DNA of 64,000 nt from Phocaeicola plebeius DSM 17135 (lineage in GTDB: Bacteria > Bacteroidota > Bacteroidia > Bacteroidales > Bacteroidaceae): assembly GCF_000187895.1 (NCBI RefSeq), contig NZ_DS990130.1, positions 558,001-622,000 of the forward strand. The letters run 5' to 3'. Shown one piece after another: positions 1 to 64,000 of this stretch (its first letter is position 1; every line of letters starts with the position of its first letter). Position numbers and translations under genes: made by a program. Under the pieces are notes generated by a model. That model was not told the origin of the DNA and ran no database searches. It was given only the letters and a program-made list of their open reading frames with translations.

Positions 1-339
1 GTCACCCTGCAAGCAGGGGAGTCTGTCATTTATCTACTCCTGCCGTCACCGACAGGCTCTAGCGGTCCACCCTCCGACGTGGGGCGAGCAACCCTCGTTA
101 ATGCCGGTTTACATGACCTTACAACTCCTAAGATGCACAGCCCGCATATCGCTATGCGGCTGGTAGGCTCTTACCCTACCTTCTCACCCTTACCTCCGGG
201 TGGAGGCGGTTATTTTCTTCTGCATTACTCTACCCTTACGGACAGCTTTCTGTTAGGAAGTAGGATGCTCTGCGTTGCCCGGACTTTCCTCTTTTACTAT
301 ATAATAATGTACCAGCGACAGACCGACCGACTGCTTTCT
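1..339 (-). ncRNA. rnpB: RNase P RNA, 3' end cut off by the window edge
   Basis: The minus strand carries the hallmarks of bacterial type A RNase P RNA, the ribozyme that matures tRNA 5' ends. Close to its 5' end (about 295-281) is the conserved core GAGGAAAGTCCGGGC, and near the window edge (about 41-28) is the matching AGTAGATAAATGACAG core. GC-rich helices lie between, including the inverted pair around 142-170. The 3' end, expected to continue with the conserved ACAGAA core, lies outside the window. The 5' end is inferred from the -7 promoter box just upstream. An apparent 142-codon frame on the opposite strand is not a gene. Confidence 0.95.
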
Positions 340-344
340 TCGTG

Positions 345-352
345 CAAAGGTA
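345..352 (-). promoter_or_regulatory. -7 box of the rnpB promoter
   Basis: The minus strand reads TACCTTTG followed by C, a perfect match to the Bacteroidota -7 consensus TAnnTTTG, about 6 nt before the expected RNase P RNA 5' end. I see no clear -33 TTTG at the usual 19-23 nt distance. Confidence 0.7.
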
Positions 353-437
353 CGCAAATAAACGGAATTTGTGCTATAATTGTCAGGATTCTTTTGATTC
401 GGGTGTTTGGGGAGCTGTCAGAACGGGCCGGACGAAT

Positions 438-480
438 TGTCAGCGTTGTCACTATTTCACTGGTAATGAATGTAAATTTG
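438..480 (+). promoter_or_regulatory. Probable htrA promoter with TGTCAG repeats
   Basis: The 298-bp gap between rnpB and htrA holds no gene. It contains TAAATTTG at 473-480, a perfect -7 box, which would give a leader of about 150 nt. Upstream is the tandem motif TGTCAG-CGT-TGTCAC at 438-452, and further TGTCAG copies lie at 381-386, 416-421 and 479-484. A similar pair (TGTCAG-TG-TGGCAG) precedes the grpE promoter in this window, so a shared stress-response signal is possible; that link is inference. Confidence 0.45.
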
Positions 481-637
481 TCAGATATGCCAGTTAACTG
501 CGGTTAATGCCCTTGTTTTCATTGTTAAAAGACGGAAAAAAGAATAGGGTAAGAGTACAATCGTATGGATTTTGTTCTACTTTAGCAAATGAAAAGTTAA
601 AACAACGTCGAAATTAACATTTAAAACAATAGAAGAT

Positions 638-2134
638 ATGAAAACAATAACTAAGTTTGCGATTGGTTCTGTGGCAGTCGTTGCTTTGAGTGCCGGAGTG
701 GCAGGGGTTACAGCGTATGCCATGATGGAGAAAAATCAGGATAATACTTCTTTTTATGAAAGTTTTGAAACGGCATCTCCTTTACGTACCGCAGCGTTCG
801 ATGCTTCCAGCATGCAGCCGGTAGACTTGACTAAAGCGGCAGAGAGTACGTTGAATTCCGTTGTACATATCATGTCTATCCAGCGTAGCAAGATACAGAC
901 TATTCAGGGACAACCGGATATTTTTGACTTCTTCTTCGGTGACGGTAGAGGACGTCAGCAGCAAGTACAGACTCCGGAACAGAGAGGTTTCGGTTCGGGT
1001 GTCATCATCTCAAAGGATGGTTACATCGTAACGAACAACCACGTGATTGACGGAGCGGATGAAATCAACGTGAAGTTGCACGACGGACGCGAAATGAAAG
1101 GTCGTGTCATCGGTACTGACCCGACTACTGACCTGGCACTTGTAAAGATTGAAGGAGATGATTTCCCGGCTATTGTGGTAGGTAACTCTGACAACCTGAA
1201 AGTAGGTGAGTGGGTACTGGCAGTAGGTAACCCGTTCAACCTGGGTTCTACAGTGACTGCCGGTGTGGTAAGTGCGAAGTCTCGTGGACTGGGAGCTAAT
1301 CAGGTAGAATCTTTCATCCAGACCGATGCGGCTATCAATCAGGGTAACAGTGGTGGTGCATTGGTTAATGCGAAAGGTGAACTGGTAGGTATCAATGCCA
1401 TGCTGTATTCTCCGACTGGTGCTTATTCAGGATACGGTTTCGCTATCCCGGTAAGTATCATGACCAAGGTGGTAACCGACTTGAAACAATATGGTACCGT
1501 ACAGCGTGCTTTGCTGGGTATCGGTGGTCGTGACATGGGTGATGAAAGGTATCCGGATGAAATCAGAAAAGAACAGAAGGAACTGGGAGCTACTGAAGGT
1601 GTACAGGTAGTTGAAGTAACTGAAGGTGGTTCTGCCGACGGATTCTTGCAGAAGAACGATGTGATCCTGAAGTTGAATGACAATAAGGTGAAGACGATGG
1701 CCGACCTTCAAGGCTTGCTGGCTAAGTATCGTCCGGGTGACAAGGTGAAAGTTACCGTATTGCGCGACAAGAAAGAAAAGACCTTTACCATCACGTTGAA
1801 GAACTCTCAGGGAACAACCAAGGTGGTAAAACAGGCAGATATGGAACTTCTGGGAGCAGCTTTCCGTGCCGTACCTAATGAACTGAAGAAACAGTTGAAC
1901 TTAGGCTATGGAGTTGAAGTGACCGGTATTGATAACGGAAGAATGAAAGACAGCGGTATCCGTAAAGGTTTCATTATTCTGAAAGCCAACGGCAAGCAGT
2001 TGCGCACCGTACAAGATTTGGAAAGTGTAATGAAAGAGGCTTCTCAGTCACCCGATCAGGTACTGTTCATGACGGGAGTTTATCCTTCAGGAAGACGTGC
2101 CAATTATGCGGTAGACTTGTCACAAGCTGAATAA
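638..2134 (+). CDS. htrA: Periplasmic Do/HtrA-family serine protease (DegP-like)
   Basis: This is a 498-residue trypsin-like protease and chaperone that clears misfolded envelope proteins. An N-terminal hydrophobic segment (residues 5-29) acts as signal peptide or anchor. The catalytic triad is visible: His135 in TNNHVI, Asp165 in DPTTDLALVKI and Ser238 in GNSGGAL. Two PDZ domains follow (about 290-385 and 400-490), as in the DegP/DegQ group. The length fits the family. The gene stands alone, with a long leader and its own terminator. The TGTCAG repeats upstream may mark stress control. Confidence 0.95.
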   Translation: MKTITKFAIGSVAVVALSAGVAGVTAYAMMEKNQDNTSFYESFETASPLRTAAFDASSMQPVDLTKAAESTLNSVVHIMSIQRSKIQTIQGQPDIFDFFFGDGRGRQQQVQTPEQRGFGSGVIISKDGYIVTNNHVIDGADEINVKLHDGREMKGRVIGTDPTTDLALVKIEGDDFPAIVVGNSDNLKVGEWVLAVGNPFNLGSTVTAGVVSAKSRGLGANQVESFIQTDAAINQGNSGGALVNAKGELVGINAMLYSPTGAYSGYGFAIPVSIMTKVVTDLKQYGTVQRALLGIGGRDMGDERYPDEIRKEQKELGATEGVQVVEVTEGGSADGFLQKNDVILKLNDNKVKTMADLQGLLAKYRPGDKVKVTVLRDKKEKTFTITLKNSQGTTKVVKQADMELLGAAFRAVPNELKKQLNLGYGVEVTGIDNGRMKDSGIRKGFIILKANGKQLRTVQDLESVMKEASQSPDQVLFMTGVYPSGRRANYAVDLSQAE

Positions 2135-2168
2135 AAGATATTACTAAGGTAAAAAGAATTGGAAAGAA

Positions 2169-2198
2169 AAGGCGTTTCGATTGCCGAAGCGCCTTTTT
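2169..2198 (+). terminator. Rho-independent terminator of htrA
   Basis: AGGCGTTTCG pairs with CGAAGCGCCT (one G-U pair) around a short loop and is followed by a run of T. Confidence 0.85.
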
Positions 2199-2360
2199 GA
2201 TGTTTATTTGCCTTGTATTTTTCATGAAGATGAACAATCAGACGGTTTAGTCTGTTGTCCTTTATGGCAGATGGTTAACAAAAAGAGAGTAAGTTTGTCT
2301 GTTTAAGAAATTTATAGATTCTTTCTTTGGAAATCTGCCGCCTAAATAAAATTAATTTTG

Positions 2361-2368
2361 TACTTTTG
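2361..2368 (+). promoter_or_regulatory. -7 box of the rpoD promoter
   Basis: TACTTTTG matches the TAnnTTTG consensus and lies 22 nt before the chosen rpoD start. It rules out the in-frame upstream ATG at 2358, which would precede the transcription start. No -33 element is evident at standard spacing. Confidence 0.65.
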
Positions 2369-2390
2369 TACCCAAATCATTTTATATAGA

Positions 2391-3251
2391 ATGAGACAGT
2401 TAAAGATTACTAAAAGTATCACTAACCGAGAGAGTGCTTCTTTGGATAAGTATTTGCAGGAAATCGGTCGTGAAGATTTGATTACTGTAGAAGAGGAGGT
2501 AGAACTCGCTCAACGTATCCGTAAGGGTGACCGTATTGCTTTGGAGAAGCTTACGCGTGCTAATTTGCGATTTGTGGTGTCTGTGGCCAAACAGTATCAG
2601 AACCAGGGATTGAGCTTGCCTGACTTGATTAACGAAGGTAACCTGGGTTTGATTAAAGCTGCTGAAAAGTTTGATGAAACTCGTGGATTCAAATTTATCA
2701 GTTACGCCGTTTGGTGGATTCGTCAGTCTATTCTTCAGGCACTGGCTGAACAGTCGCGTATTGTGCGTTTGCCGTTGAATCAGGTAGGTTCACTGAACAA
2801 AATCAGCAAGGCGTTTTCCAAGTTTGAGCAGGAAAACGAGCGTCGTCCTTCACCGGAAGAACTGGCCGATGAACTGGAAATCCCGGTAGACAAGATTTCG
2901 GATACGCTGAAGGTTTCCGGTCGTCACATTTCAGTGGATGCTCCTTTTGTGGAAGGAGAGGACAACAGTCTGCTGGACGTGCTGGTGAACGATGATTCTC
3001 CTATGGCCGACCGCTCCTTGGTAAATGAATCACTTTCGAGGGAAATTGACAGAGCACTTTCTACGCTAACCGAAAGAGAGAAGGATATTATCCAGATGTT
3101 TTTCGGTATTAACACGCAGGAAATGACGTTGGAAGAAATCGGCGACAAGTTTGGGCTCACACGTGAGCGTGTTCGTCAGATTAAGGAAAAGGCAATTAGA
3201 AGATTAAGACAAAATTCTCGTAGTAAGCTGCTCAAATCTTATTTGGGATAA
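2391..3251 (+). CDS. rpoD: Primary RNA polymerase sigma factor (sigma-70/RpoD, Bacteroidota type)
   Basis: This 286-residue protein directs RNA polymerase to housekeeping promoters. Region 1.2 (about 15-45), region 2 with the -10 recognition and melting helices ([13 protein letters not shown], then [16 protein letters not shown]), region 3, and region 4 with the -35 helix-turn-helix ([23 protein letters not shown]) are all present. It lacks the long region 1.1 of E. coli RpoD, as is typical of the Bacteroidota primary sigma factor, which reads the TAnnTTTG promoters seen throughout this window. The start at 2391 is chosen because the -7 box lies between it and the upstream in-frame ATG. Confidence 0.95.
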
Positions 3252-3279
3252 GGTAGAGATTGATTTCCAAAAAAACAGA

Positions 3280-3323
3280 AGAGATGTATGAAGGTTAGCT
3301 CAGACCTTGATACATCTCTTTTT
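3280..3323 (+). terminator. Terminator of rpoD
   Basis: AGAGATGTAT pairs perfectly with ATACATCTCT, with a second stem AGGT/ACCT inside, and T residues follow. Confidence 0.85.
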
Positions 3324-3388
3324 GTATGTAGAAAGGCTTTTTCTTTGTTAATTTATATGTCTTCTTTCGGTTTTTACGCATAATTGTG

Positions 3389-3397
3389 TACTTTTGC
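3389..3397 (+). promoter_or_regulatory. -7 box for the 3417-5101 gene pair
   Basis: TACTTTTGC is a perfect -7 box 20 nt before the ATG at 3417. A weak TTTC lies 20 nt upstream in the -33 position. Confidence 0.65.
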
Positions 3398-3416
3398 CCT
3401 CATAAATCGATAAATT

Positions 3417-3824
3417 ATGCGTTATACAAAGTTTTTCTGTTTTCTGTTAATGATGGTATTTGCTGCTTCTGCATTCAGCAAGCGGCCGAAAGATAAGAAC
3501 AAATATGGAGTTTATTTGGCAGGCGTTTCTGCTTCATTTACTGATTCACTGGTGTATTTTACTGACGTGCAGTATCTGGATAGTGCAGCTGTAGATGATA
3601 AAGGAATGCTCATTGGCCGTGCATTGTACAGCATCCAGTTGAAAGACTATTTGGAGCAGAAACAGAATGGGAAGAACCGTACTTGTTTCATGTTTTTCAG
3701 CCGTAAAAAGAAAAACGTGCAGAAGGAACTGAAGAAATTGAAGGAAAAATATACCAAGGGTGGCTCATTGTTCCTTCAGGATGTGAATGCAGAATTTAAG
3801 TTTGAGAAGCCTGATTTTGAATAA
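3417..3824 (+). CDS. Small exported protein of unknown function
   Basis: The 135-residue product starts with a clear signal peptide (hydrophobic residues 5-19, cleavage probably after ASA/FS). The mature part is small and very basic in its C-terminal half (a KKKNVQKELKKLKEK helix at about 97-111) and rich in Asp, Tyr and Phe elsewhere. I do not recognise a family. The gene ends in TAATG, sharing one base with the start of the next gene, a clostripain-like lipoprotein, so the two are probably translationally coupled and work in the same compartment. Confidence 0.75.
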   Translation: MRYTKFFCFLLMMVFAASAFSKRPKDKNKYGVYLAGVSASFTDSLVYFTDVQYLDSAAVDDKGMLIGRALYSIQLKDYLEQKQNGKNRTCFMFFSRKKKNVQKELKKLKEKYTKGGSLFLQDVNAEFKFEKPDFE

Positions 3825-5101
3825 TGCAGATGAAGAAATGGCTTTACACCCTGCTGGTGATTGTGCTGGCTGCTTGTTCTAATGAAATTCCGGAACAACA
3901 GCCTGCGAAACGTTCCGGACGTACGGTGCTGGCATATCTGATTTCGAATAACAAGGCAGGTTCTTTAGATACCTATTTGCGTGATAACGTAATCGATATG
4001 TATACCGCATTGGGTAACATGAAAGAATCATGCACATTGCTGGTATTCTATCGTCCGTATACGGGTGATACTCCCTTGAGTAATCCTACCTTAATGAGTT
4101 TCTATACTGACGGGCGTGGTAATGTCAATAATCAACCAGTTTTAAGTGGGGATAACTTGACATTTGAGGCAGTTTGTCAGATTGCTCAGAAAAAAGAGTA
4201 TACCATGAACAGTCAGATTGCAACTGATCCGGCTGTGATGAAAGAGGTGTTTACCGATATGCAGATTGTTGCACCTTCTGACAGTTATGGCCTTATTCTA
4301 GGCTCGCATGCTTCGGGGTGGATGAAGGGGAATTCTGTGCAGTCAAAAGCCTTTGGTGATGACGATGGTTACAATATAGATATTCCGGATCTGGCTGATG
4401 TGTTGAAAAATAGTTTTTCGGAAAAACTTGATTTCGTATTGTTTGATGCCTGCATGATGGGTACAGCGGAAGTGGGTTATGAGTTGAGAGAGACAACTTC
4501 ATATTGCATTGCTTCCGTAATGGAAACTCCGGTGTATGGATTCCCGTACGATCAGATTCTTCCTTATTTGTATTCTGAAAACGTGGATTATTCTGCTGTA
4601 TGCCATGAATTTATTTCTTTCAATAAAATAAAAGATGCCTGGGGTACATGTGCAGTGATGGATTGTAGTCAAATGGAAAATCTGGCCAGTACGGTAAAAG
4701 CAAAACTTTCAGAATGGGAGGATGCGCTTTCTTCTGTGTCCATGCAGAACGTACAGCAGTATGGAGTGGGGAGTTATCGATACTTTTCTTATGATGTGCT
4801 TGATTTCTTTCGGGAGTTAGGAAGAAAAAGTGGGGTGGTAAAAACTACTGATTTGAATGAAGCTATTGCTTCTGTACAAAGTGCATTGAATCAGGCGGTG
4901 ATAGCTAAAGATTGTTTGTCTGGTGTTGATTATGATTTTGATGGGGTAGTTATTGATGGCACTCGTTTCTGTGGAATCGGTATGTATATTCCAGAAGAAT
5001 ATAATCCTTACGTTGCTAATAAAACAGCTTGGAATGATTATTACGAACAGTCCATCTCTTGGTACCATGCCGCAGGTTGGGATAATTTAAATTTGAACTA
5101 A
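3824..5101 (+). CDS. Clostripain-family (C11) cysteine peptidase, lipoprotein
   Basis: The 425-residue product carries a lipoprotein signal ending in LAAC (Cys18), so it should be anchored in an envelope membrane. The catalytic dyad of peptidase family C11 is visible: His162 in GSHASGW and Cys210 in FDACMMG. C11 enzymes usually cut after Arg or Lys and mature by self-cleavage; I cannot place that site here. The ATG at 3824 overlaps the upstream stop; an ATG two codons later (3830) would give a more standard MKK signal peptide. Gut Bacteroidales secrete several such proteases, but this target is unknown. Confidence 0.85.
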   Translation: MQMKKWLYTLLVIVLAACSNEIPEQQPAKRSGRTVLAYLISNNKAGSLDTYLRDNVIDMYTALGNMKESCTLLVFYRPYTGDTPLSNPTLMSFYTDGRGNVNNQPVLSGDNLTFEAVCQIAQKKEYTMNSQIATDPAVMKEVFTDMQIVAPSDSYGLILGSHASGWMKGNSVQSKAFGDDDGYNIDIPDLADVLKNSFSEKLDFVLFDACMMGTAEVGYELRETTSYCIASVMETPVYGFPYDQILPYLYSENVDYSAVCHEFISFNKIKDAWGTCAVMDCSQMENLASTVKAKLSEWEDALSSVSMQNVQQYGVGSYRYFSYDVLDFFRELGRKSGVVKTTDLNEAIASVQSALNQAVIAKDCLSGVDYDFDGVVIDGTRFCGIGMYIPEEYNPYVANKTAWNDYYEQSISWYHAAGWDNLNLN

Positions 5102-5178
5102 TTACAAATTTCTTTACTCTTTGTGTGAACATTCTATTGGCTAAATGTGTTTTTACTTATTAAAACAGATTTATAGAT

Positions 5179-6441
5179 ATGTGGAATTTCATCAAAGAAT
5201 TACGACGTAAGGACCACCAGCGTTATCTTGGTGGACTGGATTTCTTTAAATATATTGGTCCCGGTTTGCTTGTGACCGTTGGTTTTATTGATCCGGGCAA
5301 CTGGGCTTCTAATTTTGCGGCAGGGGCAGATTTCGGGTATTCCTTGTTGTGGGTGATTACCTTGTCTACTATTATGCTCATCGTGTTGCAGCATAATGTA
5401 GCTCACTTGGGAATTGTTACCGGGCTTTGCTTGAGCGAAGCTGCCACTAAATATACGCCGAAATGGGTGTCACGTCCTATTTTGGGAACAGCCGTACTGG
5501 CATCTATCTCCACTTCTCTGGCAGAGATTTTGGGAGGAGCTATTGCCTTGGAAATGCTATTCGATATTCCTATCATCTGGGGTTCCCTTCTCACCGCTTT
5601 TTTTGTTACTATCATGCTGTTTACCAATTCCTACAAGCGAATTGAACGCTCCATTATTGCATTCGTGTCAGTGATAGGATTGTCATTCCTTTATGAACTT
5701 TTCCTGGTTGACATTGACTGGCCTTTGGCTGCCCGTTCATGGGTGACACCTTCCATTCCTGAGGGAAGCCTGTTGGTGATAATGAGTGTGCTGGGAGCCG
5801 TGGTGATGCCTCATAACTTGTTCTTGCACTCGGAAGTGGTACAGAGTAGGGAGTACAACAAGAAGGACGATGCTTCTATCCGTAAGCTATTAAAATATGA
5901 ATTTTATGATACCCTGTTCTCTATGGGAGTAGGCTGGGCCATCAACAGCGCGATGATTCTACTGGCTGCGGCTACCTTCTTTGCTCACCATATCGGAGTG
6001 GAAGAGTTGCAGCAGGCCAAGAGCTTGTTGGAGCCTTTGCTGGGCAATCAGGCTGCTACCATCTTTGCCCTTGCCTTGCTGATGGCAGGTATTTCTTCCA
6101 CTGTGACAAGCGGGATGGCCGCCGGTTCCATTTTTGCCGGCATGTTTGGTGAATCCTATCATGTAAAGGATGTGCACTCTCGTGTAGGAATTCTACTTTC
6201 ATTAGGAATAGCACTGGTTGTCATTCTGTTCATCGAGAATCCTTTTCAGGGATTAATTATCTCACAAATGATACTGAGCATTCAGCTTCCGTTTACCATA
6301 TTCTTGCAGGTAGGGTTGACCTCCTCGAAACGGGTCATGGGGCAATATGCCAACTCCCGGTGGAGCAGTTTTGTGCTTTACACCATGGCAGTGATTGTAT
6401 CTGTGCTGAATCTGGCTCTTCTTTTCTCAGAAAGTTTTTAA
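5179..6441 (+). CDS. mntH: NRAMP-family divalent metal (Mn2+/Fe2+) transporter
   Basis: This is a 420-residue inner-membrane proton-coupled importer for Mn2+ or Fe2+ with about 11 membrane helices. The two metal-site motifs are present: DPGN in helix 1 (GFIDPGNWAS, about residue 37) and MPHN in helix 6 (VVMPHNLFLHSEV, about 212). The gene is separated from the upstream peptidase by 77 bp. Its stop codon overlaps by 4 bp the stop of the convergent MATE gene, so there is no room for a dedicated terminator between them. I see no manganese or iron operator upstream. Confidence 0.93.
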   Translation: MWNFIKELRRKDHQRYLGGLDFFKYIGPGLLVTVGFIDPGNWASNFAAGADFGYSLLWVITLSTIMLIVLQHNVAHLGIVTGLCLSEAATKYTPKWVSRPILGTAVLASISTSLAEILGGAIALEMLFDIPIIWGSLLTAFFVTIMLFTNSYKRIERSIIAFVSVIGLSFLYELFLVDIDWPLAARSWVTPSIPEGSLLVIMSVLGAVVMPHNLFLHSEVVQSREYNKKDDASIRKLLKYEFYDTLFSMGVGWAINSAMILLAAATFFAHHIGVEELQQAKSLLEPLLGNQAATIFALALLMAGISSTVTSGMAAGSIFAGMFGESYHVKDVHSRVGILLSLGIALVVILFIENPFQGLIISQMILSIQLPFTIFLQVGLTSSKRVMGQYANSRWSSFVLYTMAVIVSVLNLALLFSESF

Positions 6442-7799
6442 GCTGTCCGTAAATCGGTGCCTGACATCTTTTTCTTATAGTGGTATGCCAGCATCAAAGC
6501 TGCCACGGCAAAGGCCAATGCATCGGATAACGGCATGCTGAACCATACACCTTCCACGCCATAGAAAGGTGGGAGAAAAGCCAGTCCCGGCAGAAGGAAG
6601 AGCAGCTGGCGGGAAAGAGACAGGAAGATGGAAATCCGGGCCTTTCCGATGGACTGAAAGAACTGGGTGATGACAATCTGTGCACCTACCACCGGGAAGG
6701 ATAGAATGCCAATTCTCAGGGCCAGTGTCGCTTCATCAGTCAGTTCGTGGTTGTCAGTAAACATGCCGACAAATATACCGGGAAACAGTTCACCGATTAT
6801 GAATCCTAAGGTAGTAATGATACATCCTGCCGTGATTCCCAGTTTCAAGGTTCTTTTTACGCGGTCGAAATGTTGTGCACCGTAGTTGTATCCCGTAATG
6901 GGCTGCATTCCCATGGTGATACCCATCACAATCATGACAAAGAGCATCTGGATACGGTTGAGGATACCGAATGCACCGATGGCCATATCACCTCCATAGT
7001 TGAGCAGACGGTTGTTGATGAAAATCACGATGCAGCAGGCGCACACATTCATAACGAAGGGCGACATGCCGATGGCAAAAATGTTGGCTATGATGTGCTG
7101 TTTCAGTCGCATGCTGTGACGCTGAAACCGGATATAAGTCTTCTGACTATAGAAGTGATACAATACCCACAGCATGCCGATGAATTGTGAGCAGATGGTC
7201 GCAAGTGCCGCTCCCCGGATTCCCCAGTTCAGTACAAAAATAAAAATCGGAGCCAGAATAATGTTGCAGCCTACGGTCAGCATGGAAGAAAGCATGGCTT
7301 TTTTCGGATAACCGGTGGCACGCATGATGTTGTTGAGTCCGATCATGACATAAGAAATCGGACTGCCCAACAAAATTACCTGCATAAAATCGCGGGCATA
7401 CGGCAGGGTAGCTTCGCTGGCTCCGAAGAAAAAGAGAATCGGTTCCAGAAAGATAAATGCCAGTCCGCCGTAGAAGATGGCATTAATGACACAAAGAATA
7501 GCTACGTTGCCGAGAATGTCTTCTGCCCCCTTTTTATCCTTCTGTCCCAATCTGATGGAAGAAAGTGTGGCACCTCCTACGCCCACCAGTGTACAGAAAG
7601 CTACCAGCAGGTTCATCAGCGGGAAGGTGATGGCCAGACCGGAGATGGCTAGGGCTCCCACACCATGACCGATGAAAATACTGTCGATGATGTTATACAA
7701 GGAAGTCAGTGTCATTCCGATAATGGCAGGAATGGAATATTCCACCAGCAGTTTCCCGATAGGGGCCTCTCCCAATATGTGCGGATTGTTTTCTTTCAT
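6438..7799 (-). CDS. MATE-family efflux transporter
   Basis: A 453-residue inner-membrane protein of the multidrug and toxin extrusion family with about 12 hydrophobic helices in two homologous halves. The N-terminal run around PAIIGMTLTSLYNIIDSIFIG and the second-half GITMGMQPITGYNYGAQ segment are typical of the DinF/NorM-like branch common in Bacteroidales. It exports cationic or other small molecules with Na+ or H+ coupling; the substrate cannot be read from sequence. It is convergent with mntH and divergent from the HAD gene at 7887, with its own -7 box upstream. Confidence 0.9.
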   Translation of the reverse strand: MKENNPHILGEAPIGKLLVEYSIPAIIGMTLTSLYNIIDSIFIGHGVGALAISGLAITFPLMNLLVAFCTLVGVGGATLSSIRLGQKDKKGAEDILGNVAILCVINAIFYGGLAFIFLEPILFFFGASEATLPYARDFMQVILLGSPISYVMIGLNNIMRATGYPKKAMLSSMLTVGCNIILAPIFIFVLNWGIRGAALATICSQFIGMLWVLYHFYSQKTYIRFQRHSMRLKQHIIANIFAIGMSPFVMNVCACCIVIFINNRLLNYGGDMAIGAFGILNRIQMLFVMIVMGITMGMQPITGYNYGAQHFDRVKRTLKLGITAGCIITTLGFIIGELFPGIFVGMFTDNHELTDEATLALRIGILSFPVVGAQIVITQFFQSIGKARISIFLSLSRQLLFLLPGLAFLPPFYGVEGVWFSMPLSDALAFAVAALMLAYHYKKKMSGTDLRTA

Positions 7800-7822
7800 G
7801 TACGTTTGTTTATTTTAATTTC

Positions 7823-7830
7823 CAAAGTTA
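7823..7830 (-). promoter_or_regulatory. -7 box for the MATE transporter gene
   Basis: The minus strand reads TAACTTTG, 23 nt before the ATG. On the plus strand at 7852-7860, GAACTTTGC is a near match that could serve the divergent HAD gene. Confidence 0.6.
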
Positions 7831-7886
7831 GGAATATGAAGCAATATTTTAGAACTTTGCACCGTTAAATCAAACTAAACATACCA

Positions 7887-8534
7887 ATGGACAAAACTAA
7901 ATGCGTAGCAGCACTTTTTGATTTTGACGGAGTAGTGATGGACACTGAGTCACAGTATAGTATCTTCTGGAATGAGGTAGGAAAAAAATACCATCCGGAA
8001 TACGAGGAATTCGGAAAAATCATTAAGGGACAGACGCTGCGGCAGATTTACGACCGTTATTTTCAGGGAATGGAGCATGAACAGGCTGAAATTACAGAAG
8101 CCCTGAACCGTTTCGAGACGGAGATGCGCTATGAATATGTGCCGGGAGTGGCAGAGTTCATGCAGAGCCTTCGTGCCCATGGAGTGAAAATAGCCATAGT
8201 GACCAGTTCGAACGAGAAGAAAATGGCCAATGTATATGCGGCACATCCTGAATTGAAGAACATGGTGGACCGGATACTCACAGCCGAGATGTTTCAGAAA
8301 TCCAAGCCGGATCCCGATTGTTTTTTGCTTGGAGCCAAAGTTTTCGAGACGCTCCCGGTCAATTGTGTCGTGTTTGAAGACTCGTTCCATGGTATTCAGG
8401 CGGGAAACGCAGCAGGCATGCCTGTAGTGGGACTGAGCACCACCAATCCGGCGGAAGCCATTCAAAATCAGTGCGCCCGGGTGATTCCAGATTTCACCTG
8501 TTTTACGTATGAAGAAATGATGAACTTGCTGTAA
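7887..8534 (+). CDS. HAD-superfamily phosphatase/phosphomutase (beta-phosphoglucomutase-like)
   Basis: The 215-residue cytoplasmic enzyme has the HAD catalytic motif DFDGVVMD at about residues 11-18 (the first Asp is the nucleophile), an alpha-helical cap, motif II (TSSN, about 107), the motif III Lys in KSKPDPD (about 138) and the acidic motif IV FEDS (about 158). This layout matches the beta-phosphoglucomutase/phosphoglycolate phosphatase group (subfamily IA). The substrate is not predictable, though a sugar phosphate is likely. It ends four bases before the -33 element of the panB promoter. Confidence 0.88.
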   Translation: MDKTKCVAALFDFDGVVMDTESQYSIFWNEVGKKYHPEYEEFGKIIKGQTLRQIYDRYFQGMEHEQAEITEALNRFETEMRYEYVPGVAEFMQSLRAHGVKIAIVTSSNEKKMANVYAAHPELKNMVDRILTAEMFQKSKPDPDCFLLGAKVFETLPVNCVVFEDSFHGIQAGNAAGMPVVGLSTTNPAEAIQNQCARVIPDFTCFTYEEMMNLL

Positions 8535-8537
8535 GGC

Positions 8538-8569
8538 TTGTCTGATTCGGAAAAATCGGCTATTTTTGC
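8538..8569 (+). promoter_or_regulatory. panB promoter (-33 and -7)
   Basis: TTG at 8538-8540 and TATTTTTGC at 8561-8569 are separated by 20 nt, a complete Bacteroidota promoter. Transcription should begin near 8575, which places the real panB start at 8598 rather than at an upstream in-frame TTG. Confidence 0.75.
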
Positions 8570-8597
8570 GGAAATTTTATTAATTCAGAAGAAAACT

Positions 8598-9419
8598 ATG
8601 GCAGGATATCTTTCTGGTGATACTCGTAAAGTAACGACTCACCGTTTGATTGAGATGAAACAGAGAGGTGAGAAGATTTCCATGTTGACCTCTTATGATT
8701 ATACGATGGCGCAGATTGTAGACGGCGCAGGTGTGGATGTGATTCTGGTAGGTGATTCAGCTTCGAATGTGATGGCGGGTAACGTGACGACCTTGCCTAT
8801 TACCGTGGAGCAGATGATTTATCACGGAAAGTCAGTGATGCGCGGTGTGAAGCGTGCGTTGGTAGTGGTGGATATGCCATTCGGTTCTTATCAGGCAGAC
8901 CCGTTTGACGGGGTACGCAATGCCATCCGCATCATGAAAGAAACACATGCTGATGCTCTGAAGCTGGAAGGCGGTGAAGAAGTCATCGACGTGATTCGCC
9001 GTATTATTGGTGCCGGAATGCCCGTGATGGGACATCTGGGACTGATGCCTCAGTCTATCAATAAATATGGAACTTACGGTGTGCGTGCCAAAGAAGATGC
9101 TGAAGCTGAAAAGCTGATTAAGGATGCACGTCTGCTGGAAGAAGCCGGATGCTTCGCTCTGGTACTGGAGAAAATTCCGGCTGCACTGGCAACCCGTGTG
9201 GCTCAGGAACTGACTATTCCGGTTATCGGAATCGGAGCCGGTGGAGGAGTAGACGGACAGGTATTGGTAGTGACTGATATGCTGGGTATGACCAAAGGAT
9301 TCAGTCCGCGTTTCCTTCGTCGCTATGCCGACTTGAATACCGTGATGACCGACGCCATCGGACATTATGTAGCCGACGTGAAAGCTTGTGACTTCCCTAA
9401 CGAGTCAGAACAATACTAA
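8598..9419 (+). CDS. panB: 3-methyl-2-oxobutanoate hydroxymethyltransferase
   Basis: PanB makes ketopantoate from alpha-ketoisovalerate and methylene-tetrahydrofolate, the first committed step toward pantothenate and coenzyme A. The 273-residue TIM barrel is full length. It shows the substrate- and Mg-binding segments: [11 protein letters not shown] near the start, [16 protein letters not shown], and GHLGLMPQS. The start is set by the promoter just upstream. No other pantothenate gene lies next to it. Confidence 0.96.
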
Positions 9420-9436
9420 GATTATCACTTATAAGC

Positions 9437-9504
9437 CGCAGATGCATGGACTGCAAAGTCCGGTTCTTCCGGACAATTTAAAAGTCGCAGTCTGTGCATC
9501 TGTG
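9437..9504. repeat. Imperfect inverted-repeat element with nested hairpin
   Basis: An 18-nt arm at 9437-9454 (CGCAGATGCATGGACTGC) is the inverse of 9487-9504 with three mismatches. Inside it lies a second perfect hairpin, GTCCGG (9458-9463) against CCGGAC (9469-9474). It fills most of the panB to MFS gap and has no T-tract, so it is not an ordinary terminator. It looks like a small dispersed palindromic element. Confidence 0.6.
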
Positions 9505-9526
9505 TTTTCTATCAGATGTAGAAAAA

Positions 9527-10648
9527 ATGTGGAACAAGAATTTTAATCTTTTGCTCATCGCTAATTTTTTCCTGTATACGGCAGTGTATATGCTGTTTCC
9601 TGCACTTCATCACTGGATGGTGTCAGAAGGAGGGTATACGGGATTTCAGGCCGGAGGTGCCATAGCTATCTTTGGAGCTTCTCTTTTCCTTTTGGGAGCG
9701 TTCAATAATTATCTGGTCGATACGTTTAAGCGTAAGAATGTGTGTACGCGTAGTCTTCTGCTGCTGGCGCTTTTGGGATTGTTGTATCCATATGCCGGAG
9801 AGTGGGGGATGATCTTCCTTTTGCGTGTGCTTCAGGGAGCCTTGTTTGGGGTGGTACTGATGGCAATGGGAAGTACCCTGGTCATCGATGTAACTCCCAG
9901 CCAGTACAGAAACAAGGCCAGTGTGGTTTTCACTTGGTCGGGGGTACTCGGTATGCTGTGCGGCATCCTGTTGGGATATAATGCAGGCTGGTATCTTTCT
10001 TTCCAGCAGCAGATTTATCTTTTTGTGGGACTTTGTTCCCTTCCGGTCGTACTGGTTTCCATGGTGGAAGTCTGTTTCCGTGCTCCGTTGGACCTTCCGT
10101 TGCTGTCGTTCGACCGTTTTCTGCTTTTCCGTACCTTGATTCCGGGGCTGAACATGATGGTGGTTCCCTTCATTTTAGGGGTGCTGTTCAGCTCGATTTT
10201 CGATACTTTTTTCTACATTTGTATCATAGCCGGATTTATCGTTTTCCTGCTGCTGGACCGCGTGGTTCGTAAGCAAGTGAACGGCCGTTTGCTGAATGGT
10301 GTCGGGCTGGTATTGATGTGTGTGGCAGTATGGATATTGGGCTGTTCCACCGAAAAAGAAATGCTAATGGGAGCCGGTCTTCTGACCGGATTGGGCATGG
10401 GTTTTTCCCTGCTTCAGTTCTTGCGGATGATGATACGTCTTCCTTTGCACTGTGAGCGCGGAACGGGCTATCACACCTATCAGTTGCTTTGGGAGTCGGG
10501 TGTCATGCTGGGCGTGTTCTTCGGGAAATACACAGAAGACATCTCCGGACAACAGTTCCGCGCTGCATCGCTCATTCTGCTGGCTGGTCTGTTGATTTAT
10601 CAGGCAGTGGTGCACGGCTATTTCATGAAACGAATGAAGAATAGATAA
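9527..10648 (+). CDS. Major facilitator superfamily transporter
   Basis: A 373-residue inner-membrane protein with about 12 hydrophobic helices in two halves and a short MFS-type loop after helix 2 (NNYLVDTFKRKN, about residues 60-71). The ATG at 9527 puts the first membrane helix right at the N-terminus (NLLLIANFFLYTAVYMLF); an earlier in-frame ATG at 9494 falls inside the repeat element and is not preferred. The substrate is unknown. It runs in the same direction as the downstream ettA gene, 19 bp away, and could be cotranscribed. Confidence 0.85.
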   Translation: MWNKNFNLLLIANFFLYTAVYMLFPALHHWMVSEGGYTGFQAGGAIAIFGASLFLLGAFNNYLVDTFKRKNVCTRSLLLLALLGLLYPYAGEWGMIFLLRVLQGALFGVVLMAMGSTLVIDVTPSQYRNKASVVFTWSGVLGMLCGILLGYNAGWYLSFQQQIYLFVGLCSLPVVLVSMVEVCFRAPLDLPLLSFDRFLLFRTLIPGLNMMVVPFILGVLFSSIFDTFFYICIIAGFIVFLLLDRVVRKQVNGRLLNGVGLVLMCVAVWILGCSTEKEMLMGAGLLTGLGMGFSLLQFLRMMIRLPLHCERGTGYHTYQLLWESGVMLGVFFGKYTEDISGQQFRAASLILLAGLLIYQAVVHGYFMKRMKNR

Positions 10649-10667
10649 CTTAACTAATATAAAGAAT

Positions 10668-12356
10668 ATGGCAGACGACAAGAAAATTATCTTTTCAATG
10701 GTGGGAGTGAGCAAATCATTCCAGAACAACAAACAGGTATTGAAAGACATCTACCTATCCTTTTTTTATGGCGCGAAAATCGGAATCATCGGTTTGAACG
10801 GTTCCGGTAAGTCTACTTTGATGAAAATCATTGCCGGAATCGAAAAGAACTACCAGGGTGAAGTGGTATTTTCACCGGGATATTCTGTAGGTTATCTGGC
10901 ACAGGAACCTCAGCTTGACGACACGAAGACCGTGAAGGAAGTCGTGATGGAGGGAGTGCAGCAGGTGGTAGACACGCTGGTCGAATACGAAGAAATCAAT
11001 CAGAAGTTCGGTTTGCCGGAGTATTATGAAGATCCGGAAAAGATGGACGCACTCTTTGCGCGTCAGGCCGAACTGCAGGATATTATTGACGCTACCGATG
11101 CGTGGAATCTTGACAGCAAACTGGAACGTGCGATGGATGCATTGCGCTGTCCGCCCGAAGACCAGCTGGTGAAGAACCTTTCGGGAGGTGAACGCCGCCG
11201 TGTGGCTTTGTGCCGTCTGTTGTTGCAGAAACCTGACATCCTGTTGCTTGACGAGCCGACCAACCACTTGGATGCAGAAAGTATTGACTGGCTGGAACAG
11301 CACTTGCAGCAGTACGAAGGAACGGTAATTGCCGTGACACACGACCGCTACTTCCTGGATCATGTGGCTGGATGGATTCTGGAACTTGACCGTGGTGAAG
11401 GTATTCCTTGGAAGGGAAATTATTCAAGCTGGCTGGAGCAGAAGACCAAGCGTATGGAAATGGAAGAGAAGACGGCCAGCAAGCGTCGTAAGACGCTGGA
11501 ACGCGAGTTGGAATGGGTGCGCATGGCTCCTAAGGCTCGTCAGGCCAAGGGTAAGGCTCGTCTGAATTCGTACGACAAGCTCTTGAACGAAGATGTGAAG
11601 GAGAAGGAAGAAAAGCTGGAAATCTTTATTCCGAACGGTCCGCGTTTGGGAAACAAGGTTATCGAAGCCAAGCATGTGGCCAAGGCGTATGGCGACAAAC
11701 TGCTTTTCGATGACCTGAACTTCATGTTGCCGCCTAACGGTATCGTGGGAGTTATCGGTCCGAACGGTGCCGGAAAGACGACGTTGTTCCGCCTGATTAT
11801 GGGACTGGAAAGTGTGGATAAAGGTGAGTTTGAAGTAGGAGAGACTGTGAAAGTGGCCTATGTAGACCAGCAGCACAAGGATATCGACCCGAACAAGACT
11901 GTATACCAGGTAATCAGTGGCGGTAACGACCTGATTCGTATGGGTAACCGCGATGTGAATGCCCGTGCTTACCTGAGTCGTTTCAATTTCTCCGGTTCTG
12001 ATCAGGAAAAACTTTGCGGTATGCTTTCTGGTGGTGAACGTAACCGTCTGCACCTGGCCATGGCACTGAAGGAAGAAGGTAACGTGTTGTTGCTCGACGA
12101 GCCGACCAACGATATTGATGTAAACACCCTCCGTGCGCTGGAAGAAGGTCTGGAAGACTTTGCCGGATGTGCTGTGGTCATCAGCCACGACCGTTGGTTC
12201 CTCGACCGTATTTGTACCCATATCTTAGCTTTTGAAGGAGACAGTCAGGTGTTCTACTTCGAGGGTTCTTACACGGAATACGAAGAAAACAAGATGAAGC
12301 GTATGGGCAATGTAGAGCCGAAGCGCGTACGTTATCGCAAGTTGATGGAAGACTAA
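10668..12356 (+). CDS. ettA: Energy-dependent translational throttle EttA (ABC-F ATPase)
   Basis: EttA binds the ribosomal E site and gates entry into elongation according to ATP/ADP level. The 562-residue protein has two complete ABC domains: Walker A GLNGSGKST (residues 42-50) and GPNGAGKTT (from 364), signatures LSGGERRR and LSGGERNR, and Walker B LLLDEPTN in both, each with its catalytic Glu. The arm and linker (PKARQAKGKARLNSYDKL) are characteristic of the EttA branch. There are no membrane segments. A terminator and a 22-bp hairpin array follow the stop. Confidence 0.95.
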   Translation: MADDKKIIFSMVGVSKSFQNNKQVLKDIYLSFFYGAKIGIIGLNGSGKSTLMKIIAGIEKNYQGEVVFSPGYSVGYLAQEPQLDDTKTVKEVVMEGVQQVVDTLVEYEEINQKFGLPEYYEDPEKMDALFARQAELQDIIDATDAWNLDSKLERAMDALRCPPEDQLVKNLSGGERRRVALCRLLLQKPDILLLDEPTNHLDAESIDWLEQHLQQYEGTVIAVTHDRYFLDHVAGWILELDRGEGIPWKGNYSSWLEQKTKRMEMEEKTASKRRKTLERELEWVRMAPKARQAKGKARLNSYDKLLNEDVKEKEEKLEIFIPNGPRLGNKVIEAKHVAKAYGDKLLFDDLNFMLPPNGIVGVIGPNGAGKTTLFRLIMGLESVDKGEFEVGETVKVAYVDQQHKDIDPNKTVYQVISGGNDLIRMGNRDVNARAYLSRFNFSGSDQEKLCGMLSGGERNRLHLAMALKEEGNVLLLDEPTNDIDVNTLRALEEGLEDFAGCAVVISHDRWFLDRICTHILAFEGDSQVFYFEGSYTEYEENKMKRMGNVEPKRVRYRKLMED

Positions 12357-12380
12357 TTTACAGCAGATTATACATGACGA

Positions 12381-12422
12381 AAAAAGGCTTCGACGTTCAC
12401 CGAAAAACGTCGAAGCCTTTTT
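12381..12422 (+). terminator. Terminator of ettA
   Basis: AAAAAGGCTTCGACGTT pairs perfectly with AACGTCGAAGCCTTTTT, giving an A-tract, GC-rich stem and T-tract. It can act in both directions between the convergent genes. Confidence 0.9.
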
Positions 12423-12426
12423 GTTT

Positions 12427-12514
12427 AAATGTCCTTGCGTTTTACTTGAAACGCAAAGGCGTTTTGACTCAAATGCACTTGTGTTTGATTTGAAATGTAC
12501 TTACGTTTTGGACT
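12427..12514. repeat. Array A: four 22-bp tandem mini-hairpin units
   Basis: Units begin at 12427, 12449, 12471 and 12493, exactly 22 bp apart. Each is a 16-nt hairpin (6-nt arm, 4-nt loop, 6-nt arm) plus a 6-nt spacer. The stems are AAATGT/GCGTTT, AAACGC/GCGTTT, AAATGC/GTGTTT and AAATGT/ACGTTT. Every one can form six RNA base pairs if G-U pairs are allowed. The array starts four bases after the ettA terminator. Confidence 0.85.
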
Positions 12515-12527
12515 GCTTCAGTAAGCT

Positions 12528-13715
12528 TCACTGAATCAACATATTTTCAACCTCTTCCAGGCATCCGTCTGTCTTCTCTGGAGTGATGTGTAGCAGGCGG
12601 GCCAGCAAGGAATAAATCGATACATTCCGGAATTTCGGAGCCTCGTATCCCTTCTTGAAATCCGGTCCGCATGCCCGGAACATCACCTGCATATCGTCGT
12701 AGGTCGGGTCGAACCCATGGGCTCCCGGAAGTGTCTTCTTGCCTTCTTCCACCAGCCAGCCTAAATCAGGCAGTACGATGATGTCGCCCACACGTGGATT
12801 GCTACCATAGTTCAAATAAGCAGGAATATCTTCTTTTTTCCATGCCCGTACGTGATTCAGTCCCTGTAGTGCCTGGTACACAGAGTCACGGTATTCCGGT
12901 TTCGTATAAATCTGTGCCGGCAGATTCCCGTCAATCAAAGTATACCATTTTTCGTTCAACAGGTGCTTGATAGGCACAAAGCGGTCTGCGCTGACAGTCG
13001 CCATTCCGTGGTCGGACGTCACAATCAGGTTGATGTCCTTTCCGAAAGGCAAGCTTTGAAGTCCTTCCCATAAGTATTTCATGAGGGCATCCAGCTCTTC
13101 CACGCAGCGGCGTGTTTCCTTGCTGTGCGGGCTATAAGTGTGTCCGTAGGTATCAGAATCCTCGAAATAAATCATAACCAGCTGGGGGCGTTCTTCTTCC
13201 GGCAGTTTCAGCATTCTCAGTGCCTCTGCCACACGCTCCGTCTGGGTGAGCCGGGGTTTCTGGTCGTACACGTGATAGTAGGTGGGGTGCTGTCCTTTTA
13301 CGGCAATGTCAGAGCCTACCCAGTAGATGTTTCCCGTCTTGACACCCTGCTTCTGTGCGGTAATCCAGATAGGTTCTCCACCATAATAAGACGCATCGTT
13401 GCGGGTTTTCAGGTTGCTCATCTTGTAAAGTTCCTGGCGCTGTGGGTCCCAGAACGTATTGGCTACGATACCATGGTGGTCGGGCACCAGTCCCGTAGCA
13501 ATGGTATAGTGGTTAGGGAATGTTTTCGAGGGGAACGATGGAATCATGGTGGCCTTTACGCCTTCATGAGCCATCCGGTCGAAGAACGGTGTATCGTACA
13601 TTTGCGGGTAGTCCCAGCGGAACCCGTCGAGGGATACAATGACGGTGTAGTGTTTTCCGGCCCAGATAGAGAGGCAGATGCACCACATCATACACAGCGA
13701 GATAATTTTTTTCAT
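12528..13715 (-). CDS. Alkaline phosphatase-fold nucleotide pyrophosphatase/phosphodiesterase (ENPP-like)
   Basis: The 395-residue product has a signal peptide (residues 1-19) and is therefore periplasmic or surface exposed. It shows the type I phosphodiesterase signature: metal ligand Asp30 in VSLDGFRWD and nucleophile Thr65 in SKTFPNHY. Further metal-binding motifs follow (FEDSDTYGH, TSDHGM and PGAHGFDP). ENPP enzymes hydrolyse nucleotide or other phosphodiester bonds; the natural substrate here is unknown. It lies 3' of the Oar-like receptor gene on the same strand, but a strong terminator between them argues against one operon. Confidence 0.9.
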   Translation of the reverse strand: MKKIISLCMMWCICLSIWAGKHYTVIVSLDGFRWDYPQMYDTPFFDRMAHEGVKATMIPSFPSKTFPNHYTIATGLVPDHHGIVANTFWDPQRQELYKMSNLKTRNDASYYGGEPIWITAQKQGVKTGNIYWVGSDIAVKGQHPTYYHVYDQKPRLTQTERVAEALRMLKLPEEERPQLVMIYFEDSDTYGHTYSPHSKETRRCVEELDALMKYLWEGLQSLPFGKDINLIVTSDHGMATVSADRFVPIKHLLNEKWYTLIDGNLPAQIYTKPEYRDSVYQALQGLNHVRAWKKEDIPAYLNYGSNPRVGDIIVLPDLGWLVEEGKKTLPGAHGFDPTYDDMQVMFRACGPDFKKGYEAPKFRNVSIYSLLARLLHITPEKTDGCLEEVENMLIQ

Positions 13716-13744
13716 AAGTCTAGTTTGTTTTTAGGGTGATAAAA

Positions 13745-13786
13745 AGAAAGGTGTATTGCCGTTCTTTTGTGGGCAATACACCTTTT
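13745..13786 (-). terminator. Terminator of the TonB-dependent receptor gene
   Basis: On the minus strand a 14-bp stem (AAAGGTGTATTGCC with its complement at 13747-13760 and 13772-13785) is followed by CTTTTTATC. Confidence 0.85.
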
Positions 13787-13807
13787 ATGTAAAGGGTTAG
13801 TCTTTCA

Positions 13808-16800
13808 TTAGAAAGTCAGTCTTACACCCACCTGGCAGTGCCAGCGTGAGCTGATATCGCTCTTCTGGATTTCAGCTTTGTTGTAAGAGAAAGATGCGAT
13901 TTTATTGCCATCTGCATCTGTAGAAAGTCCTGTCATAGTCAGCGGTGATAAGTTATAAGCTGAGCTATAGCTTGCTCCCCATTTCTTGTTCAACATATTA
14001 GCGAAGTTGATGATATCGAATGTAAATTCTAGTTTTCCAACTCCTTGCACATTGTAGATAGTTTGTGCCAAGTGCAAATCGATTTCATGCTCCCAATCGC
14101 TCAGGTTTGAGTTACGTTCAGCATATTGACCTCTATGGTTTTTGGCATAGCTATCGTTTTCAATCCATTGTTTGAATGCTTCACGACTTTCCTCTGCACT
14201 CATTGTAACATTTCCTTGTTTATCGGTAATGTCTACAAAATTCATCTTGCTGAGTTCTTCGTCTGTCGGGATATATAACAATGAGTTTCCAGACCATTTA
14301 TCACCGTTGTAATCTGATTTTTCATTCATTGTTAAACTGTAGCGACTTCCTGAGAATCCGTTGTAAATTACAGAGATAGTGGTGCTTGTCCAGCCGTTCC
14401 AATATTTCGGACTGTTGTAAGAAGCTTGAACCATTACACGGTGAGGTATATCGAATTTCGAGAAACCAAGTTCATTTCCAGAGTTGGTGTCTACAGAGTA
14501 GTTGTATTTCCAGTTAGAATAAGCTACAGAACTTGTTCCATCGTTCACAGATTTTGCATGTCCGAAAGTATATGATGCAGACAAGTCTAGACCGAAGTTG
14601 AAGCGTTTTTCCAACAAAGCAGATAAAGCATATGTGTATCCCTTATTCGTATTCTTCAGATTGATAATACTATAATAGTTACCAGAGTTGAATTGGTAGT
14701 AAGGAGCTGCAGATGCTTCATTTCCTGCTACAGCATATACTTTGTTGCCACTCTGAGTCAGTGCCAGATTTTCAAAGAACACATTGTTCATGGTCTTTGA
14801 GTAGATACCTTCCAACGTCATTTTCACGTCACCCGGCAACATCTGCTCCAATGCTAAGTTGGCACGGAATACTTGCGGGTATTTGAAGTTTTTGTCTACA
14901 GTTACAATGTCTGGTTTTGCAGAAGCACCGCTTTGTGAATTGGCAGCTCCCAGCGGATTGTCTGCATATTCTCCCAGTTTTGGTGCGTCGTAAGTGTAGT
15001 TTCCATCTGCATCTTCTGGAGTGATGGTGGTTCCTTTGCTTTCCATACCAGTGTTATTGAAAGCATTAGACAGCCATACGAACGGTACACGTCCTGTGAA
15101 GATACCGATACCACCGCGGAGCAATGTGTTGTGTGAATCGTTAGTGTACCAGCGGAAACCTACACGCGGTGAGAACAAGACTTTTGCACTAGGGTTCTGA
15201 CCTACACGTGCGTTCAGGTTCTGTGATTCAGCAAACTGGTTGAATGCGTCGTTTGTAGTCGGATTATTGAAGATAACCGGAATGTCGATACGCAATCCGT
15301 ATGTCAGATTGAAGTTGTTATTGACATCCCATTTGTCTTGTGCATAGAATCCGAACTGACCAGACTTCATAGCAGGTGCCCACTTAGTATCACCACCTGT
15401 CAGAGTTGGATCTGTATACTTATAGGTGTATTTATAAGGGCGGTCAGCAATAAAATCTTCCAATGAATTATAATACCATGAACCGTTAGAAGCTTGGATG
15501 AAGAGGTTTGTCATCTTATAGATCTCATTGTGAGTACCAAAGGTCAGTGTATGATTTCCAAGGTACCATGACAAGTTATCTTCGAAAGTGTAGATGTCCT
15601 GATCCAAGTAATTGGCTCCAGAAGAATATTCCGTACCGATGTTGGCAGTGATGTTTGTTCCGTCCGGTGCTGGAATATTGCTGATCTGTACAGTTGGTCC
15701 CTGGTAAGCTACATCACGATGGTCACGGATAAAGCTGGCGGAAGCACGGAATTCGTTGTACAAATTCTGTCCCAGGTGAGAAGTCAATTCGGCTACGATT
15801 GAGTTTGTCTTGTTATTCATGCGGTAACCGCTGTTTTCAAACATGTAGCTGGTTGAACCTACTCCATAATTGTCATCGTATGAATTGTTGTGCTGATAGC
15901 GTAATGCTAGTTTATGGTTCTGGTTGATGTTCCAGTCAATACGAGCTAGCAATCCGAATGATTTGTTATCAATGTTACGTTGTGAATATCCTTCTTTGAA
16001 GCCTGTCATATCGTAGTATGCATCTGCAATTTGCTTAGCCTGTTCAGAAGTAAGATAAGAGGTTGTATATCCCGGATAAATGCTTGAAGGATAAGATTCT
16101 TTTTTTGATTCTGCGCTTACAAAGTAGAACAATTTGTCTTTTACGATGGCACCGCCCAATGTTCCACCATAAGTACGAGTGTACTGCTGGGTGAGCGGAG
16201 ATTTTTCGTAATCACGTACGGCGCTGTATTTACCATACATATTTTGGTTGTTGAAGTAAGTGTAGGCCGAACCGTGAGTGGTGTTAGTACCCTGCTTGGT
16301 AATGGCATTGATACCACCTCCGGTAAATCCGCTCTGACGTACGTCGAAAGGAGCAACGACTACCTGAATTTCTTGGATGGCATCCATAGAAATCGGGTTG
16401 GCACCTGTCTGGCCACCGTTAGTTCCAGATGCAGACAAACCAAACACGTCGTTACTTACTGTACCGTCAATCTGGAAGCTGTTGTAACGGTTGTTTGAGC
16501 CGGCGAATGTGATACCTCCGTTCTTTGAAGTCATGGCCATCGGCATGTTCTTCACGATGTCGTACACATTACGGTCTACTGTCGGAGTGTTTTCGATTTT
16601 CTGTGTAGAGAAGTTGTGTGCGGCTCCAGCATTTGCTTTTGCATCAGCTACGACTACTACTTCGTCCAACAGTTCTGAACTTGGTTTCATTTCGGCATTC
16701 AGACTGAGTGTGTTACCCAGTTCAAGTGAAATACCTGTAAATGCAGTTTTGTTGTAACCTACGTATGAGATTTCAATTTTGTAGGGACCACCGGTACGCA

Positions 16801-17017
16801 TACCTTGGATGGTGTAACGTCCATCTACGTTTGTCACTGCACCGTAGAGAGTTCCTGACGGTTCGTGGATAGCTACCACTGTAGCACCGATAACCGGGGC
16901 TTTGGTTTCATCTAAAACTTTTCCGCTGATAGCAGAAGTCGTTACCTGAGCATTTGCGCCGACAGCCATGGCTGAAACGACCAATGCGGAATACAGGAAT
17001 TTGGAATGATGTACCAT
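13808..17017 (-). CDS. Oar-like TonB-dependent outer-membrane receptor
   Basis: This is a 1069-residue outer-membrane protein. After a signal peptide (cleavage near NAQ/VTT, residue 24) comes a carboxypeptidase regulatory-like beta-sandwich domain (about 28-115, ISGKVLDETKAPVIGATVV), then a plug domain (about 125-250, with SFQIDGTVSND and GFTGGGINAITKQGTN) and a large beta barrel ending in Phe (CQVGVRLTF). This arrangement matches the Oar/OmpA-related receptors of Bacteroidota rather than a SusC protein, and no SusD-like partner is adjacent. Transport substrate unknown. Transcription should start about 100 nt upstream. Confidence 0.9.
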   Translation of the reverse strand: MVHHSKFLYSALVVSAMAVGANAQVTTSAISGKVLDETKAPVIGATVVAIHEPSGTLYGAVTNVDGRYTIQGMRTGGPYKIEISYVGYNKTAFTGISLELGNTLSLNAEMKPSSELLDEVVVVADAKANAGAAHNFSTQKIENTPTVDRNVYDIVKNMPMAMTSKNGGITFAGSNNRYNSFQIDGTVSNDVFGLSASGTNGGQTGANPISMDAIQEIQVVVAPFDVRQSGFTGGGINAITKQGTNTTHGSAYTYFNNQNMYGKYSAVRDYEKSPLTQQYTRTYGGTLGGAIVKDKLFYFVSAESKKESYPSSIYPGYTTSYLTSEQAKQIADAYYDMTGFKEGYSQRNIDNKSFGLLARIDWNINQNHKLALRYQHNNSYDDNYGVGSTSYMFENSGYRMNNKTNSIVAELTSHLGQNLYNEFRASASFIRDHRDVAYQGPTVQISNIPAPDGTNITANIGTEYSSGANYLDQDIYTFEDNLSWYLGNHTLTFGTHNEIYKMTNLFIQASNGSWYYNSLEDFIADRPYKYTYKYTDPTLTGGDTKWAPAMKSGQFGFYAQDKWDVNNNFNLTYGLRIDIPVIFNNPTTNDAFNQFAESQNLNARVGQNPSAKVLFSPRVGFRWYTNDSHNTLLRGGIGIFTGRVPFVWLSNAFNNTGMESKGTTITPEDADGNYTYDAPKLGEYADNPLGAANSQSGASAKPDIVTVDKNFKYPQVFRANLALEQMLPGDVKMTLEGIYSKTMNNVFFENLALTQSGNKVYAVAGNEASAAPYYQFNSGNYYSIINLKNTNKGYTYALSALLEKRFNFGLDLSASYTFGHAKSVNDGTSSVAYSNWKYNYSVDTNSGNELGFSKFDIPHRVMVQASYNSPKYWNGWTSTTISVIYNGFSGSRYSLTMNEKSDYNGDKWSGNSLLYIPTDEELSKMNFVDITDKQGNVTMSAEESREAFKQWIENDSYAKNHRGQYAERNSNLSDWEHEIDLHLAQTIYNVQGVGKLEFTFDIINFANMLNKKWGASYSSAYNLSPLTMTGLSTDADGNKIASFSYNKAEIQKSDISSRWHCQVGVRLTF

Positions 17018-17123
17018 AAATTTTTAATTAAATAAATTGTAAATCTATTTTAGCGTTTTTGTTCGCTTAATTCTTTGTAGTTAAGTTCGTTGATTCTTTT
17101 TGTATTATTCCTCTTTTTCTGTT

Positions 17124-17132
17124 GCAAAGTTA
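17124..17132 (-). promoter_or_regulatory. -7 box for the Oar-like receptor gene
   Basis: The minus strand reads TAACTTTGC, a perfect -7 consensus, giving a predicted transcription start near 17118. Confidence 0.65.
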
Positions 17133-17406
17133 AAAAATCTTTTCAGCGAATAATTGGAGAGTGGACGATTTAACAAATTAGGCTGTAAATAATTAACTTT
17201 TTTATTTTGCAATAGAAGTAAATTTATTTCCGGAGTAGAATGTTTGGAGCTGATTTTGTGTGACTTGCATCGTTGTAACTATACGTAATATATTTGTAAC
17301 TTTTGACTTCAAAGGAGGCGAATTGAACAAGGTTATTGTATGAATCCTGAATTTATTTTCATTTTGCTTAGTGGTTGACTTTATTATGGACATTTGTTTT
17401 TTTGTC

Positions 17407-17415
17407 TATTTTTGC
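17407..17415 (+). promoter_or_regulatory. -7 box for the MFS gene at 17441
   Basis: TATTTTTGC matches the consensus and lies 25 nt before the start codon. Confidence 0.65.
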
Positions 17416-17440
17416 AGAATGAAAGTAAGAGTTTATCAAT

Positions 17441-18616
17441 ATGAAACAGAAATTGGAAGAGAATAATGGAATTCCGGCTTCGTTGCTGTGGATACTGGCC
17501 ATTATATCAGGACTTTCAGTGGCGAATCTGTATTATAATCAGCCGTTGCTGAATCGTATCAGTGAAGATTTGGGTATCTCGGAATTTACTGCCAATCTGA
17601 TACCTATGACCACACAGATTGGGTATGCACTGGGATTGTTGTTTATTATCCCTTTGGGGGATTTGTACAAGCGGAAGAATATCATTGTTATTAACTTTCT
17701 CTTATTGTCGGTGGCAACTTGTAGCATTGCCATGTCTGTGAATGTGTTTTACATCCTGCTGGCTTCGCTGGTGACAGGAGTTTGTTCAGTTATGCCGCAG
17801 ATTTTTATTCCGATTGCTGCACAGTTCTCACTGCCACAGAATAAAGCACGTAACGTGGGGATGATGGTCAGCGGTTTGCTGACAGGAATTTTGGGTTCGC
17901 GGGTAATCAGTGGTTTTGTAGGAGAATATTGGGGATGGCGTACGATGTATTATATTGCAGCCGTCATCATGTTGCTTTGTATTTTTGTGGTAGTTCGGGT
18001 GTTGCCGGATATGCCGCTAAATTTCAAAGGTACGTACAAAGGACTGATGAAATCGCTTTTTACGCTGTATCGGGACAATTCTACTATTCGTTTGGTTTCT
18101 GCACGGGCCGGACTTTGTTTTGGTAGTTTTCTGGCGTTGTGGGCGTGCCTGGCCTTTAAGTTGAGTGGGGAACCGTTTTATGCAGGAAATAACATCATCG
18201 GTATGCTGGGACTGTGTGGAGTGGCTGGTGCGTTGACAGCTTCTTTTGTTGGGAGTCTGGTACATAAGTTTGGAGTGCGGTTTTTTACTTTTCTAGGTTG
18301 TCTTCTTATTATCGCGGCTTGGGTTATCATGTTTGTCTTCCAGAACTCTTATTTAGGTTTTATCATAGGAATTATCGTGATAGATATCGGTATGCAATGT
18401 GTGCAGATAGGTAATCAAACCTGTGCATTGTCGCAGGCTCCCAAGGCAACTAACCGGGTGAATACCATCTTTATGACAACTTATTTTGTGGGCGGTTCAC
18501 TAGGAACCTTTCTGGCCGGTACTTTCTGGCATGCATGGGGTTGGACCGGAGTTGTCTGTGTAGGAATCGGCCTGACACTGATTTCATTGCTTGTGACACT
18601 TTTTACTCGAAACTGA
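17441..18616 (+). CDS. Major facilitator superfamily transporter
   Basis: A 391-residue inner-membrane protein with about 12 helices. The MFS loop 2-3 motif is recognisable as PLGDLYKRKN (about residues 71-80), and helix 1 has NLYYNQPLL, typical of small-molecule exporters related to YgaY-type efflux proteins. No substrate can be assigned. The next gene starts 22 bp downstream on the same strand, so the two are probably one transcript. Confidence 0.87.
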   Translation: MKQKLEENNGIPASLLWILAIISGLSVANLYYNQPLLNRISEDLGISEFTANLIPMTTQIGYALGLLFIIPLGDLYKRKNIIVINFLLLSVATCSIAMSVNVFYILLASLVTGVCSVMPQIFIPIAAQFSLPQNKARNVGMMVSGLLTGILGSRVISGFVGEYWGWRTMYYIAAVIMLLCIFVVVRVLPDMPLNFKGTYKGLMKSLFTLYRDNSTIRLVSARAGLCFGSFLALWACLAFKLSGEPFYAGNNIIGMLGLCGVAGALTASFVGSLVHKFGVRFFTFLGCLLIIAAWVIMFVFQNSYLGFIIGIIVIDIGMQCVQIGNQTCALSQAPKATNRVNTIFMTTYFVGGSLGTFLAGTFWHAWGWTGVVCVGIGLTLISLLVTLFTRN

Positions 18617-18638
18617 TTATTCAAATGAACGAATATAT

Positions 18639-19808
18639 ATGAAAAAGAATGTGATTTATTTGAACGACTGGCTGGCTATTCATCCGTATACGACAGTTTG
18701 TTCTTCAGATACGTTTTTTGTGGAGTTGGCCAATAAACTTTATGCGGTCTGTCATTTGGAGGAATTGCCTGAGACGTTTCGCAAGAATGTAAGTTTGTAT
18801 GTGGCGGCTTATCTGGAAGATATAATCTCCGGACTGGGATTGTGGCAGGGATTTGCCACTGCTCATACCCGTTTGTATGGCAGATGTCTTCCATTTTATC
18901 CTACAGGGAAAGATTATATGAAGGGAGAGGTGAACCTGGAGGATATACGTTTTATCATTTGGAATACTTGGCAGAAGGCTCCTTACTCACATAGGTATGT
19001 GAACCCGCTGGATACTGCAATTTTGAAGCAGGCACAGGCTTTTCTGCCATTACTGGAGGAAGCTTATGAGGTGGCTCCTGAGAATGAGTTGCTGAAGGAT
19101 TATTTTGCCGGATATATAGATGAAAAAGAGGCTGACAGGAAATTGTCATGGCTTTTCGGCCACACTTACCTTACGGAACCTTCTATGCTGCCTTACATTG
19201 AACGAGTAGCACCAGACGACCGTTTTATTATTCCTACGGGTCCTTTGGCATTGTTCCTTCACGAATGGATTGAGTTGTTGGCTGGTAAGCAGGCTGCGTG
19301 CTGGAAATCGGTTCCTCGTCTGTATCAGGAGGAAAAGGAAATACCGGAAAATATTCTGCAGAAGAATGCGGAGATTTATCGTCTATTTACCTTGTGGACT
19401 GGCGGACGCAAGATTATTTATCTCAACGGCTATGATTCATTGAAACGCTTCCTGGTAGAGATTCTGCAGTGGCCGGATGATGAAAATCACACCTTGCCGC
19501 AGATGAAGAGTTGCCGGAACTTTGTATTGATGGTGGATGAGCAGAAAGGGCTTTTGCTGGCGAAGGACGTGTGTGAATACATTGCCGACACGGAAAATCC
19601 TTATTACGATCGGGAAGAGGCTTCGCAAAATGCATTCCGTATGTTGACGGAAGAGATGCTTTGCCCACCGGATTTGCTGCATTATTGTATTGAGAAGAAC
19701 TTACTGCCAGATGCAGAACTGCCTGAAGTAGGAGAGAAGATGCTGGTGAAGCTTAATGCGGACTTTATTGCGCGGCATTCATTGCTTTATTATTATCGCG
19801 GCGATTGA
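18639..19808 (+). CDS. Cytoplasmic protein of unknown function
   Basis: The 389-residue product has no signal peptide or membrane helix. It is rich in aromatic and acidic residues, with a Trp/Tyr-rich N-terminal half (YLNDWLAIHPY, ISGLGLWQGF, FIIWNTWQKAP) and a C-terminal half containing DENHTLPQMKSCRNFVLMVDEQKGLLLAKDVC split over about 285-320. From memory it may belong to a Bacteroidota-specific DUF (possibly DUF3843), but I cannot verify this. It closely follows the MFS gene and ends in a strong bidirectional terminator. Confidence 0.7.
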   Translation: MKKNVIYLNDWLAIHPYTTVCSSDTFFVELANKLYAVCHLEELPETFRKNVSLYVAAYLEDIISGLGLWQGFATAHTRLYGRCLPFYPTGKDYMKGEVNLEDIRFIIWNTWQKAPYSHRYVNPLDTAILKQAQAFLPLLEEAYEVAPENELLKDYFAGYIDEKEADRKLSWLFGHTYLTEPSMLPYIERVAPDDRFIIPTGPLALFLHEWIELLAGKQAACWKSVPRLYQEEKEIPENILQKNAEIYRLFTLWTGGRKIIYLNGYDSLKRFLVEILQWPDDENHTLPQMKSCRNFVLMVDEQKGLLLAKDVCEYIADTENPYYDREEASQNAFRMLTEEMLCPPDLLHYCIEKNLLPDAELPEVGEKMLVKLNADFIARHSLLYYYRGD

Positions 19809-19816
19809 CTTTGTAT

Positions 19817-19865
19817 ATATCATAAAAAAAAGCACGAACCGAAATTCGTGCTTTTTTTATGATAT
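19817..19865. terminator. Bidirectional terminator
   Basis: A long perfect palindrome: ATATCATAAAAAAAGCACGAA pairs across a 6-nt loop with its complement, giving A- and T-tracts on both strands. It serves the unknown gene (plus strand) and galK (minus strand). Confidence 0.92.
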
Positions 19866-19878
19866 GATGGATATAGAA

Positions 19879-21033
19879 TTAGCAAACTTTATGTGAACCG
19901 TCGCTGATAACTACATCGTATACTTTCGGGCTGCGACCGAATTTTTCTTTGAAGCGTTCTTTTGCAGTAGAAATGAATGTTTCATACAATTCGTTCTTAA
20001 CCAGGTTGATGGTACATCCACCGAATCCACCGCCCATAACGCGTGAACCAGTAACTCCACAGTCAAAAGCAATATCGTTCAGGAAGTCGAGCTCTTCGCA
20101 GCTTACTTCATACAGTTTGCTCATACCATGGTGAGTTTCATACATTTTCTGTCCTACTGTTTCGTAGTCGCCTCTTTCCAATGCATCGCATACGTCGAGT
20201 ACACGCTGGATTTCTTCGATTACGTATTCAGCACGCATGTAGTCTTCTTCAGAAACTTCAGCTTTTACTTCGTTCAGCATATCCATTGTGCAGTCTCTCA
20301 GGAATTCTACAGTCGGGTGATTCTTCTTGATAGCAGCTACAACAGCTTCGCAGCTCTGACGGCGTTTGTTGTATGCAGAAGATGCCAGTTCATGTTTTAC
20401 TACAGAATCAACCAATACCAAACGGTATCCGTCCGGTCTGAATGGGAAGTACTGGTATTCCAGTGAGCGGCAGTCCAAACGAATCAGGTGACCTTCTTTA
20501 CCGAATACAGAAGCAAATTGGTCCATGATACCGCAGTTTACTCCACAGTAGTTGTGTTCTGTAGCCTGACCTACTTTAGCCAGTTCGAATTTGTCAATTT
20601 TGTTGTCGCCGAACAAATCGTTCAAAGCGTATGCGTATGTAGATTCCAATGCAGCAGAAGAAGACATACCTGCACCCAGAGGTACATCACCTGCAAATGC
20701 AGTATTAAAGCCTTTTACGTCAACTCCGCGTTTGATCATTTCACGGCAAACACCAAAGATATAACGTGCCCAGCTTGCTTTCGGAGCATCTTCTTCGTTC
20801 AATCCGAATTCTACGTAATCTTTCAAGTCGATAGAATAAGCGCAAACTTTATCTTTTCCGTTCGGTTTGATTTCAGCCACCATACCTTTGTCTACAGCTC
20901 CCGGGAATACAAAACCTCCGTTGTAGTCAGTGTGCTCACCAATCAGGTTGATTCGTCCCGGAGAAGTATATACTGAGCCTGTTGTACCGTCGAAATGCTT
21001 GATAAAGCGGCTTCTTACAAATTCTATGTCCAT
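19879..21033 (-). CDS. galK: Galactokinase
   Basis: GalK phosphorylates alpha-D-galactose at C1, the entry step of the Leloir pathway. The 384-residue GHMP kinase shows the galactokinase signature GRINLIGEHTDYNGG (about residues 26-40), the ATP loop PLGAGMSSSAALE (about 120) and the C-terminal motif GSRVMGGGFGGC. It is the last gene of a galM-transporter-galK operon read on the minus strand. galT and galE are not in the window. Confidence 0.96.
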   Translation of the reverse strand: MDIEFVRSRFIKHFDGTTGSVYTSPGRINLIGEHTDYNGGFVFPGAVDKGMVAEIKPNGKDKVCAYSIDLKDYVEFGLNEEDAPKASWARYIFGVCREMIKRGVDVKGFNTAFAGDVPLGAGMSSSAALESTYAYALNDLFGDNKIDKFELAKVGQATEHNYCGVNCGIMDQFASVFGKEGHLIRLDCRSLEYQYFPFRPDGYRLVLVDSVVKHELASSAYNKRRQSCEAVVAAIKKNHPTVEFLRDCTMDMLNEVKAEVSEEDYMRAEYVIEEIQRVLDVCDALERGDYETVGQKMYETHHGMSKLYEVSCEELDFLNDIAFDCGVTGSRVMGGGFGGCTINLVKNELYETFISTAKERFKEKFGRSPKVYDVVISDGSHKVC

Positions 21034-21078
21034 AATGATAAAAATTAAAGGTTAATAAATTCTGGTATATAAACAAGA

Positions 21079-21110
21079 AAGGATGAAGAATGAGTCCATC
21101 CTTCATCCTT
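21079..21110 (-). other. Intercistronic hairpin between the transporter gene and galK
   Basis: AAGGATGAAG (21079-21088) pairs with CTTCATCCTT (21101-21110) around a 12-nt loop. On the transcribed strand it is followed by TCTTGTTTAT, a weak T-tract. It could act as a partial terminator or as a 3'-end stabiliser that sets galK expression relative to the upstream genes. Confidence 0.6.
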
Positions 21111-21120
21111 ATGTCTTTTT

Positions 21121-22404
21121 TTATTCAGTCGGAATGTCTTTGTTCACATTCTTGCATCCGATCAACGCATAGAACAACAAGTATGCCAATGCGGCTGCAA
21201 TTACGATAAAGCTGTTCAGGTAACCTGCTGAGTCGGCTACTCCACCTTGTAACAACGGAAGCAATCCACCACCGCAAACCATTACCATGAAGATTCCGGA
21301 AGCAGCTTCTGTGTATTTACCCAGTCCTTCTACAGCCAGGTTGAAGATACCACCCCACATGATTGAAGTACAGAGTCCGCAGAGTGCCATACACATTACG
21401 CTGACAGGAACAGCTTCCAGTCCGAATGACAGGCTAGCTCCGCTTTTGAATACCGGCATGTTGACTACGCTGCTCAATGGGGTTACAAAAGCGATACCAA
21501 TCAAAATCAATCCGAGAATAGAAGCTACGGTCAACATGGCTTTGCTACTGAACTGAGCACCAAGTGAAGCACCAATCAGACGACCGATAAGCATCAGGAA
21601 CCAGTAAGTTCCTACGATAGAACCTGCAATGGCCGGATCGATACCCAGACCGCCTTCATTCACTTGTGCAGTCATAAACAAGTTTGCAAAGTGAGGAACA
21701 CCTACTTCAATACCTACGTATACGAAGATGGCGATAGTTCCCAACTTGAAGTGACGGAAAGACAACGGGCTGTGTTCGCCTTTGCTCTTGTTTGCCTTAG
21801 ACAAGCTTGGTTCAGGGATTGCCATGAAGAAAAGTACCAGGAACGCGATGGCGAAGATAGCCATGGCAATGTAAAGTGCCGGCAAAGCCTTAGCGATAGT
21901 ACGTTCTTCTACGTTGGCACCCATCAGGTAACCTACCAATACCGGAACGATAGTAGCTGACAAAGAGTTCAGTGAACCACCAGTCTGGATAAGCTGGTTT
22001 CCTTTCTTGCCGCCGCCGCCCAAAGTGTTCAGCATCGGGTTAACTACTGTGTTCAGCATACACATAGAGAAACCAGAGATGAAGGCTCCAGCCAAATATA
22101 CAGAGAATCCGCCTTTAGAGGCCAATGCCTGAATACCTACACCAATGAATCCTACAGCAATAGCAATCAATGCTGTTTTCTTGTATCCGATTTTCTGTAA
22201 AAGAAGTCCCGAAGGAATACCCATAAATGCGTATGCAATGAAGTTCGCAGCAAATCCGAGTGTAGCTTCCAGGTTGGTAGCTCCAAATTCACTCTGTACG
22301 ATAACTCCGAATGGAGCCGGCAAACCGGTTACGAAAGAAATCATAGCAAACAATGCGAACATCATTACTATGGGTAACAAATAGCTTTTTTGTTGTTGTG
22401 ACAT
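21121..22404 (-). CDS. Glucose/galactose MFS transporter (GluP/FucP family)
   Basis: A 427-residue sugar-proton symporter with about 12 membrane helices. The N-terminal stretch MMFALFAMISFVTGLPAPFG and the conserved GGSLNSLSATIVPVLVG segment place it in the FHS (fucose-galactose-glucose) family. Lying between galM and galK, it most probably imports galactose or glucose. The intercistronic gap to galM is 49 bp. Confidence 0.92.
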   Translation of the reverse strand: MSQQQKSYLLPIVMMFALFAMISFVTGLPAPFGVIVQSEFGATNLEATLGFAANFIAYAFMGIPSGLLLQKIGYKKTALIAIAVGFIGVGIQALASKGGFSVYLAGAFISGFSMCMLNTVVNPMLNTLGGGGKKGNQLIQTGGSLNSLSATIVPVLVGYLMGANVEERTIAKALPALYIAMAIFAIAFLVLFFMAIPEPSLSKANKSKGEHSPLSFRHFKLGTIAIFVYVGIEVGVPHFANLFMTAQVNEGGLGIDPAIAGSIVGTYWFLMLIGRLIGASLGAQFSSKAMLTVASILGLILIGIAFVTPLSSVVNMPVFKSGASLSFGLEAVPVSVMCMALCGLCTSIMWGGIFNLAVEGLGKYTEAASGIFMVMVCGGGLLPLLQGGVADSAGYLNSFIVIAAALAYLLFYALIGCKNVNKDIPTE

Positions 22405-22453
22405 GTTGTTTAAAGGTGTTAGTTTGTTATAGGTTAATTAAAGAATTAGATTT

Positions 22454-23548
22454 TTATTTTTCAACTCCGAACTTATAGATAGTTACTTGATGGTAGGTAT
22501 CTTCCGGTTTCAGTACGACTGACGGGAAGTGTCCTTTGTTGGGTGAGTCGGGGAAGTGCTGTGCTTCAAAGCAGATAGCGCTTCTTGCCGGGAATGTAGC
22601 ACCGTGGTATCCAGTGAAACCATTGTGCCAGTTGGCTGTGTATACTTGTACCCCCGGCTCTGTGGTATAAACTTCCAGCGAACGTCCGCTTTCCGGTTCT
22701 ACGCATTTAGCCGCAAATACCAAAGCTTCCGTTTCGCGTTTGTTCAGCACGTAGCAATGGTCGTATCCAGCTCCGTTGATGAGCTGCTGGAACGGTTCAT
22801 TAATACGGCTTCCCACTGTGTGCGGTGTACGGAAGTCCATCGGAGTACCTTCTACCTTCAATATTTCTCCTGTAGGGATAGATACTTCGTCTATTGGAAT
22901 ATAAAAATCTGCGTTGATTGTGACGATGTTATTGTCTACGGTCGGAGTCGGATTATTCAAACCTGCCAGGCTGAAAAATGCGTGGTTTGTCAGGTTGATA
23001 ATGGTCTTCTTGTCGCAGTTGGCTACGTAAGTGATGACCAGTTCATTTTGTCCTGTCAGCGTATAAGTAACTGTGATGTCCAGATTGCCTGGGAAACCTT
23101 CTTCCCCATCTTTAGAGAGATAGTGCAGCGTTACGCTATGTTCATCTTCCTGTTTGGCATCCCATACACGGGCATGGAAACCAGTCGGACCTCCATGCAG
23201 GGAGTTAGGACCATTATTGATGGTCAAATTATGTTCTTGTCCGTCCATCAGGAAACTGCCTTTCGCAATACGGTTGCCATAGCGTCCGATTAATGTACTC
23301 AGGAAAGGTTCGTGACTATTGATTACATTGTCGATACTGTCATGTCCCTGTACCACATTGGCCAGTTTACCGTTTTTGTCCGGTACCATCACAGTTAAGA
23401 TTGCTCCCCCATAGTTTGTAATTGCTACTTCGGCACCTTGCTGGTTAGAAAGAATAAACAAATCTGTCTCTTTGCCGTCTACAATTTTTTGAAAATCTGC
23501 TCTTTTTAAGCCGCTTAAATTATTTTCTTTGTAAAATGTGTTGTTCAT
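22454..23548 (-). CDS. galM: Aldose 1-epimerase (mutarotase)
   Basis: GalM interconverts beta- and alpha-D-galactose so that GalK can use it. The 364-residue protein has the expected motifs: GRYGNRIAKGSF (binding Arg), LHGGPTGFHARVWD, NLTNHAFFSLAG (catalytic His) and a C-terminal CFEAQHFPDSPN (catalytic Glu region). I start it at 23548 (MNNTFYKENN) because a TTTATTTGC promoter-like box at about 23586-23594 would place transcription start downstream of the alternative ATG at 23590. It has no signal peptide, so it is cytoplasmic. First gene of the gal operon. Confidence 0.93.
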   Translation of the reverse strand: MNNTFYKENNLSGLKRADFQKIVDGKETDLFILSNQQGAEVAITNYGGAILTVMVPDKNGKLANVVQGHDSIDNVINSHEPFLSTLIGRYGNRIAKGSFLMDGQEHNLTINNGPNSLHGGPTGFHARVWDAKQEDEHSVTLHYLSKDGEEGFPGNLDITVTYTLTGQNELVITYVANCDKKTIINLTNHAFFSLAGLNNPTPTVDNNIVTINADFYIPIDEVSIPTGEILKVEGTPMDFRTPHTVGSRINEPFQQLINGAGYDHCYVLNKRETEALVFAAKCVEPESGRSLEVYTTEPGVQVYTANWHNGFTGYHGATFPARSAICFEAQHFPDSPNKGHFPSVVLKPEDTYHQVTIYKFGVEK

Positions 23549-23642
23549 ATTATTAAAATCTTTTAGTTCACACATTATTTTGTTGTGCAAATAAAAAGAT
23601 TTTCTTCAATATACCCAAACATTTTCGAAGAAAGAACGTTCT

Positions 23643-24929
23643 TTAATTGTTTAAAGAAAGTAAATCGGCCACAATAAAACTGCTTCCTCCCACAAAAATA
23701 AAATCGTCCGGCTGGGCCTGTTCCTTGGCTGCTTCGAAGGCTTCTTTCACATGGGGGTAGGCTTCTCCGTGCAAATTGAAGGTCTCGGCCAGTGCTTTCA
23801 TCTGCTGGTAGGGAAGAGCTCGTTTCACGCTGGCTTGCGTGAAATAATATCGTGCATCTTTAGGCAACATGGACAATACACCACTCACATCCTTATCGTT
23901 CACCATGCCGATGACAATATGTAAGGTTTTATAAGTCTGATGTCTGAGTTGTTCGGTAATGTATTGCATGCCTCCCGTATTGTGTCCGGTATCGCAGATA
24001 ATGGTCGGTTTCTCACCTAATTTCTGCCAGCGTCCCATCAGACCGGTCAGCTCGCAGACATGAAGGAAGCCTTCACGCACATTCTCTTCTGACAGATTAT
24101 ACCCTGCATGACGAAGCTGGCGGATAGCCGAGAGTAGGGTATTGGTATTCTTTAGCTGGCATAAGCCTCCCAGTTCACCCTCTAGTTGAGGATAGTCAGC
24201 AGTTTGGTAGACGTAATGCATCGCTTCGTTGCGGGTTGCATGGATGAGCAGGTGTTCGTCTTCGGCAAATACAATGGGCGCTCCTACGGCAGTTGCCTTA
24301 GCTTGGAAGACAGGGCGGGTTTCGGGGGTGGTTTCACCGATTACAACCGGAGTACCTTCTTTAATGATGCCTGCCTTTTCTGAAGCAATTTTTTCCAGAG
24401 TATTGCCTAAAAACTGTACATGGTCGAAACTAATGTTGGTAATGACACACAGGTCGGGCTGAATGATGTTGGTGCAGTCCAGTCTTCCTCCAAGGCCAAC
24501 CTCTATAACGGCTACATCCACCTGCTGTTCAGCGAAATAAGTGAATGCCATGGCGGTGGTCAGTTCAAAGAAAGAAGGGTGGAGCGGTTCGAAGAAAGCA
24601 CGGTGCTTTTCTACAAAGTCGATGACAAATTCCTGGCTTACCGGAGTACCGTTTACGCGGATACGCTCACGGAAATCCACTAAGTGAGGAGAAGTATAAA
24701 GTCCGGTTTTATAGCCTGCAGCCTGTAGAATGGCAGCCAATGTATGTGAACAAGAACCTTTCCCGTTGGTTCCTGCCACGTGAATCGTATGGAATTTGCG
24801 GTGAGGGTGATGGAAGTAGTCATCTAGCGCATACGTGTTGTCTAATCCCTCTTTGTAGGCATCTTTGCCCACTTGCTGAAACAGAGGGGCACTATTATAT
24901 AAGTAGGTAAGTGTTTCCTGATAATTCAT
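23643..24929 (-). CDS. folC: Bifunctional dihydrofolate/folylpolyglutamate synthase
   Basis: FolC adds glutamate to dihydropteroate and then to folates. The 428-residue protein shows the Mur-ligase-like ATP loop GTNGKGSCSH (about residues 53-62), the folate-binding TSPHLVDFRERI segment, the catalytic GLGGRLDCTN motif and the C-terminal DTGHNTGG motif. It is full length. It lies between the gal operon and an outer-membrane protein gene on the same strand. A -7-like GATATTTG occurs about 25 nt before the start. Confidence 0.95.
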   Translation of the reverse strand: MNYQETLTYLYNSAPLFQQVGKDAYKEGLDNTYALDDYFHHPHRKFHTIHVAGTNGKGSCSHTLAAILQAAGYKTGLYTSPHLVDFRERIRVNGTPVSQEFVIDFVEKHRAFFEPLHPSFFELTTAMAFTYFAEQQVDVAVIEVGLGGRLDCTNIIQPDLCVITNISFDHVQFLGNTLEKIASEKAGIIKEGTPVVIGETTPETRPVFQAKATAVGAPIVFAEDEHLLIHATRNEAMHYVYQTADYPQLEGELGGLCQLKNTNTLLSAIRQLRHAGYNLSEENVREGFLHVCELTGLMGRWQKLGEKPTIICDTGHNTGGMQYITEQLRHQTYKTLHIVIGMVNDKDVSGVLSMLPKDARYYFTQASVKRALPYQQMKALAETFNLHGEAYPHVKEAFEAAKEQAQPDDFIFVGGSSFIVADLLSLNN

Positions 24930-25002
24930 GATTTCTGCTTTTTAAAAACAGCTGCAAATATCATCATTTTTATCAGGATAACCTATCTTTTTACGATTTC
25001 AT

Positions 25003-25650
25003 TTACCAGTAAGCCCCTTGTGGGTATTTGATTCCTTCTACTCCGATGCTGATGGAACTGCTTTCATTAAATTTGAAATTAATCATTCCTCCAATCCGGT
25101 CGGGAGCGAAATTAGGCATGGGATAGTAATAGGGTGAACGTTTCGGCATGAGCGACTTGTTGCCATAGGCATACAGACTGATACGCTCGTTGACTTTAAA
25201 CGCAGCAATGCCGGTAATTCCCACATTGCGGTAGTTGATGCCACCCCAGTTGAAGTTGCTGGCATACAATCCGCCTGCAACGCTGAAGCGCTTGTTCAGC
25301 GGTACGGCGTACAAGAAAGCGGCATCCTGACCGAAACCCACTCCGGAAGGAGCGTATTTGCTCGGACTGAACGTGACATTCATGCCGATGGAAGCATTGA
25401 ATCCTTTATGTAGCTCCCAGGTGGCATAGCCGTAATTGAACGGAGTAATGCCATACATATCGAAGGGAGAGTATAGGTAATGCTGCGGAACAGGAGCGGG
25501 TAGGGGTACACTGAGTGTATCCTTAGCCATGAGCTGTTCTGCATGCAATGTCGTGGAAAGGGAGTCGGAAGGAAGCGACTTCGGATTTTCTGTCTGTGCC
25601 CAAACGAGTAACGGACAGAACAATGTCAGCAGCAAGATATATTTTTTCAT
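25003..25650 (-). CDS. Small predicted outer-membrane beta-barrel protein, unknown function
   Basis: The 215-residue product has a signal peptide (MKKYILLLTLFCPLLVWAQ) and then a proline- and serine-rich stretch of about 45 residues. The rest consists of short alternating segments rich in aromatic residues and glycine (NASIGMNVTFSPSKYAPSG, GINYRNVGITGIAAFKV), which fits a small outer-membrane barrel. I do not recognise a named family. An ATG three codons upstream (25659) is an alternative start. A 314-bp intergenic region with array C lies 5' of it. Confidence 0.7.
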   Translation of the reverse strand: MKKYILLLTLFCPLLVWAQTENPKSLPSDSLSTTLHAEQLMAKDTLSVPLPAPVPQHYLYSPFDMYGITPFNYGYATWELHKGFNASIGMNVTFSPSKYAPSGVGFGQDAAFLYAVPLNKRFSVAGGLYASNFNWGGINYRNVGITGIAAFKVNERISLYAYGNKSLMPKRSPYYYPMPNFAPDRIGGMINFKFNESSSISIGVEGIKYPQGAYW

Positions 25651-25797
25651 GACTTTCATTTTTTTGTTACCCCAAAAATACAAAAAATGTCACTGCTATT
25701 TAGGCTGTTATCTCTTTTTAGTCCTGGTTTAAATTTTATTTGGATAAAGAAGACGATGTGGACCGGAGCAGAATCTGAAATGTCCTGTTCTCTTTTC

Positions 25798-25885
25798 AGT
25801 ACTTCTTAAGGAGTACTGTAGTACTTCCACGAAAGTACTGGAATACTCTCTATGCAGTACTGGAGTACTTCTTCGGAAGTACAGG
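25798..25885. repeat. Array C: four 22-bp tandem mini-hairpin units
   Basis: Units begin at 25798, 25820, 25842 and 25864, exactly 22 bp apart. Each starts with AGTACT (AATACT in unit 3) and has its complement 8 nt later: AGTACTTCTT/AAGGAGTACT in unit 1, AGTACTT/AAGTACT in unit 2, a mismatched AATACT/AGTACT in unit 3, and GTACTTC-TTCG-GAAGTAC in unit 4, a C(UUCG)G tetraloop. The stem sequence is unrelated to arrays A and B, but the 22-bp period is identical. It lies 3' of dnaJ, beyond its terminator. Confidence 0.85.
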
Positions 25886-25936
25886 GAAAAGGCTTCTGGC
25901 CGAAATCGGCGACTTGCAGGAATCGTGTTTAAATGC

Positions 25937-25976
25937 AGAAAGGACTGACTCCACCTGTAGGGGAGACAGTCCTTTC
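25937..25976 (-). terminator. Terminator hairpin 3' of dnaJ
   Basis: AGAAAGGACTGACTCC pairs with GGAGACAGTCCTTTCT (one mismatch). On the dnaJ strand the stem ends in CCTTTCT with only a modest T-tract; on the other strand it ends in CCTTTCTTGT. Confidence 0.7.
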
Positions 25977-25997
25977 TTGTATCTGAAAAGCAGTTGC

Positions 25998-27182
25998 TTA
26001 ATCGAATAAACTTCTGAATTTCTTGAAGATTTTTTCTTTCAGGCTTGTATTTGGCTTGAAGTTCTCTGCTTCCTGCCATTTTTCCAGTGCCTGACGTTCT
26101 TCTTTCGTCAGCGTTTCCGGAATGTAGACGCTGATATTTACCAGCAAGTCGCCTGTACCGGTGTTGTAGCCGTAGCTGTTGATGTTGGGCAGACCTTTGC
26201 CGCGCAAGCGAAGTACTTTACCTGGCTGCGTGCCCGGCTCAATCTTGATTTTTGCCTTTCCGTCGATGGTCGGGATTTCTACCGTACCTCCTAATGCTGC
26301 GGTTGGTACGCTCAGCAGAAGGTTGTAGATCAAGTCACTTTCGTCACGAATGAGTTCTGGATGCTTTTCTTCCTCAATCAATACCAGCAAGTCGCCCGGT
26401 ACCCCGTTGTGTTTTCCGGCATTACCTTTTCCGTTGATGGTCACCTGCATGCCTTCAGCCACGCCGGCCGGAATCTTCACGGTTACCACTTCTTCACCGT
26501 AAACCACTCCTTCACCGTTACATTCCTTACACTTGTTTTTGATGATTTTACCTTCACCGCCGCACTGCGGACATACAGACTGTGTCTGCATCATGCCGAA
26601 AATGCTCTGCTGTGTGCGGGTTACGCTACCCGTTCCGTGACATGTAGGACAGGTTTCTGTACCTCCGTCACCTTCTGCTCCTGTACCATGACAGTGGCTG
26701 CATTCTACGTATTTCTTCAGCTTGAATTTCTTTTCAACTCCAGTAGAAATCTCCTTCAGGTTCAGTTTGACCTTTACGCGCAAGTCTGAACCACGGAATT
26801 TCCGCTGACGTGACTGGCCTCCGCCACCAAATCCACTGCTGAATCCGCCAAAGCCTCCGTGTCCGCCGAAAATATCGCCGAACATAGAGAAAATATCGTC
26901 CATTGACATGCCTTGGCCGCCAAATCCGCCAAATCCACTTCCACCTCCGGCTGCACCGTCTACTCCGGCAAAACCGAACTGGTCATAGCGTGAACGCTTG
27001 TCCGGGTTGCTCAAAACTTCGTAAGCCTCTGCGGCTTCCTTGAATTTCTCTTCCGCTTCCTTATCACCCGGGTTGCGGTCCGGATGATATTGGATGGCCT
27101 TCTTTCGGTAGGCCTTCTTTATTTCGTCTGCCGTGGCTGTTTTGGCAACCCCCAGCACTTCATAATAATCTCTTTTCGCCAT
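25998..27182 (-). CDS. dnaJ: Chaperone protein DnaJ (Hsp40)
   Basis: DnaJ delivers unfolded proteins to DnaK and stimulates its ATPase. The 394-residue type I protein has the J domain with HPD at about residues 33-35, a Gly/Phe-rich linker (about 72-120), four CxxCxGxG zinc repeats ([24 protein letters not shown] and CKECNGEG) and the C-terminal substrate-binding domain. It follows grpE by 15 bp and is in the same operon. dnaK is not in the window. Confidence 0.97.
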
Positions 27183-27197
27183 GACTATACCTGTTTA

Positions 27198-27803
27198 TTA
27201 TTGGGCAACCACCACTTTTGCATGGCGGATGACTTTTTCATTCAGTTTATATCCGGTCTGTACACAATCCAGTACCTTTCCTTTCTGTTCTTCGCTTGGA
27301 GCAGGCACCAAAGCCACAGCTTCATGGAAGTCAGTATCAAATGCTTCGCCCACAGGTTCCATCTTTTCCAAGCCTTCCTGGTGCAGGTTTTTCAAAAACT
27401 TCTGATAAATCAGTTCCACTCCCTCATAAATGGCTTTCACGTCTTCTGCCTTCTGCATGTTCTGCAGTGCACGTTCCAAGTCGTCCAGAATCGGCAGGAT
27501 AGCATTGATAGCCTTTTCTCCTCCGTTTTTGATTAATTCAGCTTTTTCCTTTAAGGTACGTTTGCGGAAGTTGTCGAATTCAGCAGACAGACGCAGGTAT
27601 TTGTCTTTCTGCTCGTCGATGACTTTCTGAGCTTCTTCCAGTTCTTTCCCCAACTTTTCTTCTGCGGTCAGTTCCTTTTCTTCTGAAGAGGCATTTTCCT
27701 GTGCTTCTGATGCTTCGGAAGTCGTTTGTTCATTCTCGGCAGCTTCTTGTGACTGCTTTTTCAATTCTTCTTCCACGTTCGGATTTTTATTTTCGTTGTT
27801 CAT
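27198..27803 (-). CDS. grpE: Nucleotide exchange factor GrpE
   Basis: GrpE releases ADP from DnaK. The 201-residue protein has an acidic, disordered N-terminus rich in Glu, Ser and Asn (about 1-50), a long coiled coil (EKLGKELEEAQKVIDEQKDKYLRL) with the RLSAEFDNFRKRT motif, and the small C-terminal beta domain ending in HAKVVVAQ. It is the first gene of the grpE-dnaJ operon, behind a promoter flanked by an inverted repeat. Confidence 0.96.
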   Translation of the reverse strand: MNNENKNPNVEEELKKQSQEAAENEQTTSEASEAQENASSEEKELTAEEKLGKELEEAQKVIDEQKDKYLRLSAEFDNFRKRTLKEKAELIKNGGEKAINAILPILDDLERALQNMQKAEDVKAIYEGVELIYQKFLKNLHQEGLEKMEPVGEAFDTDFHEAVALVPAPSEEQKGKVLDCVQTGYKLNEKVIRHAKVVVAQ

Positions 27804-27869
27804 ATCTTAATGGTTTTTTATTTTCGATTGAATAGTTTTCTTTTCCCTCTAACAAATTTCGTGCCTTAA

Positions 27870-27923
27870 TGGCAGTTTTATTCAAATTGGCTGCAAAAAT
27901 AATAAAAAACTGCCACACTGACA
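27870..27923 (-). promoter_or_regulatory. grpE-dnaJ promoter flanked by a perfect inverted repeat
   Basis: The -7 box TATTTTTGC lies at 27893-27901 (minus strand). It is enclosed by TGGCAGTTTT (27870-27879) and AAAACTGCCA (27906-27915), perfect 10-bp inverted repeats 26 nt apart. The minus strand also reads TGTCAG-TG-TGGCAG at 27923-27910, in the -33 region. No CIRCE (HrcA) site is present. An operator for a heat-shock regulator is possible but is inference. Confidence 0.6.
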
Positions 27924-28019
27924 TAGAAAAAACGAAGATTACACGTGTACTCCCGATTTTGGCATTTCATCATTCTGATAGGTTAGTTCAACCCTTGATT
28001 TGTCAGCTTCGCACGTTTG

Positions 28020-28053
28020 TTGGGCTTTTATTGTGTGGTGTGAAGTAATTTTG
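28020..28053 (+). promoter_or_regulatory. Probable promoter of the metal-efflux operon
   Basis: TTG at 28020-28022 and TAATTTTG at 28046-28053 are separated by 23 nt, at the long end of the allowed range. The start codon lies 28 nt further on. Confidence 0.5.
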
Positions 28054-28081
28054 TTTCCATCATCAATCAATACACAAGAAA

Positions 28082-31000
28082 ATGTTTAAGAAAATAGTCC
28101 GTTTTTCAATTCGAAAAAAACTGTTTGTCGTGCTGACAACCTTGTTTTTAATGATTGGGGGCATTTATTCAATGCTGACATTGCCCATCGATGCAGTGCC
28201 CGACATTACCAATAATCAGGTACAGATTGTTACCGTGTCGCCCACTTTGGCCCCGCAGGAGGTGGAACAGTTGATTACTTTTCCGATAGAAGTGGCCATG
28301 AGCAACATCATGAATGTGGAGGAAATTCGTTCCGTGTCCCGTTTCGGCTTGTCGCTGGTGACCGTGGTGTTTAAGGAAAGTGTGCCCACATTGGATGCCC
28401 GTCAGCTGGTGAATGAACAGATACAAACCGTGGCCGGAGAAATACCTTCGGAGTTGGGTGTGCCGGAGATGATGCCCATTACCACCGGTTTGGGTGAAAT
28501 CTACCAGTATGTACTGAAAGTAGCTCCTGGGTATGAAGACAAGTATGATGCCATGGAGTTGCGTACCATTCAAGACTGGATTGTGAAAAGACAGCTTTCG
28601 GGTATTCCGGGTATCGTGGAAATCAACAGTTTCGGAGGATACCTGAAGCAATATGAAGTGGCTGTCGACCCGGATGCCTTGTATTCGCTCAATATCACCA
28701 TCAGCGATGTGTACGATGCATTGAGCCGCAATAACCAGAATACCGGAGGTAGTTATATAGAAAAGGTAAACCGTGCGTATTACATCCGTTCGGAAGGTAT
28801 GATTACCGACTTGAAAGATATTGAACAGATTGTCGTGACCAATCGTGGAGGTATTCCTGTACATGTAAGCGACATTGCTAAAGTACGCTATGGGGCTCCC
28901 AAGCGTTTTGGTGCCATGACCAAGGATGGAGAAGGTGAATGCGTGGGAGGTATTGCCATGATGCTGAAAGGTGCCAATGCCAATGTGGTCACGCAGGAGT
29001 TGGAAAAACGCGTGGCGAAGGTACAGAAGATGCTTCCCGAAGGCGTCAGTGTAGAACCTTATCTGAATCGTTCAGAATTGGTGAACCGTAACATTTCGAC
29101 AGTTATCCGCAACTTGGTGGAAGGAGCCATTATTGTGTTCCTGGTATTGATTCTGTTCCTCGGCAATGTCCGTGCAGGATTGATTGTGGCTTCCGTAATC
29201 CCGTTAGCTATGCTTTTTGCCTTTATTCTGATGAGAGTGTTCGGTGTATCTGCCAACCTGATGAGTTTGGGAGCTATCGACTTTGGTATTGTGGTAGACG
29301 GTTCCATTGTGATATTGGAAGGAATTTTGGCACATATCTACGGCCGTCGGTTGATGGGGCGTACCCTCAGCAAAGAAGAAATGGATGCAGAGGTGGAGAA
29401 AGGAGCTGGCAATGTCGTACGAAGTGCCACGTTTGCCGTTCTGATTATTCTGATTGTGTTCTTCCCTATATTGACTTTGACCGGAATCGAAGGAAAATAC
29501 TTTACCCCGATGGCCAAGACGCTGGTGTTCTGTATTATCGGTGCTCTGTTGCTGTCGCTGACTTATGTGCCGATGATGGCTTCCTTGTTCCTGAAACGTA
29601 CGGTATCGGTAAAACCGACATTGGCCGACCGCTTTTTTGAGAAATTGAACCGTGTATATCGCTGTGCACTGGACTTCTGCCTGTCGCATGTATGGGGTAC
29701 GCTGGTGTCAGCCTTTACCTTATTAATACTCTCGTTCTTCCTGTTTACCCGCTTGGGCGCCGAGTTTATTCCAACTCTCGACGAAGGTGACTTTGCCATG
29801 CAGATGACGCTTCCGGCAGGTAGTTCATTGAGCCGTAGCATCGAGGTGTCGCTTGAGGCTGAAAAGAAACTGAAGCAGGATTTTCCGGAAATCAAGCATG
29901 TGGTTGCCAAGATTGGTACTGCAGAGGTCCCGACCGATCCGATGGCGGTAGAGGATGCCGACGTGATGATTGTGATGAAGCCTTTCAGTGAATGGACATC
30001 GGCCAGCAGTCGGGCAGAGATGGTAGAGAAGATGAAGAAGTCATTGGAAACAGTAGAAGGGGCAGAATTCAACTTCAGCCAGCCTATTCAGTTGCGTTTC
30101 AATGAGTTGATGACGGGTGCCAAAGCCGACATTGCTATCAAACTGTATGGAGAGGATATGGCTGAGTTGTATGCCAAGGCCAAAGAAGCTGCGAAATTTG
30201 TGGAACAGGTGCCTGGAGCCGCTGATGTGTTGGTGGAGCAGGCCATGGGACTTCCGCAATTGTTGGTGAAGTATGACCGCTCTAAAATAGCCCGTTATGG
30301 CATTGACATAGAAGAGTTGAATTCCATTATTCGTACGGCATACGCTGGAGAAACCGCCGGGGTAGTCTTTGAAAACGAACGTCGTTTCGACCTGGTACTT
30401 CGTTTGGATAACGAAAAGGTGAAGGACTTGAATATCGACAAACTGTTTGTCCGCACGGGAGAAGGTATTCAGATACCGGTCAGCGAGGTAGCCAGCATTG
30501 ATTTGGAAAACGGTCCTTTGCAGATTAACCGCGATGCGACCAAACGACGGATTGTCATTGGGGTCAATGTGCGCGATGCCGATATTCAGCAGGTAGTAGA
30601 GCAGATACGTACCTCTCTGGAAAAAAATATCAAGTTGAAACCGGGATACTACTGGGAATACGGTGGACAGTTTGAGAACTTGCAGAATGCCGTGCGTACC
30701 CTGAGCATTGTCATTCCGATTGCGCTGATGCTGATTCTGCTGTTGCTGTTCTTTGCCTTCCGCAGTGTTATCTATTCATTGGTTGTCTTTTCTACAGTGC
30801 CCTTGTCACTGATTGGTGGTGTGGTAGCTCTGTGGCTGCGCGGACTTCCGTTCAGTATTTCAGCCGGCGTAGGATTCATTGCCCTGTTTGGTGTAGCCGT
30901 GTTGAACGGTATTCTGATGATTAACCATTTTAATGATTTGCGAAAAGAAAAAACATATACCATGTGTACGAACCGAATTATTGCAAAAGGATGTCCTCAT

Positions 31001-32416
31001 CTGTTGAGACCTGTCTTCCTGACCGGATTGGTAGCTTCATTGGGCTTTGTGCCGATGGCCGTAGCTACTTCTGCCGGTGCCGAGGTACAGCGTCCGCTGG
31101 CCACGGTAGTGATTGGTGGGCTGATAGTGTCTACTGTTTTGACCCTGATTGTCATTCCGGTATTTTATCGTCTGGTAAATGTGATAGCCCATCTGTGGGG
31201 CCGGAAAAAACACCGTGCACGGTTGGGGCGCAAGGCGGGTATGACGTGTATGTTGCTCCTTGCAGCTGTATCCGTTTCTGCAGTTACTCCGCAGAAAGCA
31301 ATTACCCTGGATGAGGCGGTAGAAATAGCCTTGCAGAACCATCCCCGTCTGAAGATGGCCAGTGCGGAGATTGAACGCAGCCGCGCAGCCCGTGGTGAGG
31401 TGTGGGATGGAGGAAATACCTCGTTCAGCTATTCCTGGGGACAATTGAACGGAGAATACAAGAAAGATAATGAACTGGCCGTGGAACAGTCGTTAGGCTC
31501 TTTGCTGACTCCTTTTTATAAGAATGCGCTGGTGAATGCCCAGGTAACCACTGGTACTCATTACCGTGACATGGTGAAGAAAGAGATTGTGGCCGAAGTG
31601 AAACGTGCCTGGGTATATTATCAGTATGCTTTCCACCTGTATCATTTGTATGGAGCGCAAGAAGAACTGGCCTTGAAATTGCGTGAGAGCGGTGACTTGC
31701 GTTATCAGCAGGGAGATATTGACCAGACGGAGCGTAATATGATTGCAACACTTGCTGCCGAACTTCACACTCGCAGCCTGCAGGCGCGGGAGGAGATGGA
31801 ACTGGCTTCCCGCCGTTTCGCCTGGGCATGCTATGCCGGTGAGCAGGTGGTTCCCAATGACAGTTCATTGGCTGTGCTTCCGCTGTCCTTGCAAGACCGG
31901 ATGCTTTCGGCCCCTCATCTGAACTATTTTGCCAGTCAGGTACAGGAAAAGAAATCACAGCTCCGGATAGAACGGAGCAAGTTCTTCCCGGAGTTCTCGC
32001 TGGGTTATGTCCGTCAGAAAATTGCTCCGCTGAATGGCTTGAATTCGTGGATGGTGGGAGTGTCTTTCCCCATTCTGTTCTTCCCGCAGCGCAGTCGCAG
32101 CAAGCAGGCAAAGGTAAGCCTGCAGATTGCTCAATGGGAAGCCGACCAGAACCGTGTGCAACTGAATAACAAGGTGGAGGAACTTTACCGTCGTGTGCGC
32201 CAGCAGCAGGAAAGTCTGGATTATTATGCCAAGGCTGCGTTGAAAGAGGCGGATGCTTTGCAGGAAAGTGCCTTGATGAAGTTCAAGGAAAGTGAAATCA
32301 ACATTACGGAGTTTGTGCAGAGTCTGAATGCTTCCCGTGACATTCGCCGGAATTATATTGAGACAGTGTATGCATACAATGTATCCGTGTTGGAAATCGA
32401 ATTATATACAGAATAA
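28082..32416 (+). CDS. Heavy-metal RND efflux pump (CusA/CzcA type) fused to a TolC-like outer-membrane channel
   Basis: The 1444-residue product joins two parts. Residues 1 to about 1050 are an HME-type RND transporter with about 12 membrane helices. The metal-proton relay of the CzcA group is intact in helix 4: Asp400, Asp406 and Glu413 in DFGIVVDGSIVILE. Residues from about 1075 are a TolC/CusC-like outer-membrane factor with long coiled-coil segments. At the joint, basic residues (KKHRARLGRK) precede a hydrophobic stretch from Met1054 ending in VSA/VTP (1065-1070), which looks like a signal peptide. Such fusions occur in Bacteroidota. The channel half must reach the outer membrane, so cleavage or internal initiation at 31241 is likely (inference). 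The metal is not known. Confidence 0.92.
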   Translation: MFKKIVRFSIRKKLFVVLTTLFLMIGGIYSMLTLPIDAVPDITNNQVQIVTVSPTLAPQEVEQLITFPIEVAMSNIMNVEEIRSVSRFGLSLVTVVFKESVPTLDARQLVNEQIQTVAGEIPSELGVPEMMPITTGLGEIYQYVLKVAPGYEDKYDAMELRTIQDWIVKRQLSGIPGIVEINSFGGYLKQYEVAVDPDALYSLNITISDVYDALSRNNQNTGGSYIEKVNRAYYIRSEGMITDLKDIEQIVVTNRGGIPVHVSDIAKVRYGAPKRFGAMTKDGEGECVGGIAMMLKGANANVVTQELEKRVAKVQKMLPEGVSVEPYLNRSELVNRNISTVIRNLVEGAIIVFLVLILFLGNVRAGLIVASVIPLAMLFAFILMRVFGVSANLMSLGAIDFGIVVDGSIVILEGILAHIYGRRLMGRTLSKEEMDAEVEKGAGNVVRSATFAVLIILIVFFPILTLTGIEGKYFTPMAKTLVFCIIGALLLSLTYVPMMASLFLKRTVSVKPTLADRFFEKLNRVYRCALDFCLSHVWGTLVSAFTLLILSFFLFTRLGAEFIPTLDEGDFAMQMTLPAGSSLSRSIEVSLEAEKKLKQDFPEIKHVVAKIGTAEVPTDPMAVEDADVMIVMKPFSEWTSASSRAEMVEKMKKSLETVEGAEFNFSQPIQLRFNELMTGAKADIAIKLYGEDMAELYAKAKEAAKFVEQVPGAADVLVEQAMGLPQLLVKYDRSKIARYGIDIEELNSIIRTAYAGETAGVVFENERRFDLVLRLDNEKVKDLNIDKLFVRTGEGIQIPVSEVASIDLENGPLQINRDATKRRIVIGVNVRDADIQQVVEQIRTSLEKNIKLKPGYYWEYGGQFENLQNAVRTLSIVIPIALMLILLLLFFAFRSVIYSLVVFSTVPLSLIGGVVALWLRGLPFSISAGVGFIALFGVAVLNGILMINHFNDLRKEKTYTMCTNRIIAKGCPHLLRPVFLTGLVASLGFVPMAVATSAGAEVQRPLATVVIGGLIVSTVLTLIVIPVFYRLVNVIAHLWGRKKHRARLGRKAGMTCMLLLAAVSVSAVTPQKAITLDEAVEIALQNHPRLKMASAEIERSRAARGEVWDGGNTSFSYSWGQLNGEYKKDNELAVEQSLGSLLTPFYKNALVNAQVTTGTHYRDMVKKEIVAEVKRAWVYYQYAFHLYHLYGAQEELALKLRESGDLRYQQGDIDQTERNMIATLAAELHTRSLQAREEMELASRRFAWACYAGEQVVPNDSSLAVLPLSLQDRMLSAPHLNYFASQVQEKKSQLRIERSKFFPEFSLGYVRQKIAPLNGLNSWMVGVSFPILFFPQRSRSKQAKVSLQIAQWEADQNRVQLNNKVEELYRRVRQQQESLDYYAKAALKEADALQESALMKFKESEINITEFVQSLNASRDIRRNYIETVYAYNVSVLEIELYTE

Positions 32417-32436
32417 AAATAAAAAAACATAGCAAG

Positions 32437-33354
32437 ATGAAACAATTTCTTTTTTTCTCAGCCTTATGCTACTCGTTGGTGATGGCCTCTTGCGGAGGTG
32501 GTGCCACTGAAAAAACATCCGATGAATCTACAGCGGTACAGTCCGTACAGCAGGATAGTCTTCAGGCATCTGCCGACAGCCTGAAGGTGGACGGTACTAC
32601 GGGAGCTACCCAGGTGGCCAATGCACCTTCTTTTAACGGCATCTTGATGATACCGCCACAGCAACACGCAACGATTACCCTTAGCATGGGAGGGGCTGTA
32701 CACAGTGTTTCTTTCCTTCCGGGCGATTATGTGCGTAAAAACCAGGTCATTCTGACGTTGGAGAATCCGGAATTCATTGCCTTGCAGCAAACCTGGCTCG
32801 ATGCAGCTGCGCAGACAGAATTCCTGGAAAAAGAATATCTTCGCCAGCAGAATCTGGCTTCACATGAGGCAGCTTCGCAAAAGCGGATGCAGCAGAGCAA
32901 GGCGGAATATTTGTCGATGAAGAGTCGTCTGGATGCAGCTGCAGCCCAGTTGCTGATTTTGGGAGTAGATGCCCGCAGTTTGCAGACAAAAGGTATTCAG
33001 CCTTATTTGGAAATAAAAGCACCTTTAAACGGCTATGTCACGAACATGAACGTGAACGTAGGAAAATATTTTAATGTAGGTGAGCCCGTGTGCGATGTGA
33101 TTGACAAGCAGGCCCCGATGCTGCAGCTTACAGCCTACGAAAAAGATCTGGATAAATTGAATGTGGGCGACCGTATGGAGTTCCATGTAAACGGAATGGG
33201 GAATGAAACCTTCGAAGCCGTACTGGTTTCCATTGACCAGATGGTAGACAATGCCAATCGTTCCATCAAAGTGTATGCCCGTGTAGCTCATCCGCAGAAA
33301 GATTTTCGTCCCGGCATGTATGTGTCGGCACGTAAGTCGGCAAAAAATGAATAA
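32437..33354 (+). CDS. RND efflux periplasmic adaptor lipoprotein (CusB/CzcB-like)
   Basis: The adaptor links the inner-membrane pump to the outer-membrane channel. The 305-residue product has a lipoprotein signal ending in MASC (Cys19), a low-complexity linker, half-lipoyl segments around GGAVHSVSFLPGDYVRKNQVILTLENPEF and IKAPLNGYVTNMNVNVGKYF, a short alpha-helical hairpin between them, and a beta-barrel domain. It is shorter than typical CzcB proteins and lacks His- or Met-rich metal-binding tails. It lies 20 bp after the pump gene and 9 bp before the kinase gene. Confidence 0.9.
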   Translation: MKQFLFFSALCYSLVMASCGGGATEKTSDESTAVQSVQQDSLQASADSLKVDGTTGATQVANAPSFNGILMIPPQQHATITLSMGGAVHSVSFLPGDYVRKNQVILTLENPEFIALQQTWLDAAAQTEFLEKEYLRQQNLASHEAASQKRMQQSKAEYLSMKSRLDAAAAQLLILGVDARSLQTKGIQPYLEIKAPLNGYVTNMNVNVGKYFNVGEPVCDVIDKQAPMLQLTAYEKDLDKLNVGDRMEFHVNGMGNETFEAVLVSIDQMVDNANRSIKVYARVAHPQKDFRPGMYVSARKSAKNE

Positions 33355-33363
33355 CTTTGCAGC

Positions 33364-34407
33364 ATGAAGCGAATCTGGAGTAATAAATATGTGCTGATAG
33401 TGAATGCCATCTCCATCATGGTGGCATTCCTTACGCATTTCCCGGAACTGATTACCTTGTCGAATCCGTATTCGGCCGACGGTCTTTCGTTTCCGGGCAT
33501 GCACTGGGCCGATGTGGGCAATGAGGTGCTGTTTACGTACCTTTCCCTTCTTTTTCTCTTTTTCCTGAATGAAGCTGTGTTCCGTTTCAATAGCGATATG
33601 GTATCTATCGGGTGGAAAAAGGTGGTTTGTTCGTTTGTGCTGACCTGGGTAGTAAGTAACCTGCTGGGCAAATGTTTTGTTTACCTGCATCAGCATTTCG
33701 ATGTGCCTGCCATTGATGCCATGCTTCATCATTATCTTCATCCTTTGCGTGATTTCCTGATAACCTGCATTGTGACGGGAAGCTGCTATTTCTTCCATCA
33801 GAACCGGAAGAGCCGTAAGATGTTGCTCGAAAACCAGCAGTTGCGCATGGAAAATGTCATCAATCAGTACGAGGCCTTGAAAAGCCAGTTGAACCCTCAC
33901 ATGCTGTTTAATTCGCTGAACACTTTGTACCTTTTGATTCGGGAATCGCCCGACAAGGCTCGCCATTATCTGGAAGAATTGTCGCGGGTGATGCGCTACA
34001 CTTTGCAGGACAATGAGTCGCATTCTGTGCCTTTGCGCGAGGAAATGGAATTTGTACAATCGTACATGTACCTTTTGCAGGTGCGTTATGAAGAGAATCT
34101 TCAGTTTGACATCCGTATCCATCCGGAACTGATGTCACGGAAATTGCCGCCCATGGCCTTGCAGTTATTGGTGGAGAATGCCGTGAAGCACAATGAAATC
34201 AGTAACCGCCGTCCGCTGACAGTGTCTGTGATAGCCGAAGGTGACACGGTGGAGGTGAGCAATCCGTTTCAGCCCAAACGGGGAGGGAGTGCTGGAATGG
34301 GTATCGGACTGGCAAATCTGGCCAAGCGCTATCAGTTGCTGTATAAAAAAGACATAATCGTAAAAGAGGAAAATCATCGTTTCACCGTTATTCTGCCTTT
34401 GATATGA
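33364..34407 (+). CDS. LytS/YehU-type sensor histidine kinase
   Basis: A 347-residue membrane kinase with four hydrophobic segments (about 10-28, 52-70, 85-105, 128-146) and very little extracellular domain. A short coiled coil leads to the His_kinase domain with phospho-acceptor His179 in LKSQLNPHMLFNSLN, followed by the ATP-binding N box (LLVENAVKHNEIS) and the glycine box GMGIGLANL. It overlaps the downstream regulator gene by ATGA. Its place in the operon suggests it senses the exported metal or the resulting membrane stress. Confidence 0.93.
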   Translation: MKRIWSNKYVLIVNAISIMVAFLTHFPELITLSNPYSADGLSFPGMHWADVGNEVLFTYLSLLFLFFLNEAVFRFNSDMVSIGWKKVVCSFVLTWVVSNLLGKCFVYLHQHFDVPAIDAMLHHYLHPLRDFLITCIVTGSCYFFHQNRKSRKMLLENQQLRMENVINQYEALKSQLNPHMLFNSLNTLYLLIRESPDKARHYLEELSRVMRYTLQDNESHSVPLREEMEFVQSYMYLLQVRYEENLQFDIRIHPELMSRKLPPMALQLLVENAVKHNEISNRRPLTVSVIAEGDTVEVSNPFQPKRGGSAGMGIGLANLAKRYQLLYKKDIIVKEENHRFTVILPLI

Positions 34408-35162
34408 AGACTTTGATTATAGAAGATGAGAAAGCGGCCTTGCGCAACTTGAAGGCCGTGATGCAGGAAGTGGACACCGATTTTGAAATCGTCGGCGAAG
34501 TGGACAGCATTTTCGACGGAGTGGAGTGGTTTCGCACGCATCCCATGCCGGAGCTGGTGTTTATGGACATCCATCTGGCCGATGGCTCAGCCTTCGACAT
34601 CTGTGCGCAGGTAGACATTACGTGCCCCATTATCTTTACTACGGCCTACGATGAATATGCCTTGCGGGCCTTCAAAGTGAATAGTGTGGCCTATCTGCTC
34701 AAGCCCATCAGCCGGACAGATTTGCAGGAGGCCATGCACAAACTGGAATTGCTGGGCGGACAGATGAAGGAAGAGAAACAGCCTGACTTGTCGGCCATCA
34801 TCCGTAGCTTGAAAAAGGAAGAGAATTACAAGACGCATTTTCTGGTGCCGGTGAAAGGAGATAAACTTTTGCCCGTATCGGTGGAGGCCATCCAGTATTT
34901 CTATATTTCCAACGGGCTGGTCAAGGCGGTAGACAGTGAGGGAAAAGAATTTGTTTTCTCCCAGTCGCTCGACGAACTGGGCGAGCAATTGAATCCGCAC
35001 GATTTCTTCCGGGCCAACCGACAGTTTATCGTGTCGCGAAAGGCTGTGTCCGACATCAGCCTGTGGTTCAACGGGAGGCTGGCCATTAACCTGAAGGTGC
35101 CGGTGCCCGAGAAAATCATCATCAGCAAGGCCAAAGCTTCGGAATTGAAAGACTGGTTCTGA
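34404..35162 (+). CDS. LytTR-family response regulator
   Basis: The 252-residue protein has an N-terminal receiver domain (phospho-acceptor Asp55 in LVFMDIHLADG, acidic pocket at EDE 7-9, conserved Lys in LLKPIS) and a C-terminal LytTR DNA-binding domain (about 145-245; FLVPVKGDKLLPV, ISNGLVKAV, FFRANRQFIVS). It forms a two-component system with the kinase it overlaps by 4 bp. LytTR proteins bind pairs of direct repeats; I could not identify such a pair upstream of the efflux operon. Confidence 0.93.
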   Translation: MKTLIIEDEKAALRNLKAVMQEVDTDFEIVGEVDSIFDGVEWFRTHPMPELVFMDIHLADGSAFDICAQVDITCPIIFTTAYDEYALRAFKVNSVAYLLKPISRTDLQEAMHKLELLGGQMKEEKQPDLSAIIRSLKKEENYKTHFLVPVKGDKLLPVSVEAIQYFYISNGLVKAVDSEGKEFVFSQSLDELGEQLNPHDFFRANRQFIVSRKAVSDISLWFNGRLAINLKVPVPEKIIISKAKASELKDWF

Positions 35163-35214
35163 TTTCGTAAGACGTGCGGTACTTGTCTGTCCGAAGTGAA
35201 ACCTCCTCTTCTCC

Positions 35215-35249
35215 TTTGTACTGTATCTCATATTTTTATATTATCTTTG
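35215..35249 (+). promoter_or_regulatory. Promoter of the YbiT-like ABC-F gene
   Basis: TTTG at 35215-35218 and TATCTTTG at 35242-35249 are separated by 23 nt, and the start codon follows 31 nt later. It indicates transcription separate from the two-component genes. Confidence 0.65.
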
Positions 35250-35271
35250 TGCCATAATTCAAAAAAGGTAG

Positions 35272-36900
<1,629 letters not shown>

Positions 36901-36908
36901 GACTCAAA

Positions 36909-37018
36909 AAACGCCTTTGCGTTTGGAAGAAAACGCAAGGACGTTTTGATCAAAACGCTTAGGCGTTTTACTTAAAGCGCAAGTACGTTTTTGTGGAAAC
37001 GCACTTGCGTTTTTTCTG
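36909..37018. repeat. Array B: five 22-bp tandem mini-hairpin units
   Basis: Units begin at 36909, 36931, 36953, 36975 and 36997, exactly 22 bp apart. Each has a 6-nt arm, 4-nt loop, 6-nt arm and 6-nt spacer: AAACGC-CTTT-GCGTTT, AAACGC-AAGG-ACGTTT, AAACGC-TTAG-GCGTTT, AAGCGC-AAGT-ACGTTT and AAACGC-ACTT-GCGTTT. It starts eight bases after the ABC-F stop codon. The last unit ends in GCGTTTTTT and could terminate transcription. The stem family is the same as in array A, 24 kb away. Confidence 0.9.
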
Positions 37019-37085
37019 TTCGTTAGGACTCCTTTGGAATATTATGAAAATATAGGTATAATCTTCAAATTATCAGTTAGTTATT

Positions 37086-38243
37086 ATGGACTCAACTTTA
37101 AATCCTACTCAAAAAACACACATTGTGTGGCTCGACGTGGTTCGTCTGGTAGCCATGTTCACTGTAGTATGCTGCCATTCGGCAGACCCGTTTAACTTCT
37201 ATCCGGGAGAACCTCCGGCCAATATTGCGGAAATCAAGTGGTGGGGTGCCGTGTACGGTTCCTTACTTCGTCCGTGTGTGCCTTTGTTTGTGATGATTAC
37301 AGGAGCTTTGCTGTTGCCGGTAAAAGGGGAGGTGGCACCATTTTATCGTAAACGCATCGGGCGTGTGTTCTGGCCTTTCCTTATTTGGTCGGTCATTTAC
37401 AATCTTTTCCCGTGGGTTACCGGGTTGCTGGGAGTAGCTCCGGAAGTCATTCTCGATTTTTTCCCGTATTCAGGTGAGGAGGTGATGCGCCAGTCACTCG
37501 ATGTATCGTTGGGATACATTGCACAGATGCCGTTTAACTTCTCTTTGCTAGACGTGCACATGTGGTACATTTATCTGCTTATCGGGCTGTATCTGTACAT
37601 GCCGGTATTTTCTGCCTGGGTGGAAAAAGCCAGCCGGAAAGCACAGCGCTGGTTCCTTGTGGCCTGGGGCGTGACGCTTTTTGTTCCTTATTACAGGGAG
37701 TTTGTAGGGCCTTACATCTGGGGTTCCTGTTCCTGGAACGAGTTTTATATGCTCTATATGTTTGCCGGATTCAACGGTTATCTGCTGTTAGGACATTATC
37801 TGCGTCACACGGAATGGAGCCTGGCAAAAACACTGGGATGGGGAATCCCTATGTTTGTCGTAGGTTTCTGTGTCACGTTCTTCGGTTTCCGTCACATGAC
37901 CGCATCGCCCGACTGCACGGAAGAACAGCTTGAACTTTTCTTCTACTATTGCTCACCGAACGTGGTGCTGATGACCATTCCATTATTCATGCTTTGCAAG
38001 AAAGTCCGTGTAAATAATCAGCAAATACAGAAAGCCCTTGCCAATCTGACGGTATGCGGTTTCGGAGTGTATATGATTCATTATTTCTTCACCGGTCCGA
38101 GCGTAGTGCTGGCCCGTATGTGTCACGTGCCTGTCGGATTGCAGATACCGTTTGCTGCGGTAGTTGCTTTCCTTGTATCGTGGGGACTGGTGATTCTGCT
38201 TCGCCGGTTAACTGGAAAGTATGCCCGTTATGTGGTAGGGTGA
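37086..38243 (+). CDS. Membrane acyltransferase (acyltransferase 3 family)
   Basis: A 385-residue inner-membrane protein with about ten helices. The N-terminal motif WLDVVRLVAMFTVVCCHSAD contains the conserved Arg and catalytic-site His of the acyltransferase 3 family, and an Arg-rich loop (YRKRIGRVFWPFLIWS) follows. Family members transfer acetyl or other acyl groups to sugars on surface polysaccharides or glycolipids. The acceptor is unknown and no glycan genes are adjacent. It converges with cdd, with only 6 bp between the stops. Confidence 0.88.
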   Translation: MDSTLNPTQKTHIVWLDVVRLVAMFTVVCCHSADPFNFYPGEPPANIAEIKWWGAVYGSLLRPCVPLFVMITGALLLPVKGEVAPFYRKRIGRVFWPFLIWSVIYNLFPWVTGLLGVAPEVILDFFPYSGEEVMRQSLDVSLGYIAQMPFNFSLLDVHMWYIYLLIGLYLYMPVFSAWVEKASRKAQRWFLVAWGVTLFVPYYREFVGPYIWGSCSWNEFYMLYMFAGFNGYLLLGHYLRHTEWSLAKTLGWGIPMFVVGFCVTFFGFRHMTASPDCTEEQLELFFYYCSPNVVLMTIPLFMLCKKVRVNNQQIQKALANLTVCGFGVYMIHYFFTGPSVVLARMCHVPVGLQIPFAAVVAFLVSWGLVILLRRLTGKYARYVVG

Positions 38244-38249
38244 GGGAGT

Positions 38250-38729
38250 TTATTTCAAAAACTCCCCGCCGAAAGATAAGGGTAATAAATCTTTGGTTCC
38301 GTCTATCTCGTAAATCGCTTTTTCTCCATATAGCAAAATACGCATAGGCTGCTGGTAGCGCTGTTCAGTTTCCAGTAATACCTGCCGGCAGGCTCCGCAA
38401 GGAGGAATCGGTGTATCGAGATAGCCGGATTCACTTCGGGCAGCGATGGCCAGTGTCAGCACAGGCTGGTCGGGATACTGGGAATTGGCATAAAACAGTG
38501 TGGTGCGTTCGGCACATAAACCGGAAGGGTAGGCCGCGTTCTCCTGATTCGTGCCCGTCACAATCATTCCGTTCTTCAGTAGGGCAGCGGCACCGACTGA
38601 GAATTTGGAGTAAGGCGCATAACTGCGTGAGGTGGCTTCTTTGGCTTTGTCTATCAGTTCACGGTCTTGTGGGGTAAGTTCATCGTATTGCAAGGAGTGG
38701 ATACGAATTTCAAGTTTGATTTCTTTCAT
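38250..38729 (-). CDS. cdd: Cytidine deaminase
   Basis: Cdd deaminates cytidine and deoxycytidine to uridine forms in pyrimidine salvage. The 159-residue protein is the small tetrameric type with three cysteine zinc ligands: CAE (in LCAERTTLF) and PCGACRQ; the Glu of CAE is the proton shuttle. The substrate-binding segment FSVGAAALLKNG is present. It carries its own -7 box, TATATTTG at 38755-38762. Confidence 0.94.
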   Translation of the reverse strand: MKEIKLEIRIHSLQYDELTPQDRELIDKAKEATSRSYAPYSKFSVGAAALLKNGMIVTGTNQENAAYPSGLCAERTTLFYANSQYPDQPVLTLAIAARSESGYLDTPIPPCGACRQVLLETEQRYQQPMRILLYGEKAIYEIDGTKDLLPLSFGGEFLK

Positions 38730-38754
38730 GGCTTTTGTTTTTGTAGTTGGTAAA

Positions 38755-38762
38755 CAAATATA
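38755..38762 (-). promoter_or_regulatory. -7 box for cdd
   Basis: The minus strand reads TATATTTG 25 nt before the cdd start. Confidence 0.6.
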
Positions 38763-38836
38763 AGTAAAAAAATGCTTTTCTCCCTGTTTTTCTGTATTTT
38801 TAAGTGTTTGCCCGTAAGCTTCTGTGGTGAATCGTT

Positions 38837-38844
38837 TATCTTTG
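38837..38844 (+). promoter_or_regulatory. -7 box for the LysM glucosaminidase gene
   Basis: TATCTTTG lies 26 nt before the start at 38871. The nearest TTTG upstream (38807-38810) is 26 nt away, too far for a standard -33. Confidence 0.6.
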
Positions 38845-38870
38845 TACGTTAAACGGTAAAGAAGAACTGC

Positions 38871-39761
38871 ATGAAATCATTAAAATATATTTTGGTGTGC
38901 TGTCTGGCAGGGATGGCACTCTCTTTGGGAGCAGCTCAGCGCAAGAATAAGGCGTACGAAGATTACATCCGGCAGTATCATAAAATTGCAGTGGAGGAGA
39001 TGAAGCGTTATCACATTCCGGCCAGTATCACACTGGCACAGGGACTGCTGGAGTCGGGAGCCGGACGAAGTGAACTGGCCCGCAAGTCGAATAACCATTT
39101 TGGTATCAAGTGTGGACGGAGCTGGGACGGACGGACAGTACGTCACAATGACGATGCACCGAATGAATGTTTCCGGGCTTATCGTCATGCCAAGGATTCG
39201 TATCGTGACCATTCCAAATTTTTGCGTACGGGAGCACGTTATGCCTTTTTGTTTCGCTTGAAGATTACAGACTACAAGGGATGGGCACGTGGCCTGAAGA
39301 AGGCGGGCTATGCCACTGACCCGCGTTATGCCGACCGCCTGATAAACATCATTGAACTCTACGACCTGGATCGTTACGATACCAAGAAAGGTTTGGAGTG
39401 GATAGAAGAATTCCCAAATCCGCATCAGCCGTATTTAGCCAATGATATGGTGTACATCATCGCCCGTAGGGGAGATACGTTTGAAAAACTGTCGGATGAA
39501 TTGGGTATCAGCAAAAAGAAACTGCGCACTTACAACGAACTGCCGAAGGACTACCAGTTCATGGGAGGAGAAATTGTGTATCTGGAGAAGAAACGTCGTC
39601 GGGCGACGAAGGAATACATTGTGTACGTGGTGCGTCAGGGGGATTCCATGTATTCTATTTCCCAGAAATTCGGTATCCGTTTGAAGAATTTGTATAAGTT
39701 GAATAAGATGGAGCCAGATTCCCCGGCTCCGAAAGTAGGCGATATTCTGCGGTTGAGATAA
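38871..39761 (+). CDS. Exported peptidoglycan glucosaminidase with two LysM domains
   Basis: The 296-residue product has a signal peptide (residues 1-22). A glucosaminidase domain of the FlgJ/GH73 type follows (about 30-165, catalytic Glu61 in AQGLLESGAGRSELA, then NNHFGIKC). Two LysM domains come next: VYIIARRGDTFEKLSDELG (about 195-240) and YVVRQGDSMYSISQKFG (about 250-295). It should cut peptidoglycan between N-acetylglucosamine and N-acetylmuramic acid while bound through LysM. It converges with rlmH with a 5-bp gap. Confidence 0.92.
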   Translation: MKSLKYILVCCLAGMALSLGAAQRKNKAYEDYIRQYHKIAVEEMKRYHIPASITLAQGLLESGAGRSELARKSNNHFGIKCGRSWDGRTVRHNDDAPNECFRAYRHAKDSYRDHSKFLRTGARYAFLFRLKITDYKGWARGLKKAGYATDPRYADRLINIIELYDLDRYDTKKGLEWIEEFPNPHQPYLANDMVYIIARRGDTFEKLSDELGISKKKLRTYNELPKDYQFMGGEIVYLEKKRRRATKEYIVYVVRQGDSMYSISQKFGIRLKNLYKLNKMEPDSPAPKVGDILRLR

Positions 39762-39766
39762 CCGGT

Positions 39767-40240
39767 TTATTCGTGGTGGTAAGGGCCGTTGTTCAGAATG
39801 GTCATGGCTCGGTAAAGCTGTTCCACGAAGATAAGCCGTATCATCTGGTGCGAGAACGTCATCTTGGAAAGGGAAATCTTTTCCTGGGCAGCCTGATAGA
39901 CGGAAGGAGAGAATCCGTAAGGTCCGCCGATGATGAACACCAGCCGTTTGTTTACAGTATGCATTTTCCGCTCTATCCAGTTGGCAAACTCGATGGAGCG
40001 GAATTCTTTTCCATGCTCGTCAAGTAACACCACTACATCGCCCGGTTGCAAGGTTTTCAGAATGGCTTCACCTTCTTTTTCTTTTTGCTGGTCCATGCTG
40101 AGGCTCTTGGTGTTTTTGAGTTCAGGAATTACTTCCATATCGAATGAAGCGTAATGTTTCACACGTTCCACATAGTCGGCAATGGCCGTGATGTAATGTT
40201 TCTCTACTGTCTTACCTACAACTAAAAGTACAAATTTCAT
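39767..40240 (-). CDS. rlmH: 23S rRNA (pseudouridine1915-N3)-methyltransferase
   Basis: RlmH methylates pseudouridine 1915 in helix 69 of 23S rRNA using SAM. The 157-residue SPOUT enzyme is full length. It has the SAM-binding FIIGGPYGFSPSV loop and the C-terminal knot ending in HQMIRLIFVEQLYRAMTILNNGPYHH, which is nearly invariant in the family. It lies downstream of the EamA-type gene on the same strand, 32 bp away. Confidence 0.96.
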   Translation of the reverse strand: MKFVLLVVGKTVEKHYITAIADYVERVKHYASFDMEVIPELKNTKSLSMDQQKEKEGEAILKTLQPGDVVVLLDEHGKEFRSIEFANWIERKMHTVNKRLVFIIGGPYGFSPSVYQAAQEKISLSKMTFSHQMIRLIFVEQLYRAMTILNNGPYHHE

Positions 40241-40272
40241 TGAAGTCTCTGTTTTTGGATATTGATGAAAAA

Positions 40273-41169
40273 TTAGGATTTACGGGCTGCAAAGTATACA
40301 CCTCCCAATACCAGACCGACGCCTGCCACGGCAAACACCGTAAGCTGTTCTTCAAGAATGAGTGAAGCGGCTATGGTGGTGAACAGGGGATTCAAATAAA
40401 GATAATTGGAGGACTGAATGGCACCGAGTTGCTTTAATACGATGTTCCATACGACAAAGCAGATGAGTGAGGCCAGTACTGCCAGAAACAAAAGGTTAGT
40501 CCATATTACTGGGTTGGCGAATCCAGATAGTGGAAATTGGAAAGGATGTACGAGAAAGGTCGGAAGTCCGGTCAGTATCCCGTAAAAAAATACCTTTCGG
40601 GTGATGAATACAGCCGGATAGCGTCCTGATAGTTTGCGGATAATCAGGCTGTAAATGGCCCACGACAAGCCTGCGCCTAGTGTAAGGAAATCTCCTAATG
40701 GGGAAAGTTTCAATACAAAGCTGCCATTGAAGATGAGCAGGGCAACTCCTAACAGTGCGATTACCGAACCGGCCATCAGTTGTTTGCTGGCTTTCTCCTT
40801 CCGGTCGGTAAGTAAAGATAGGGCCGTTGTGAGCAGGGGAGTCATGCAGATAATAAAGGCCACGTTGGTGGTTTGAGTCAGGCTGAGTGCTGTATTTTCC
40901 GTCAGGAAATAGAGGGTTCCTCCTGTCAATCCGGTAGCAAGAAAAAGCAGTTCGTCTTTCCAGCTGTTGGCCAGCAGCTTGTGTGGAGAAATACTCCAGA
41001 TACCCAGGTAGGCAATGAGGAAGCGGAGAAAAAAGATTTCGTGAGGTGAAAGTCCGTTTTCGATTAGCACTTTCGTCGAAATAAAAGTAGTTCCCCAAAC
41101 ACCTACTGTCAGTATAGCTAGCAAATGATATTTACCTGTGGGATATTGCGTACAAAATGATAATGACAT
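40273..41169 (-). CDS. EamA/DMT-family transporter
   Basis: A 298-residue inner-membrane protein with ten hydrophobic helices in two EamA repeats (about 15-145 and 160-290). Helix 1 contains GVWGTTFISTKVL, typical of the drug/metabolite transporter superfamily. Substrates of this family include amino acids and metabolites; none can be chosen here. I start it at 41169 because the -7 box at 41220-41228 places transcription start near 41214, downstream of the in-frame ATG at 41223. Confidence 0.88.
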   Translation of the reverse strand: MSLSFCTQYPTGKYHLLAILTVGVWGTTFISTKVLIENGLSPHEIFFLRFLIAYLGIWSISPHKLLANSWKDELLFLATGLTGGTLYFLTENTALSLTQTTNVAFIICMTPLLTTALSLLTDRKEKASKQLMAGSVIALLGVALLIFNGSFVLKLSPLGDFLTLGAGLSWAIYSLIIRKLSGRYPAVFITRKVFFYGILTGLPTFLVHPFQFPLSGFANPVIWTNLLFLAVLASLICFVVWNIVLKQLGAIQSSNYLYLNPLFTTIAASLILEEQLTVFAVAGVGLVLGGVYFAARKS

Positions 41170-41217
41170 AAATAATCTCAGATTGGGAAAAGTCAAAATA
41201 CTTGTCGGATAATTGTG

Positions 41218-41249
41218 TTGCAAAAGTACGAATAAAATTCTACCTTTGC
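41218..41249. promoter_or_regulatory. Overlapping divergent promoters for nadC and the EamA gene
   Basis: For nadC (plus), TTG at 41218-41220 and TACCTTTGC at 41241-41249 are 20 nt apart. For the EamA gene (minus), the box TACTTTTGC occupies 41220-41228. The nadC -33 thus touches the minus -7 box, so the two promoters probably cannot be occupied at once. Confidence 0.65.
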
Positions 41250-41280
41250 CAATGCTAGAATTTTAAAAAGTAGAAAGACA

Positions 41281-42135
41281 ATGGATGAAAAAGTAGTAAA
41301 AGATTTGATAGACCGTTTGATAGATTTGTCATTTGCAGAAGACATCGGTGATGGTGACCATACTACACTGTCGTGTATTCCGGCAGACGCCATGGGAAAA
41401 TCAAAACTTTTGATAAAGGAAGAAGGTATCCTGGCTGGTATTGAAGTGGCCAAAGAAGTATTTCATCGCTTTGACCCTGAAATGAAGGTGGAAGTGTTCA
41501 TTCAAGATGGTACGCACGTAAAACCGGGTGATGTGGCTATGGTGGTAGAAGGAAAGATTCAGTCTTTGCTTCAGACTGAACGTCTGATGCTGAACATCAT
41601 GCAGCGTATGAGCGGTATTGCTACCATGACAAACAAGTATGTGGAACGTCTGAAAGGAACGAAGACTCGGGTACTTGATACACGTAAGACAACTCCGGGC
41701 ATGCGTATCCTTGAAAAGATGGCGGTGAAGATCGGTGGAGGAGTAAACCATCGTATCGGATTGTTCGACATGATTCTGTTGAAAGATAATCACGTGGATT
41801 TTGCCGGTGGTATTGACAAGGCAATTACTCGTGCCAAGGAATACTGCAAGGCAAAAGGAAAGGACTTGAAGATTGAAATTGAAGTGCGCAACTTCGATGA
41901 GTTGCAGCAGGTACTCGACCTGGGTGGAGTAGACCGTATCATGCTGGATAACTTTACTCCGGAAAATACACGCAAGGCTGTGGAAATGGTAGGCGGACGT
42001 GTGGAACTGGAGTCATCGGGTGGTATTACCTTCGATACTTTGCGTGACTATGCAGAATGTGGAGTGGATTACATTTCTGTTGGTGCCCTGACGCATTCTG
42101 TAAAAGGTCTTGACATGAGTTTCAAGGCTTGCTAA
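41281..42135 (+). CDS. nadC: Nicotinate-nucleotide pyrophosphorylase (carboxylating)
   Basis: NadC converts quinolinate and PRPP to nicotinate mononucleotide in NAD synthesis. The 284-residue protein is full length and has the motifs AEDIGDGDHTT, LNIMQRMSGIAT, the DTRKTTPGMR substrate loop, KIGGGVNHRIGL and the KDNHVDF segment. The C-terminal barrel carries VELESSGGIT and ISVGALTHS. nadA and nadB are not nearby. Confidence 0.96.
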   Translation: MDEKVVKDLIDRLIDLSFAEDIGDGDHTTLSCIPADAMGKSKLLIKEEGILAGIEVAKEVFHRFDPEMKVEVFIQDGTHVKPGDVAMVVEGKIQSLLQTERLMLNIMQRMSGIATMTNKYVERLKGTKTRVLDTRKTTPGMRILEKMAVKIGGGVNHRIGLFDMILLKDNHVDFAGGIDKAITRAKEYCKAKGKDLKIEIEVRNFDELQQVLDLGGVDRIMLDNFTPENTRKAVEMVGGRVELESSGGITFDTLRDYAECGVDYISVGALTHSVKGLDMSFKAC

Positions 42136-42202
42136 GATGGACAAGCATGTGAAGCAAGTCACTTGTTGAAGAAGAATCTACCAAATAAAAATAAGAAGAG
42201 TG

Positions 42203-42817
42203 ATGAAAAAAAGTGTTTTATGGAGAAGTGTGCTGGTACTGGCATTGTGTATTGCCGGAACAGCCAATGGAATGGCTCAGGACCTGAAATCAATCCTTTC
42301 GGGTGTAGCCAATGCGGTAGCGAATAAGGTAACGGGTGAAAGTGCTTCATTGACAGGTACGTGGACTTATGCGGGTCCCGATTGTAAATTTGAAAGTGAT
42401 AACCTGTTAGCCAAGGCTGGTGGTGAAGTCGCCGCTAAGCAAGTAGAGGAAAAAATGAGTGGAGTGTTGGAAAAACTGGGCTTCAAAGAAGGGGCGACTT
42501 ATACTTTCAATGAAGACAGTACGTATACCTCTGTGATTGGCGGAAAAACAGTCAATGGAACTTATAGCTACAATGCAGATACCAAGGAACTGACGATGAA
42601 AACTCGTTTAGGACTGAAGGTAAATGCGACAGTTTCGAAAGGTCTTACAGGAAACACCATGAGCCTGCTGTTTAAGGCAGACAAATTGATGTCACTGGCA
42701 CAGACCATTACAGGAGCTGTAGCAAGCAAGTCGTCTAATTCTGCGGTGAGTACAGCTAGTTCGCTGTTAAGCCAGTATGATGGGCTGCAACTGGGTGTGG
42801 AGCTTAAGAAGCAGTAA
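42203..42817 (+). CDS. Exported lipocalin-like protein (probably DUF4923)
   Basis: The 204-residue product has a signal peptide (about 1-25, cleavage after GMA/QD). The mature protein has a short helical start (LKSILSGVANAVANKVTG), then a domain with LTGTWTYAGPDCKFESDN and repeated beta segments (YTFNEDSTYTSVIGGKTVNGTYSY), resembling a lipocalin-like fold. It matches what I recall of the Bacteroidales DUF4923 family, whose function is unknown. I start at the ATG at 42203 rather than the GTG one codon before it. It follows nadC by 67 bp. Confidence 0.75.
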   Translation: MKKSVLWRSVLVLALCIAGTANGMAQDLKSILSGVANAVANKVTGESASLTGTWTYAGPDCKFESDNLLAKAGGEVAAKQVEEKMSGVLEKLGFKEGATYTFNEDSTYTSVIGGKTVNGTYSYNADTKELTMKTRLGLKVNATVSKGLTGNTMSLLFKADKLMSLAQTITGAVASKSSNSAVSTASSLLSQYDGLQLGVELKKQ

Positions 42818-42842
42818 TTTCACGTTTTGCGTAACTAATAAA

Positions 42843-42886
42843 AGAAGCATGGATTCCGATTGTAGGTTTCCATGCTTCTTCTTTTT
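42843..42886. terminator. Bidirectional terminator between the DUF4923 gene and hisB
   Basis: AGAAGCATGGA pairs with TCCATGCTTCT around a loop of about 13 nt, with T-rich tails on the plus strand and A-rich sequence on the other side. Confidence 0.8.
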
Positions 42887-44006
42887 ATATGCATCCTTTG
42901 CTGGAAGGAATTTCAAAATGATGAATGTCGCGCCGTATGGCCATCTTAATGCTGCGGGCGAGGGCTTTAAAGATACCTTCTATCTTGTGGTGCTCGTTAG
43001 TTCCTTCGGCTTTGATATGGAGGTTCATGCGGGCAGAATCGCTTAGCGATTTGAAGAAATGGAGGAACATCTCGGTAGGCATGTCGCCAATCTTTTCGCG
43101 GGTGAAGGTGGCATCCCATACCAGCCAGGCCCGTCCGCCGAAATCGAGCGAAACCATGCACTGGCAGTCGTCCATGGGTAGGCAGTAGCCGTAACGTTCA
43201 ATGCCTCTCTTGCTTCCTAATGCTTTGTACAGACATTCTCCTAGGGCGATGGCTGTATCTTCAATGGTGTGGTGTTCGTCCACTTCCAGATCACCGTCTA
43301 CGTGGATGTCCAGGTCGATGCCGCCGTGCTTACCAATCTGTTCCAGCATGTGGTCGAAGAATCCCAATCCGGTATGGATATGGCAAGTGCCGTTTCCGTC
43401 CAGGTTCACTCGGATACGGATATCGGTTTCCTTGGTTTTGCGGCATACCTCAGCAGTACGTTCACCGGCAAAAAGAAACTCTGCCACGCGGTCCCAGTCG
43501 GTGGTGGTTAATACGCATGTGTCTTCCAGTCCTTTTTCGGTCAGCAGATTTTTATCCGGTTGCAGCAGGATGGCCTTGCAGCCTAAGTTCTTGGCTAGCT
43601 CTACGTCGGTTGCGCGGTCGCCAATTACAAAGCTTCCGGCCAAGTCGTATTCCGGATTGTTCAGGTAGCCCGTGAGCATACCGGTGCGTGGCTTGCGGGT
43701 AGGAGCATTGTCTTCCGGGAAACTCCGGTCGATAAGGATATTGTCAAATTCAATACCTTCGTTTTTGAATGACTGAAGTATCAGGTTGTGTACGGGCCAG
43801 AATGTGTCTTCCGGAAAAGAGTCAGTACCTAATCCGTCCTGGTTGGTTACCATGACAAACTCAAAATCCAGTTTCTGGCGGATAAAGTAAAGATTGCGGA
43901 ACACCTTCGGATAGAATTCCAGTTTCTCGAATGCATCCAATTGGTAATCTATGGGCGGCTCGATGACGAGAGTACCGTCGCGGTCAATGAACAATACTTT
44001 TTTCAT
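42885..44006 (-). CDS. hisB: Bifunctional histidinol-phosphatase/imidazoleglycerol-phosphate dehydratase
   Basis: HisB catalyses two late steps of histidine synthesis. Residues 1 to about 165 form a HAD phosphatase (FIDRDGTL, with the nucleophile Asp at about 8; [22 protein letters not shown]). Residues from about 180 form the dehydratase, with paired His/Glu metal-binding motifs [17 protein letters not shown] and DEHHTIED, then the second-half [15 protein letters not shown] and [15 protein letters not shown]. It is last in the hisG-hisD-hisC-hisB cluster and overlaps hisC by 4 bp. Confidence 0.96.
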
Positions 44007-45052
44007 TCTTCCTCCTCCTTGTAGTTTTTCAGGGCTTCCAGCAGGGTATCGTTTTCTGGGCGCGTACCGATGGTGATGCGTAAGCAGTTCTGACAGAGCG
44101 TGACACTATTCCGGTTGCGGACGATGATACCCTTGTCCACCAGGTAGTTGTAGATTTTCTTGGCATCACTGACTCGTGTCAGAAAGAAATTGGCATCAGT
44201 AGGATAGATACGTCGGCAGCAAGTAAGCTTCTGGAATTCCTGCATGAGACGGGTACGTTCGTGAAGTAAGGATTCTACCCACTGCTGTACCTGATAATGC
44301 TTTTCAATCATGTGGATGGCTTCTTGCTGGGTCAGCCGGTTCACGTTGTACGGATATTTGATTTTATTCAGCAGGTTGATGATTTCCTGAGAAGCGAAAG
44401 CCATGCCCAAACGAATACCGGCGCATCCCCATGCCTTGGAGAAGGTCTGCAGGATAATCAGGTTTGGAAATTCATCGAGCTGCTGCAGGAAAGATGTTTC
44501 ACTGGAGAAATCAGCGTATGCCTCATCCAGAATAACCAGTCCTTCAAATGAGCGAAGCAGGGTAAGAATCTCTTCCCGGCACAGACGGTTTCCCGTCGGG
44601 TTATTGGGCGAACAGAGGAAAATCAGTTTGGTGTGTTCGTCGGCAGCGGCCAGTAAGTCGGCAGCTTTGAACTGAAAGTTTTCATCCAACTGTACTTTCC
44701 GGTATTCTACATCGTTTACTTCGGCACATACCTGATACATACCGTAAGTCGGGTCGATAGCTACTACGTTGTCAATGCCCGGACGGCAGAAAGCACGGAA
44801 AGGAAGGTCGATAGCCTCGTCGCTTCCATTGCCTAAAAAAATGCGGTCTGGCGATACCTTCTTTACTCTTCCAATCAGGCCCTTTAATTCTCTTTGAAGC
44901 GGGTCTGGATAACGGTTGTTGGGGGTATTGTAGGGATTTTCATTGGCATCCAAAAATACGGAAGCCTCTTTCCCACTATATTCGTCGCGTGCCGAAGAGT
45001 AAGGCTTCAGAGCCCAGATGTTCGGTCGCGTAAGTTCTTTCAATGGTTTCAT
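44003..45052 (-). CDS. hisC: Histidinol-phosphate aminotransferase
   Basis: HisC transfers an amino group from glutamate to imidazoleacetol phosphate using PLP. The 349-residue fold type I aminotransferase shows SPNNPTGN (about 150), DEAYADFS, and the Schiff-base Lys in [16 protein letters not shown]. It is full length and lies 2 bp after hisD and 4 bp into hisB, indicating tight operon coupling. Confidence 0.95.
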
Positions 45053-45054
45053 AG

Positions 45055-46332
45055 TTATTTATTTAAACGTACGGATACTGCATTTTTGTGGGCGTCGAGT
45101 TGTTCGTTGGCTGCCATGACTTCAATGGCCGGACCAATCATGGCAATACCTTCGGGTGTAATTTCCTGGAAGGTAATTTTGCGGATGAAGCTGTCCAGGC
45201 TAACTCCGCTGTAGGCCTTGGCATAACCGTTGGTAGGAAGAGTATGGTTAGTGCCCGAAGCATAGTCGCCCGCACTTTCCGGAGAATAATAGCCTAAAAA
45301 TACGGAACCCGCATTGACAATGCGTTCGCTGATTTCCAGGTAGTCCTTGGTTTCGATAATCAGGTGTTCAGGAGCATATTCGTTGGTCATTTCTACGGCT
45401 TCATCCATATTCTTTACTAAAATCAGTTTGCTGGCAGCTAAGGAGCGACTGGCAATTTCCTTTCGGGGAAGTTGGGCCAGCTGGCGTTCTACTTCTTCTG
45501 TCACCGCCTTCAGCAAAGTCTCACTGGTGGTAATCAGGATGGCCTGGCTGTCAGTGCCGTGCTCTGCCTGTGAAAGTAAATCGGCAGCCACAAAGACCGG
45601 ATTGGCTGTTTCATCGGCCAGTACCGCTACTTCAGATGGTCCGGCCGGCATGTCGATGGCTACGTCACGTAAGGAAACCTGCTGTTTGGCGGCAGTGACA
45701 TACTGGTTGCCTGGACCGAATATCTTGTATACTTTGGGAATGCTTTCCGTGCCATAGGCCATAGCTCCGATAGCCTGCACCCCTCCGACTTTGAAGATAC
45801 GGCTGATACCTGCCAGTTTGGCTGCATAGAGAATGGCCGGGTGAATCTTTCCTTCCTTGTCAGGAGGAGTACAGAGAATGATTTCCTTGCATCCGGCAAT
45901 CTGTGCCGGAGTAGCCAGCATCAGGACGGTGGAGAAAAGAGGAGCTGTTCCACCGGGAATGTACAATCCCACTTTCTCAATGGCTACAGCTTTCTGCCAG
46001 CAAGTCACGCCCGGTAGTGTGGTGATTTTCTTTCCCTGGAATACCTGTGCGGCGTGGAATGTGCGGATGTTGTTATAAGCCAGTGTGATGGCCGCCTTCA
46101 GTTCGATGCTGACTTTCTTTTCTGCTTCGGCAATTTCTTCCTCGCTTACCAACAGGGAGTTCAGTCGCACCTTGTCGAACTTTTCTTCGTATTCCAGTAC
46201 GGCTTTATCACCTTCAAATTTGATGCGGTTTAATATTTCGAGTACGGTTTCCCGCAATGATTCCGTTTGAAGCGTCGGACGTTTCAGTAAGTCCGCCCAT
46301 GTATTTCTTTCAGGATAAGTAATGATGTTCAT
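45055..46332 (-). CDS. hisD: Histidinol dehydrogenase
   Basis: HisD oxidises histidinol to histidine with two NAD+. The 425-residue protein contains the characteristic segments [37 protein letters not shown], the signature [18 protein letters not shown], and the zinc and catalytic region [15 protein letters not shown]. Second gene of the his operon, 31 bp after hisG. Confidence 0.96.
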
Positions 46333-46363
46333 AGTAACAATCTTTGTGATGAGGTTTTGAAAA

Positions 46364-47215
46364 TCAAAGTATCATTTTCTCTATGGGCAGCACCAGGATA
46401 CCTTGTGCACCGATGGCTTTCAGCTTGCCGATGATTTCCCAAAAACATTTCTGATCGAGAACAGTGTGAATGCTGCTCCAGCCTTCTGTAGCCAATGGCA
46501 TGATGGTCGGACTCTTCACACCGGGAAGAACGGCTACGATTTCCTGTACCTTGTCGGTCGGTACATTCATCAGCACGTATTTCTTGTCTTCAGCGGTTTT
46601 GACTGCATTGATGCGGAACAGCAGTTCCTGAAGTATTTCCTTCTTTTCGTCTGACATGTGCTTGTTTCCGATGAGCAGCGCTTCGCTCTTCATTACCACT
46701 TCCACCTCCTTCAGGTTGTTGCTGATAAGGGTAGAGCCGGAGCTGACAATATCGAAGATGGCATCTGCCAGACCGATGGCTGGAGCAATTTCCACCGAAC
46801 CGGTGATGACGTGAATGTCGGCTTCAATGTGCTGTTCTGCTAAGAAGTTTTTCAGGATATTGGGATAGGAGGTAGCAATCTTTTTGTGATTGAACCATTC
46901 CAGTCCGTTGTATTCCGTTTCTTTGTGAATGGCCAGTGACAAACGGCATTTGCTGAAGCCCAGACGGTGCACGATTTCCGCTTCTTCAGCACGTTCCACG
47001 AATTCGTTTTCTCCTACAATACCGAGGTCGGCCACGCCGTTGGCCACACATTGTGGGATGTCATCGTCGCGCAGGAACAGTACTTCTACCGGAAAATTGC
47101 TGGACTGTGTCAGCAAGGTGCGTTTGGAGGTAGATAACTTGATGTCTGCTTCAGTAAACAGGGCCATTGTGTCTTCGAACAAGCGCCCTTTGGATTGTAC
47201 GGCAATTCTTAACAT
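46364..47215 (-). CDS. hisG: ATP phosphoribosyltransferase
   Basis: HisG condenses ATP and PRPP, the first committed and feedback-controlled step of histidine synthesis. The 283-residue protein is the long form, with a C-terminal regulatory domain, so HisZ is not needed. Motifs include the N-terminal RIAVQSKGRL, the D-rich substrate loop GVADLGIVGENEFVE and the PRPP loop AIFDIVSSGSTLISNNL. It is the first gene of the operon, about 30 nt after the attenuator. Confidence 0.96.
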   Translation of the reverse strand: MLRIAVQSKGRLFEDTMALFTEADIKLSTSKRTLLTQSSNFPVEVLFLRDDDIPQCVANGVADLGIVGENEFVERAEEAEIVHRLGFSKCRLSLAIHKETEYNGLEWFNHKKIATSYPNILKNFLAEQHIEADIHVITGSVEIAPAIGLADAIFDIVSSGSTLISNNLKEVEVVMKSEALLIGNKHMSDEKKEILQELLFRINAVKTAEDKKYVLMNVPTDKVQEIVAVLPGVKSPTIMPLATEGWSSIHTVLDQKCFWEIIGKLKAIGAQGILVLPIEKMIL

Positions 47216-47243
47216 ATTGTTCTAAGTTTTTAAAGTGTCAAAT

Positions 47244-47330
47244 AAAAAAAGGCTTACCGAGGAATAAATTCTTACGGCAAGCCTTTGTGTAATCTTATCT
47301 CTTGTAACTGCACGCGTCGTCAGCCTACCG
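47244..47330 (-). promoter_or_regulatory. Histidine operon attenuator
   Basis: On the minus strand a stem AAAGGCTTGCCG / CGGTAAGCCTTT (47286-47275 with 47259-47248, one G-U pair) is followed by seven T, a strong terminator just before hisG. The segment CGGTAGGCT at 47330-47322, overlapping the leader stop codon, can pair over nine positions (with G-U pairs) with GGCTTGCCG, the 5' arm of the terminator, and so serve as antiterminator. A ribosome stalled at the His codons leaves CGGTAGGCT free and allows read-through; one that finishes the leader masks it. Confidence 0.85.
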
Positions 47331-47382
47331 TGTGAACCGTTAGGTAATGATGATGGCGATGATGTACAGTATTTAAAATCAT
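47320..47382 (-). CDS. hisL: His operon leader peptide
   Basis: A 20-codon frame starting at the ATG at 47382 encodes a peptide beginning MILNTV and containing HHRHHH followed by YLTVH: six histidines in 20 residues. It sits between a complete promoter and the terminator hairpin in front of hisG. Ribosome stalling at the His codons when charged tRNA-His is scarce would favour the antiterminator. No role for the peptide itself is expected. Confidence 0.88.
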   Translation of the reverse strand: MILNTVHHRHHHYLTVHTVG

Positions 47383-47404
47383 AATTATCGTTCTTTTGTT
47401 TCGA

Positions 47405-47436
47405 CAAAAATATTAGATAAGAATTAAAAGAGCAAA
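47405..47436 (-). promoter_or_regulatory. his operon promoter
   Basis: On the minus strand TTTG (47436-47433) and TATTTTTG (47412-47405) are separated by exactly 20 nt, one of the best promoter matches in the window. The leader ATG follows 22 nt later. Confidence 0.8.
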
Positions 47437-47471
47437 TATTTATCAGAAAAAACTCGCTTTTGCTGTCAAAT

Positions 47472-47957
47472 TTATAAAGATTCCTTTTCTTTTTCCGTAT
47501 AACAGCCTTTGAAGTACATTTCCTTTTCTGCTTTTTCCCTTGGGAAAATGAAATAGGTGCAGACGGCCTTGGTGCAGACTTCATCCTGTGCATTGTAGAT
47601 TTCGGCTTCAATGAACACAAAGTTCCGTTTCTGCTCCTTGATTCTTCCTCTGAGGGTAAGGTGAGAGTCGGTCGTGTGGATGGGTTTCAGGTATTGAGTT
47701 TCCATGCGCGAAGTCACTCCCGCCGTCTGAAGTTTGCGGGCAATTACCCAGGCACATATCTCATCCAGCAGAGTTGCCTGAATACCTCCGTGAAGGGTGT
47801 TCAACCAGCCTTGAAAACGGGTTTCAGGTATCCATTTGCTCACAATCTCGTCACCGTCTTCATAGAACTCCATTTTCAGGCCCGACTCGTTGTTGGGCGC
47901 ACAGCCGAAACAGAAGTATCCTTCCATTCCTTCCCATGGATTGATGATTTTTTCCAT
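47472..47957 (-). CDS. PaaI-type hotdog thioesterase
   Basis: The 161-residue cytoplasmic protein has the hotdog-fold thioesterase pattern: WLNTLHGGIQATLLDEICAWVIARKL (about residues 50-75), where HGG and the Asp or Glu of the following helix form the active site, then RMETQYLKPIHTTDSHLTLRGRI. The N-terminus FCFGCAPNNESGLKMEF carries a cysteine pair also seen in related proteins. The acyl-CoA substrate is unknown. It is 12 bp downstream of the Dabb protein gene and probably cotranscribed with it. Confidence 0.88.
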   Translation of the reverse strand: MEKIINPWEGMEGYFCFGCAPNNESGLKMEFYEDGDEIVSKWIPETRFQGWLNTLHGGIQATLLDEICAWVIARKLQTAGVTSRMETQYLKPIHTTDSHLTLRGRIKEQKRNFVFIEAEIYNAQDEVCTKAVCTYFIFPREKAEKEMYFKGCYTEKEKESL

Positions 47958-47969
47958 GACGGCTGAGTT

Positions 47970-48269
47970 TTAGATAGTATAGTCCACGCAGGCGCGGTTT
48001 TCCTTGGCTTCTTTCAGAATGCCAGCTGCGGCTACGTGTGCCGGATGGATGGCATAAGCCTTTACGTCGTCCAGCGTATCGAAACTGCTGTCCAGACAGA
48101 TGTCCCATACTTCTGCCGGGTTTTCATTCAGTCCTACATGAATGTCACGAATAAAGGGAATAGTGGCCGGAAGAGCCTCGATGGCAGTCTTGAAACGGTT
48201 CATAATGTCGGTTTTTTCTGCCGGAGAAAGGGTTTCTTTCAATTTAAATAAAACAATGTGCTTGACCAT
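47970..48269 (-). CDS. Dabb-family (stress-responsive alpha/beta barrel) protein
   Basis: The 99-residue protein matches the dimeric alpha-beta barrel (Dabb) fold: MVKHIVLFKLKE at the N-terminus, a central helix (TDIMNRFKTAIEALPATI), IRDIHVGLN, and the C-terminal HPAHVAAAGILKEAKENRACVDY segment. Members are small cytoplasmic proteins with few assigned functions. It heads a two-gene unit with the thioesterase. Confidence 0.9.
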   Translation of the reverse strand: MVKHIVLFKLKETLSPAEKTDIMNRFKTAIEALPATIPFIRDIHVGLNENPAEVWDICLDSSFDTLDDVKAYAIHPAHVAAAGILKEAKENRACVDYTI

Positions 48270-48293
48270 GTTTGTTTGTTTTTATGATTTTCG

Positions 48294-48316
48294 TATCTTT
48301 GAATATTGCAAATATA
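48294..48316. promoter_or_regulatory. Interlocked divergent -7 boxes for udk and the Dabb gene
   Basis: The plus strand has TATCTTTG at 48294-48301 (udk) and the minus strand has TATATTTGC at 48316-48308 (Dabb gene). Each predicted transcription start (about 48307 and 48302) falls between the boxes or at the edge of the other one, so the two promoters physically overlap. Confidence 0.65.
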
Positions 48317-48339
48317 GAAATTAATTATTGAAACAAGTT

Positions 48340-48951
48340 ATGATTATCATTGGAATTGCAGGAGGAACAGGCTCCGGTAAAACAACTGTAGTGAGAAGGA
48401 TTATCGAAAGTCTGTCGGAGAATGAAGTGGCAGTGCTTCCGCTTGATTCATATTATAAGGACAGTAGTCATGTGCCCGTGGAAGAACGGCAGAACATCAA
48501 CTTTGACCATCCTTCGGCATTCGACTGGGATTTGCTCTCCAAGCATATCTCCATGCTGCGTAAGGGAGAAGCCATTGAACAGCCTGTATATTCCTATCTT
48601 ACCTGTACGCGCCAGAAAGAAACCGTGCATGTAGAACCCCGTAAGGTCATCATCATCGAAGGTATTCTGGCCTTGAGCGACCGCAGACTGTGCAAGCAGA
48701 TGGATTTGCGTATTTTTGTGGATGCCGATCCGGACGAACGTCTTATCCGTGTCATCCAGCGGGATGTGATAGAACGCGGACGTACGGCTGAGGCGGTGAT
48801 GGAACGTTATGTGCGTGTGTTGAAACCCATGCACCTGGAGTTTATCGAACCGGCTAAAAGAATTGCCGACCTGATTGTGCCGCAAGGAGGTCATAATGAA
48901 AAGGCCATCGAGATTCTGAAGATGTACATTGAACGAATCGTAGACAAATGA
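48340..48951 (+). CDS. udk: Uridine kinase
   Basis: Udk phosphorylates uridine and cytidine in pyrimidine salvage. The 203-residue P-loop kinase shows Walker A GGTGSGKTT (about residues 7-15), LPLDSYYKD, NFDHPSAFDWDLL and IIEGILAL. I start at the ATG at 48340 rather than the TTG four codons earlier. Its stop overlaps the start of the lytic transglycosylase gene by ATGA, so the two are translationally coupled although they act in different compartments. Confidence 0.95.
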   Translation: MIIIGIAGGTGSGKTTVVRRIIESLSENEVAVLPLDSYYKDSSHVPVEERQNINFDHPSAFDWDLLSKHISMLRKGEAIEQPVYSYLTCTRQKETVHVEPRKVIIIEGILALSDRRLCKQMDLRIFVDADPDERLIRVIQRDVIERGRTAEAVMERYVRVLKPMHLEFIEPAKRIADLIVPQGGHNEKAIEILKMYIERIVDK

Positions 48952-50324
48952 AAGGCTGGATAACGGGGCTGTGCTGTGTGCTGGCCCTTTTTTTGTTTTT
49001 TTCGTGCGGCTCTGAGAAAAAAACGGAAGAGACTGCCGTCGATTTACCGCAGATTCAGGAAAGAAAGGAACTGGTGGTGCTGACTGTCAACAGCTCTGTG
49101 TCTTATTTCCATTATCGTGGTGAACCTATGGGATTCCAGTACGAACTGGCCCAGCAGTTTGCCAAGTCGCTGGGACTCGACCTGAAGGTGAAGGTCGTGA
49201 AAGACGAAGAGCAACTGGTCAGCAGTCTGCTCAAAGGAGAAGGTGATTTGGTTGCCTACAACCTGATTATTACCAACCCGCTGAAAGACAGCCTGATTTA
49301 TTGTGGTGAAGAAGATATTACGCGGCAGGTAATCATACAGCGAAGAGGGAAAAAAGCTTTGAAAGACGTTACGGAACTGGTAGGAAAGAAAGTCTATGTC
49401 AATTCTGGAAAATACCGTACCCGTCTGGAGAACCTGAACCGCGAACTGGGAGGGGGAATCGATATTTGTGAGATTTCCTCCGACAGTGTGTCTTCGGAAG
49501 ACCTGATTACCTGGGTGGCAGAGGGGCGTATTGACTACACGGTGGCCACAGATGAGATTGCCCGCATCAACCGCACCTATTATCCGGTGCTCGATATTAA
49601 CCTGGCCATCAGCTTCGACCAGCGTTCTTCGTGGGCTGTGCGGAAAACTTCTCCTTTGCTGGCAGAGGCCGCTGATAAATGGCATCGCGAAAACATCAAT
49701 TCACCGGAGTTTCGTGCCAGCGCCCGCCGTTATTTTGAACTGGCCAAACGTCCGGCACACGGAGCCATTCTTTCCGTAAAAGACGGCAAGATTTCCCACT
49801 ACGATGATTTGTTCCGGCATTATGCCAAGGAAATAGGCTGGGACTGGCGACTGTTAGCCTCGCTGGCCTATACCGAATCGAACTTTAATCCGAATGTCGT
49901 ATCATGGGCCGGAGCCAAGGGGCTGATGCAGCTGATGCCAGCTACGGCACGTGCCATGGGAGTGCCGCCGGGCAAAGAGCAGGATCCGGAAGAGAGCATC
50001 AAAGCTGCTGTGAAGTATATTGCCGGAATGCAGCGTACGTTTAGTAAAATCACGGATAAGGAAGAACAGGCCAAGTTCATATTGGCCGCCTACAATTCCG
50101 GTATCGGCCATGTGACCGATGCCATGGCATTGGCTGAAAAATACGGACGTAACCGCTACATCTGGGAGCATCATGTGGCCCACTTTATGCTGTTGAAAAG
50201 CAATAAGGAGTACTATCAGGACCCTGTCTGCAAGAACGGGTATGTGCGTGGAAGCGATACCTATGAGTTTGTGCATGAAATACTGGCACGTGCGGAGCTT
50301 TACCGAAAGAAGATAAAGAAATAA
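48948..50324 (+). CDS. mltF: MltF-like membrane-bound lytic transglycosylase
   Basis: The 458-residue product is a lipoprotein (FFSC lipobox, Cys at about residue 21). It combines an ABC-type solute-binding (SBP_bac_3) domain (about 35-265) with a C-terminal SLT lysozyme-like domain (about 280-430; catalytic Glu310 in YTESNFNP, then GAKGLMQLMPATA and AAYNSGIGHV). This is the MltF arrangement: it cuts peptidoglycan to anhydromuropeptides, with the binding domain acting as an allosteric sensor in E. coli MltF. It is full length and coupled to udk. Confidence 0.93.
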   Translation: MKGWITGLCCVLALFLFFSCGSEKKTEETAVDLPQIQERKELVVLTVNSSVSYFHYRGEPMGFQYELAQQFAKSLGLDLKVKVVKDEEQLVSSLLKGEGDLVAYNLIITNPLKDSLIYCGEEDITRQVIIQRRGKKALKDVTELVGKKVYVNSGKYRTRLENLNRELGGGIDICEISSDSVSSEDLITWVAEGRIDYTVATDEIARINRTYYPVLDINLAISFDQRSSWAVRKTSPLLAEAADKWHRENINSPEFRASARRYFELAKRPAHGAILSVKDGKISHYDDLFRHYAKEIGWDWRLLASLAYTESNFNPNVVSWAGAKGLMQLMPATARAMGVPPGKEQDPEESIKAAVKYIAGMQRTFSKITDKEEQAKFILAAYNSGIGHVTDAMALAEKYGRNRYIWEHHVAHFMLLKSNKEYYQDPVCKNGYVRGSDTYEFVHEILARAELYRKKIKK

Positions 50325-50347
50325 ACAACTGAAAAGTTGGGTTTTAT

Positions 50348-50388
50348 AAATAGCCTGAAGTTTTTGCGGAAGCTTCAGGCTATTTTTT
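50348..50388 (+). terminator. Terminator of udk-mltF
   Basis: AATAGCCTGAAG pairs with CTTCAGGCTATT around a loop of about 11 nt and is followed by a T-tract. Confidence 0.88.
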
Positions 50389-50490
50389 ATGTCTCCCGTT
50401 GCGGAAACATAAGTCTCTCAGTGCGGAAATATAGGTTTCCCTATCGGAAACCGTACGGTTTATGTGGGGGAAACGTAGAAAACTTTTCAG
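50389..50490. repeat. Array D: decayed tandem mini-hairpin units with about 22-bp period
   Basis: GGAAA(C/T) recurs at 50403, 50425, 50446 and 50469 (spacing 22, 21 and 23). GGAAAT-ATAG-GTTTCC in unit 2 is a full six-pair RNA hairpin; units 1, 3 and 4 have partial complements (GTCTCT, GGTTTAT and CTTTTC). A partial unit, GTCTCCCGTTGC, precedes the first at about 50391-50402 and matches the tail of unit 1. It begins right after the mltF terminator. The rest of the gap up to the arsR promoter at 50618 is AT-rich with no feature I can name. Confidence 0.6.
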
Positions 50491-50617
50491 CAGTCTGCTT
50501 TTTCTTTTAGGAAGTTTGCAAAATATAATATGAGGCATTGTCTCTCCTGATTTTTTTAAGTTTTAGTAAGCAGATAGCTAAAATGGAAGGTATGCTTGAT
50601 AAAAATTGCTTTTTCTG

Positions 50618-50651
50618 TTGCATTATATAATTTTATTCGTAATTTTGCGAA
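50618..50651 (+). promoter_or_regulatory. arsR promoter with overlapping operator
   Basis: TTG at 50618-50620 and TAATTTTGC at 50640-50648 are 19 nt apart. The -7 box sits inside TTCGTAATTTTGCGAA (50636-50651), a TTCG-N8-CGAA palindrome repeated with small changes at 51021 and 52586. Binding of ArsR there would block RNA polymerase directly. Confidence 0.75.
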
Positions 50652-50672
50652 CAACAAACAGAAGAGGTGAAA

Positions 50673-50999
50673 ATGGTAAGAAAAAACTACTCAGAAGAAC
50701 AGGAGAAGATGGCTCGCTTTGCCAAGGCCATGGGGCATCCGGCTCGTATAGCCATACTTCAATTTTTAGCTTCGCAGGAATGTTGCTTTTTTGGCGACAT
50801 TCACGAAGAACTGCCCATAGCCAAGGCTACGGTGTCACAGCACTTGAAGGAACTGAAAGAAGCCGGGCTGATTCAGGGAGAGATTGAAGCGCCTAAGGTG
50901 AGGTATTGTATTAATAAGGAGAACTGGAAACTGGCCAAAAAAATGTTTGCCGATTTCCTGGGCCAGCCGATATGTAAAAAAGAGAGCTGTTGCGAATAA
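50673..50999 (+). CDS. arsR: ArsR-family metalloregulatory repressor
   Basis: ArsR represses the arsenic genes until trivalent arsenic binds. The 109-residue winged-helix protein has the DNA-recognition helix [16 protein letters not shown] (about residues 51-66) and a cysteine pair, Cys37-Cys38, in the helix used by classical ArsR proteins for arsenite, plus C-terminal Cys102, Cys107 and Cys108 (CKKESCC). An AGAGG ribosome site precedes the ATG at 50673; a GTG two codons earlier is less likely. It starts the arsenic cluster. Confidence 0.93.
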
Positions 51000-51010
51000 G
51001 CTCTTTTTTT
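50976..51010 (+). terminator. Weak terminator overlapping the arsR 3' end
   Basis: AGAGCT at the arsR end pairs with AGCTCT at 50999-51004, flanked by A- and T-tracts, with one bulged base. The stem includes the stop codon region, so translation may affect its folding. It may limit read-through into the next gene, which has its own operator site. Confidence 0.6.
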
Positions 51011-51020
51011 GCTGTGTTTG

Positions 51021-51036
51021 TTCGTTGTTTTGCGAA
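51021..51036 (+). promoter_or_regulatory. Second candidate ArsR operator
   Basis: TTCGTTGTTTTGCGAA differs from the arsR promoter site at two positions, both in the central spacer. It lies 26 nt before the arsF-like start and probably overlaps a weak promoter (TTGTTTTGC). Confidence 0.7.
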
Positions 51037-51062
51037 TTACTAATAATAGATATTGAAGAACG

Positions 51063-51524
51063 ATGAAAAAGATGGTATGTCTTCTGTCGGTATGCTTGGC
51101 ATTGGCCGCATGTGGGATGCAGGGCAGAAGTGAAAAAGAAATTCAAACAAGTGACAAAGTGGTGGTCGAAAACAGTGAGGTAACTGCTAAAGACCATGTA
51201 GAGGTATTGTATTTTCATGGAAAGCAGCGTTGTGCCACATGTATAGCCATTGAAAATAATACTTTGGCTGTGATGAAAGAGAATCTCTCGGAGCAGGCAA
51301 AGAAGGGAGAAGTGGTGTTCAAGGTGATAGACATCAGCAAGAAGGAAAATGAGAAGATAGCCGAAAAATATGAGGTTACCTGGTCGTCACTCTTTGTGGT
51401 GCGCTACAAGAACGGGCAGGAGACTGCGGAAAATATGACTCAGTTTGCTTTCGGGAATGCCCGTAAATCGCCGGAGGTGTTCAAGGAAGGACTGGTGAAG
51501 ACCGTCAATGACATGCTGAAATAA
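51063..51524 (+). CDS. arsF: ArsF-like thioredoxin-fold lipoprotein
   Basis: The 153-residue product has a lipoprotein signal (LAAC, Cys17) and a thioredoxin-like domain with the redox pair Cys57-Ala-Thr-Cys60 in KQRCATCIAIE, so it faces the periplasm. In Bacteroidota ars loci this protein is annotated as ArsF, linked with ArsG to nitro-organoarsenical reduction and efflux; that function is from memory of the arsEFG literature. The sequence itself supports a thiol-redox role. It lies 12 bp before the CcdA-like gene. Confidence 0.8.
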   Translation: MKKMVCLLSVCLALAACGMQGRSEKEIQTSDKVVVENSEVTAKDHVEVLYFHGKQRCATCIAIENNTLAVMKENLSEQAKKGEVVFKVIDISKKENEKIAEKYEVTWSSLFVVRYKNGQETAENMTQFAFGNARKSPEVFKEGLVKTVNDMLK

Positions 51525-51536
51525 TAAGGAGAAACT

Positions 51537-52244
51537 ATGGACTGGTTACAGACATTGTTGGACAACAGTTCTACTCCTGTATGGACGGCGTTTCTGCTTG
51601 GGCTGCTGACCGCACTTTCGCCTTGTCCGTTGGCGACCAACATTGCGGCTATTGGCTTTATCGGGAAAGACATAGAGAACCGGAAGCGTATTTTTCGGAA
51701 CGGACTGCTCTATACGCTGGGACGTATTCTTTCGTACACGTTGCTTGGGGTGGTGTTGATTCTGATTCTGAAAGAGGGGTCGAGCATGTTCGGCATACAG
51801 AAGACCATCGGGTCGTGGGGAGAGCTTGTGTTGGGACCGCTTTTGTTCCTGATAGGTCTTTTCATGCTTTTCGGTGATAGGTTGAACTTGCCTCAGTTTG
51901 GATTTCAGGGTAATGCGGAAGGACTTGCCCGGAAAGGCGGTTGGGGCGCGTTGATAATAGGCGCGTTGTTTGCCCTGGCTTTCTGTCCCACAAGCGGTGT
52001 CTTTTATTTTGGCATGCTGATACCAATGTCGGCTACGGCCACAGCAGGTTATCTGCTGCCCGTTGTGTTTGCCATTGCGACTGCTATACCGGTGCTGGTC
52101 GTGGCGTGGATTTTAGCCTTCAGTGTACAGCAGCTGAGCAGTTTTTACGGCAAGATGCAGAAGGTGCAGAAATGGATGACCCGTATAGTCGGTGTGCTGT
52201 TTATCGTCGTCGGCATATATTATAGCTGGATAATGTATTTATAA
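51537..52244 (+). CDS. arsG: CcdA/DsbD-like membrane protein (ArsG family)
   Basis: A 235-residue inner-membrane protein with six hydrophobic helices. It has one Cys-Pro motif in helix 1 (LSPCPLATN, Cys30) and one in helix 4 (AFCPTSG, Cys150), the layout used by CcdA and the DsbD core to carry electrons across the membrane. ArsG-family proteins in ars loci have been described as aromatic arsenical efflux permeases. The flanking periplasmic CxxC lipoprotein and cytoplasmic CxxC thioredoxin fit a thiol relay at least as well. Confidence 0.83.
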   Translation: MDWLQTLLDNSSTPVWTAFLLGLLTALSPCPLATNIAAIGFIGKDIENRKRIFRNGLLYTLGRILSYTLLGVVLILILKEGSSMFGIQKTIGSWGELVLGPLLFLIGLFMLFGDRLNLPQFGFQGNAEGLARKGGWGALIIGALFALAFCPTSGVFYFGMLIPMSATATAGYLLPVVFAIATAIPVLVVAWILAFSVQQLSSFYGKMQKVQKWMTRIVGVLFIVVGIYYSWIMYL

Positions 52245-52277
52245 ACGAATTTGATAACAAACAAAATCTTTACAAGT

Positions 52278-52514
52278 ATGGAAATTAAAGTATTAGGACC
52301 GGGTTGCGCAAAGTGCAAGACCACCTATAATGTAATTGAAAAAGTAATCAAGGAAAATAACCTGGACGTGAAACTGACCAAGGTGGATGACATCATGGAA
52401 ATGGTGAGCTACAACATCATGACAACTCCTGCTGTAGTGGTAGACGAAGTAGTGAAGATGAAAGGACAGGTTCCCACCGAAAGCGATGTGAAGAAACTTT
52501 TAGGAATCGAATAA
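52278..52514 (+). CDS. Small cytoplasmic thioredoxin-like protein
   Basis: The 78-residue protein has the thioredoxin-fold redox motif Cys10-Ala-Lys-Cys13 in LGPGCAKCKTTY and the cis-Pro segment MTTPAVVVDEVV. It belongs to the small archaeal/bacterial redox-active disulfide group. There is no signal peptide. It follows the CcdA-like gene by 33 bp and probably donates electrons to it. It could correspond to ArsE of arsEFG operons, but I am not certain of that match. The start is the ATG at 52278. Confidence 0.85.
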   Translation: MEIKVLGPGCAKCKTTYNVIEKVIKENNLDVKLTKVDDIMEMVSYNIMTTPAVVVDEVVKMKGQVPTESDVKKLLGIE

Positions 52515-52532
52515 ACAAGAGGATTGATTCAG

Positions 52533-52570
52533 AAGCGGCAGAAACGGCCTTCGAGGCAGCTGCCGCTTTT
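52533..52570 (+). terminator. Terminator after the small thioredoxin gene
   Basis: AAGCGGCAG (52533-52541) pairs with CTGCCGCTT (52560-52568), followed by TT. It separates the arsF-arsG-trx unit from the permease gene, which has its own operator. Confidence 0.75.
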
Positions 52571-52585
52571 ATGATAAGATACTTG

Positions 52586-52601
52586 TTCGTATTTAAACGA
52601 A
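52586..52601 (+). promoter_or_regulatory. Third candidate ArsR operator
   Basis: TTCGTATTTAAACGAA keeps the TTCG-N8-CGAA frame of the two sites near arsR. It lies 16 nt before the permease start. The TTCGT left half is identical in all three sites. Confidence 0.65.
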
Positions 52602-52617
52602 TTATAACGATAGAAAC

Positions 52618-53586
52618 ATGATACAAGATTTTGCAGACTGGCTTGTTTACGGATTGTTCGGACTGAGTGACGATACACCGCTTGGAGTAGCCGTAAATTT
52701 CTTTTTTTATGATACCATTAAGATTCTTATTCTACTGTTTTTTATCAGTGTGCTGATGGGAATCATTAACGCTTATTTCCCGATAGAACGTTTGAGGAAC
52801 TATCTGGTAACGCATAAAATGTATGGGTTGCAGTATGTATTGGCTTCCATTTTCGGAGCCATTACTCCGTTCTGTTCCTGCTCGTCCATTCCCTTGTTCA
52901 TCGGCTTTGTAAAAGGCGGTATCCCTTTGGGGGTAACGTTTGCTTTCCTGATTACTTCTCCGCTGGTGAATGAGGTGGCGGTAGCTATGTTCCTCGGCTC
53001 TTTTGGACTGAAAGTCACACTTATCTATGTCATTAGCGGTATTCTGCTGGGAGTGATAGGCGGTTTTGTGCTCGGTCGTATGCATCTCTCACCTTACCTG
53101 AGCGACTGGGTGAAGCAGATACAGGCCAACTCTTCGGCGCAGGCAGGAGAGTGGGAGAAAGACCATACCACTTTTATCAAGCGACTTCCCGTCATTGTGC
53201 GTGATGCCTGGAAGATTGTCAGTGGTGTACTGATTTACATCCTGATAGGTATCGGTATCGGTGCGTTTATGCACGGCTTTGTGCCTGAAGGATTTTTTGA
53301 GCAATACATGTCGAAGGAGAACTGGTTTGCCGTACCGCTTTCGGTCATTCTTGCCGTGCCGATGTATGCCAATGCGGCAGGTATTGTGCCGGTTATCGAG
53401 GTATTCGTGGCCAAAGGTATTCCTATGGGTACAGCCATCGCCTTCATGATGGCCGTGGTGGGGCTTTCACTTCCGGAAGCGACTTTGCTGAAAAAAGTGA
53501 TGACGTGGCGGCTGATTGCGATATTCTTCGGAACGGTGGCTTTCTTCATTATCTTGTCGGGTTATTTGTTTAATTTTGTTCTTTAA
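52618..53586 (+). CDS. arsP: Permease of the ArsP/SO_0444 family
   Basis: A 322-residue inner-membrane protein with about eight to nine helices in two inverted halves. It has the family motif FCSCSSIPLFIGFVKGG (about residues 85-101), with cysteines able to bind soft metals, and a second-half VPMYANAAGIVPVIE segment. ArsP proteins export trivalent organoarsenicals; related members are assigned to copper or zinc. It may be the only arsenical exporter in this cluster, since no ArsB or Acr3 is present. It precedes arsC by 18 bp. Confidence 0.85.
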   Translation: MIQDFADWLVYGLFGLSDDTPLGVAVNFFFYDTIKILILLFFISVLMGIINAYFPIERLRNYLVTHKMYGLQYVLASIFGAITPFCSCSSIPLFIGFVKGGIPLGVTFAFLITSPLVNEVAVAMFLGSFGLKVTLIYVISGILLGVIGGFVLGRMHLSPYLSDWVKQIQANSSAQAGEWEKDHTTFIKRLPVIVRDAWKIVSGVLIYILIGIGIGAFMHGFVPEGFFEQYMSKENWFAVPLSVILAVPMYANAAGIVPVIEVFVAKGIPMGTAIAFMMAVVGLSLPEATLLKKVMTWRLIAIFFGTVAFFIILSGYLFNFVL

Positions 53587-53604
53587 TTTATCATTGTTAC
53601 ATAT

Positions 53605-54060
53605 ATGAGAGTATTGATTCTTTGTACAGGAAATAGTTGCCGCAGCCAGATGGCCCACGGCTTTTTGCAGTCGTTCGATAAAAATATAGAAGTGTATTCG
53701 GGTGGAACAGAGCCTGCCGCACAGGTAAATGCCAAGGCGGTAGAGGTAATGAAAGAAGTCGGAATTGACATCAGTTCGCATGTGCCGACTCATGTGAATA
53801 CCTACCTTGACCAGGAGTGGGATTATGTGATTACCGTTTGCGGAGGGGCGAATGAAAGTTGTCCGGCATTTACCGGAAAAGTCGGCAAGCGTCTTCACAT
53901 CGGTTTTGACGACCCTTCGCATGCCACCGGAACTCCGGAATTTATTGAAGCAGAATTCCGTCGTGTGCGGGATGAGATTAAGAATGCCTTCGCCCGTTTC
54001 TACATTACGGAAATCAGAAAAGAAGACTTGCCCGCCTGTTCTTGCGGGGGTGGCTGTTAA
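53605..54060 (+). CDS. arsC: Thioredoxin-coupled arsenate reductase
   Basis: ArsC reduces arsenate to arsenite. The 151-residue protein has the low-molecular-weight phosphatase loop Cys7-TGNSC-Arg13 and the resolving pair Cys79/Cys86 (VCGGANESC), with the same 7-residue spacing as Cys82/Cys89 in the S. aureus enzyme. It also has an unusual cysteine-rich tail (PACSCGGGC; Cys145, 147, 151). Thioredoxin, perhaps the small one in this cluster, would regenerate it. Confidence 0.92.
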   Translation: MRVLILCTGNSCRSQMAHGFLQSFDKNIEVYSGGTEPAAQVNAKAVEVMKEVGIDISSHVPTHVNTYLDQEWDYVITVCGGANESCPAFTGKVGKRLHIGFDDPSHATGTPEFIEAEFRRVRDEIKNAFARFYITEIRKEDLPACSCGGGC

Positions 54061-54128
54061 TTGTGGTTAGTCGGTTTCCATTTTACTCTATTTTTTTCTT
54101 ATTTCTTTTATATAACCTTTTTTTCTTA

Positions 54129-54137
54129 TAAATTTGC
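54129..54137 (+). promoter_or_regulatory. -7 box for ileS
   Basis: TAAATTTGC matches the consensus 60 nt before the ileS start. The leader is too short for a T-box, and none is visible. Confidence 0.65.
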
Positions 54138-54197
54138 AGCCTAAATTTGGGAGGTTACTTCCTGAATGATTAGAAATTAGATAAAAACCACATAATT

Positions 54198-57100
54198 ATG
54201 AGTAAGAAGTTTACTGAATATTCTCAGCTCAACTTGTCAGAAATAAACAAGGAGGTGCTGAAAAAATGGGATGAAAACGATGTGTTCTCTAAAAGTATGA
54301 CAGAACGTGAGGGGTATCCTTCTTTCGTGTTCTACGAAGGTCCTCCCTCGGCTAACGGTATGCCGGGTATTCACCACGTGATGGCACGTACAATTAAGGA
54401 TACATTCTGTCGTTTCAAGACCATGAAAGGTTTCCAGGTGAAGCGTAAAGCTGGATGGGATACACACGGACTTCCGGTGGAACTGGGAGTGGAAAAGGCA
54501 CTTGGAATCACTAAAGAGGATATCGGTAAAACGATTTCTGTGGCAGACTACAACAAGCATTGCCGCACGGATGTCATGAAGTTCACGAAAGAATGGACTG
54601 ACCTTACCCATAAGATGGGTTACTGGGTAGACCTGGAAAATCCGTACATTACTTACGATAACCGTTACATTGAAACTTTGTGGTGGTTGTTGCAGCAGCT
54701 TTACAAGAAAGGTTTGCTGTACAAGGGATATACCATCCAGCCGTATTCTCCGGCAGCAGGTACAGGCTTGAGCTCACATGAGTTGAACCAGCCGGGATGT
54801 TACCGCGACGTGAAAGACCTTACCGTGGTAGGTCAGTTCAAGATGAAGAATCCGAAGCCGGAAATGGCAGAGTGGGGTACACCTTACTTCATTGCATGGA
54901 CTACTACTCCGTGGACATTGCCTTCAAATACGGCACTTTGTGTGGGCCCGAAGATTGACTATGTAGCTGTTCAGACTTACAATGCTTATAATGGAGAAAA
55001 GATGACGGTGGTACTTGCCAAACCTTTGCTCTATACGCATTTCAATAAAAAGGCAGAAGACATTGCACTGGAAGACTACAAGCCGGGTGATAAACTGATT
55101 CCGTTCAAAGTGGTAGGCGAGTACAAGGGTACTGACCTGGTTGGTATGGAATACGAGCAGCTTATCCCATGGGTGAAACCAGTGGAAGTTGCAGAAGACG
55201 GTTCCTGGAAAGAAGCTTCGGCTAAAGCATTCCGTGTCATCCCGGGTGATTATGTCACTACAGAAGACGGTACGGGTATCGTACATATTGCACCGACATT
55301 TGGTGCGGACGATGCGAACGTGGCTCGTGCGGCAGGTATTCCTTCTTTGTTCATGATTAATAAGAAAGGCGAGACTCGTCCGATGGTTGACCTGACCGGT
55401 AAGTTCTACCTGATGGAGGAACTGGATGAGGCTTTCGTAAAGGAATGTGTCGATGTAGAAAAATACAAGGAATATGAAGGCCGTTGGGTGAAGAACGCAT
55501 ACGATCCGCAGTTCACTGTAGACGGAAAATACGATGAAAAGGCTGCACAGGCTGCTGAATCGCTCGACGTATATATCTGCATGATGCTGAAACAGCAGGG
55601 ACTGGCATTCAAGACTGAAAAGCATGTGCACAACTATCCGCACTGCTGGCGTACCGACAAACCGGTATTGTACTATCCGCTGGATAGCTGGTTTATCCGC
55701 TCTACTGCTTGCAAGGACCGTATGATTGAGTTGAACAAGACCATCAACTGGAAACCTGAATCAACTGGTTCCGGACGTTTCGGCAAGTGGCTGGAAAACT
55801 TGAATGACTGGAACTTGAGCCGTTCACGCTACTGGGGTACTCCGCTGCCTATCTGGAGAAGTGAGGATGGCGAAGAAATCTGCATCGGTTCAGTAGAAGA
55901 ACTGTACAACGAGATAGAGAAGTCTGTAGCAGCTGGCTTCATGACAGAAAATCCGTATAAGAAATTAGGATTCCAGCCGGGTGTATATAACAAGGAAAAC
56001 TACGATAAGATTGACTTGCACCGTCCGTATGTAGACGACATCATCCTGGTATCTGCTTCAGGCAAACCGATGAAGCGTGAATCAGACTTGATTGACGTAT
56101 GGTTTGACTCAGGTGCTATGCCGTATGCACAGTTGCACTATCCGTTCGAAAACAAGGAACTGGTAGATTCACGCAGCTACTATCCGGCCGACTTCATCGC
56201 GGAAGGTGTGGACCAGACTCGTGGATGGTTCTTTACATTGCATGCCATCGCTACAATGGTGTTCGACAGTGTGGCTTACAAGAACGTGATTTCAAATGGT
56301 CTGGTACTCGACAAGAACGGAAACAAGATGTCTAAGCGTCTGGGTAATGCTGTAGATCCGTTCGGTGCCATCGAGAAGTTTGGTTCTGACCCGTTGCGCT
56401 GGTACATGATTACCAACTCTTCTCCATGGGACAACTTGAAGTTCGATACAGACGGAGTGGATGAAGTACGTCGTAAGTTCTTTGGAACATTGTATAATAC
56501 TTACTCATTCTTTGCACTGTATGCCAATGTAGATGGCTTTACATACGCTGAAGAAGATGTGCCGATGAACGAGCGTCCGGAAATTGACCGTTGGATTCTT
56601 TCACTGTTGAATTCATTGATTAAGAATGTGGATGCTTGCTTTGCCGATTACGAACCGACAAAGGCTGGCCGTCTGATTACAGACTTTGTAAACGATAACT
56701 TGAGTAACTGGTACGTGCGTCTGAACCGTAAACGTTTCTGGGGTAGTGCCATGTCAACTGATAAGTTGTCTGCTTACCAGACCTTGTACACTTGCTTGGA
56801 AACGGTAGCTAAGCTGATGGCGCCGATTGCTCCGTTCTATGCAGACCGTCTGTACATGGATTTGATTGCGGTGACCGGACGTGACCAGGTAGTATCTGTT
56901 CACCTTGCCAAGTTCCCGGTAGCCGATGAAAACCTGATTAATGCAGAACTGGAAGCTCGTATGCAGATGGCACAGGATGTGACTTCTATGGTATTGGCTT
57001 TGCGTCGTAAAGTCAACATTAAGGTTCGTCAGCCGCTGCAGTGTATCATGATTCCGGTAGTAGATGAAGCGCAGAAGCAGCATATCGAAGCCGTGAAAGA

Positions 57101-57686
57101 TTTGATCATGAACGAGGTGAACGTGAAAGAAATCAAGTTCGTGGATGGTGCGGCAGGCGTACTGGTGAAGAAAGTAAAATGCGACTTCAAGAAACTGGGC
57201 CCGAAATTCGGAAAACAGATGAAGGCTGTGGCTGCAGCTGTGGCAGGTATGTCGCAGGAAGCTATTGCTGAACTGGAAAAGAACGGAAGTTACACCTTCC
57301 AGCTTGACGGAGCCGATGCGGTGGTAGAAGCTGCCGACGTAGAAATCTTCAGCGAAGACATTCCGGGATGGCTGGTAGCCAACGAAGGCAAACTGACCGT
57401 AGCACTTGAAGTGACTGTAACCGATGAGCTGAAGCGTGAAGGTATTGCCCGCGAACTGGTGAACCGTATTCAGAATATCCGTAAGAGCAGCGGTTTTGAA
57501 ATTACTGACAAGATTGCTATCGTGCTGTCAAAAAATTCAAATACCGATGACGCGATAAATGAATATAATACTTATATTTGCAACCAAGTGCTGGCTAACT
57601 CACTGACACTGGCCGATGAAGTGGCAGACGGCACTGAACTTAACTTTGATGACTTCTCGTTGTATGTAAATGTAACGAAGCTGTAA
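54198..57686 (+). CDS. ileS: Isoleucyl-tRNA synthetase
   Basis: IleS charges tRNA-Ile and edits mischarged valine. The 1162-residue class I enzyme has the HIGH-type motif PGIHH (residues 56-60) after PPSANGM, the CP1 editing insertion (with TTPWTLPSNTALC and EDGTGIVHIAPTFGADD), KMSKR at 710-714, and the anticodon-binding domain (SNWYVRLNRKRFW). Its length suggests the long, eukaryote-like IleS type found in many Bacteroidota, which tends to resist mupirocin; that last point is family knowledge, not shown here. Confidence 0.97.
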   Translation: MSKKFTEYSQLNLSEINKEVLKKWDENDVFSKSMTEREGYPSFVFYEGPPSANGMPGIHHVMARTIKDTFCRFKTMKGFQVKRKAGWDTHGLPVELGVEKALGITKEDIGKTISVADYNKHCRTDVMKFTKEWTDLTHKMGYWVDLENPYITYDNRYIETLWWLLQQLYKKGLLYKGYTIQPYSPAAGTGLSSHELNQPGCYRDVKDLTVVGQFKMKNPKPEMAEWGTPYFIAWTTTPWTLPSNTALCVGPKIDYVAVQTYNAYNGEKMTVVLAKPLLYTHFNKKAEDIALEDYKPGDKLIPFKVVGEYKGTDLVGMEYEQLIPWVKPVEVAEDGSWKEASAKAFRVIPGDYVTTEDGTGIVHIAPTFGADDANVARAAGIPSLFMINKKGETRPMVDLTGKFYLMEELDEAFVKECVDVEKYKEYEGRWVKNAYDPQFTVDGKYDEKAAQAAESLDVYICMMLKQQGLAFKTEKHVHNYPHCWRTDKPVLYYPLDSWFIRSTACKDRMIELNKTINWKPESTGSGRFGKWLENLNDWNLSRSRYWGTPLPIWRSEDGEEICIGSVEELYNEIEKSVAAGFMTENPYKKLGFQPGVYNKENYDKIDLHRPYVDDIILVSASGKPMKRESDLIDVWFDSGAMPYAQLHYPFENKELVDSRSYYPADFIAEGVDQTRGWFFTLHAIATMVFDSVAYKNVISNGLVLDKNGNKMSKRLGNAVDPFGAIEKFGSDPLRWYMITNSSPWDNLKFDTDGVDEVRRKFFGTLYNTYSFFALYANVDGFTYAEEDVPMNERPEIDRWILSLLNSLIKNVDACFADYEPTKAGRLITDFVNDNLSNWYVRLNRKRFWGSAMSTDKLSAYQTLYTCLETVAKLMAPIAPFYADRLYMDLIAVTGRDQVVSVHLAKFPVADENLINAELEARMQMAQDVTSMVLALRRKVNIKVRQPLQCIMIPVVDEAQKQHIEAVKDLIMNEVNVKEIKFVDGAAGVLVKKVKCDFKKLGPKFGKQMKAVAAAVAGMSQEAIAELEKNGSYTFQLDGADAVVEAADVEIFSEDIPGWLVANEGKLTVALEVTVTDELKREGIARELVNRIQNIRKSSGFEITDKIAIVLSKNSNTDDAINEYNTYICNQVLANSLTLADEVADGTELNFDDFSLYVNVTKL

Positions 57687-57695
57687 TATGAACCC

Positions 57696-57721
57696 ATCCA
57701 CCCGGCTTTAGTCGGGTGGAT
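57696..57721 (+). terminator. Hairpin after ileS
   Basis: ATCCACCCG pairs perfectly with CGGGTGGAT around an 8-nt loop. No T-tract follows, so it may be a weak terminator or an intercistronic hairpin before the DksA-like gene. Confidence 0.6.
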
Positions 57722-57749
57722 ACTATTATTAACTTAAAACTTAAGCACT

Positions 57750-58130
57750 ATGGCTGAAAAAACAAGGTATTCTGACGCAGAACTTGAGGAATTCCGCGCC
57801 ATTATCATGGAGAAACTTCAGCTCGCGGAACGCGACTATGAGAAACTGAAAAGTAGTATAATGAACACAGATGGTAACGATACTGACGATACATCTCCCA
57901 CATATAAAGTGCTGGAAGAAGGTGCCAATACCTTATCGAAAGAAGAAACTACTCGTCTGGCTGCCCGTCAGCTGAAGTTCATTCAAAACTTGCGTGCGGC
58001 ACTGGTCCGTATTGAAAACAAAACTTACGGTATCTGTCGCGAAACAGGTAAATTGATTCCCGCTGAGCGCCTTCGTGCTGTTCCTCATGCTACATTGAGC
58101 ATCGAGGCCAAGCAGCAGGGAAAGAAGTAA
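57750..58130 (+). CDS. DksA/TraR-like regulator without zinc ligands
   Basis: The 126-residue protein has a coiled-coil N-terminal part (about 5-75, containing NTDGNDTDDTSPTY near the tip) and a C-terminal globular domain like DksA, which binds the RNA polymerase secondary channel. Where DksA has a CxxC-x17-CxxC zinc finger, this protein has Cys96-xx-Thr99-x17-Ser117-xx-Ala120: spacing is kept exactly but three of four ligands are gone. It may resemble cysteine-poor DksA2 proteins that work without zinc. It lies between ileS and lspA. Confidence 0.87.
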   Translation: MAEKTRYSDAELEEFRAIIMEKLQLAERDYEKLKSSIMNTDGNDTDDTSPTYKVLEEGANTLSKEETTRLAARQLKFIQNLRAALVRIENKTYGICRETGKLIPAERLRAVPHATLSIEAKQQGKK

Positions 58131-58149
58131 CGAAATGAATTTTTAATTG

Positions 58150-58222
58150 AAGATTGGGAATTGAAAATTGAGAAACGGGACTTTTCAAAGTGATCCATTT
58201 TCAATTTTCAGTTCTCAATTTT
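58150..58222. repeat. AT-rich imperfect inverted repeat before lspA
   Basis: A 25-nt arm at 58150-58174 is complementary to 58198-58222 with about four mismatches, with a 23-nt loop between them. The arms are made of repeated AATTG and AAAATTGA words. It occupies the 120-bp gap between the DksA-like gene and lspA and lacks a clean T-tract. It may be a dispersed intergenic element. Confidence 0.6.
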
Positions 58223-58250
58223 TTTGAATACAAATTGCAAATTGAAGAAG

Positions 58251-58889
58251 ATGAAAAGATTTTTCACTCAGGGACGTCTGGTTACTCTTGTGGTGGCAGG
58301 AGTGCTGATTATCGACCAGCTTATCAAAATTGCGGTGAAGACAAACATGTATTTGCATGAAAACATTCATGTGACCGACTGGTTTTATATCTATTTCACG
58401 GAAAACAACGGTATGGCTTTTGGTCTGGAGATTTTTGCCAAACTGTTCCTGACACTTTTCCGTATCGTGGCTGCCATCTTGATTACGGTTTATCTGGTGA
58501 AACTGGTGAAACGGACGGACAAGGTGAAGAATGGCTACCTGGTTTGTCTCTCCTTGATTCTGGCCGGTGCGGTGGGTAACATCATCGACTGTGTGTTCTA
58601 TGGAGAGATATTCAGCGAGAGCACGCATTCGCAGATTGCTTCGTGGGTTCCACTGGGTCAGGGATATTCCGACTGGTTGCATGGCAAGGTGGTCGATATG
58701 TTCTATTTCCCGATTATCGATACCTACTGGCCTGACTGGATGCCTTTTGTAGGAGGTGATCACTTTATTTTCTTCAGTCCTATTTTTAACTTTGCCGATG
58801 CGGCTATCAGTTGCGGCATCATCGCCTTGCTTATTTTCTATTCGCATTACCTGAATACGGAAACTTCTCATAAAGAGGTCAAAAAATGA
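58251..58889 (+). CDS. lspA: Lipoprotein signal peptidase (signal peptidase II)
   Basis: LspA cleaves signal peptides of prolipoproteins in the inner membrane. The 212-residue protein has four membrane helices, the NNGMAFG motif (residues 52-58) and the two catalytic Asp residues, Asp113 in GNIIDCV and Asp183 in FNFADAA. It is longer than the E. coli protein because of an insertion between them (about 118-165), as I recall for Bacteroidota. The ATG at 58251 is preferred over a TTG nine codons upstream. It overlaps the next gene by ATGA. Confidence 0.95.
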   Translation: MKRFFTQGRLVTLVVAGVLIIDQLIKIAVKTNMYLHENIHVTDWFYIYFTENNGMAFGLEIFAKLFLTLFRIVAAILITVYLVKLVKRTDKVKNGYLVCLSLILAGAVGNIIDCVFYGEIFSESTHSQIASWVPLGQGYSDWLHGKVVDMFYFPIIDTYWPDWMPFVGGDHFIFFSPIFNFADAAISCGIIALLIFYSHYLNTETSHKEVKK

Positions 58890-59746
58890 AACGAATATCG
58901 CTTATAGGAGTGACCATGCTGGCGTTGTGCGGCATGTGGAGTTGTGGCAAGAAAGTGCCGGAAGATATTATCCAGCCGCAAGCCATGGAGAACCTGCTTT
59001 ATGATTATCATCTGGCGACTACGATGAGTAATGATTTGCCTTACGATGAGAATTACAAGAAACAGGCTTATCTGGCATACGTGTTCCAGAAGCATGGAGT
59101 AACGGAGGCGGAGTTTGATTCGTCCATGGTGTGGTATTCGCGCCACAGCGACGAGATGAATACGATTTATCAGAATCTGCAGAAGCGCATGGAAACTACT
59201 GCCGAGCTGCTGAAAAAACAGACAGTACGCAGCAGCGGAGAGGTGACGGTTTCATTGTCGGGTGATACGGTGGACCTATGGCAAGACCGTACCATTTATT
59301 GGCTGACTTCTTCTTCACTTACCAATAAGGTGACTTTCGATTTGAAGGCCGACACTTCGTTCCACGAGAGGGACAAGATGGTGCTGGAAGCTAATTTCTC
59401 TTTCTTGCCCAAAGGCAAGCGTGAAGGTAAGGTAGTGATGGCCATGAACCTGACATTTGATAACGACAGTACGCAAGGAATCAGTCGGGTGGTAGAGGCT
59501 TCGGGCATACAGCGTCTGATGCTTCGCCCGGATTCCGCATTCAAGTACAAGAGCGTGACCGGATTCATGTATTACACCGGAAAAGACCACTCATCAGCTT
59601 TGATCAGCGATATACGTCTGATGCGTTATCGCATGCGTGAAGAGAACTTGCCGCAGCAGAATGATTCTGTGGCTGTGAAGGCCGATACACTTGCTCCGAA
59701 CGATACCCTTCGTAGGGTGAAGCGGCAGGAAATTACCAAACGTTGA
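58886..59746 (+). CDS. DUF4296-domain lipoprotein
   Basis: The 286-residue product has a lipoprotein signal (MWSC, Cys20) and a helical N-terminal domain (VPEDIIQPQAMENLLYDYHLA, YKKQAYLAYVFQKHGVTEAEFDSSM) typical of DUF4296, a Bacteroidota family of unknown function. The C-terminal half is beta-rich, and the tail is basic (RRVKRQEITKR). It overlaps lspA by 4 bp, so the peptidase that processes lipoproteins is made together with this lipoprotein. Cellular role unknown. Confidence 0.85.
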   Translation: MKRISLIGVTMLALCGMWSCGKKVPEDIIQPQAMENLLYDYHLATTMSNDLPYDENYKKQAYLAYVFQKHGVTEAEFDSSMVWYSRHSDEMNTIYQNLQKRMETTAELLKKQTVRSSGEVTVSLSGDTVDLWQDRTIYWLTSSSLTNKVTFDLKADTSFHERDKMVLEANFSFLPKGKREGKVVMAMNLTFDNDSTQGISRVVEASGIQRLMLRPDSAFKYKSVTGFMYYTGKDHSSALISDIRLMRYRMREENLPQQNDSVAVKADTLAPNDTLRRVKRQEITKR

Positions 59747-59751
59747 TACTT

Positions 59752-60078
59752 ATGCAGTATTATGCATCTCATTATCTCTGGCATGCGGGGCAGGACAAAC
59801 TGTTCCGCATGCAGCGTATAGGGCTGGAAGTATCGGGTCATACCTGGGTGTCGATGGAGCCTTTGGAAGAAGAAGTCCGGAATACCCAGTGGCTGGGCGG
59901 ACTGATTATTCTGGCAGCTTCTGCTCCGGAATTAAGGAAAGACGAAACATTTCAGGAATTTCGTGCGCGGACGGCTTCTGCAGTGGTAGGAGACCAGCCG
60001 CTTTATGCTTTCCATGTGTCGTTTTTTGACTTGCAGAAGATGGCATTCACCGACCGGAGCCGCCTGGTACGTTTATGA
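59752..60078 (+). CDS. Small cytoplasmic protein of unknown function
   Basis: The 108-residue product has no signal peptide or membrane helix. It begins MQYYASHYLWHAGQDKLFRM and has an acidic centre (EPLEEEVRNTQWLGG), followed by a beta-rich C-terminal half. I do not recognise the family. The ATG at 59752 is chosen over a TTG three codons earlier. It starts 5 bp after the DUF4296 gene, is probably in the same transcript, and its 3' end overlaps the convergent methyltransferase gene by 6 bp. Confidence 0.7.
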   Translation: MQYYASHYLWHAGQDKLFRMQRIGLEVSGHTWVSMEPLEEEVRNTQWLGGLIILAASAPELRKDETFQEFRARTASAVVGDQPLYAFHVSFFDLQKMAFTDRSRLVRL

Positions 60079-60831
60079 CAGACGGCGGCGGAATTCCGCA
60101 CACACGATGGCAGTTGCCACCGCTACGTTCAGCGATTCGCTGGTTTCTTTTCCTTGCGGGTAGTTGGGAATCAGCAGTTTCTGAGAAACAAGATTCTCAA
60201 TTTCCTTGCACACCCCGTTTCCTTCATTACCCATCACGATAACCCCTTGTGCCGATAATTTCTGCGAATAGATGTTTTTCCCGTCCAGGAAAGTACCGAA
60301 TACCGGCACGTTTCTTTCTGTCTGCACGCGAATGAACTCTTTCAAATCGCAGTAATGTAGCCTGACACGTGCCAGAGCTCCCATTGTGGCCTGTACGGTT
60401 TTCGGATTAAAGGCGTCGGCAGTACCTTGCGAACAGAAAATATCCTCTATGCCAAACCAGTCGGCAATGCGGATGATGGTACCCAGGTTGCCCGGGTCTT
60501 GCACGTCATCCAGTGCCAGGCAGAGCGAATGGCCCGGCAAAGAATCGTCGTAGGTATAAGAAGGCAGGTCGAATACGGCCAGCACCTCTTGCGGAGTTTT
60601 CAGCAGGCTGGCACGTGCCAGTTCCTCCGCGCTTACTTCAATGGTTTCCTGAGCAAGCAGAAGTGGATGAGTTTCCAGCCATTGTGCCGTAGCAATCAAC
60701 AGCTTGCATGAAAAGTGTCCCAGCAGGTCGTTGACCAGTTTGTTACCTTCGGCTAAGAAAGCTTTTTCTGCTTTCCGGTATTTTTTCATCTCCAATGACC
60801 GGATATATTTGATTCTGTTTTTGCTCAGCAT
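60073..60831 (-). CDS. TrmH/SpoU-family RNA 2'-O-methyltransferase
   Basis: The 252-residue SPOUT enzyme has an N-terminal substrate-binding domain (RKAEKAFLAEGNKLVNDLL), then the trefoil-knot motifs: LDDVQDPGNLGTIIRIADWFG (motif 1), VIVMGNEGNGV (motif 2) and IPNYPQGKETSESLNVAVATAIV (motif 3). Such enzymes methylate ribose in rRNA or tRNA with SAM; the target nucleotide cannot be told from sequence. Its -7 box TAGCTTTG lies at 60866-60873 on the minus strand. Confidence 0.92.
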   Translation of the reverse strand: MLSKNRIKYIRSLEMKKYRKAEKAFLAEGNKLVNDLLGHFSCKLLIATAQWLETHPLLLAQETIEVSAEELARASLLKTPQEVLAVFDLPSYTYDDSLPGHSLCLALDDVQDPGNLGTIIRIADWFGIEDIFCSQGTADAFNPKTVQATMGALARVRLHYCDLKEFIRVQTERNVPVFGTFLDGKNIYSQKLSAQGVIVMGNEGNGVCKEIENLVSQKLLIPNYPQGKETSESLNVAVATAIVCAEFRRRLS

Positions 60832-60865
60832 AGTGTGACGGGGATTTTTAATTATATTTTAAGAA

Positions 60866-60904
60866 CAAAGCTAAGAAGATATTTTTAATATTGCCTATCT
60901 TTGC
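60866..60904. promoter_or_regulatory. Divergent -7 boxes for the methyltransferase and tamL-like genes
   Basis: The minus strand has TAGCTTTG at 60873-60866 and the plus strand has TATCTTTGC at 60896-60904. The plus box sits 31 nt before the chosen start at 60936 and excludes the in-frame ATG at 60891. Confidence 0.65.
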
Positions 60905-60935
60905 ATATAAAATTTTGCATATAGTTTCAGTTTGT

Positions 60936-63245
60936 ATGAAGATAATCCCCCGTATCTATATCGGCCTGCTTGTCCTGTTGCTTTTTCTGAGCGGATGTTC
61001 GGTCAGTAAATTCATTCCTGAGGGGCACTATCTTCTGGACAATGTAAAAGTAGAATCAGACAACAAGGAAATCAAGTCATCCCAGATGAATGTGTATCTT
61101 CGCCAGACACCCAATGCCAAGTGGTTCAGCCTGGTGAAGCTTCCTATGTACATTTACGGAGCAGCCGGCAAGGATTCCACAAAGTGGATCAACCGTTTCT
61201 TGTACCGCATGGGAGATGCTCCCCGTATTTATGACCCGAAACTGGCTGAAGAAACCCGCTTGCAGATAGAACAGGCGGTGCGCAACATGGGATATATGAG
61301 CGGACAGGTGAGTATGCGCACGCAGGTAAAGGGGAAAAAAATCAAGGTCGGCTATCAGATTCATTCCGGTGAGCCTTACCTGATTTCGCATGTGGCATAC
61401 GATATTGCCGACTACCAGATACATGATTACCTGATGGCAGATTCAGCCCGTTCTTATCTGAAGTCCGGTTCCCGTCTCGACGTAAACAAGCTTGATCAGG
61501 AGCGCGACCGCATCACGCAGTATCTTCAGAACCGGGGCTATTATCGTTTCAACAAAGACTTCATTACGTATCAGGTAGATACCATGCGTAACTCGCGCAA
61601 TGTCGACTTGATTATGAAGTTGCATCCTTATCGCCGGAAAAAGGAAGATCCCCCTTCACCGCATCGCCAGTATTATATACGCAATGTAGATTTCATGTTC
61701 GATGTGGACTTTGCAGAACTGACTTCCGGCAGACTGAAAGGAATTGATTCTCTTCGTTCGGGCGGGGTGAATTTCTTCTACAAGGATAAGCTGTTCTTAC
61801 GTCCGCAGGTCATCAGCGACTATAATTATCTGAAATCCGGAAATCTTTATCGTACCCGCGATGTGCAGAGCACCTATTCTGCATTGGGACGTCTTAATAT
61901 CCTGAAATATTCCAACATCCGTTTCCGTGAAGAACTGGAGGCCGATTCGGCTTATCTGGATGCCTATGTCATGCTTACCCGCAACAAGAACAAGTCGCTT
62001 TCCTTTGAAATTGAAGGAACTAACTCGGCTGGCGACTTGGGAGCTGCCGCTTCCGTAGCTTATTCTCACCGGAACCTGTTCAAGGGGTCTGAAACCTTCA
62101 CCTTTAAGTTGCGTGGAGCATACGAAGCCGTTACGGGCCTGGAAGGATATGCCAACAGCAACTACCTGGAATATGGAGTGGAAACCAGCTTGAGCTTTCC
62201 GGAATTCATGTTTCCCTTCCTTTCGTCTGATTTCCGCCGTCGGAGCCGTGCTACTTCCGAGGTGACGATGAAATACAACTGGCAGATTCGCCCGGAGTTT
62301 GAGCGTACGGTAGCTTCTGCGGCCTGGAGTTACCGTTGGGGAAAGCGGGGAGCGACCCATCGTTTCGATGTGTTCGACCTGAACTACATCTACATGCCCT
62401 ATCGTTCGGAAACTTTCCGTGAATACCTGGACTATATGGACGAAAGAAACCCCTTGCTGCGCTATAGCTATGAAGATTTGTTCATCGTGCGTCTGGGGTA
62501 TACGTATACTTACAACAGCTCGGGTGCTACCACACTGAAAACGTCGCAACGCAATTCTTACTCCATTCGTTTCAATATCGAAGAGTCGGGCAACCTGTTG
62601 TATCTGTTTTCGCGGATGATTAACGGCCGTCCGAAAAACGGAGAAGCTTATCAGATGGCCAACATCAGCTTTGCACAGTATGTAAAGACAGATTTCGACT
62701 ATGCCAAGAATTTTATGATTGACGACCGTAATGCCCTGGTGTTCCATGTGGGAGTGGGAGTGGCCGTGCCGTACGGAAACTCCAAGAGTCTTCCGTTTGA
62801 AAAGCTTTATTTCTCCGGGGGTGCCAACAGTGTGCGTGGATGGAGCGTTCGTTCGTTGGGACCAGGCGGTTACCGTGGCGACAGCAACAGCCTGGATTAT
62901 GTGAATCATACTGGTGACATCAAGCTCGACCTGAATTTGGAATATCGTACTCATTTGTTTTGGAAACTGAATGGTGCGGCATTTGTGGATGCCGGAAATG
63001 TGTGGACCATTCGTAACCGGGAAATGCAGCCCGAAGGACTCTTCAAGTTCAACCGTTTCTATAAGCAGCTGGCCGTGGCCTACGGATTAGGATTGCGTTT
63101 CGACCTGGACTTCCTGATTATCCGTTTCGACGGAGGTATGAAGGCCATCAATCCGATGTACACCGGGCGCGACCGTTATCCGATTATTTCTCCTGATTTC
63201 AAACGCGACTTTGCGTTTCATTTTGCAGTAGGTTATCCCTTTTAA
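60936..63245 (+). CDS. tamL: TamL-like lipidated Omp85 outer-membrane assembly protein
   Basis: The 769-residue product is an Omp85-superfamily barrel with N-terminal POTRA-like domains (about 30-330) and a C-terminal 16-strand barrel ending in FHFAVGYPF. The VRGW motif in SGGANSVRGWSVRSLGPGGYRGD (about 625-647) is the lid-lock element of Omp85 proteins. The N-terminus is a lipoprotein signal with Cys21 in FLSGC, the feature that separates TamL, the Bacteroidota relative of TamA, from BamA. TamA-type proteins help insert some outer-membrane proteins. The partner TamB is not in the window. Confidence 0.88.
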   Translation: MKIIPRIYIGLLVLLLFLSGCSVSKFIPEGHYLLDNVKVESDNKEIKSSQMNVYLRQTPNAKWFSLVKLPMYIYGAAGKDSTKWINRFLYRMGDAPRIYDPKLAEETRLQIEQAVRNMGYMSGQVSMRTQVKGKKIKVGYQIHSGEPYLISHVAYDIADYQIHDYLMADSARSYLKSGSRLDVNKLDQERDRITQYLQNRGYYRFNKDFITYQVDTMRNSRNVDLIMKLHPYRRKKEDPPSPHRQYYIRNVDFMFDVDFAELTSGRLKGIDSLRSGGVNFFYKDKLFLRPQVISDYNYLKSGNLYRTRDVQSTYSALGRLNILKYSNIRFREELEADSAYLDAYVMLTRNKNKSLSFEIEGTNSAGDLGAAASVAYSHRNLFKGSETFTFKLRGAYEAVTGLEGYANSNYLEYGVETSLSFPEFMFPFLSSDFRRRSRATSEVTMKYNWQIRPEFERTVASAAWSYRWGKRGATHRFDVFDLNYIYMPYRSETFREYLDYMDERNPLLRYSYEDLFIVRLGYTYTYNSSGATTLKTSQRNSYSIRFNIEESGNLLYLFSRMINGRPKNGEAYQMANISFAQYVKTDFDYAKNFMIDDRNALVFHVGVGVAVPYGNSKSLPFEKLYFSGGANSVRGWSVRSLGPGGYRGDSNSLDYVNHTGDIKLDLNLEYRTHLFWKLNGAAFVDAGNVWTIRNREMQPEGLFKFNRFYKQLAVAYGLGLRFDLDFLIIRFDGGMKAINPMYTGRDRYPIISPDFKRDFAFHFAVGYPF

Positions 63246-63261
63246 TATCATCTATTATTAT

Positions 63262-63498
63262 ATGGACAAGAATGTATATACCATTGAAGAAGTAGACCAG
63301 CTGAAAGCCTGGGCAGAGCAGACCGAGTTTCCGGCAGAGATGCAGCTGGACAAGGCTATCTATATACCCGATGTCAAAGAAACCGTATGCCGGTTAGTCA
63401 TGCAGGCCTACGTATGTTATGAGAATCCGCGCTTGCAGGGTTGTCTTCGTTTGCTGGAGCGTATCAAGGCACGGATAGAAGAAGAGAAAAGAAGCTAG
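63262..63498 (+). CDS. Small acidic cytoplasmic protein of unknown function
   Basis: The 78-residue product is predicted to be almost entirely helical, with no signal peptide. It contains YTIEEVDQLKAWAEQTEFP and a C-terminal charged helix (RLLERIKARIEEEKRS). I do not recognise a named family. It follows the tamL-like gene by 16 bp on the same strand and is likely cotranscribed. Confidence 0.7.
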   Translation: MDKNVYTIEEVDQLKAWAEQTEFPAEMQLDKAIYIPDVKETVCRLVMQAYVCYENPRLQGCLRLLERIKARIEEEKRS

Positions 63499-63602
63499 AT
63501 ACGGCTAAAATTGCCGGCTTTCTTTCATATTTGCAAAAAAAATACGAAATTTGCACAGCAATAATAAAGATTAATTCATACACCTTTATAAAAATAACAA
63601 TT

Positions 63603-64000
63603 ATGACAAAAAGTGCATTACAAATCGCAAGAGCTGCTTACCAGCCGAAATTGCCGAAAGCGTTGACTGGTGCTGTAGTAGCTAAGGAAGGCGAACCGAC
63701 TCAGTCTGTAGCCGATCAGGAAGAAATCAAGAAGCTGTTCCCGAACACATACGGCATGCCGTTGATCCAGTTCGTGGAAGGTGAAGCAAAAGAATTTGCT
63801 CCGATGAACGTCGGCGTAATCTTGTCTGGTGGACAGGCTCCTGGTGGCCACAACGTAATCTCAGGTTTGTTCGACGGTATCAAGAAACTGAATCCGGCTA
63901 ACAAACTGTACGGTTTTATCCTGGGTCCTGGCGGTTTGGTTGACCACAACTATATGGAACTGACAGCTGATATCATCGACGAATACCGTAACACCGGTGG
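63603..64000 (+). CDS. pfp: PPi-dependent 6-phosphofructokinase, 3' end outside the window
   Basis: The first 132 residues are present and in frame to the window edge. The PPi-binding motif VILSGGQAPGGHNVISG (about residues 73-89) replaces the ATP-type GGDCPG motif, marking a pyrophosphate-fructose-6-phosphate 1-phosphotransferase of the long type. This enzyme runs a reversible glycolytic step with PPi instead of ATP. The region upstream (63499-63602) is AT-rich with a -7-like GAAATTTGC. Confidence 0.92.
   Translation, partial: MTKSALQIARAAYQPKLPKALTGAVVAKEGEPTQSVADQEEIKKLFPNTYGMPLIQFVEGEAKEFAPMNVGVILSGGQAPGGHNVISGLFDGIKKLNPANKLYGFILGPGGLVDHNYMELTADIIDEYRNTG

Follow-up and report, generated by a model that had tools for sequence, protein, structure and literature searches.

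The window, by which we mean the whole 64,000-nucleotide stretch of Phocaeicola plebeius DSM 17135 that was analysed, contains four tandem arrays of short palindromic units, all of them with exact 22-bp steps in the best register. The arrays and the genes beside them are as follows.

10668..12356, + strand: ABC-F protein with two ABC_tran domains and ABC_tran_Xtn, upstream of array 1; presumably EttA
12383..12420, + strand: two further AAACGC-type units in the 22-bp phase of array 1, read by eye
12427..12508, no strand: array 1, AAACGC family, four units; unit plan AAAYGY-N4-RYGTTT plus a 6-bp spacer
12528..13715, − strand: Type I phosphodiesterase family protein, convergent neighbour of array 1
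25798..25883, no strand: array 2, AGTACT family, four units; unit plan AGTACT-N8-AGTACT plus a 2-bp spacer
25998..27182, − strand: DnaJ, its 3′ end facing array 2
35281..36900, + strand: ABC-F ATPase, upstream of array 3
36909..37012, no strand: array 3, AAACGC family, five units
48948..50324, + strand: SLT transglycosylase with an SBP_bac_3 domain, upstream of array 4; we take it to be MltF-like
50348..50385, + strand: terminator-like hairpin of the gene upstream of array 4
50391..50474, no strand: array 4, GTTTCC/GGAAAC family, four units; unit plan GTTTCC-N6-GGAAAC plus an NTAN spacer

An earlier note on this DNA had placed four arrays at these positions, assigned them to three stem families and described all of them as lying 3′ of a gene, and we confirm all three statements. 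The stop codons of 10668-12356 (+), 25998-27182 (−), 35281-36900 (+) and 48948-50324 (+) are 70, 114, 8 and 66 bp away from arrays 1 to 4, respectively, and the 5′ end of the other neighbour of array 2 lies just as far from that array, at 114 bp. The 22/21/23 spacing that had been given for array 4 becomes 22/22/22 in the right register. The two units at 12383..12420 likely pair together as the terminator hairpin of the upstream gene, with an A-run before and a T-run after them (by eye), and a terminator scan made no call there; counting both, array 1 has six units starting at 12383. The final unit of array 3 (36995-37014) is also terminator-like, and array 4 begins 5 bp past the hairpin of its upstream gene. 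In a search of the whole window with Rfam covariance models at gathering score, RNase P was the sole match and no array was matched.

The arrays of the window are members of genome-wide families of extragenic palindromes in many copies (AAACGC, GTTTCC/GGAAAC and AGTACT), and a fourth family, CTCGACACG, is present outside the window. A sequence-free detector retrieved 22-bp palindromic units in 55 of 449 intergenic segments at a score of at least 4, and none at any period from 18 to 21 or from 23 to 26; at a score of at least 3.5, there were 57 segments at period 22 against 0-2 at the other periods. One shuffle of every intergenic segment left no detections at periods 20-24, and TRF agrees with the enrichment. 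The excess of period 22 over neighbouring periods and over shuffled sequence, on which the earlier note had made its case depend, is thus present. Palindromic units in intergenic DNA were confined to periods 21-23. A first hairpin-train scan with loose stems was uninformative, returning 36 trains at period 22 and 32-51 at every other period.

Counted with a minimum of three units and with steps of 21-23 and 43-45 bp allowed, the dataset holds 57 arrays, about one per 28 kb of chromosome. Copy number is five or six in 32 of 33 AAACGC arrays, four in all seven AGTACT arrays and four in 14 of 17 GTTTCC arrays, so that 53 of the 57 have the number usual for their family (5-6, 4 and 4). A looser search of 1.26 Mb that admitted two units or more found no two-unit array. 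Half-site spacing switches between 10 and 12 bp in AAACGC and GTTTCC and between 8 and 14 bp in AGTACT. The arrays are locked to two helical turns while their sequences differ by family and by genome, as had been proposed. They do not resemble minisatellites (VNTRs), as the units have diverged outside the half-sites, 208 of the 212 steps are exactly 22 bp and copy number is close to fixed.

Conservation within a family is concentrated in the half-sites, whose columns mostly hold 0.8-2 bits, values that are inflated by the selection of units through these same half-sites, against 0-0.4 bits in most loop and spacer columns. The exceptions are the outer loop columns (about 0.6 bits) and the TA of the GTTTCC spacer (1.4-1.8 bits). 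In AAACGC and GTTTCC, the arms of a unit change independently of one another and pair no better than shuffled arms: compensating double changes numbered 21 in AAACGC and 11 in GTTTCC, where shuffled arms gave 26.3 and 15.8. Arms in AGTACT are too uniform for covariation testing. At two loci, L061 and L071, both arms seem by eye to change together. In GTTTCC, the second pair is a T.C or G.A mismatch in 34 of 67 units, which breaks the stem on both strands. At sites between tandem genes, G.U-type mismatches have no clear sense preference (37 sense and 32 antisense in AAACGC; 24 and 17 in GTTTCC). Wobble mismatches in AAACGC favour the plus strand two to one (106 vs 52), consistent with the positive plus-strand GC skew of 15 of 16 segments. 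The earlier proposal of selection on pairing rather than sequence is not borne out, as stem sequence is conserved within each family and there is no excess of covariation in AAACGC or GTTTCC.

These results bear directly on a role in RNA, in which the units would form hairpins in 3′ untranslated regions and serve as transcript stabilisers or backup terminators. Such a role would suit the position of the window's arrays 3′ of genes, the terminator-like end unit, three six-unit arrays in which the probable terminator of the upstream gene falls in phase (by eye) and folding energies below those of shuffles (z −2.5 to −5.5). However, the arms do not covary, G.U mismatches lack a clear strand preference, stem-breaking mismatches are common in GTTTCC, and seven of 16 arrays of that family lie between divergent genes. 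In the minimum free energy folds of the four window arrays, a unit pairs with another unit and no ladder of unit hairpins is formed; moreover, pairing requires neither an exact 22-bp step nor the 8-kb spacing described below. RNA hairpin function was therefore rejected as the main explanation on arm shuffling, G.U strand preference and folding, and we consider it very unlikely, including the 3′-end stabilisation suggested before. What is conserved is half-site sequence and helical phase, not pairing, a pattern that suggests a dimeric protein bound to double-stranded DNA; conserved half-sites, independent arms and helical phasing are the features of an operator ladder.

Spacing between arrays was absent from the earlier note. 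Among the 57 arrays, no two neighbours lie less than 8 kb apart, against 12.6 such pairs expected (0/2000 simulations); with context- and length-matched gaps as the null, 12.2 were expected (0/3000). Distances of 5, 8 and 12 kb were tested together, having been chosen after regular spacing had already been seen, and all three are depleted. The exclusion crosses families, with no cross-family neighbours below 8 kb against 8.4 expected (0/5000 rotations). In the rest of the genome, one pair below 8 kb was found against 9.5 expected (0/5000), a count that takes only the first places listed for AAACGC, uses lengths of contigs C1, C5, C7, C11-C14 and C16 guessed from the last match, and omits two single weak matches, C2:533442 and C14:6299, the second of which would add a gap below 8 kb. 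The one known exception is a pair 3.7 kb apart on C14. The related species B. mediterraneensis repeats the pattern: among its arrays, of which AAACGC and GTTTCC are represented by those listed, there were two pairs below 8 kb against 16.2 expected (0/5000); both, at 6.4 and 7.5 kb, are cross-family, against 9.9 cross-family pairs expected (12/5000). Gap lengths are regular with all families pooled (CV 0.65, P 0.0005), weakly so in AAACGC (P 0.03) and not in GTTTCC alone (P 0.65). A lattice was considered and rejected, since pair counts describe an exclusion zone of about 8-9 kb followed by roughly random spacing.

Gene context differs between the families. Four Fisher tests, one of them not significant, were run on gene calls from a simple ORF caller, which placed two of 33 AAACGC arrays inside called ORFs. 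The main family, AAACGC, is biased toward 3′ ends and convergent gaps (13/31 vs 54/379 in the background, p=3.6e-4) and avoids divergent gaps (2/31 vs 111/379, p=0.0055). For GTTTCC, one of 16 arrays is convergent, and the share in divergent gaps (7/16) is not significantly different from background (p=0.26); as GTTTCC lacks the bias of AAACGC, the families need not be equivalent. Of the 18 genes beside divergent arrays, ten were examined for a possible binding protein, which gave one DNA-binding candidate, a Penicillinase_R repressor.

The bias of AAACGC toward 3′ ends and convergent gaps would fit a supercoil buffer, in which the arrays, sited at gene ends, would offer gyrase or another topoisomerase phased platforms that wrap easily, and would relieve positive supercoils. 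Helical phasing, a length of 85-125 bp, a density of about one array per 28 kb with an exclusion zone, and differing sequences at one phase would all suit wrapping. In E. coli, according to one account, REPs are gyrase targets, and cutting of REPs at the 3′ ends of ORFs may serve to relieve excess supercoiling (PMC3733652). Nevertheless, half-site conservation within a family exceeds what wrapping needs, and GTTTCC has no convergent bias. By analogy, this buffer may be entertained, and we regard it as unlikely.

Arrays turn over quickly, so that no single site looks essential. Those with a 21-23 bp period and other sequences occur across Bacteroidales, and pattern matches range from 0 to 490 per genome within the genus. 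In B. mediterraneensis, an orthologous GTTTCC site retains its stems and four in-phase units with changed loops (by eye), and three of six syntenic sites have no array of these families; at these three there is no clean insertion junction, and the surrounding intergenic stretch also differs. An AAACGC array occupies the site of array 3 in only four of 29 other genus members (by eye), and unit number there is 4-6 across species, changing by whole units. Such whole-unit changes between close species, and one unit core that in one species reads as the exact reverse of its counterpart in another, a change that template switching could produce, are what a neutral by-product of slippage or template switching at palindromes might leave. 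That process fails to account for one half-site recurring at many scattered loci whose spacers are unrelated, for a near-fixed copy number or for cross-family exclusion, and it is highly improbable as an explanation. In control samples, the detector found no segments in 100 kb of E. coli, which shows little as only 10 kb is intergenic, and in ten other Bacteroidota (8 kb each) none at a score of at least 4 and one at 3.72, which also shows little with 15 kb of intergenic sequence.

Presence and absence at syntenic sites, high copy number, uneven counts within the genus and the exclusion zone would also be expected of a selfish dispersed element, REP- or MITE-like, that spreads while avoiding existing copies as in transposon target immunity. 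Like REP/BIME elements (GTAG-tagged REPs, RAYT transposases), the arrays are short extragenic palindromes in many copies, but they have fixed 22-bp steps, 4-6 units and several interleaved families of unrelated sequence that exclude one another. The genome gave no match to the Y1 transposase (PF01797) at E 0.001, whereas five of 14 control genomes gave matches, and mobilisation by a RAYT was rejected on this ground. Recent dispersal was likewise rejected: among 25 AAACGC arrays there is no similarity beyond the half-sites, loops and spacers being no more alike between loci than shuffled units (20 shuffles). Porphyromonas gingivalis belongs to Bacteroidales. Its BrickBuilt MITE, with 19 elements in the genome, carries 23-nt tandem repeats predicted to form long stem loops, and W83 also has 41-, 23- and 22-nt repeats (PMC4596501). 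As far as that description goes, BrickBuilt resembles our arrays in being an intergenic tandem array of 22-23 bp. It has 1 to 22.8 repeats with a leader, a tail and terminal inverted repeats, and the description mentions neither a palindromic unit nor a fixed copy number nor a rule of spacing (PMC4596501). Repeat number does not vary in this way here. Of the flanks, 12-14 bp were viewed by eye, and in these the GTTTCC arrays have short T-run and A-run borders in common. The array-less sites without insertion junctions argue against an element, and immunity would need to cross unrelated families; we consider a selfish origin improbable.

On balance, and with moderate confidence, we favour the reading that each array presents 4-6 palindromic sites, as a ladder, to a putative sequence-specific dimeric DNA-binding protein, with a chromosome-scale job shared among families. 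Phase, copy number, conserved half-sites, independent arms, spacing and gene context are observed; we infer the protein, the stacking of its dimers and the job. A two-turn repeat would bring successive dimers to roughly the same side of the helix, where they could pack together as one compact nucleoprotein block some 85-125 bp long, acting on double-stranded DNA and not as RNA hairpins. Each of the several families would presumably have its own protein or specificity, and one array in every 8 kb or so may be the most that the common job requires, a second array nearby being redundant or harmful. We think that this job is structural (an insulator, topology or a read-through barrier), and spaced nucleoprotein platforms built on a putative protein are the best reading of the arrays. 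Plasmid iterons and ParR/parC centromeres are likewise tandem sites in helical phase on which protein dimers stack, as we suppose for the arrays. A replicon has only one or a few of them, close to rep or par genes, whereas the arrays are spread along the chromosome. Chromosome-organising sets of the matS/MatP type are single short palindromic sites of one sequence for one protein. They share with the arrays the many dispersed palindromic sites along a chromosome, whereas here every site consists of a ladder in phase, and the spacing is common to several sequence families.

A wider reading, possible though less likely than not, is that Bacteroidales chromosomes are marked by multi-family phased nucleoprotein ladders at a minimum distance of about 8 kb irrespective of family. 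The cell would then read unrelated sequences as one kind of landmark, a topological boundary or anchor, and from species to species one family would give way to another with phase and spacing unchanged. Should the spacing rule hold, the unrelated families of a genome would have to share one job over kilobase distances. If true, this would expose, in a dominant gut order, a layer of chromosome organisation of which we found no description among the papers listed by our literature searches.

We found all four 22-bp arrays that an earlier note had reported in the window. Each unit is a palindrome followed by a spacer, and three sequence families are represented. A truncated RNA gene lies at one edge of the same stretch.

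Window 12427-12508: array 1, AAACGC family
Window 25798-25883: array 2, AGTACT family
Window 36909-37012: array 3, AAACGC family
Window 50391-50474: array 4, GTTTCC/GGAAAC family
Window 1-334, minus strand: bacterial class A RNase P RNA, truncated by the window edge (Rfam RF00010)

In the strain's own genome (4.42 Mb), searches allowing up to three mismatches retrieved 239+234 matches to the AAACGC array pattern, 46+46 to AGTACT and 56+49 to GTTTCC, against 5+5, 1+2 and 0+0 for the respective reversed controls. A detector of four successive units, mutually alike and self-complementary but of any sequence, was run on 1.66 Mb (the whole of contig C6, 760 kb; 500 kb of C2; 400 kb of C3). At a score of at least 4, period 22 was detected in 55 of 449 intergenic segments and periods 18, 19, 20, 21, 23, 24, 25 and 26 in none; at 3.5 or more, 57 segments had period 22, and the other periods, in the same order, had 1, 0, 0, 1, 0, 1, 2 and 0. 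Nothing was detected at periods 20-24 after one shuffle per segment. Both the enrichment of period 22 over 20-24 and the excess of self-complementary units over shuffled intergenic sequence, proposed as checks in the earlier note, are therefore present (55/449 against 0, score of at least 4). With TRF, 28 intergenic rows of at least 2.8 copies were retrieved at period 22 on C6, against 0-1 at every other period from 16 to 31, and 14 on C2, against 0-2 elsewhere. The detector additionally retrieved a fourth family and a weaker array.

C3:73225: fourth 22-bp family CTCGACACGTACGTGTCGAG, 4 units
C6:266545: fourth 22-bp family CTCGACACGTACGTGTCGAG, 4 units
C3:313751: fourth 22-bp family CTCGACACGTACGTGTCGAG, 4 units
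C6:532471: weaker GTTTCC-like array

A search for at least three units at steps of 21-23 (or 43-45) bp retrieved 57 arrays of the first three families in the 1.66 Mb (AAACGC 33, GTTTCC 17, AGTACT 7). Of 212 steps, 208 measure exactly 22 bp and the remaining four 21 or 23 bp. Five or six units make up 32/33 AAACGC arrays, and four units 7/7 AGTACT and 14/17 GTTTCC arrays; no two-unit arrays were among the 41 retrieved by an earlier, looser search (at least two units, 1.26 Mb). The AAACGC unit reads AAAYGY-N4-RYGTTT with a 6-bp spacer, and the GTTTCC unit GTTTCC-N6-GGAAAC with the spacer NTAN, in which TA shows strong conservation. The distance from one half-site to the next alternates between 10 and 12 bp in both of these families, and between 8 and 14 bp in AGTACT. 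By eye, units 1 and 2 of three six-unit arrays, including array 1, are able to pair together, in phase with the rest, and are likely the terminator of the upstream gene. An identical AAACGC 28-mer is carried at C5:1672 and C11:74206, the only such pair noticed among the matches listed. An identical GTTTCC 28-mer lies at C6:758128, C14:1529 and C14:335292, at least two of the three close to the end of a contig; the assembly may be interrupted there by an adjacent repeated operon.

The earlier note had suggested selection on structure and phasing rather than on sequence, and a test of covariation within the arrays. When right arms were re-dealt among units with the detection score preserved, matched double changes did not exceed the re-dealt values, with 21 observed against 26.3 in AAACGC (174 units) and 11 against 15.8 in GTTTCC (67 units). 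Paired cells numbered 797 against 808 and 259 against 269, respectively; the 28 AGTACT units are nearly invariant and thus uninformative. At pair 2 of GTTTCC, G.A and T.C each occur in 17/67 units. Since arm changes in AAACGC and GTTTCC are unmatched between arms, there is no sign of selected base pairing, contrary to that proposal. We conclude that the half-sites are conserved in sequence and in phase, as would be expected of sites for a protein that binds double-stranded DNA. At tandem-gene sites, G.U-tolerable mismatches had no clear sense-strand excess (37 sense and 32 antisense in AAACGC, 24 and 17 in GTTTCC). Wobble mismatches favour the plus over the minus strand by about 2:1 (AAACGC 106 to 52, GTTTCC 49 to 22), mostly through plus-strand C>T changes. 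A mutation bias of the leading strand would fit this, since 15 of the 16 segments from the two contigs analysed have positive GC skew. In MFE folds, units pair with one another and not as unit hairpins, with stability above shuffles.

Arrays also keep apart from each other. Those of the window are 13.4, 11.1 and 13.5 kb apart, and the 57 arrays include no neighbours closer than 8 kb, against a mean of 12.6 in random draws of intergenic gaps (0/2000 reaching zero) and 12.2 in orientation-matched draws from gaps of at least 150 bp (0/3000). Cross-family neighbours at this distance are likewise 0, against 8.4 with families rotated against each other (0/5000), and the three CTCGACACGTACGTGTCGAG arrays are separated by 8.7, 9.6 and 10.7 kb from whichever of the 57 is closest. 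Elsewhere in the genome (at least 53 arrays, with some contig extents estimated), there is one neighbour below 8 kb against 9.5 (0/5000); the sole real pair among the own-genome matches listed is C14:308109 (AGTACT) and C14:311844 (AAACGC), 3.7 kb apart. G020, a genome taken as Bacteroides mediterraneensis with at least 95 arrays (the counts for two of the three families being lower bounds), has among them two such neighbours against 16.2 under a uniform null (0/5000), and two cross-family ones against 9.9 among the matches listed (12/5000), although the spacing in the two species is not fully independent, as they are related and have some arrays in common. At distances above about 9 kb, pairs are as frequent as expected, which indicates an exclusion zone and not a lattice of arrays.

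AAACGC arrays are over-represented in convergent gaps (13/31; background 54/379, p=3.6e-4) and under-represented in divergent ones (2/31; background 111/379, p=0.0055), and 14 of the 16 in tandem gaps are closer to the 3' end; two more lie within called ORFs. GTTTCC arrays are divergent in 7/16 cases and convergent in 1/16, a divergent share that does not depart significantly from background (p=0.26) but does differ from that of AAACGC (p=0.004). AGTACT arrays are convergent in 3/7 and tandem in 4/7.

With up to two mismatches, the AAACGC pattern was retrieved at least once in 29 of 61 genomes of the genus (1 to 490 matches) and not at all in the other 32. Beyond the genus, each of 148 further genomes of the order had 0-4 matches, and counts in 59 genomes of the phylum, at three mismatches, resembled the reversed control. 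Even so, arrays of other sequence occur in Bacteroidales. In 80 Bacteroidales loci fetched via an ABC-F gene, the detector (score of at least 4) retrieved 17 segments at period 22, six at 21, two at 23, one at 19 and none at 20, 24 or 25; at 3.5 or more, periods 22, 21, 23, 19, 20, 24 and 25 had 20, 8, 6, 3, 3, 3 and 0. Some of these segments, those in L102 and L055 for example, are ordinary tandem repeats. All 10 segments in G020 had period 22, while a second relative, G008, had four at 21, two at 22 and one at 23, two of the four being CTCCAAAG arrays of four units. Over 400 kb (L251-L270), G008 carries mostly period 21 arrays (CTCCAAAG...CTTTGGAG, AAAAGAACTAGATCTTTT) instead of 22. Combining TRF with column shuffling (p 0.02 or less) on C6, C2, G020, G008 and the 80 loci, palindromic units were found in 34/84 intergenic arrays of period 21-23 and 0/48 of period 14-20 or 24-30; inside called ORFs the corresponding figures were 9/47 and 2/135. 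The period counts thus indicate 22 in the strain's own genome and near two helical turns elsewhere. In two loci from other Bacteroidales (L061:1934-2061 and L071:3326-3442), arms seem by eye to co-vary between adjacent units, unlike the own-genome families.

The ABC-F protein encoded upstream of array 1 has its closest match, within the collection of named genomes, in B. mediterraneensis (99%, locus L075), followed at 98% by Phocaeicola coprocola and one Bacteroides. L075 has four units in phase at this site, including the terminator pair, against six in our strain. At the array 3 site, our strain has 5 units, G053 6, G020 5, G042 4 and G009 4, relatives differing by whole 22-bp units; by eye, the first 300 bp in the other 25 of 29 genomes contained no AAACGC array. 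Where our strain has array 4, G020 carries a GTTTCC array of four units whose loops differ, and within the stretch read G008 has a 22-bp array of a different family and the very close relative G053 has none. Of the 14 arrays of our strain within the portion of C6 that was compared, six have flanks inside the fetched G020 stretch; an array is present at three of these syntenic sites, and no array of these families was found at the other three, where the intergenic surroundings differ or are shorter, without a clean junction. One unit core at C6:627225 is the exact reverse complement of that at G020:C1:1501926, followed by an identical spacer, as if the core of the hairpin had been inverted in one of the two genomes. 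In 25 AAACGC arrays, loops and spacers at different loci resemble each other no more than those of shuffled units do (the best pair scores 0.71, within the 0.64-0.77 of 20 shuffled maxima), which gives no indication of recent copying from one array to another.

Among the open-licence papers listed by our literature searches, we saw no description of such arrays in Bacteroides or Phocaeicola, and passages of PMC5771137 and PMC6344855 do not mention them. PMC4596501 describes BrickBuilt of P. gingivalis, 23-nt repeats with predicted stem loops, and 22-nt repeats reported for strain W83. BrickBuilt and the W83 repeats may be relatives of the present arrays in a broad sense. A REP/RAYT origin is not supported.

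Taken together, the phase, the near-fixed number of units, the conservation of half-sites and the independence of the arms suggest that dimers of a putative sequence-specific protein stack on the arrays. That unrelated families exclude one another suggests a shared function acting across kilobases. This could be a topological or transcriptional boundary or, alternatively, a gyrase-like platform, by analogy with the role proposed for E. coli REPs in PMC3733652.
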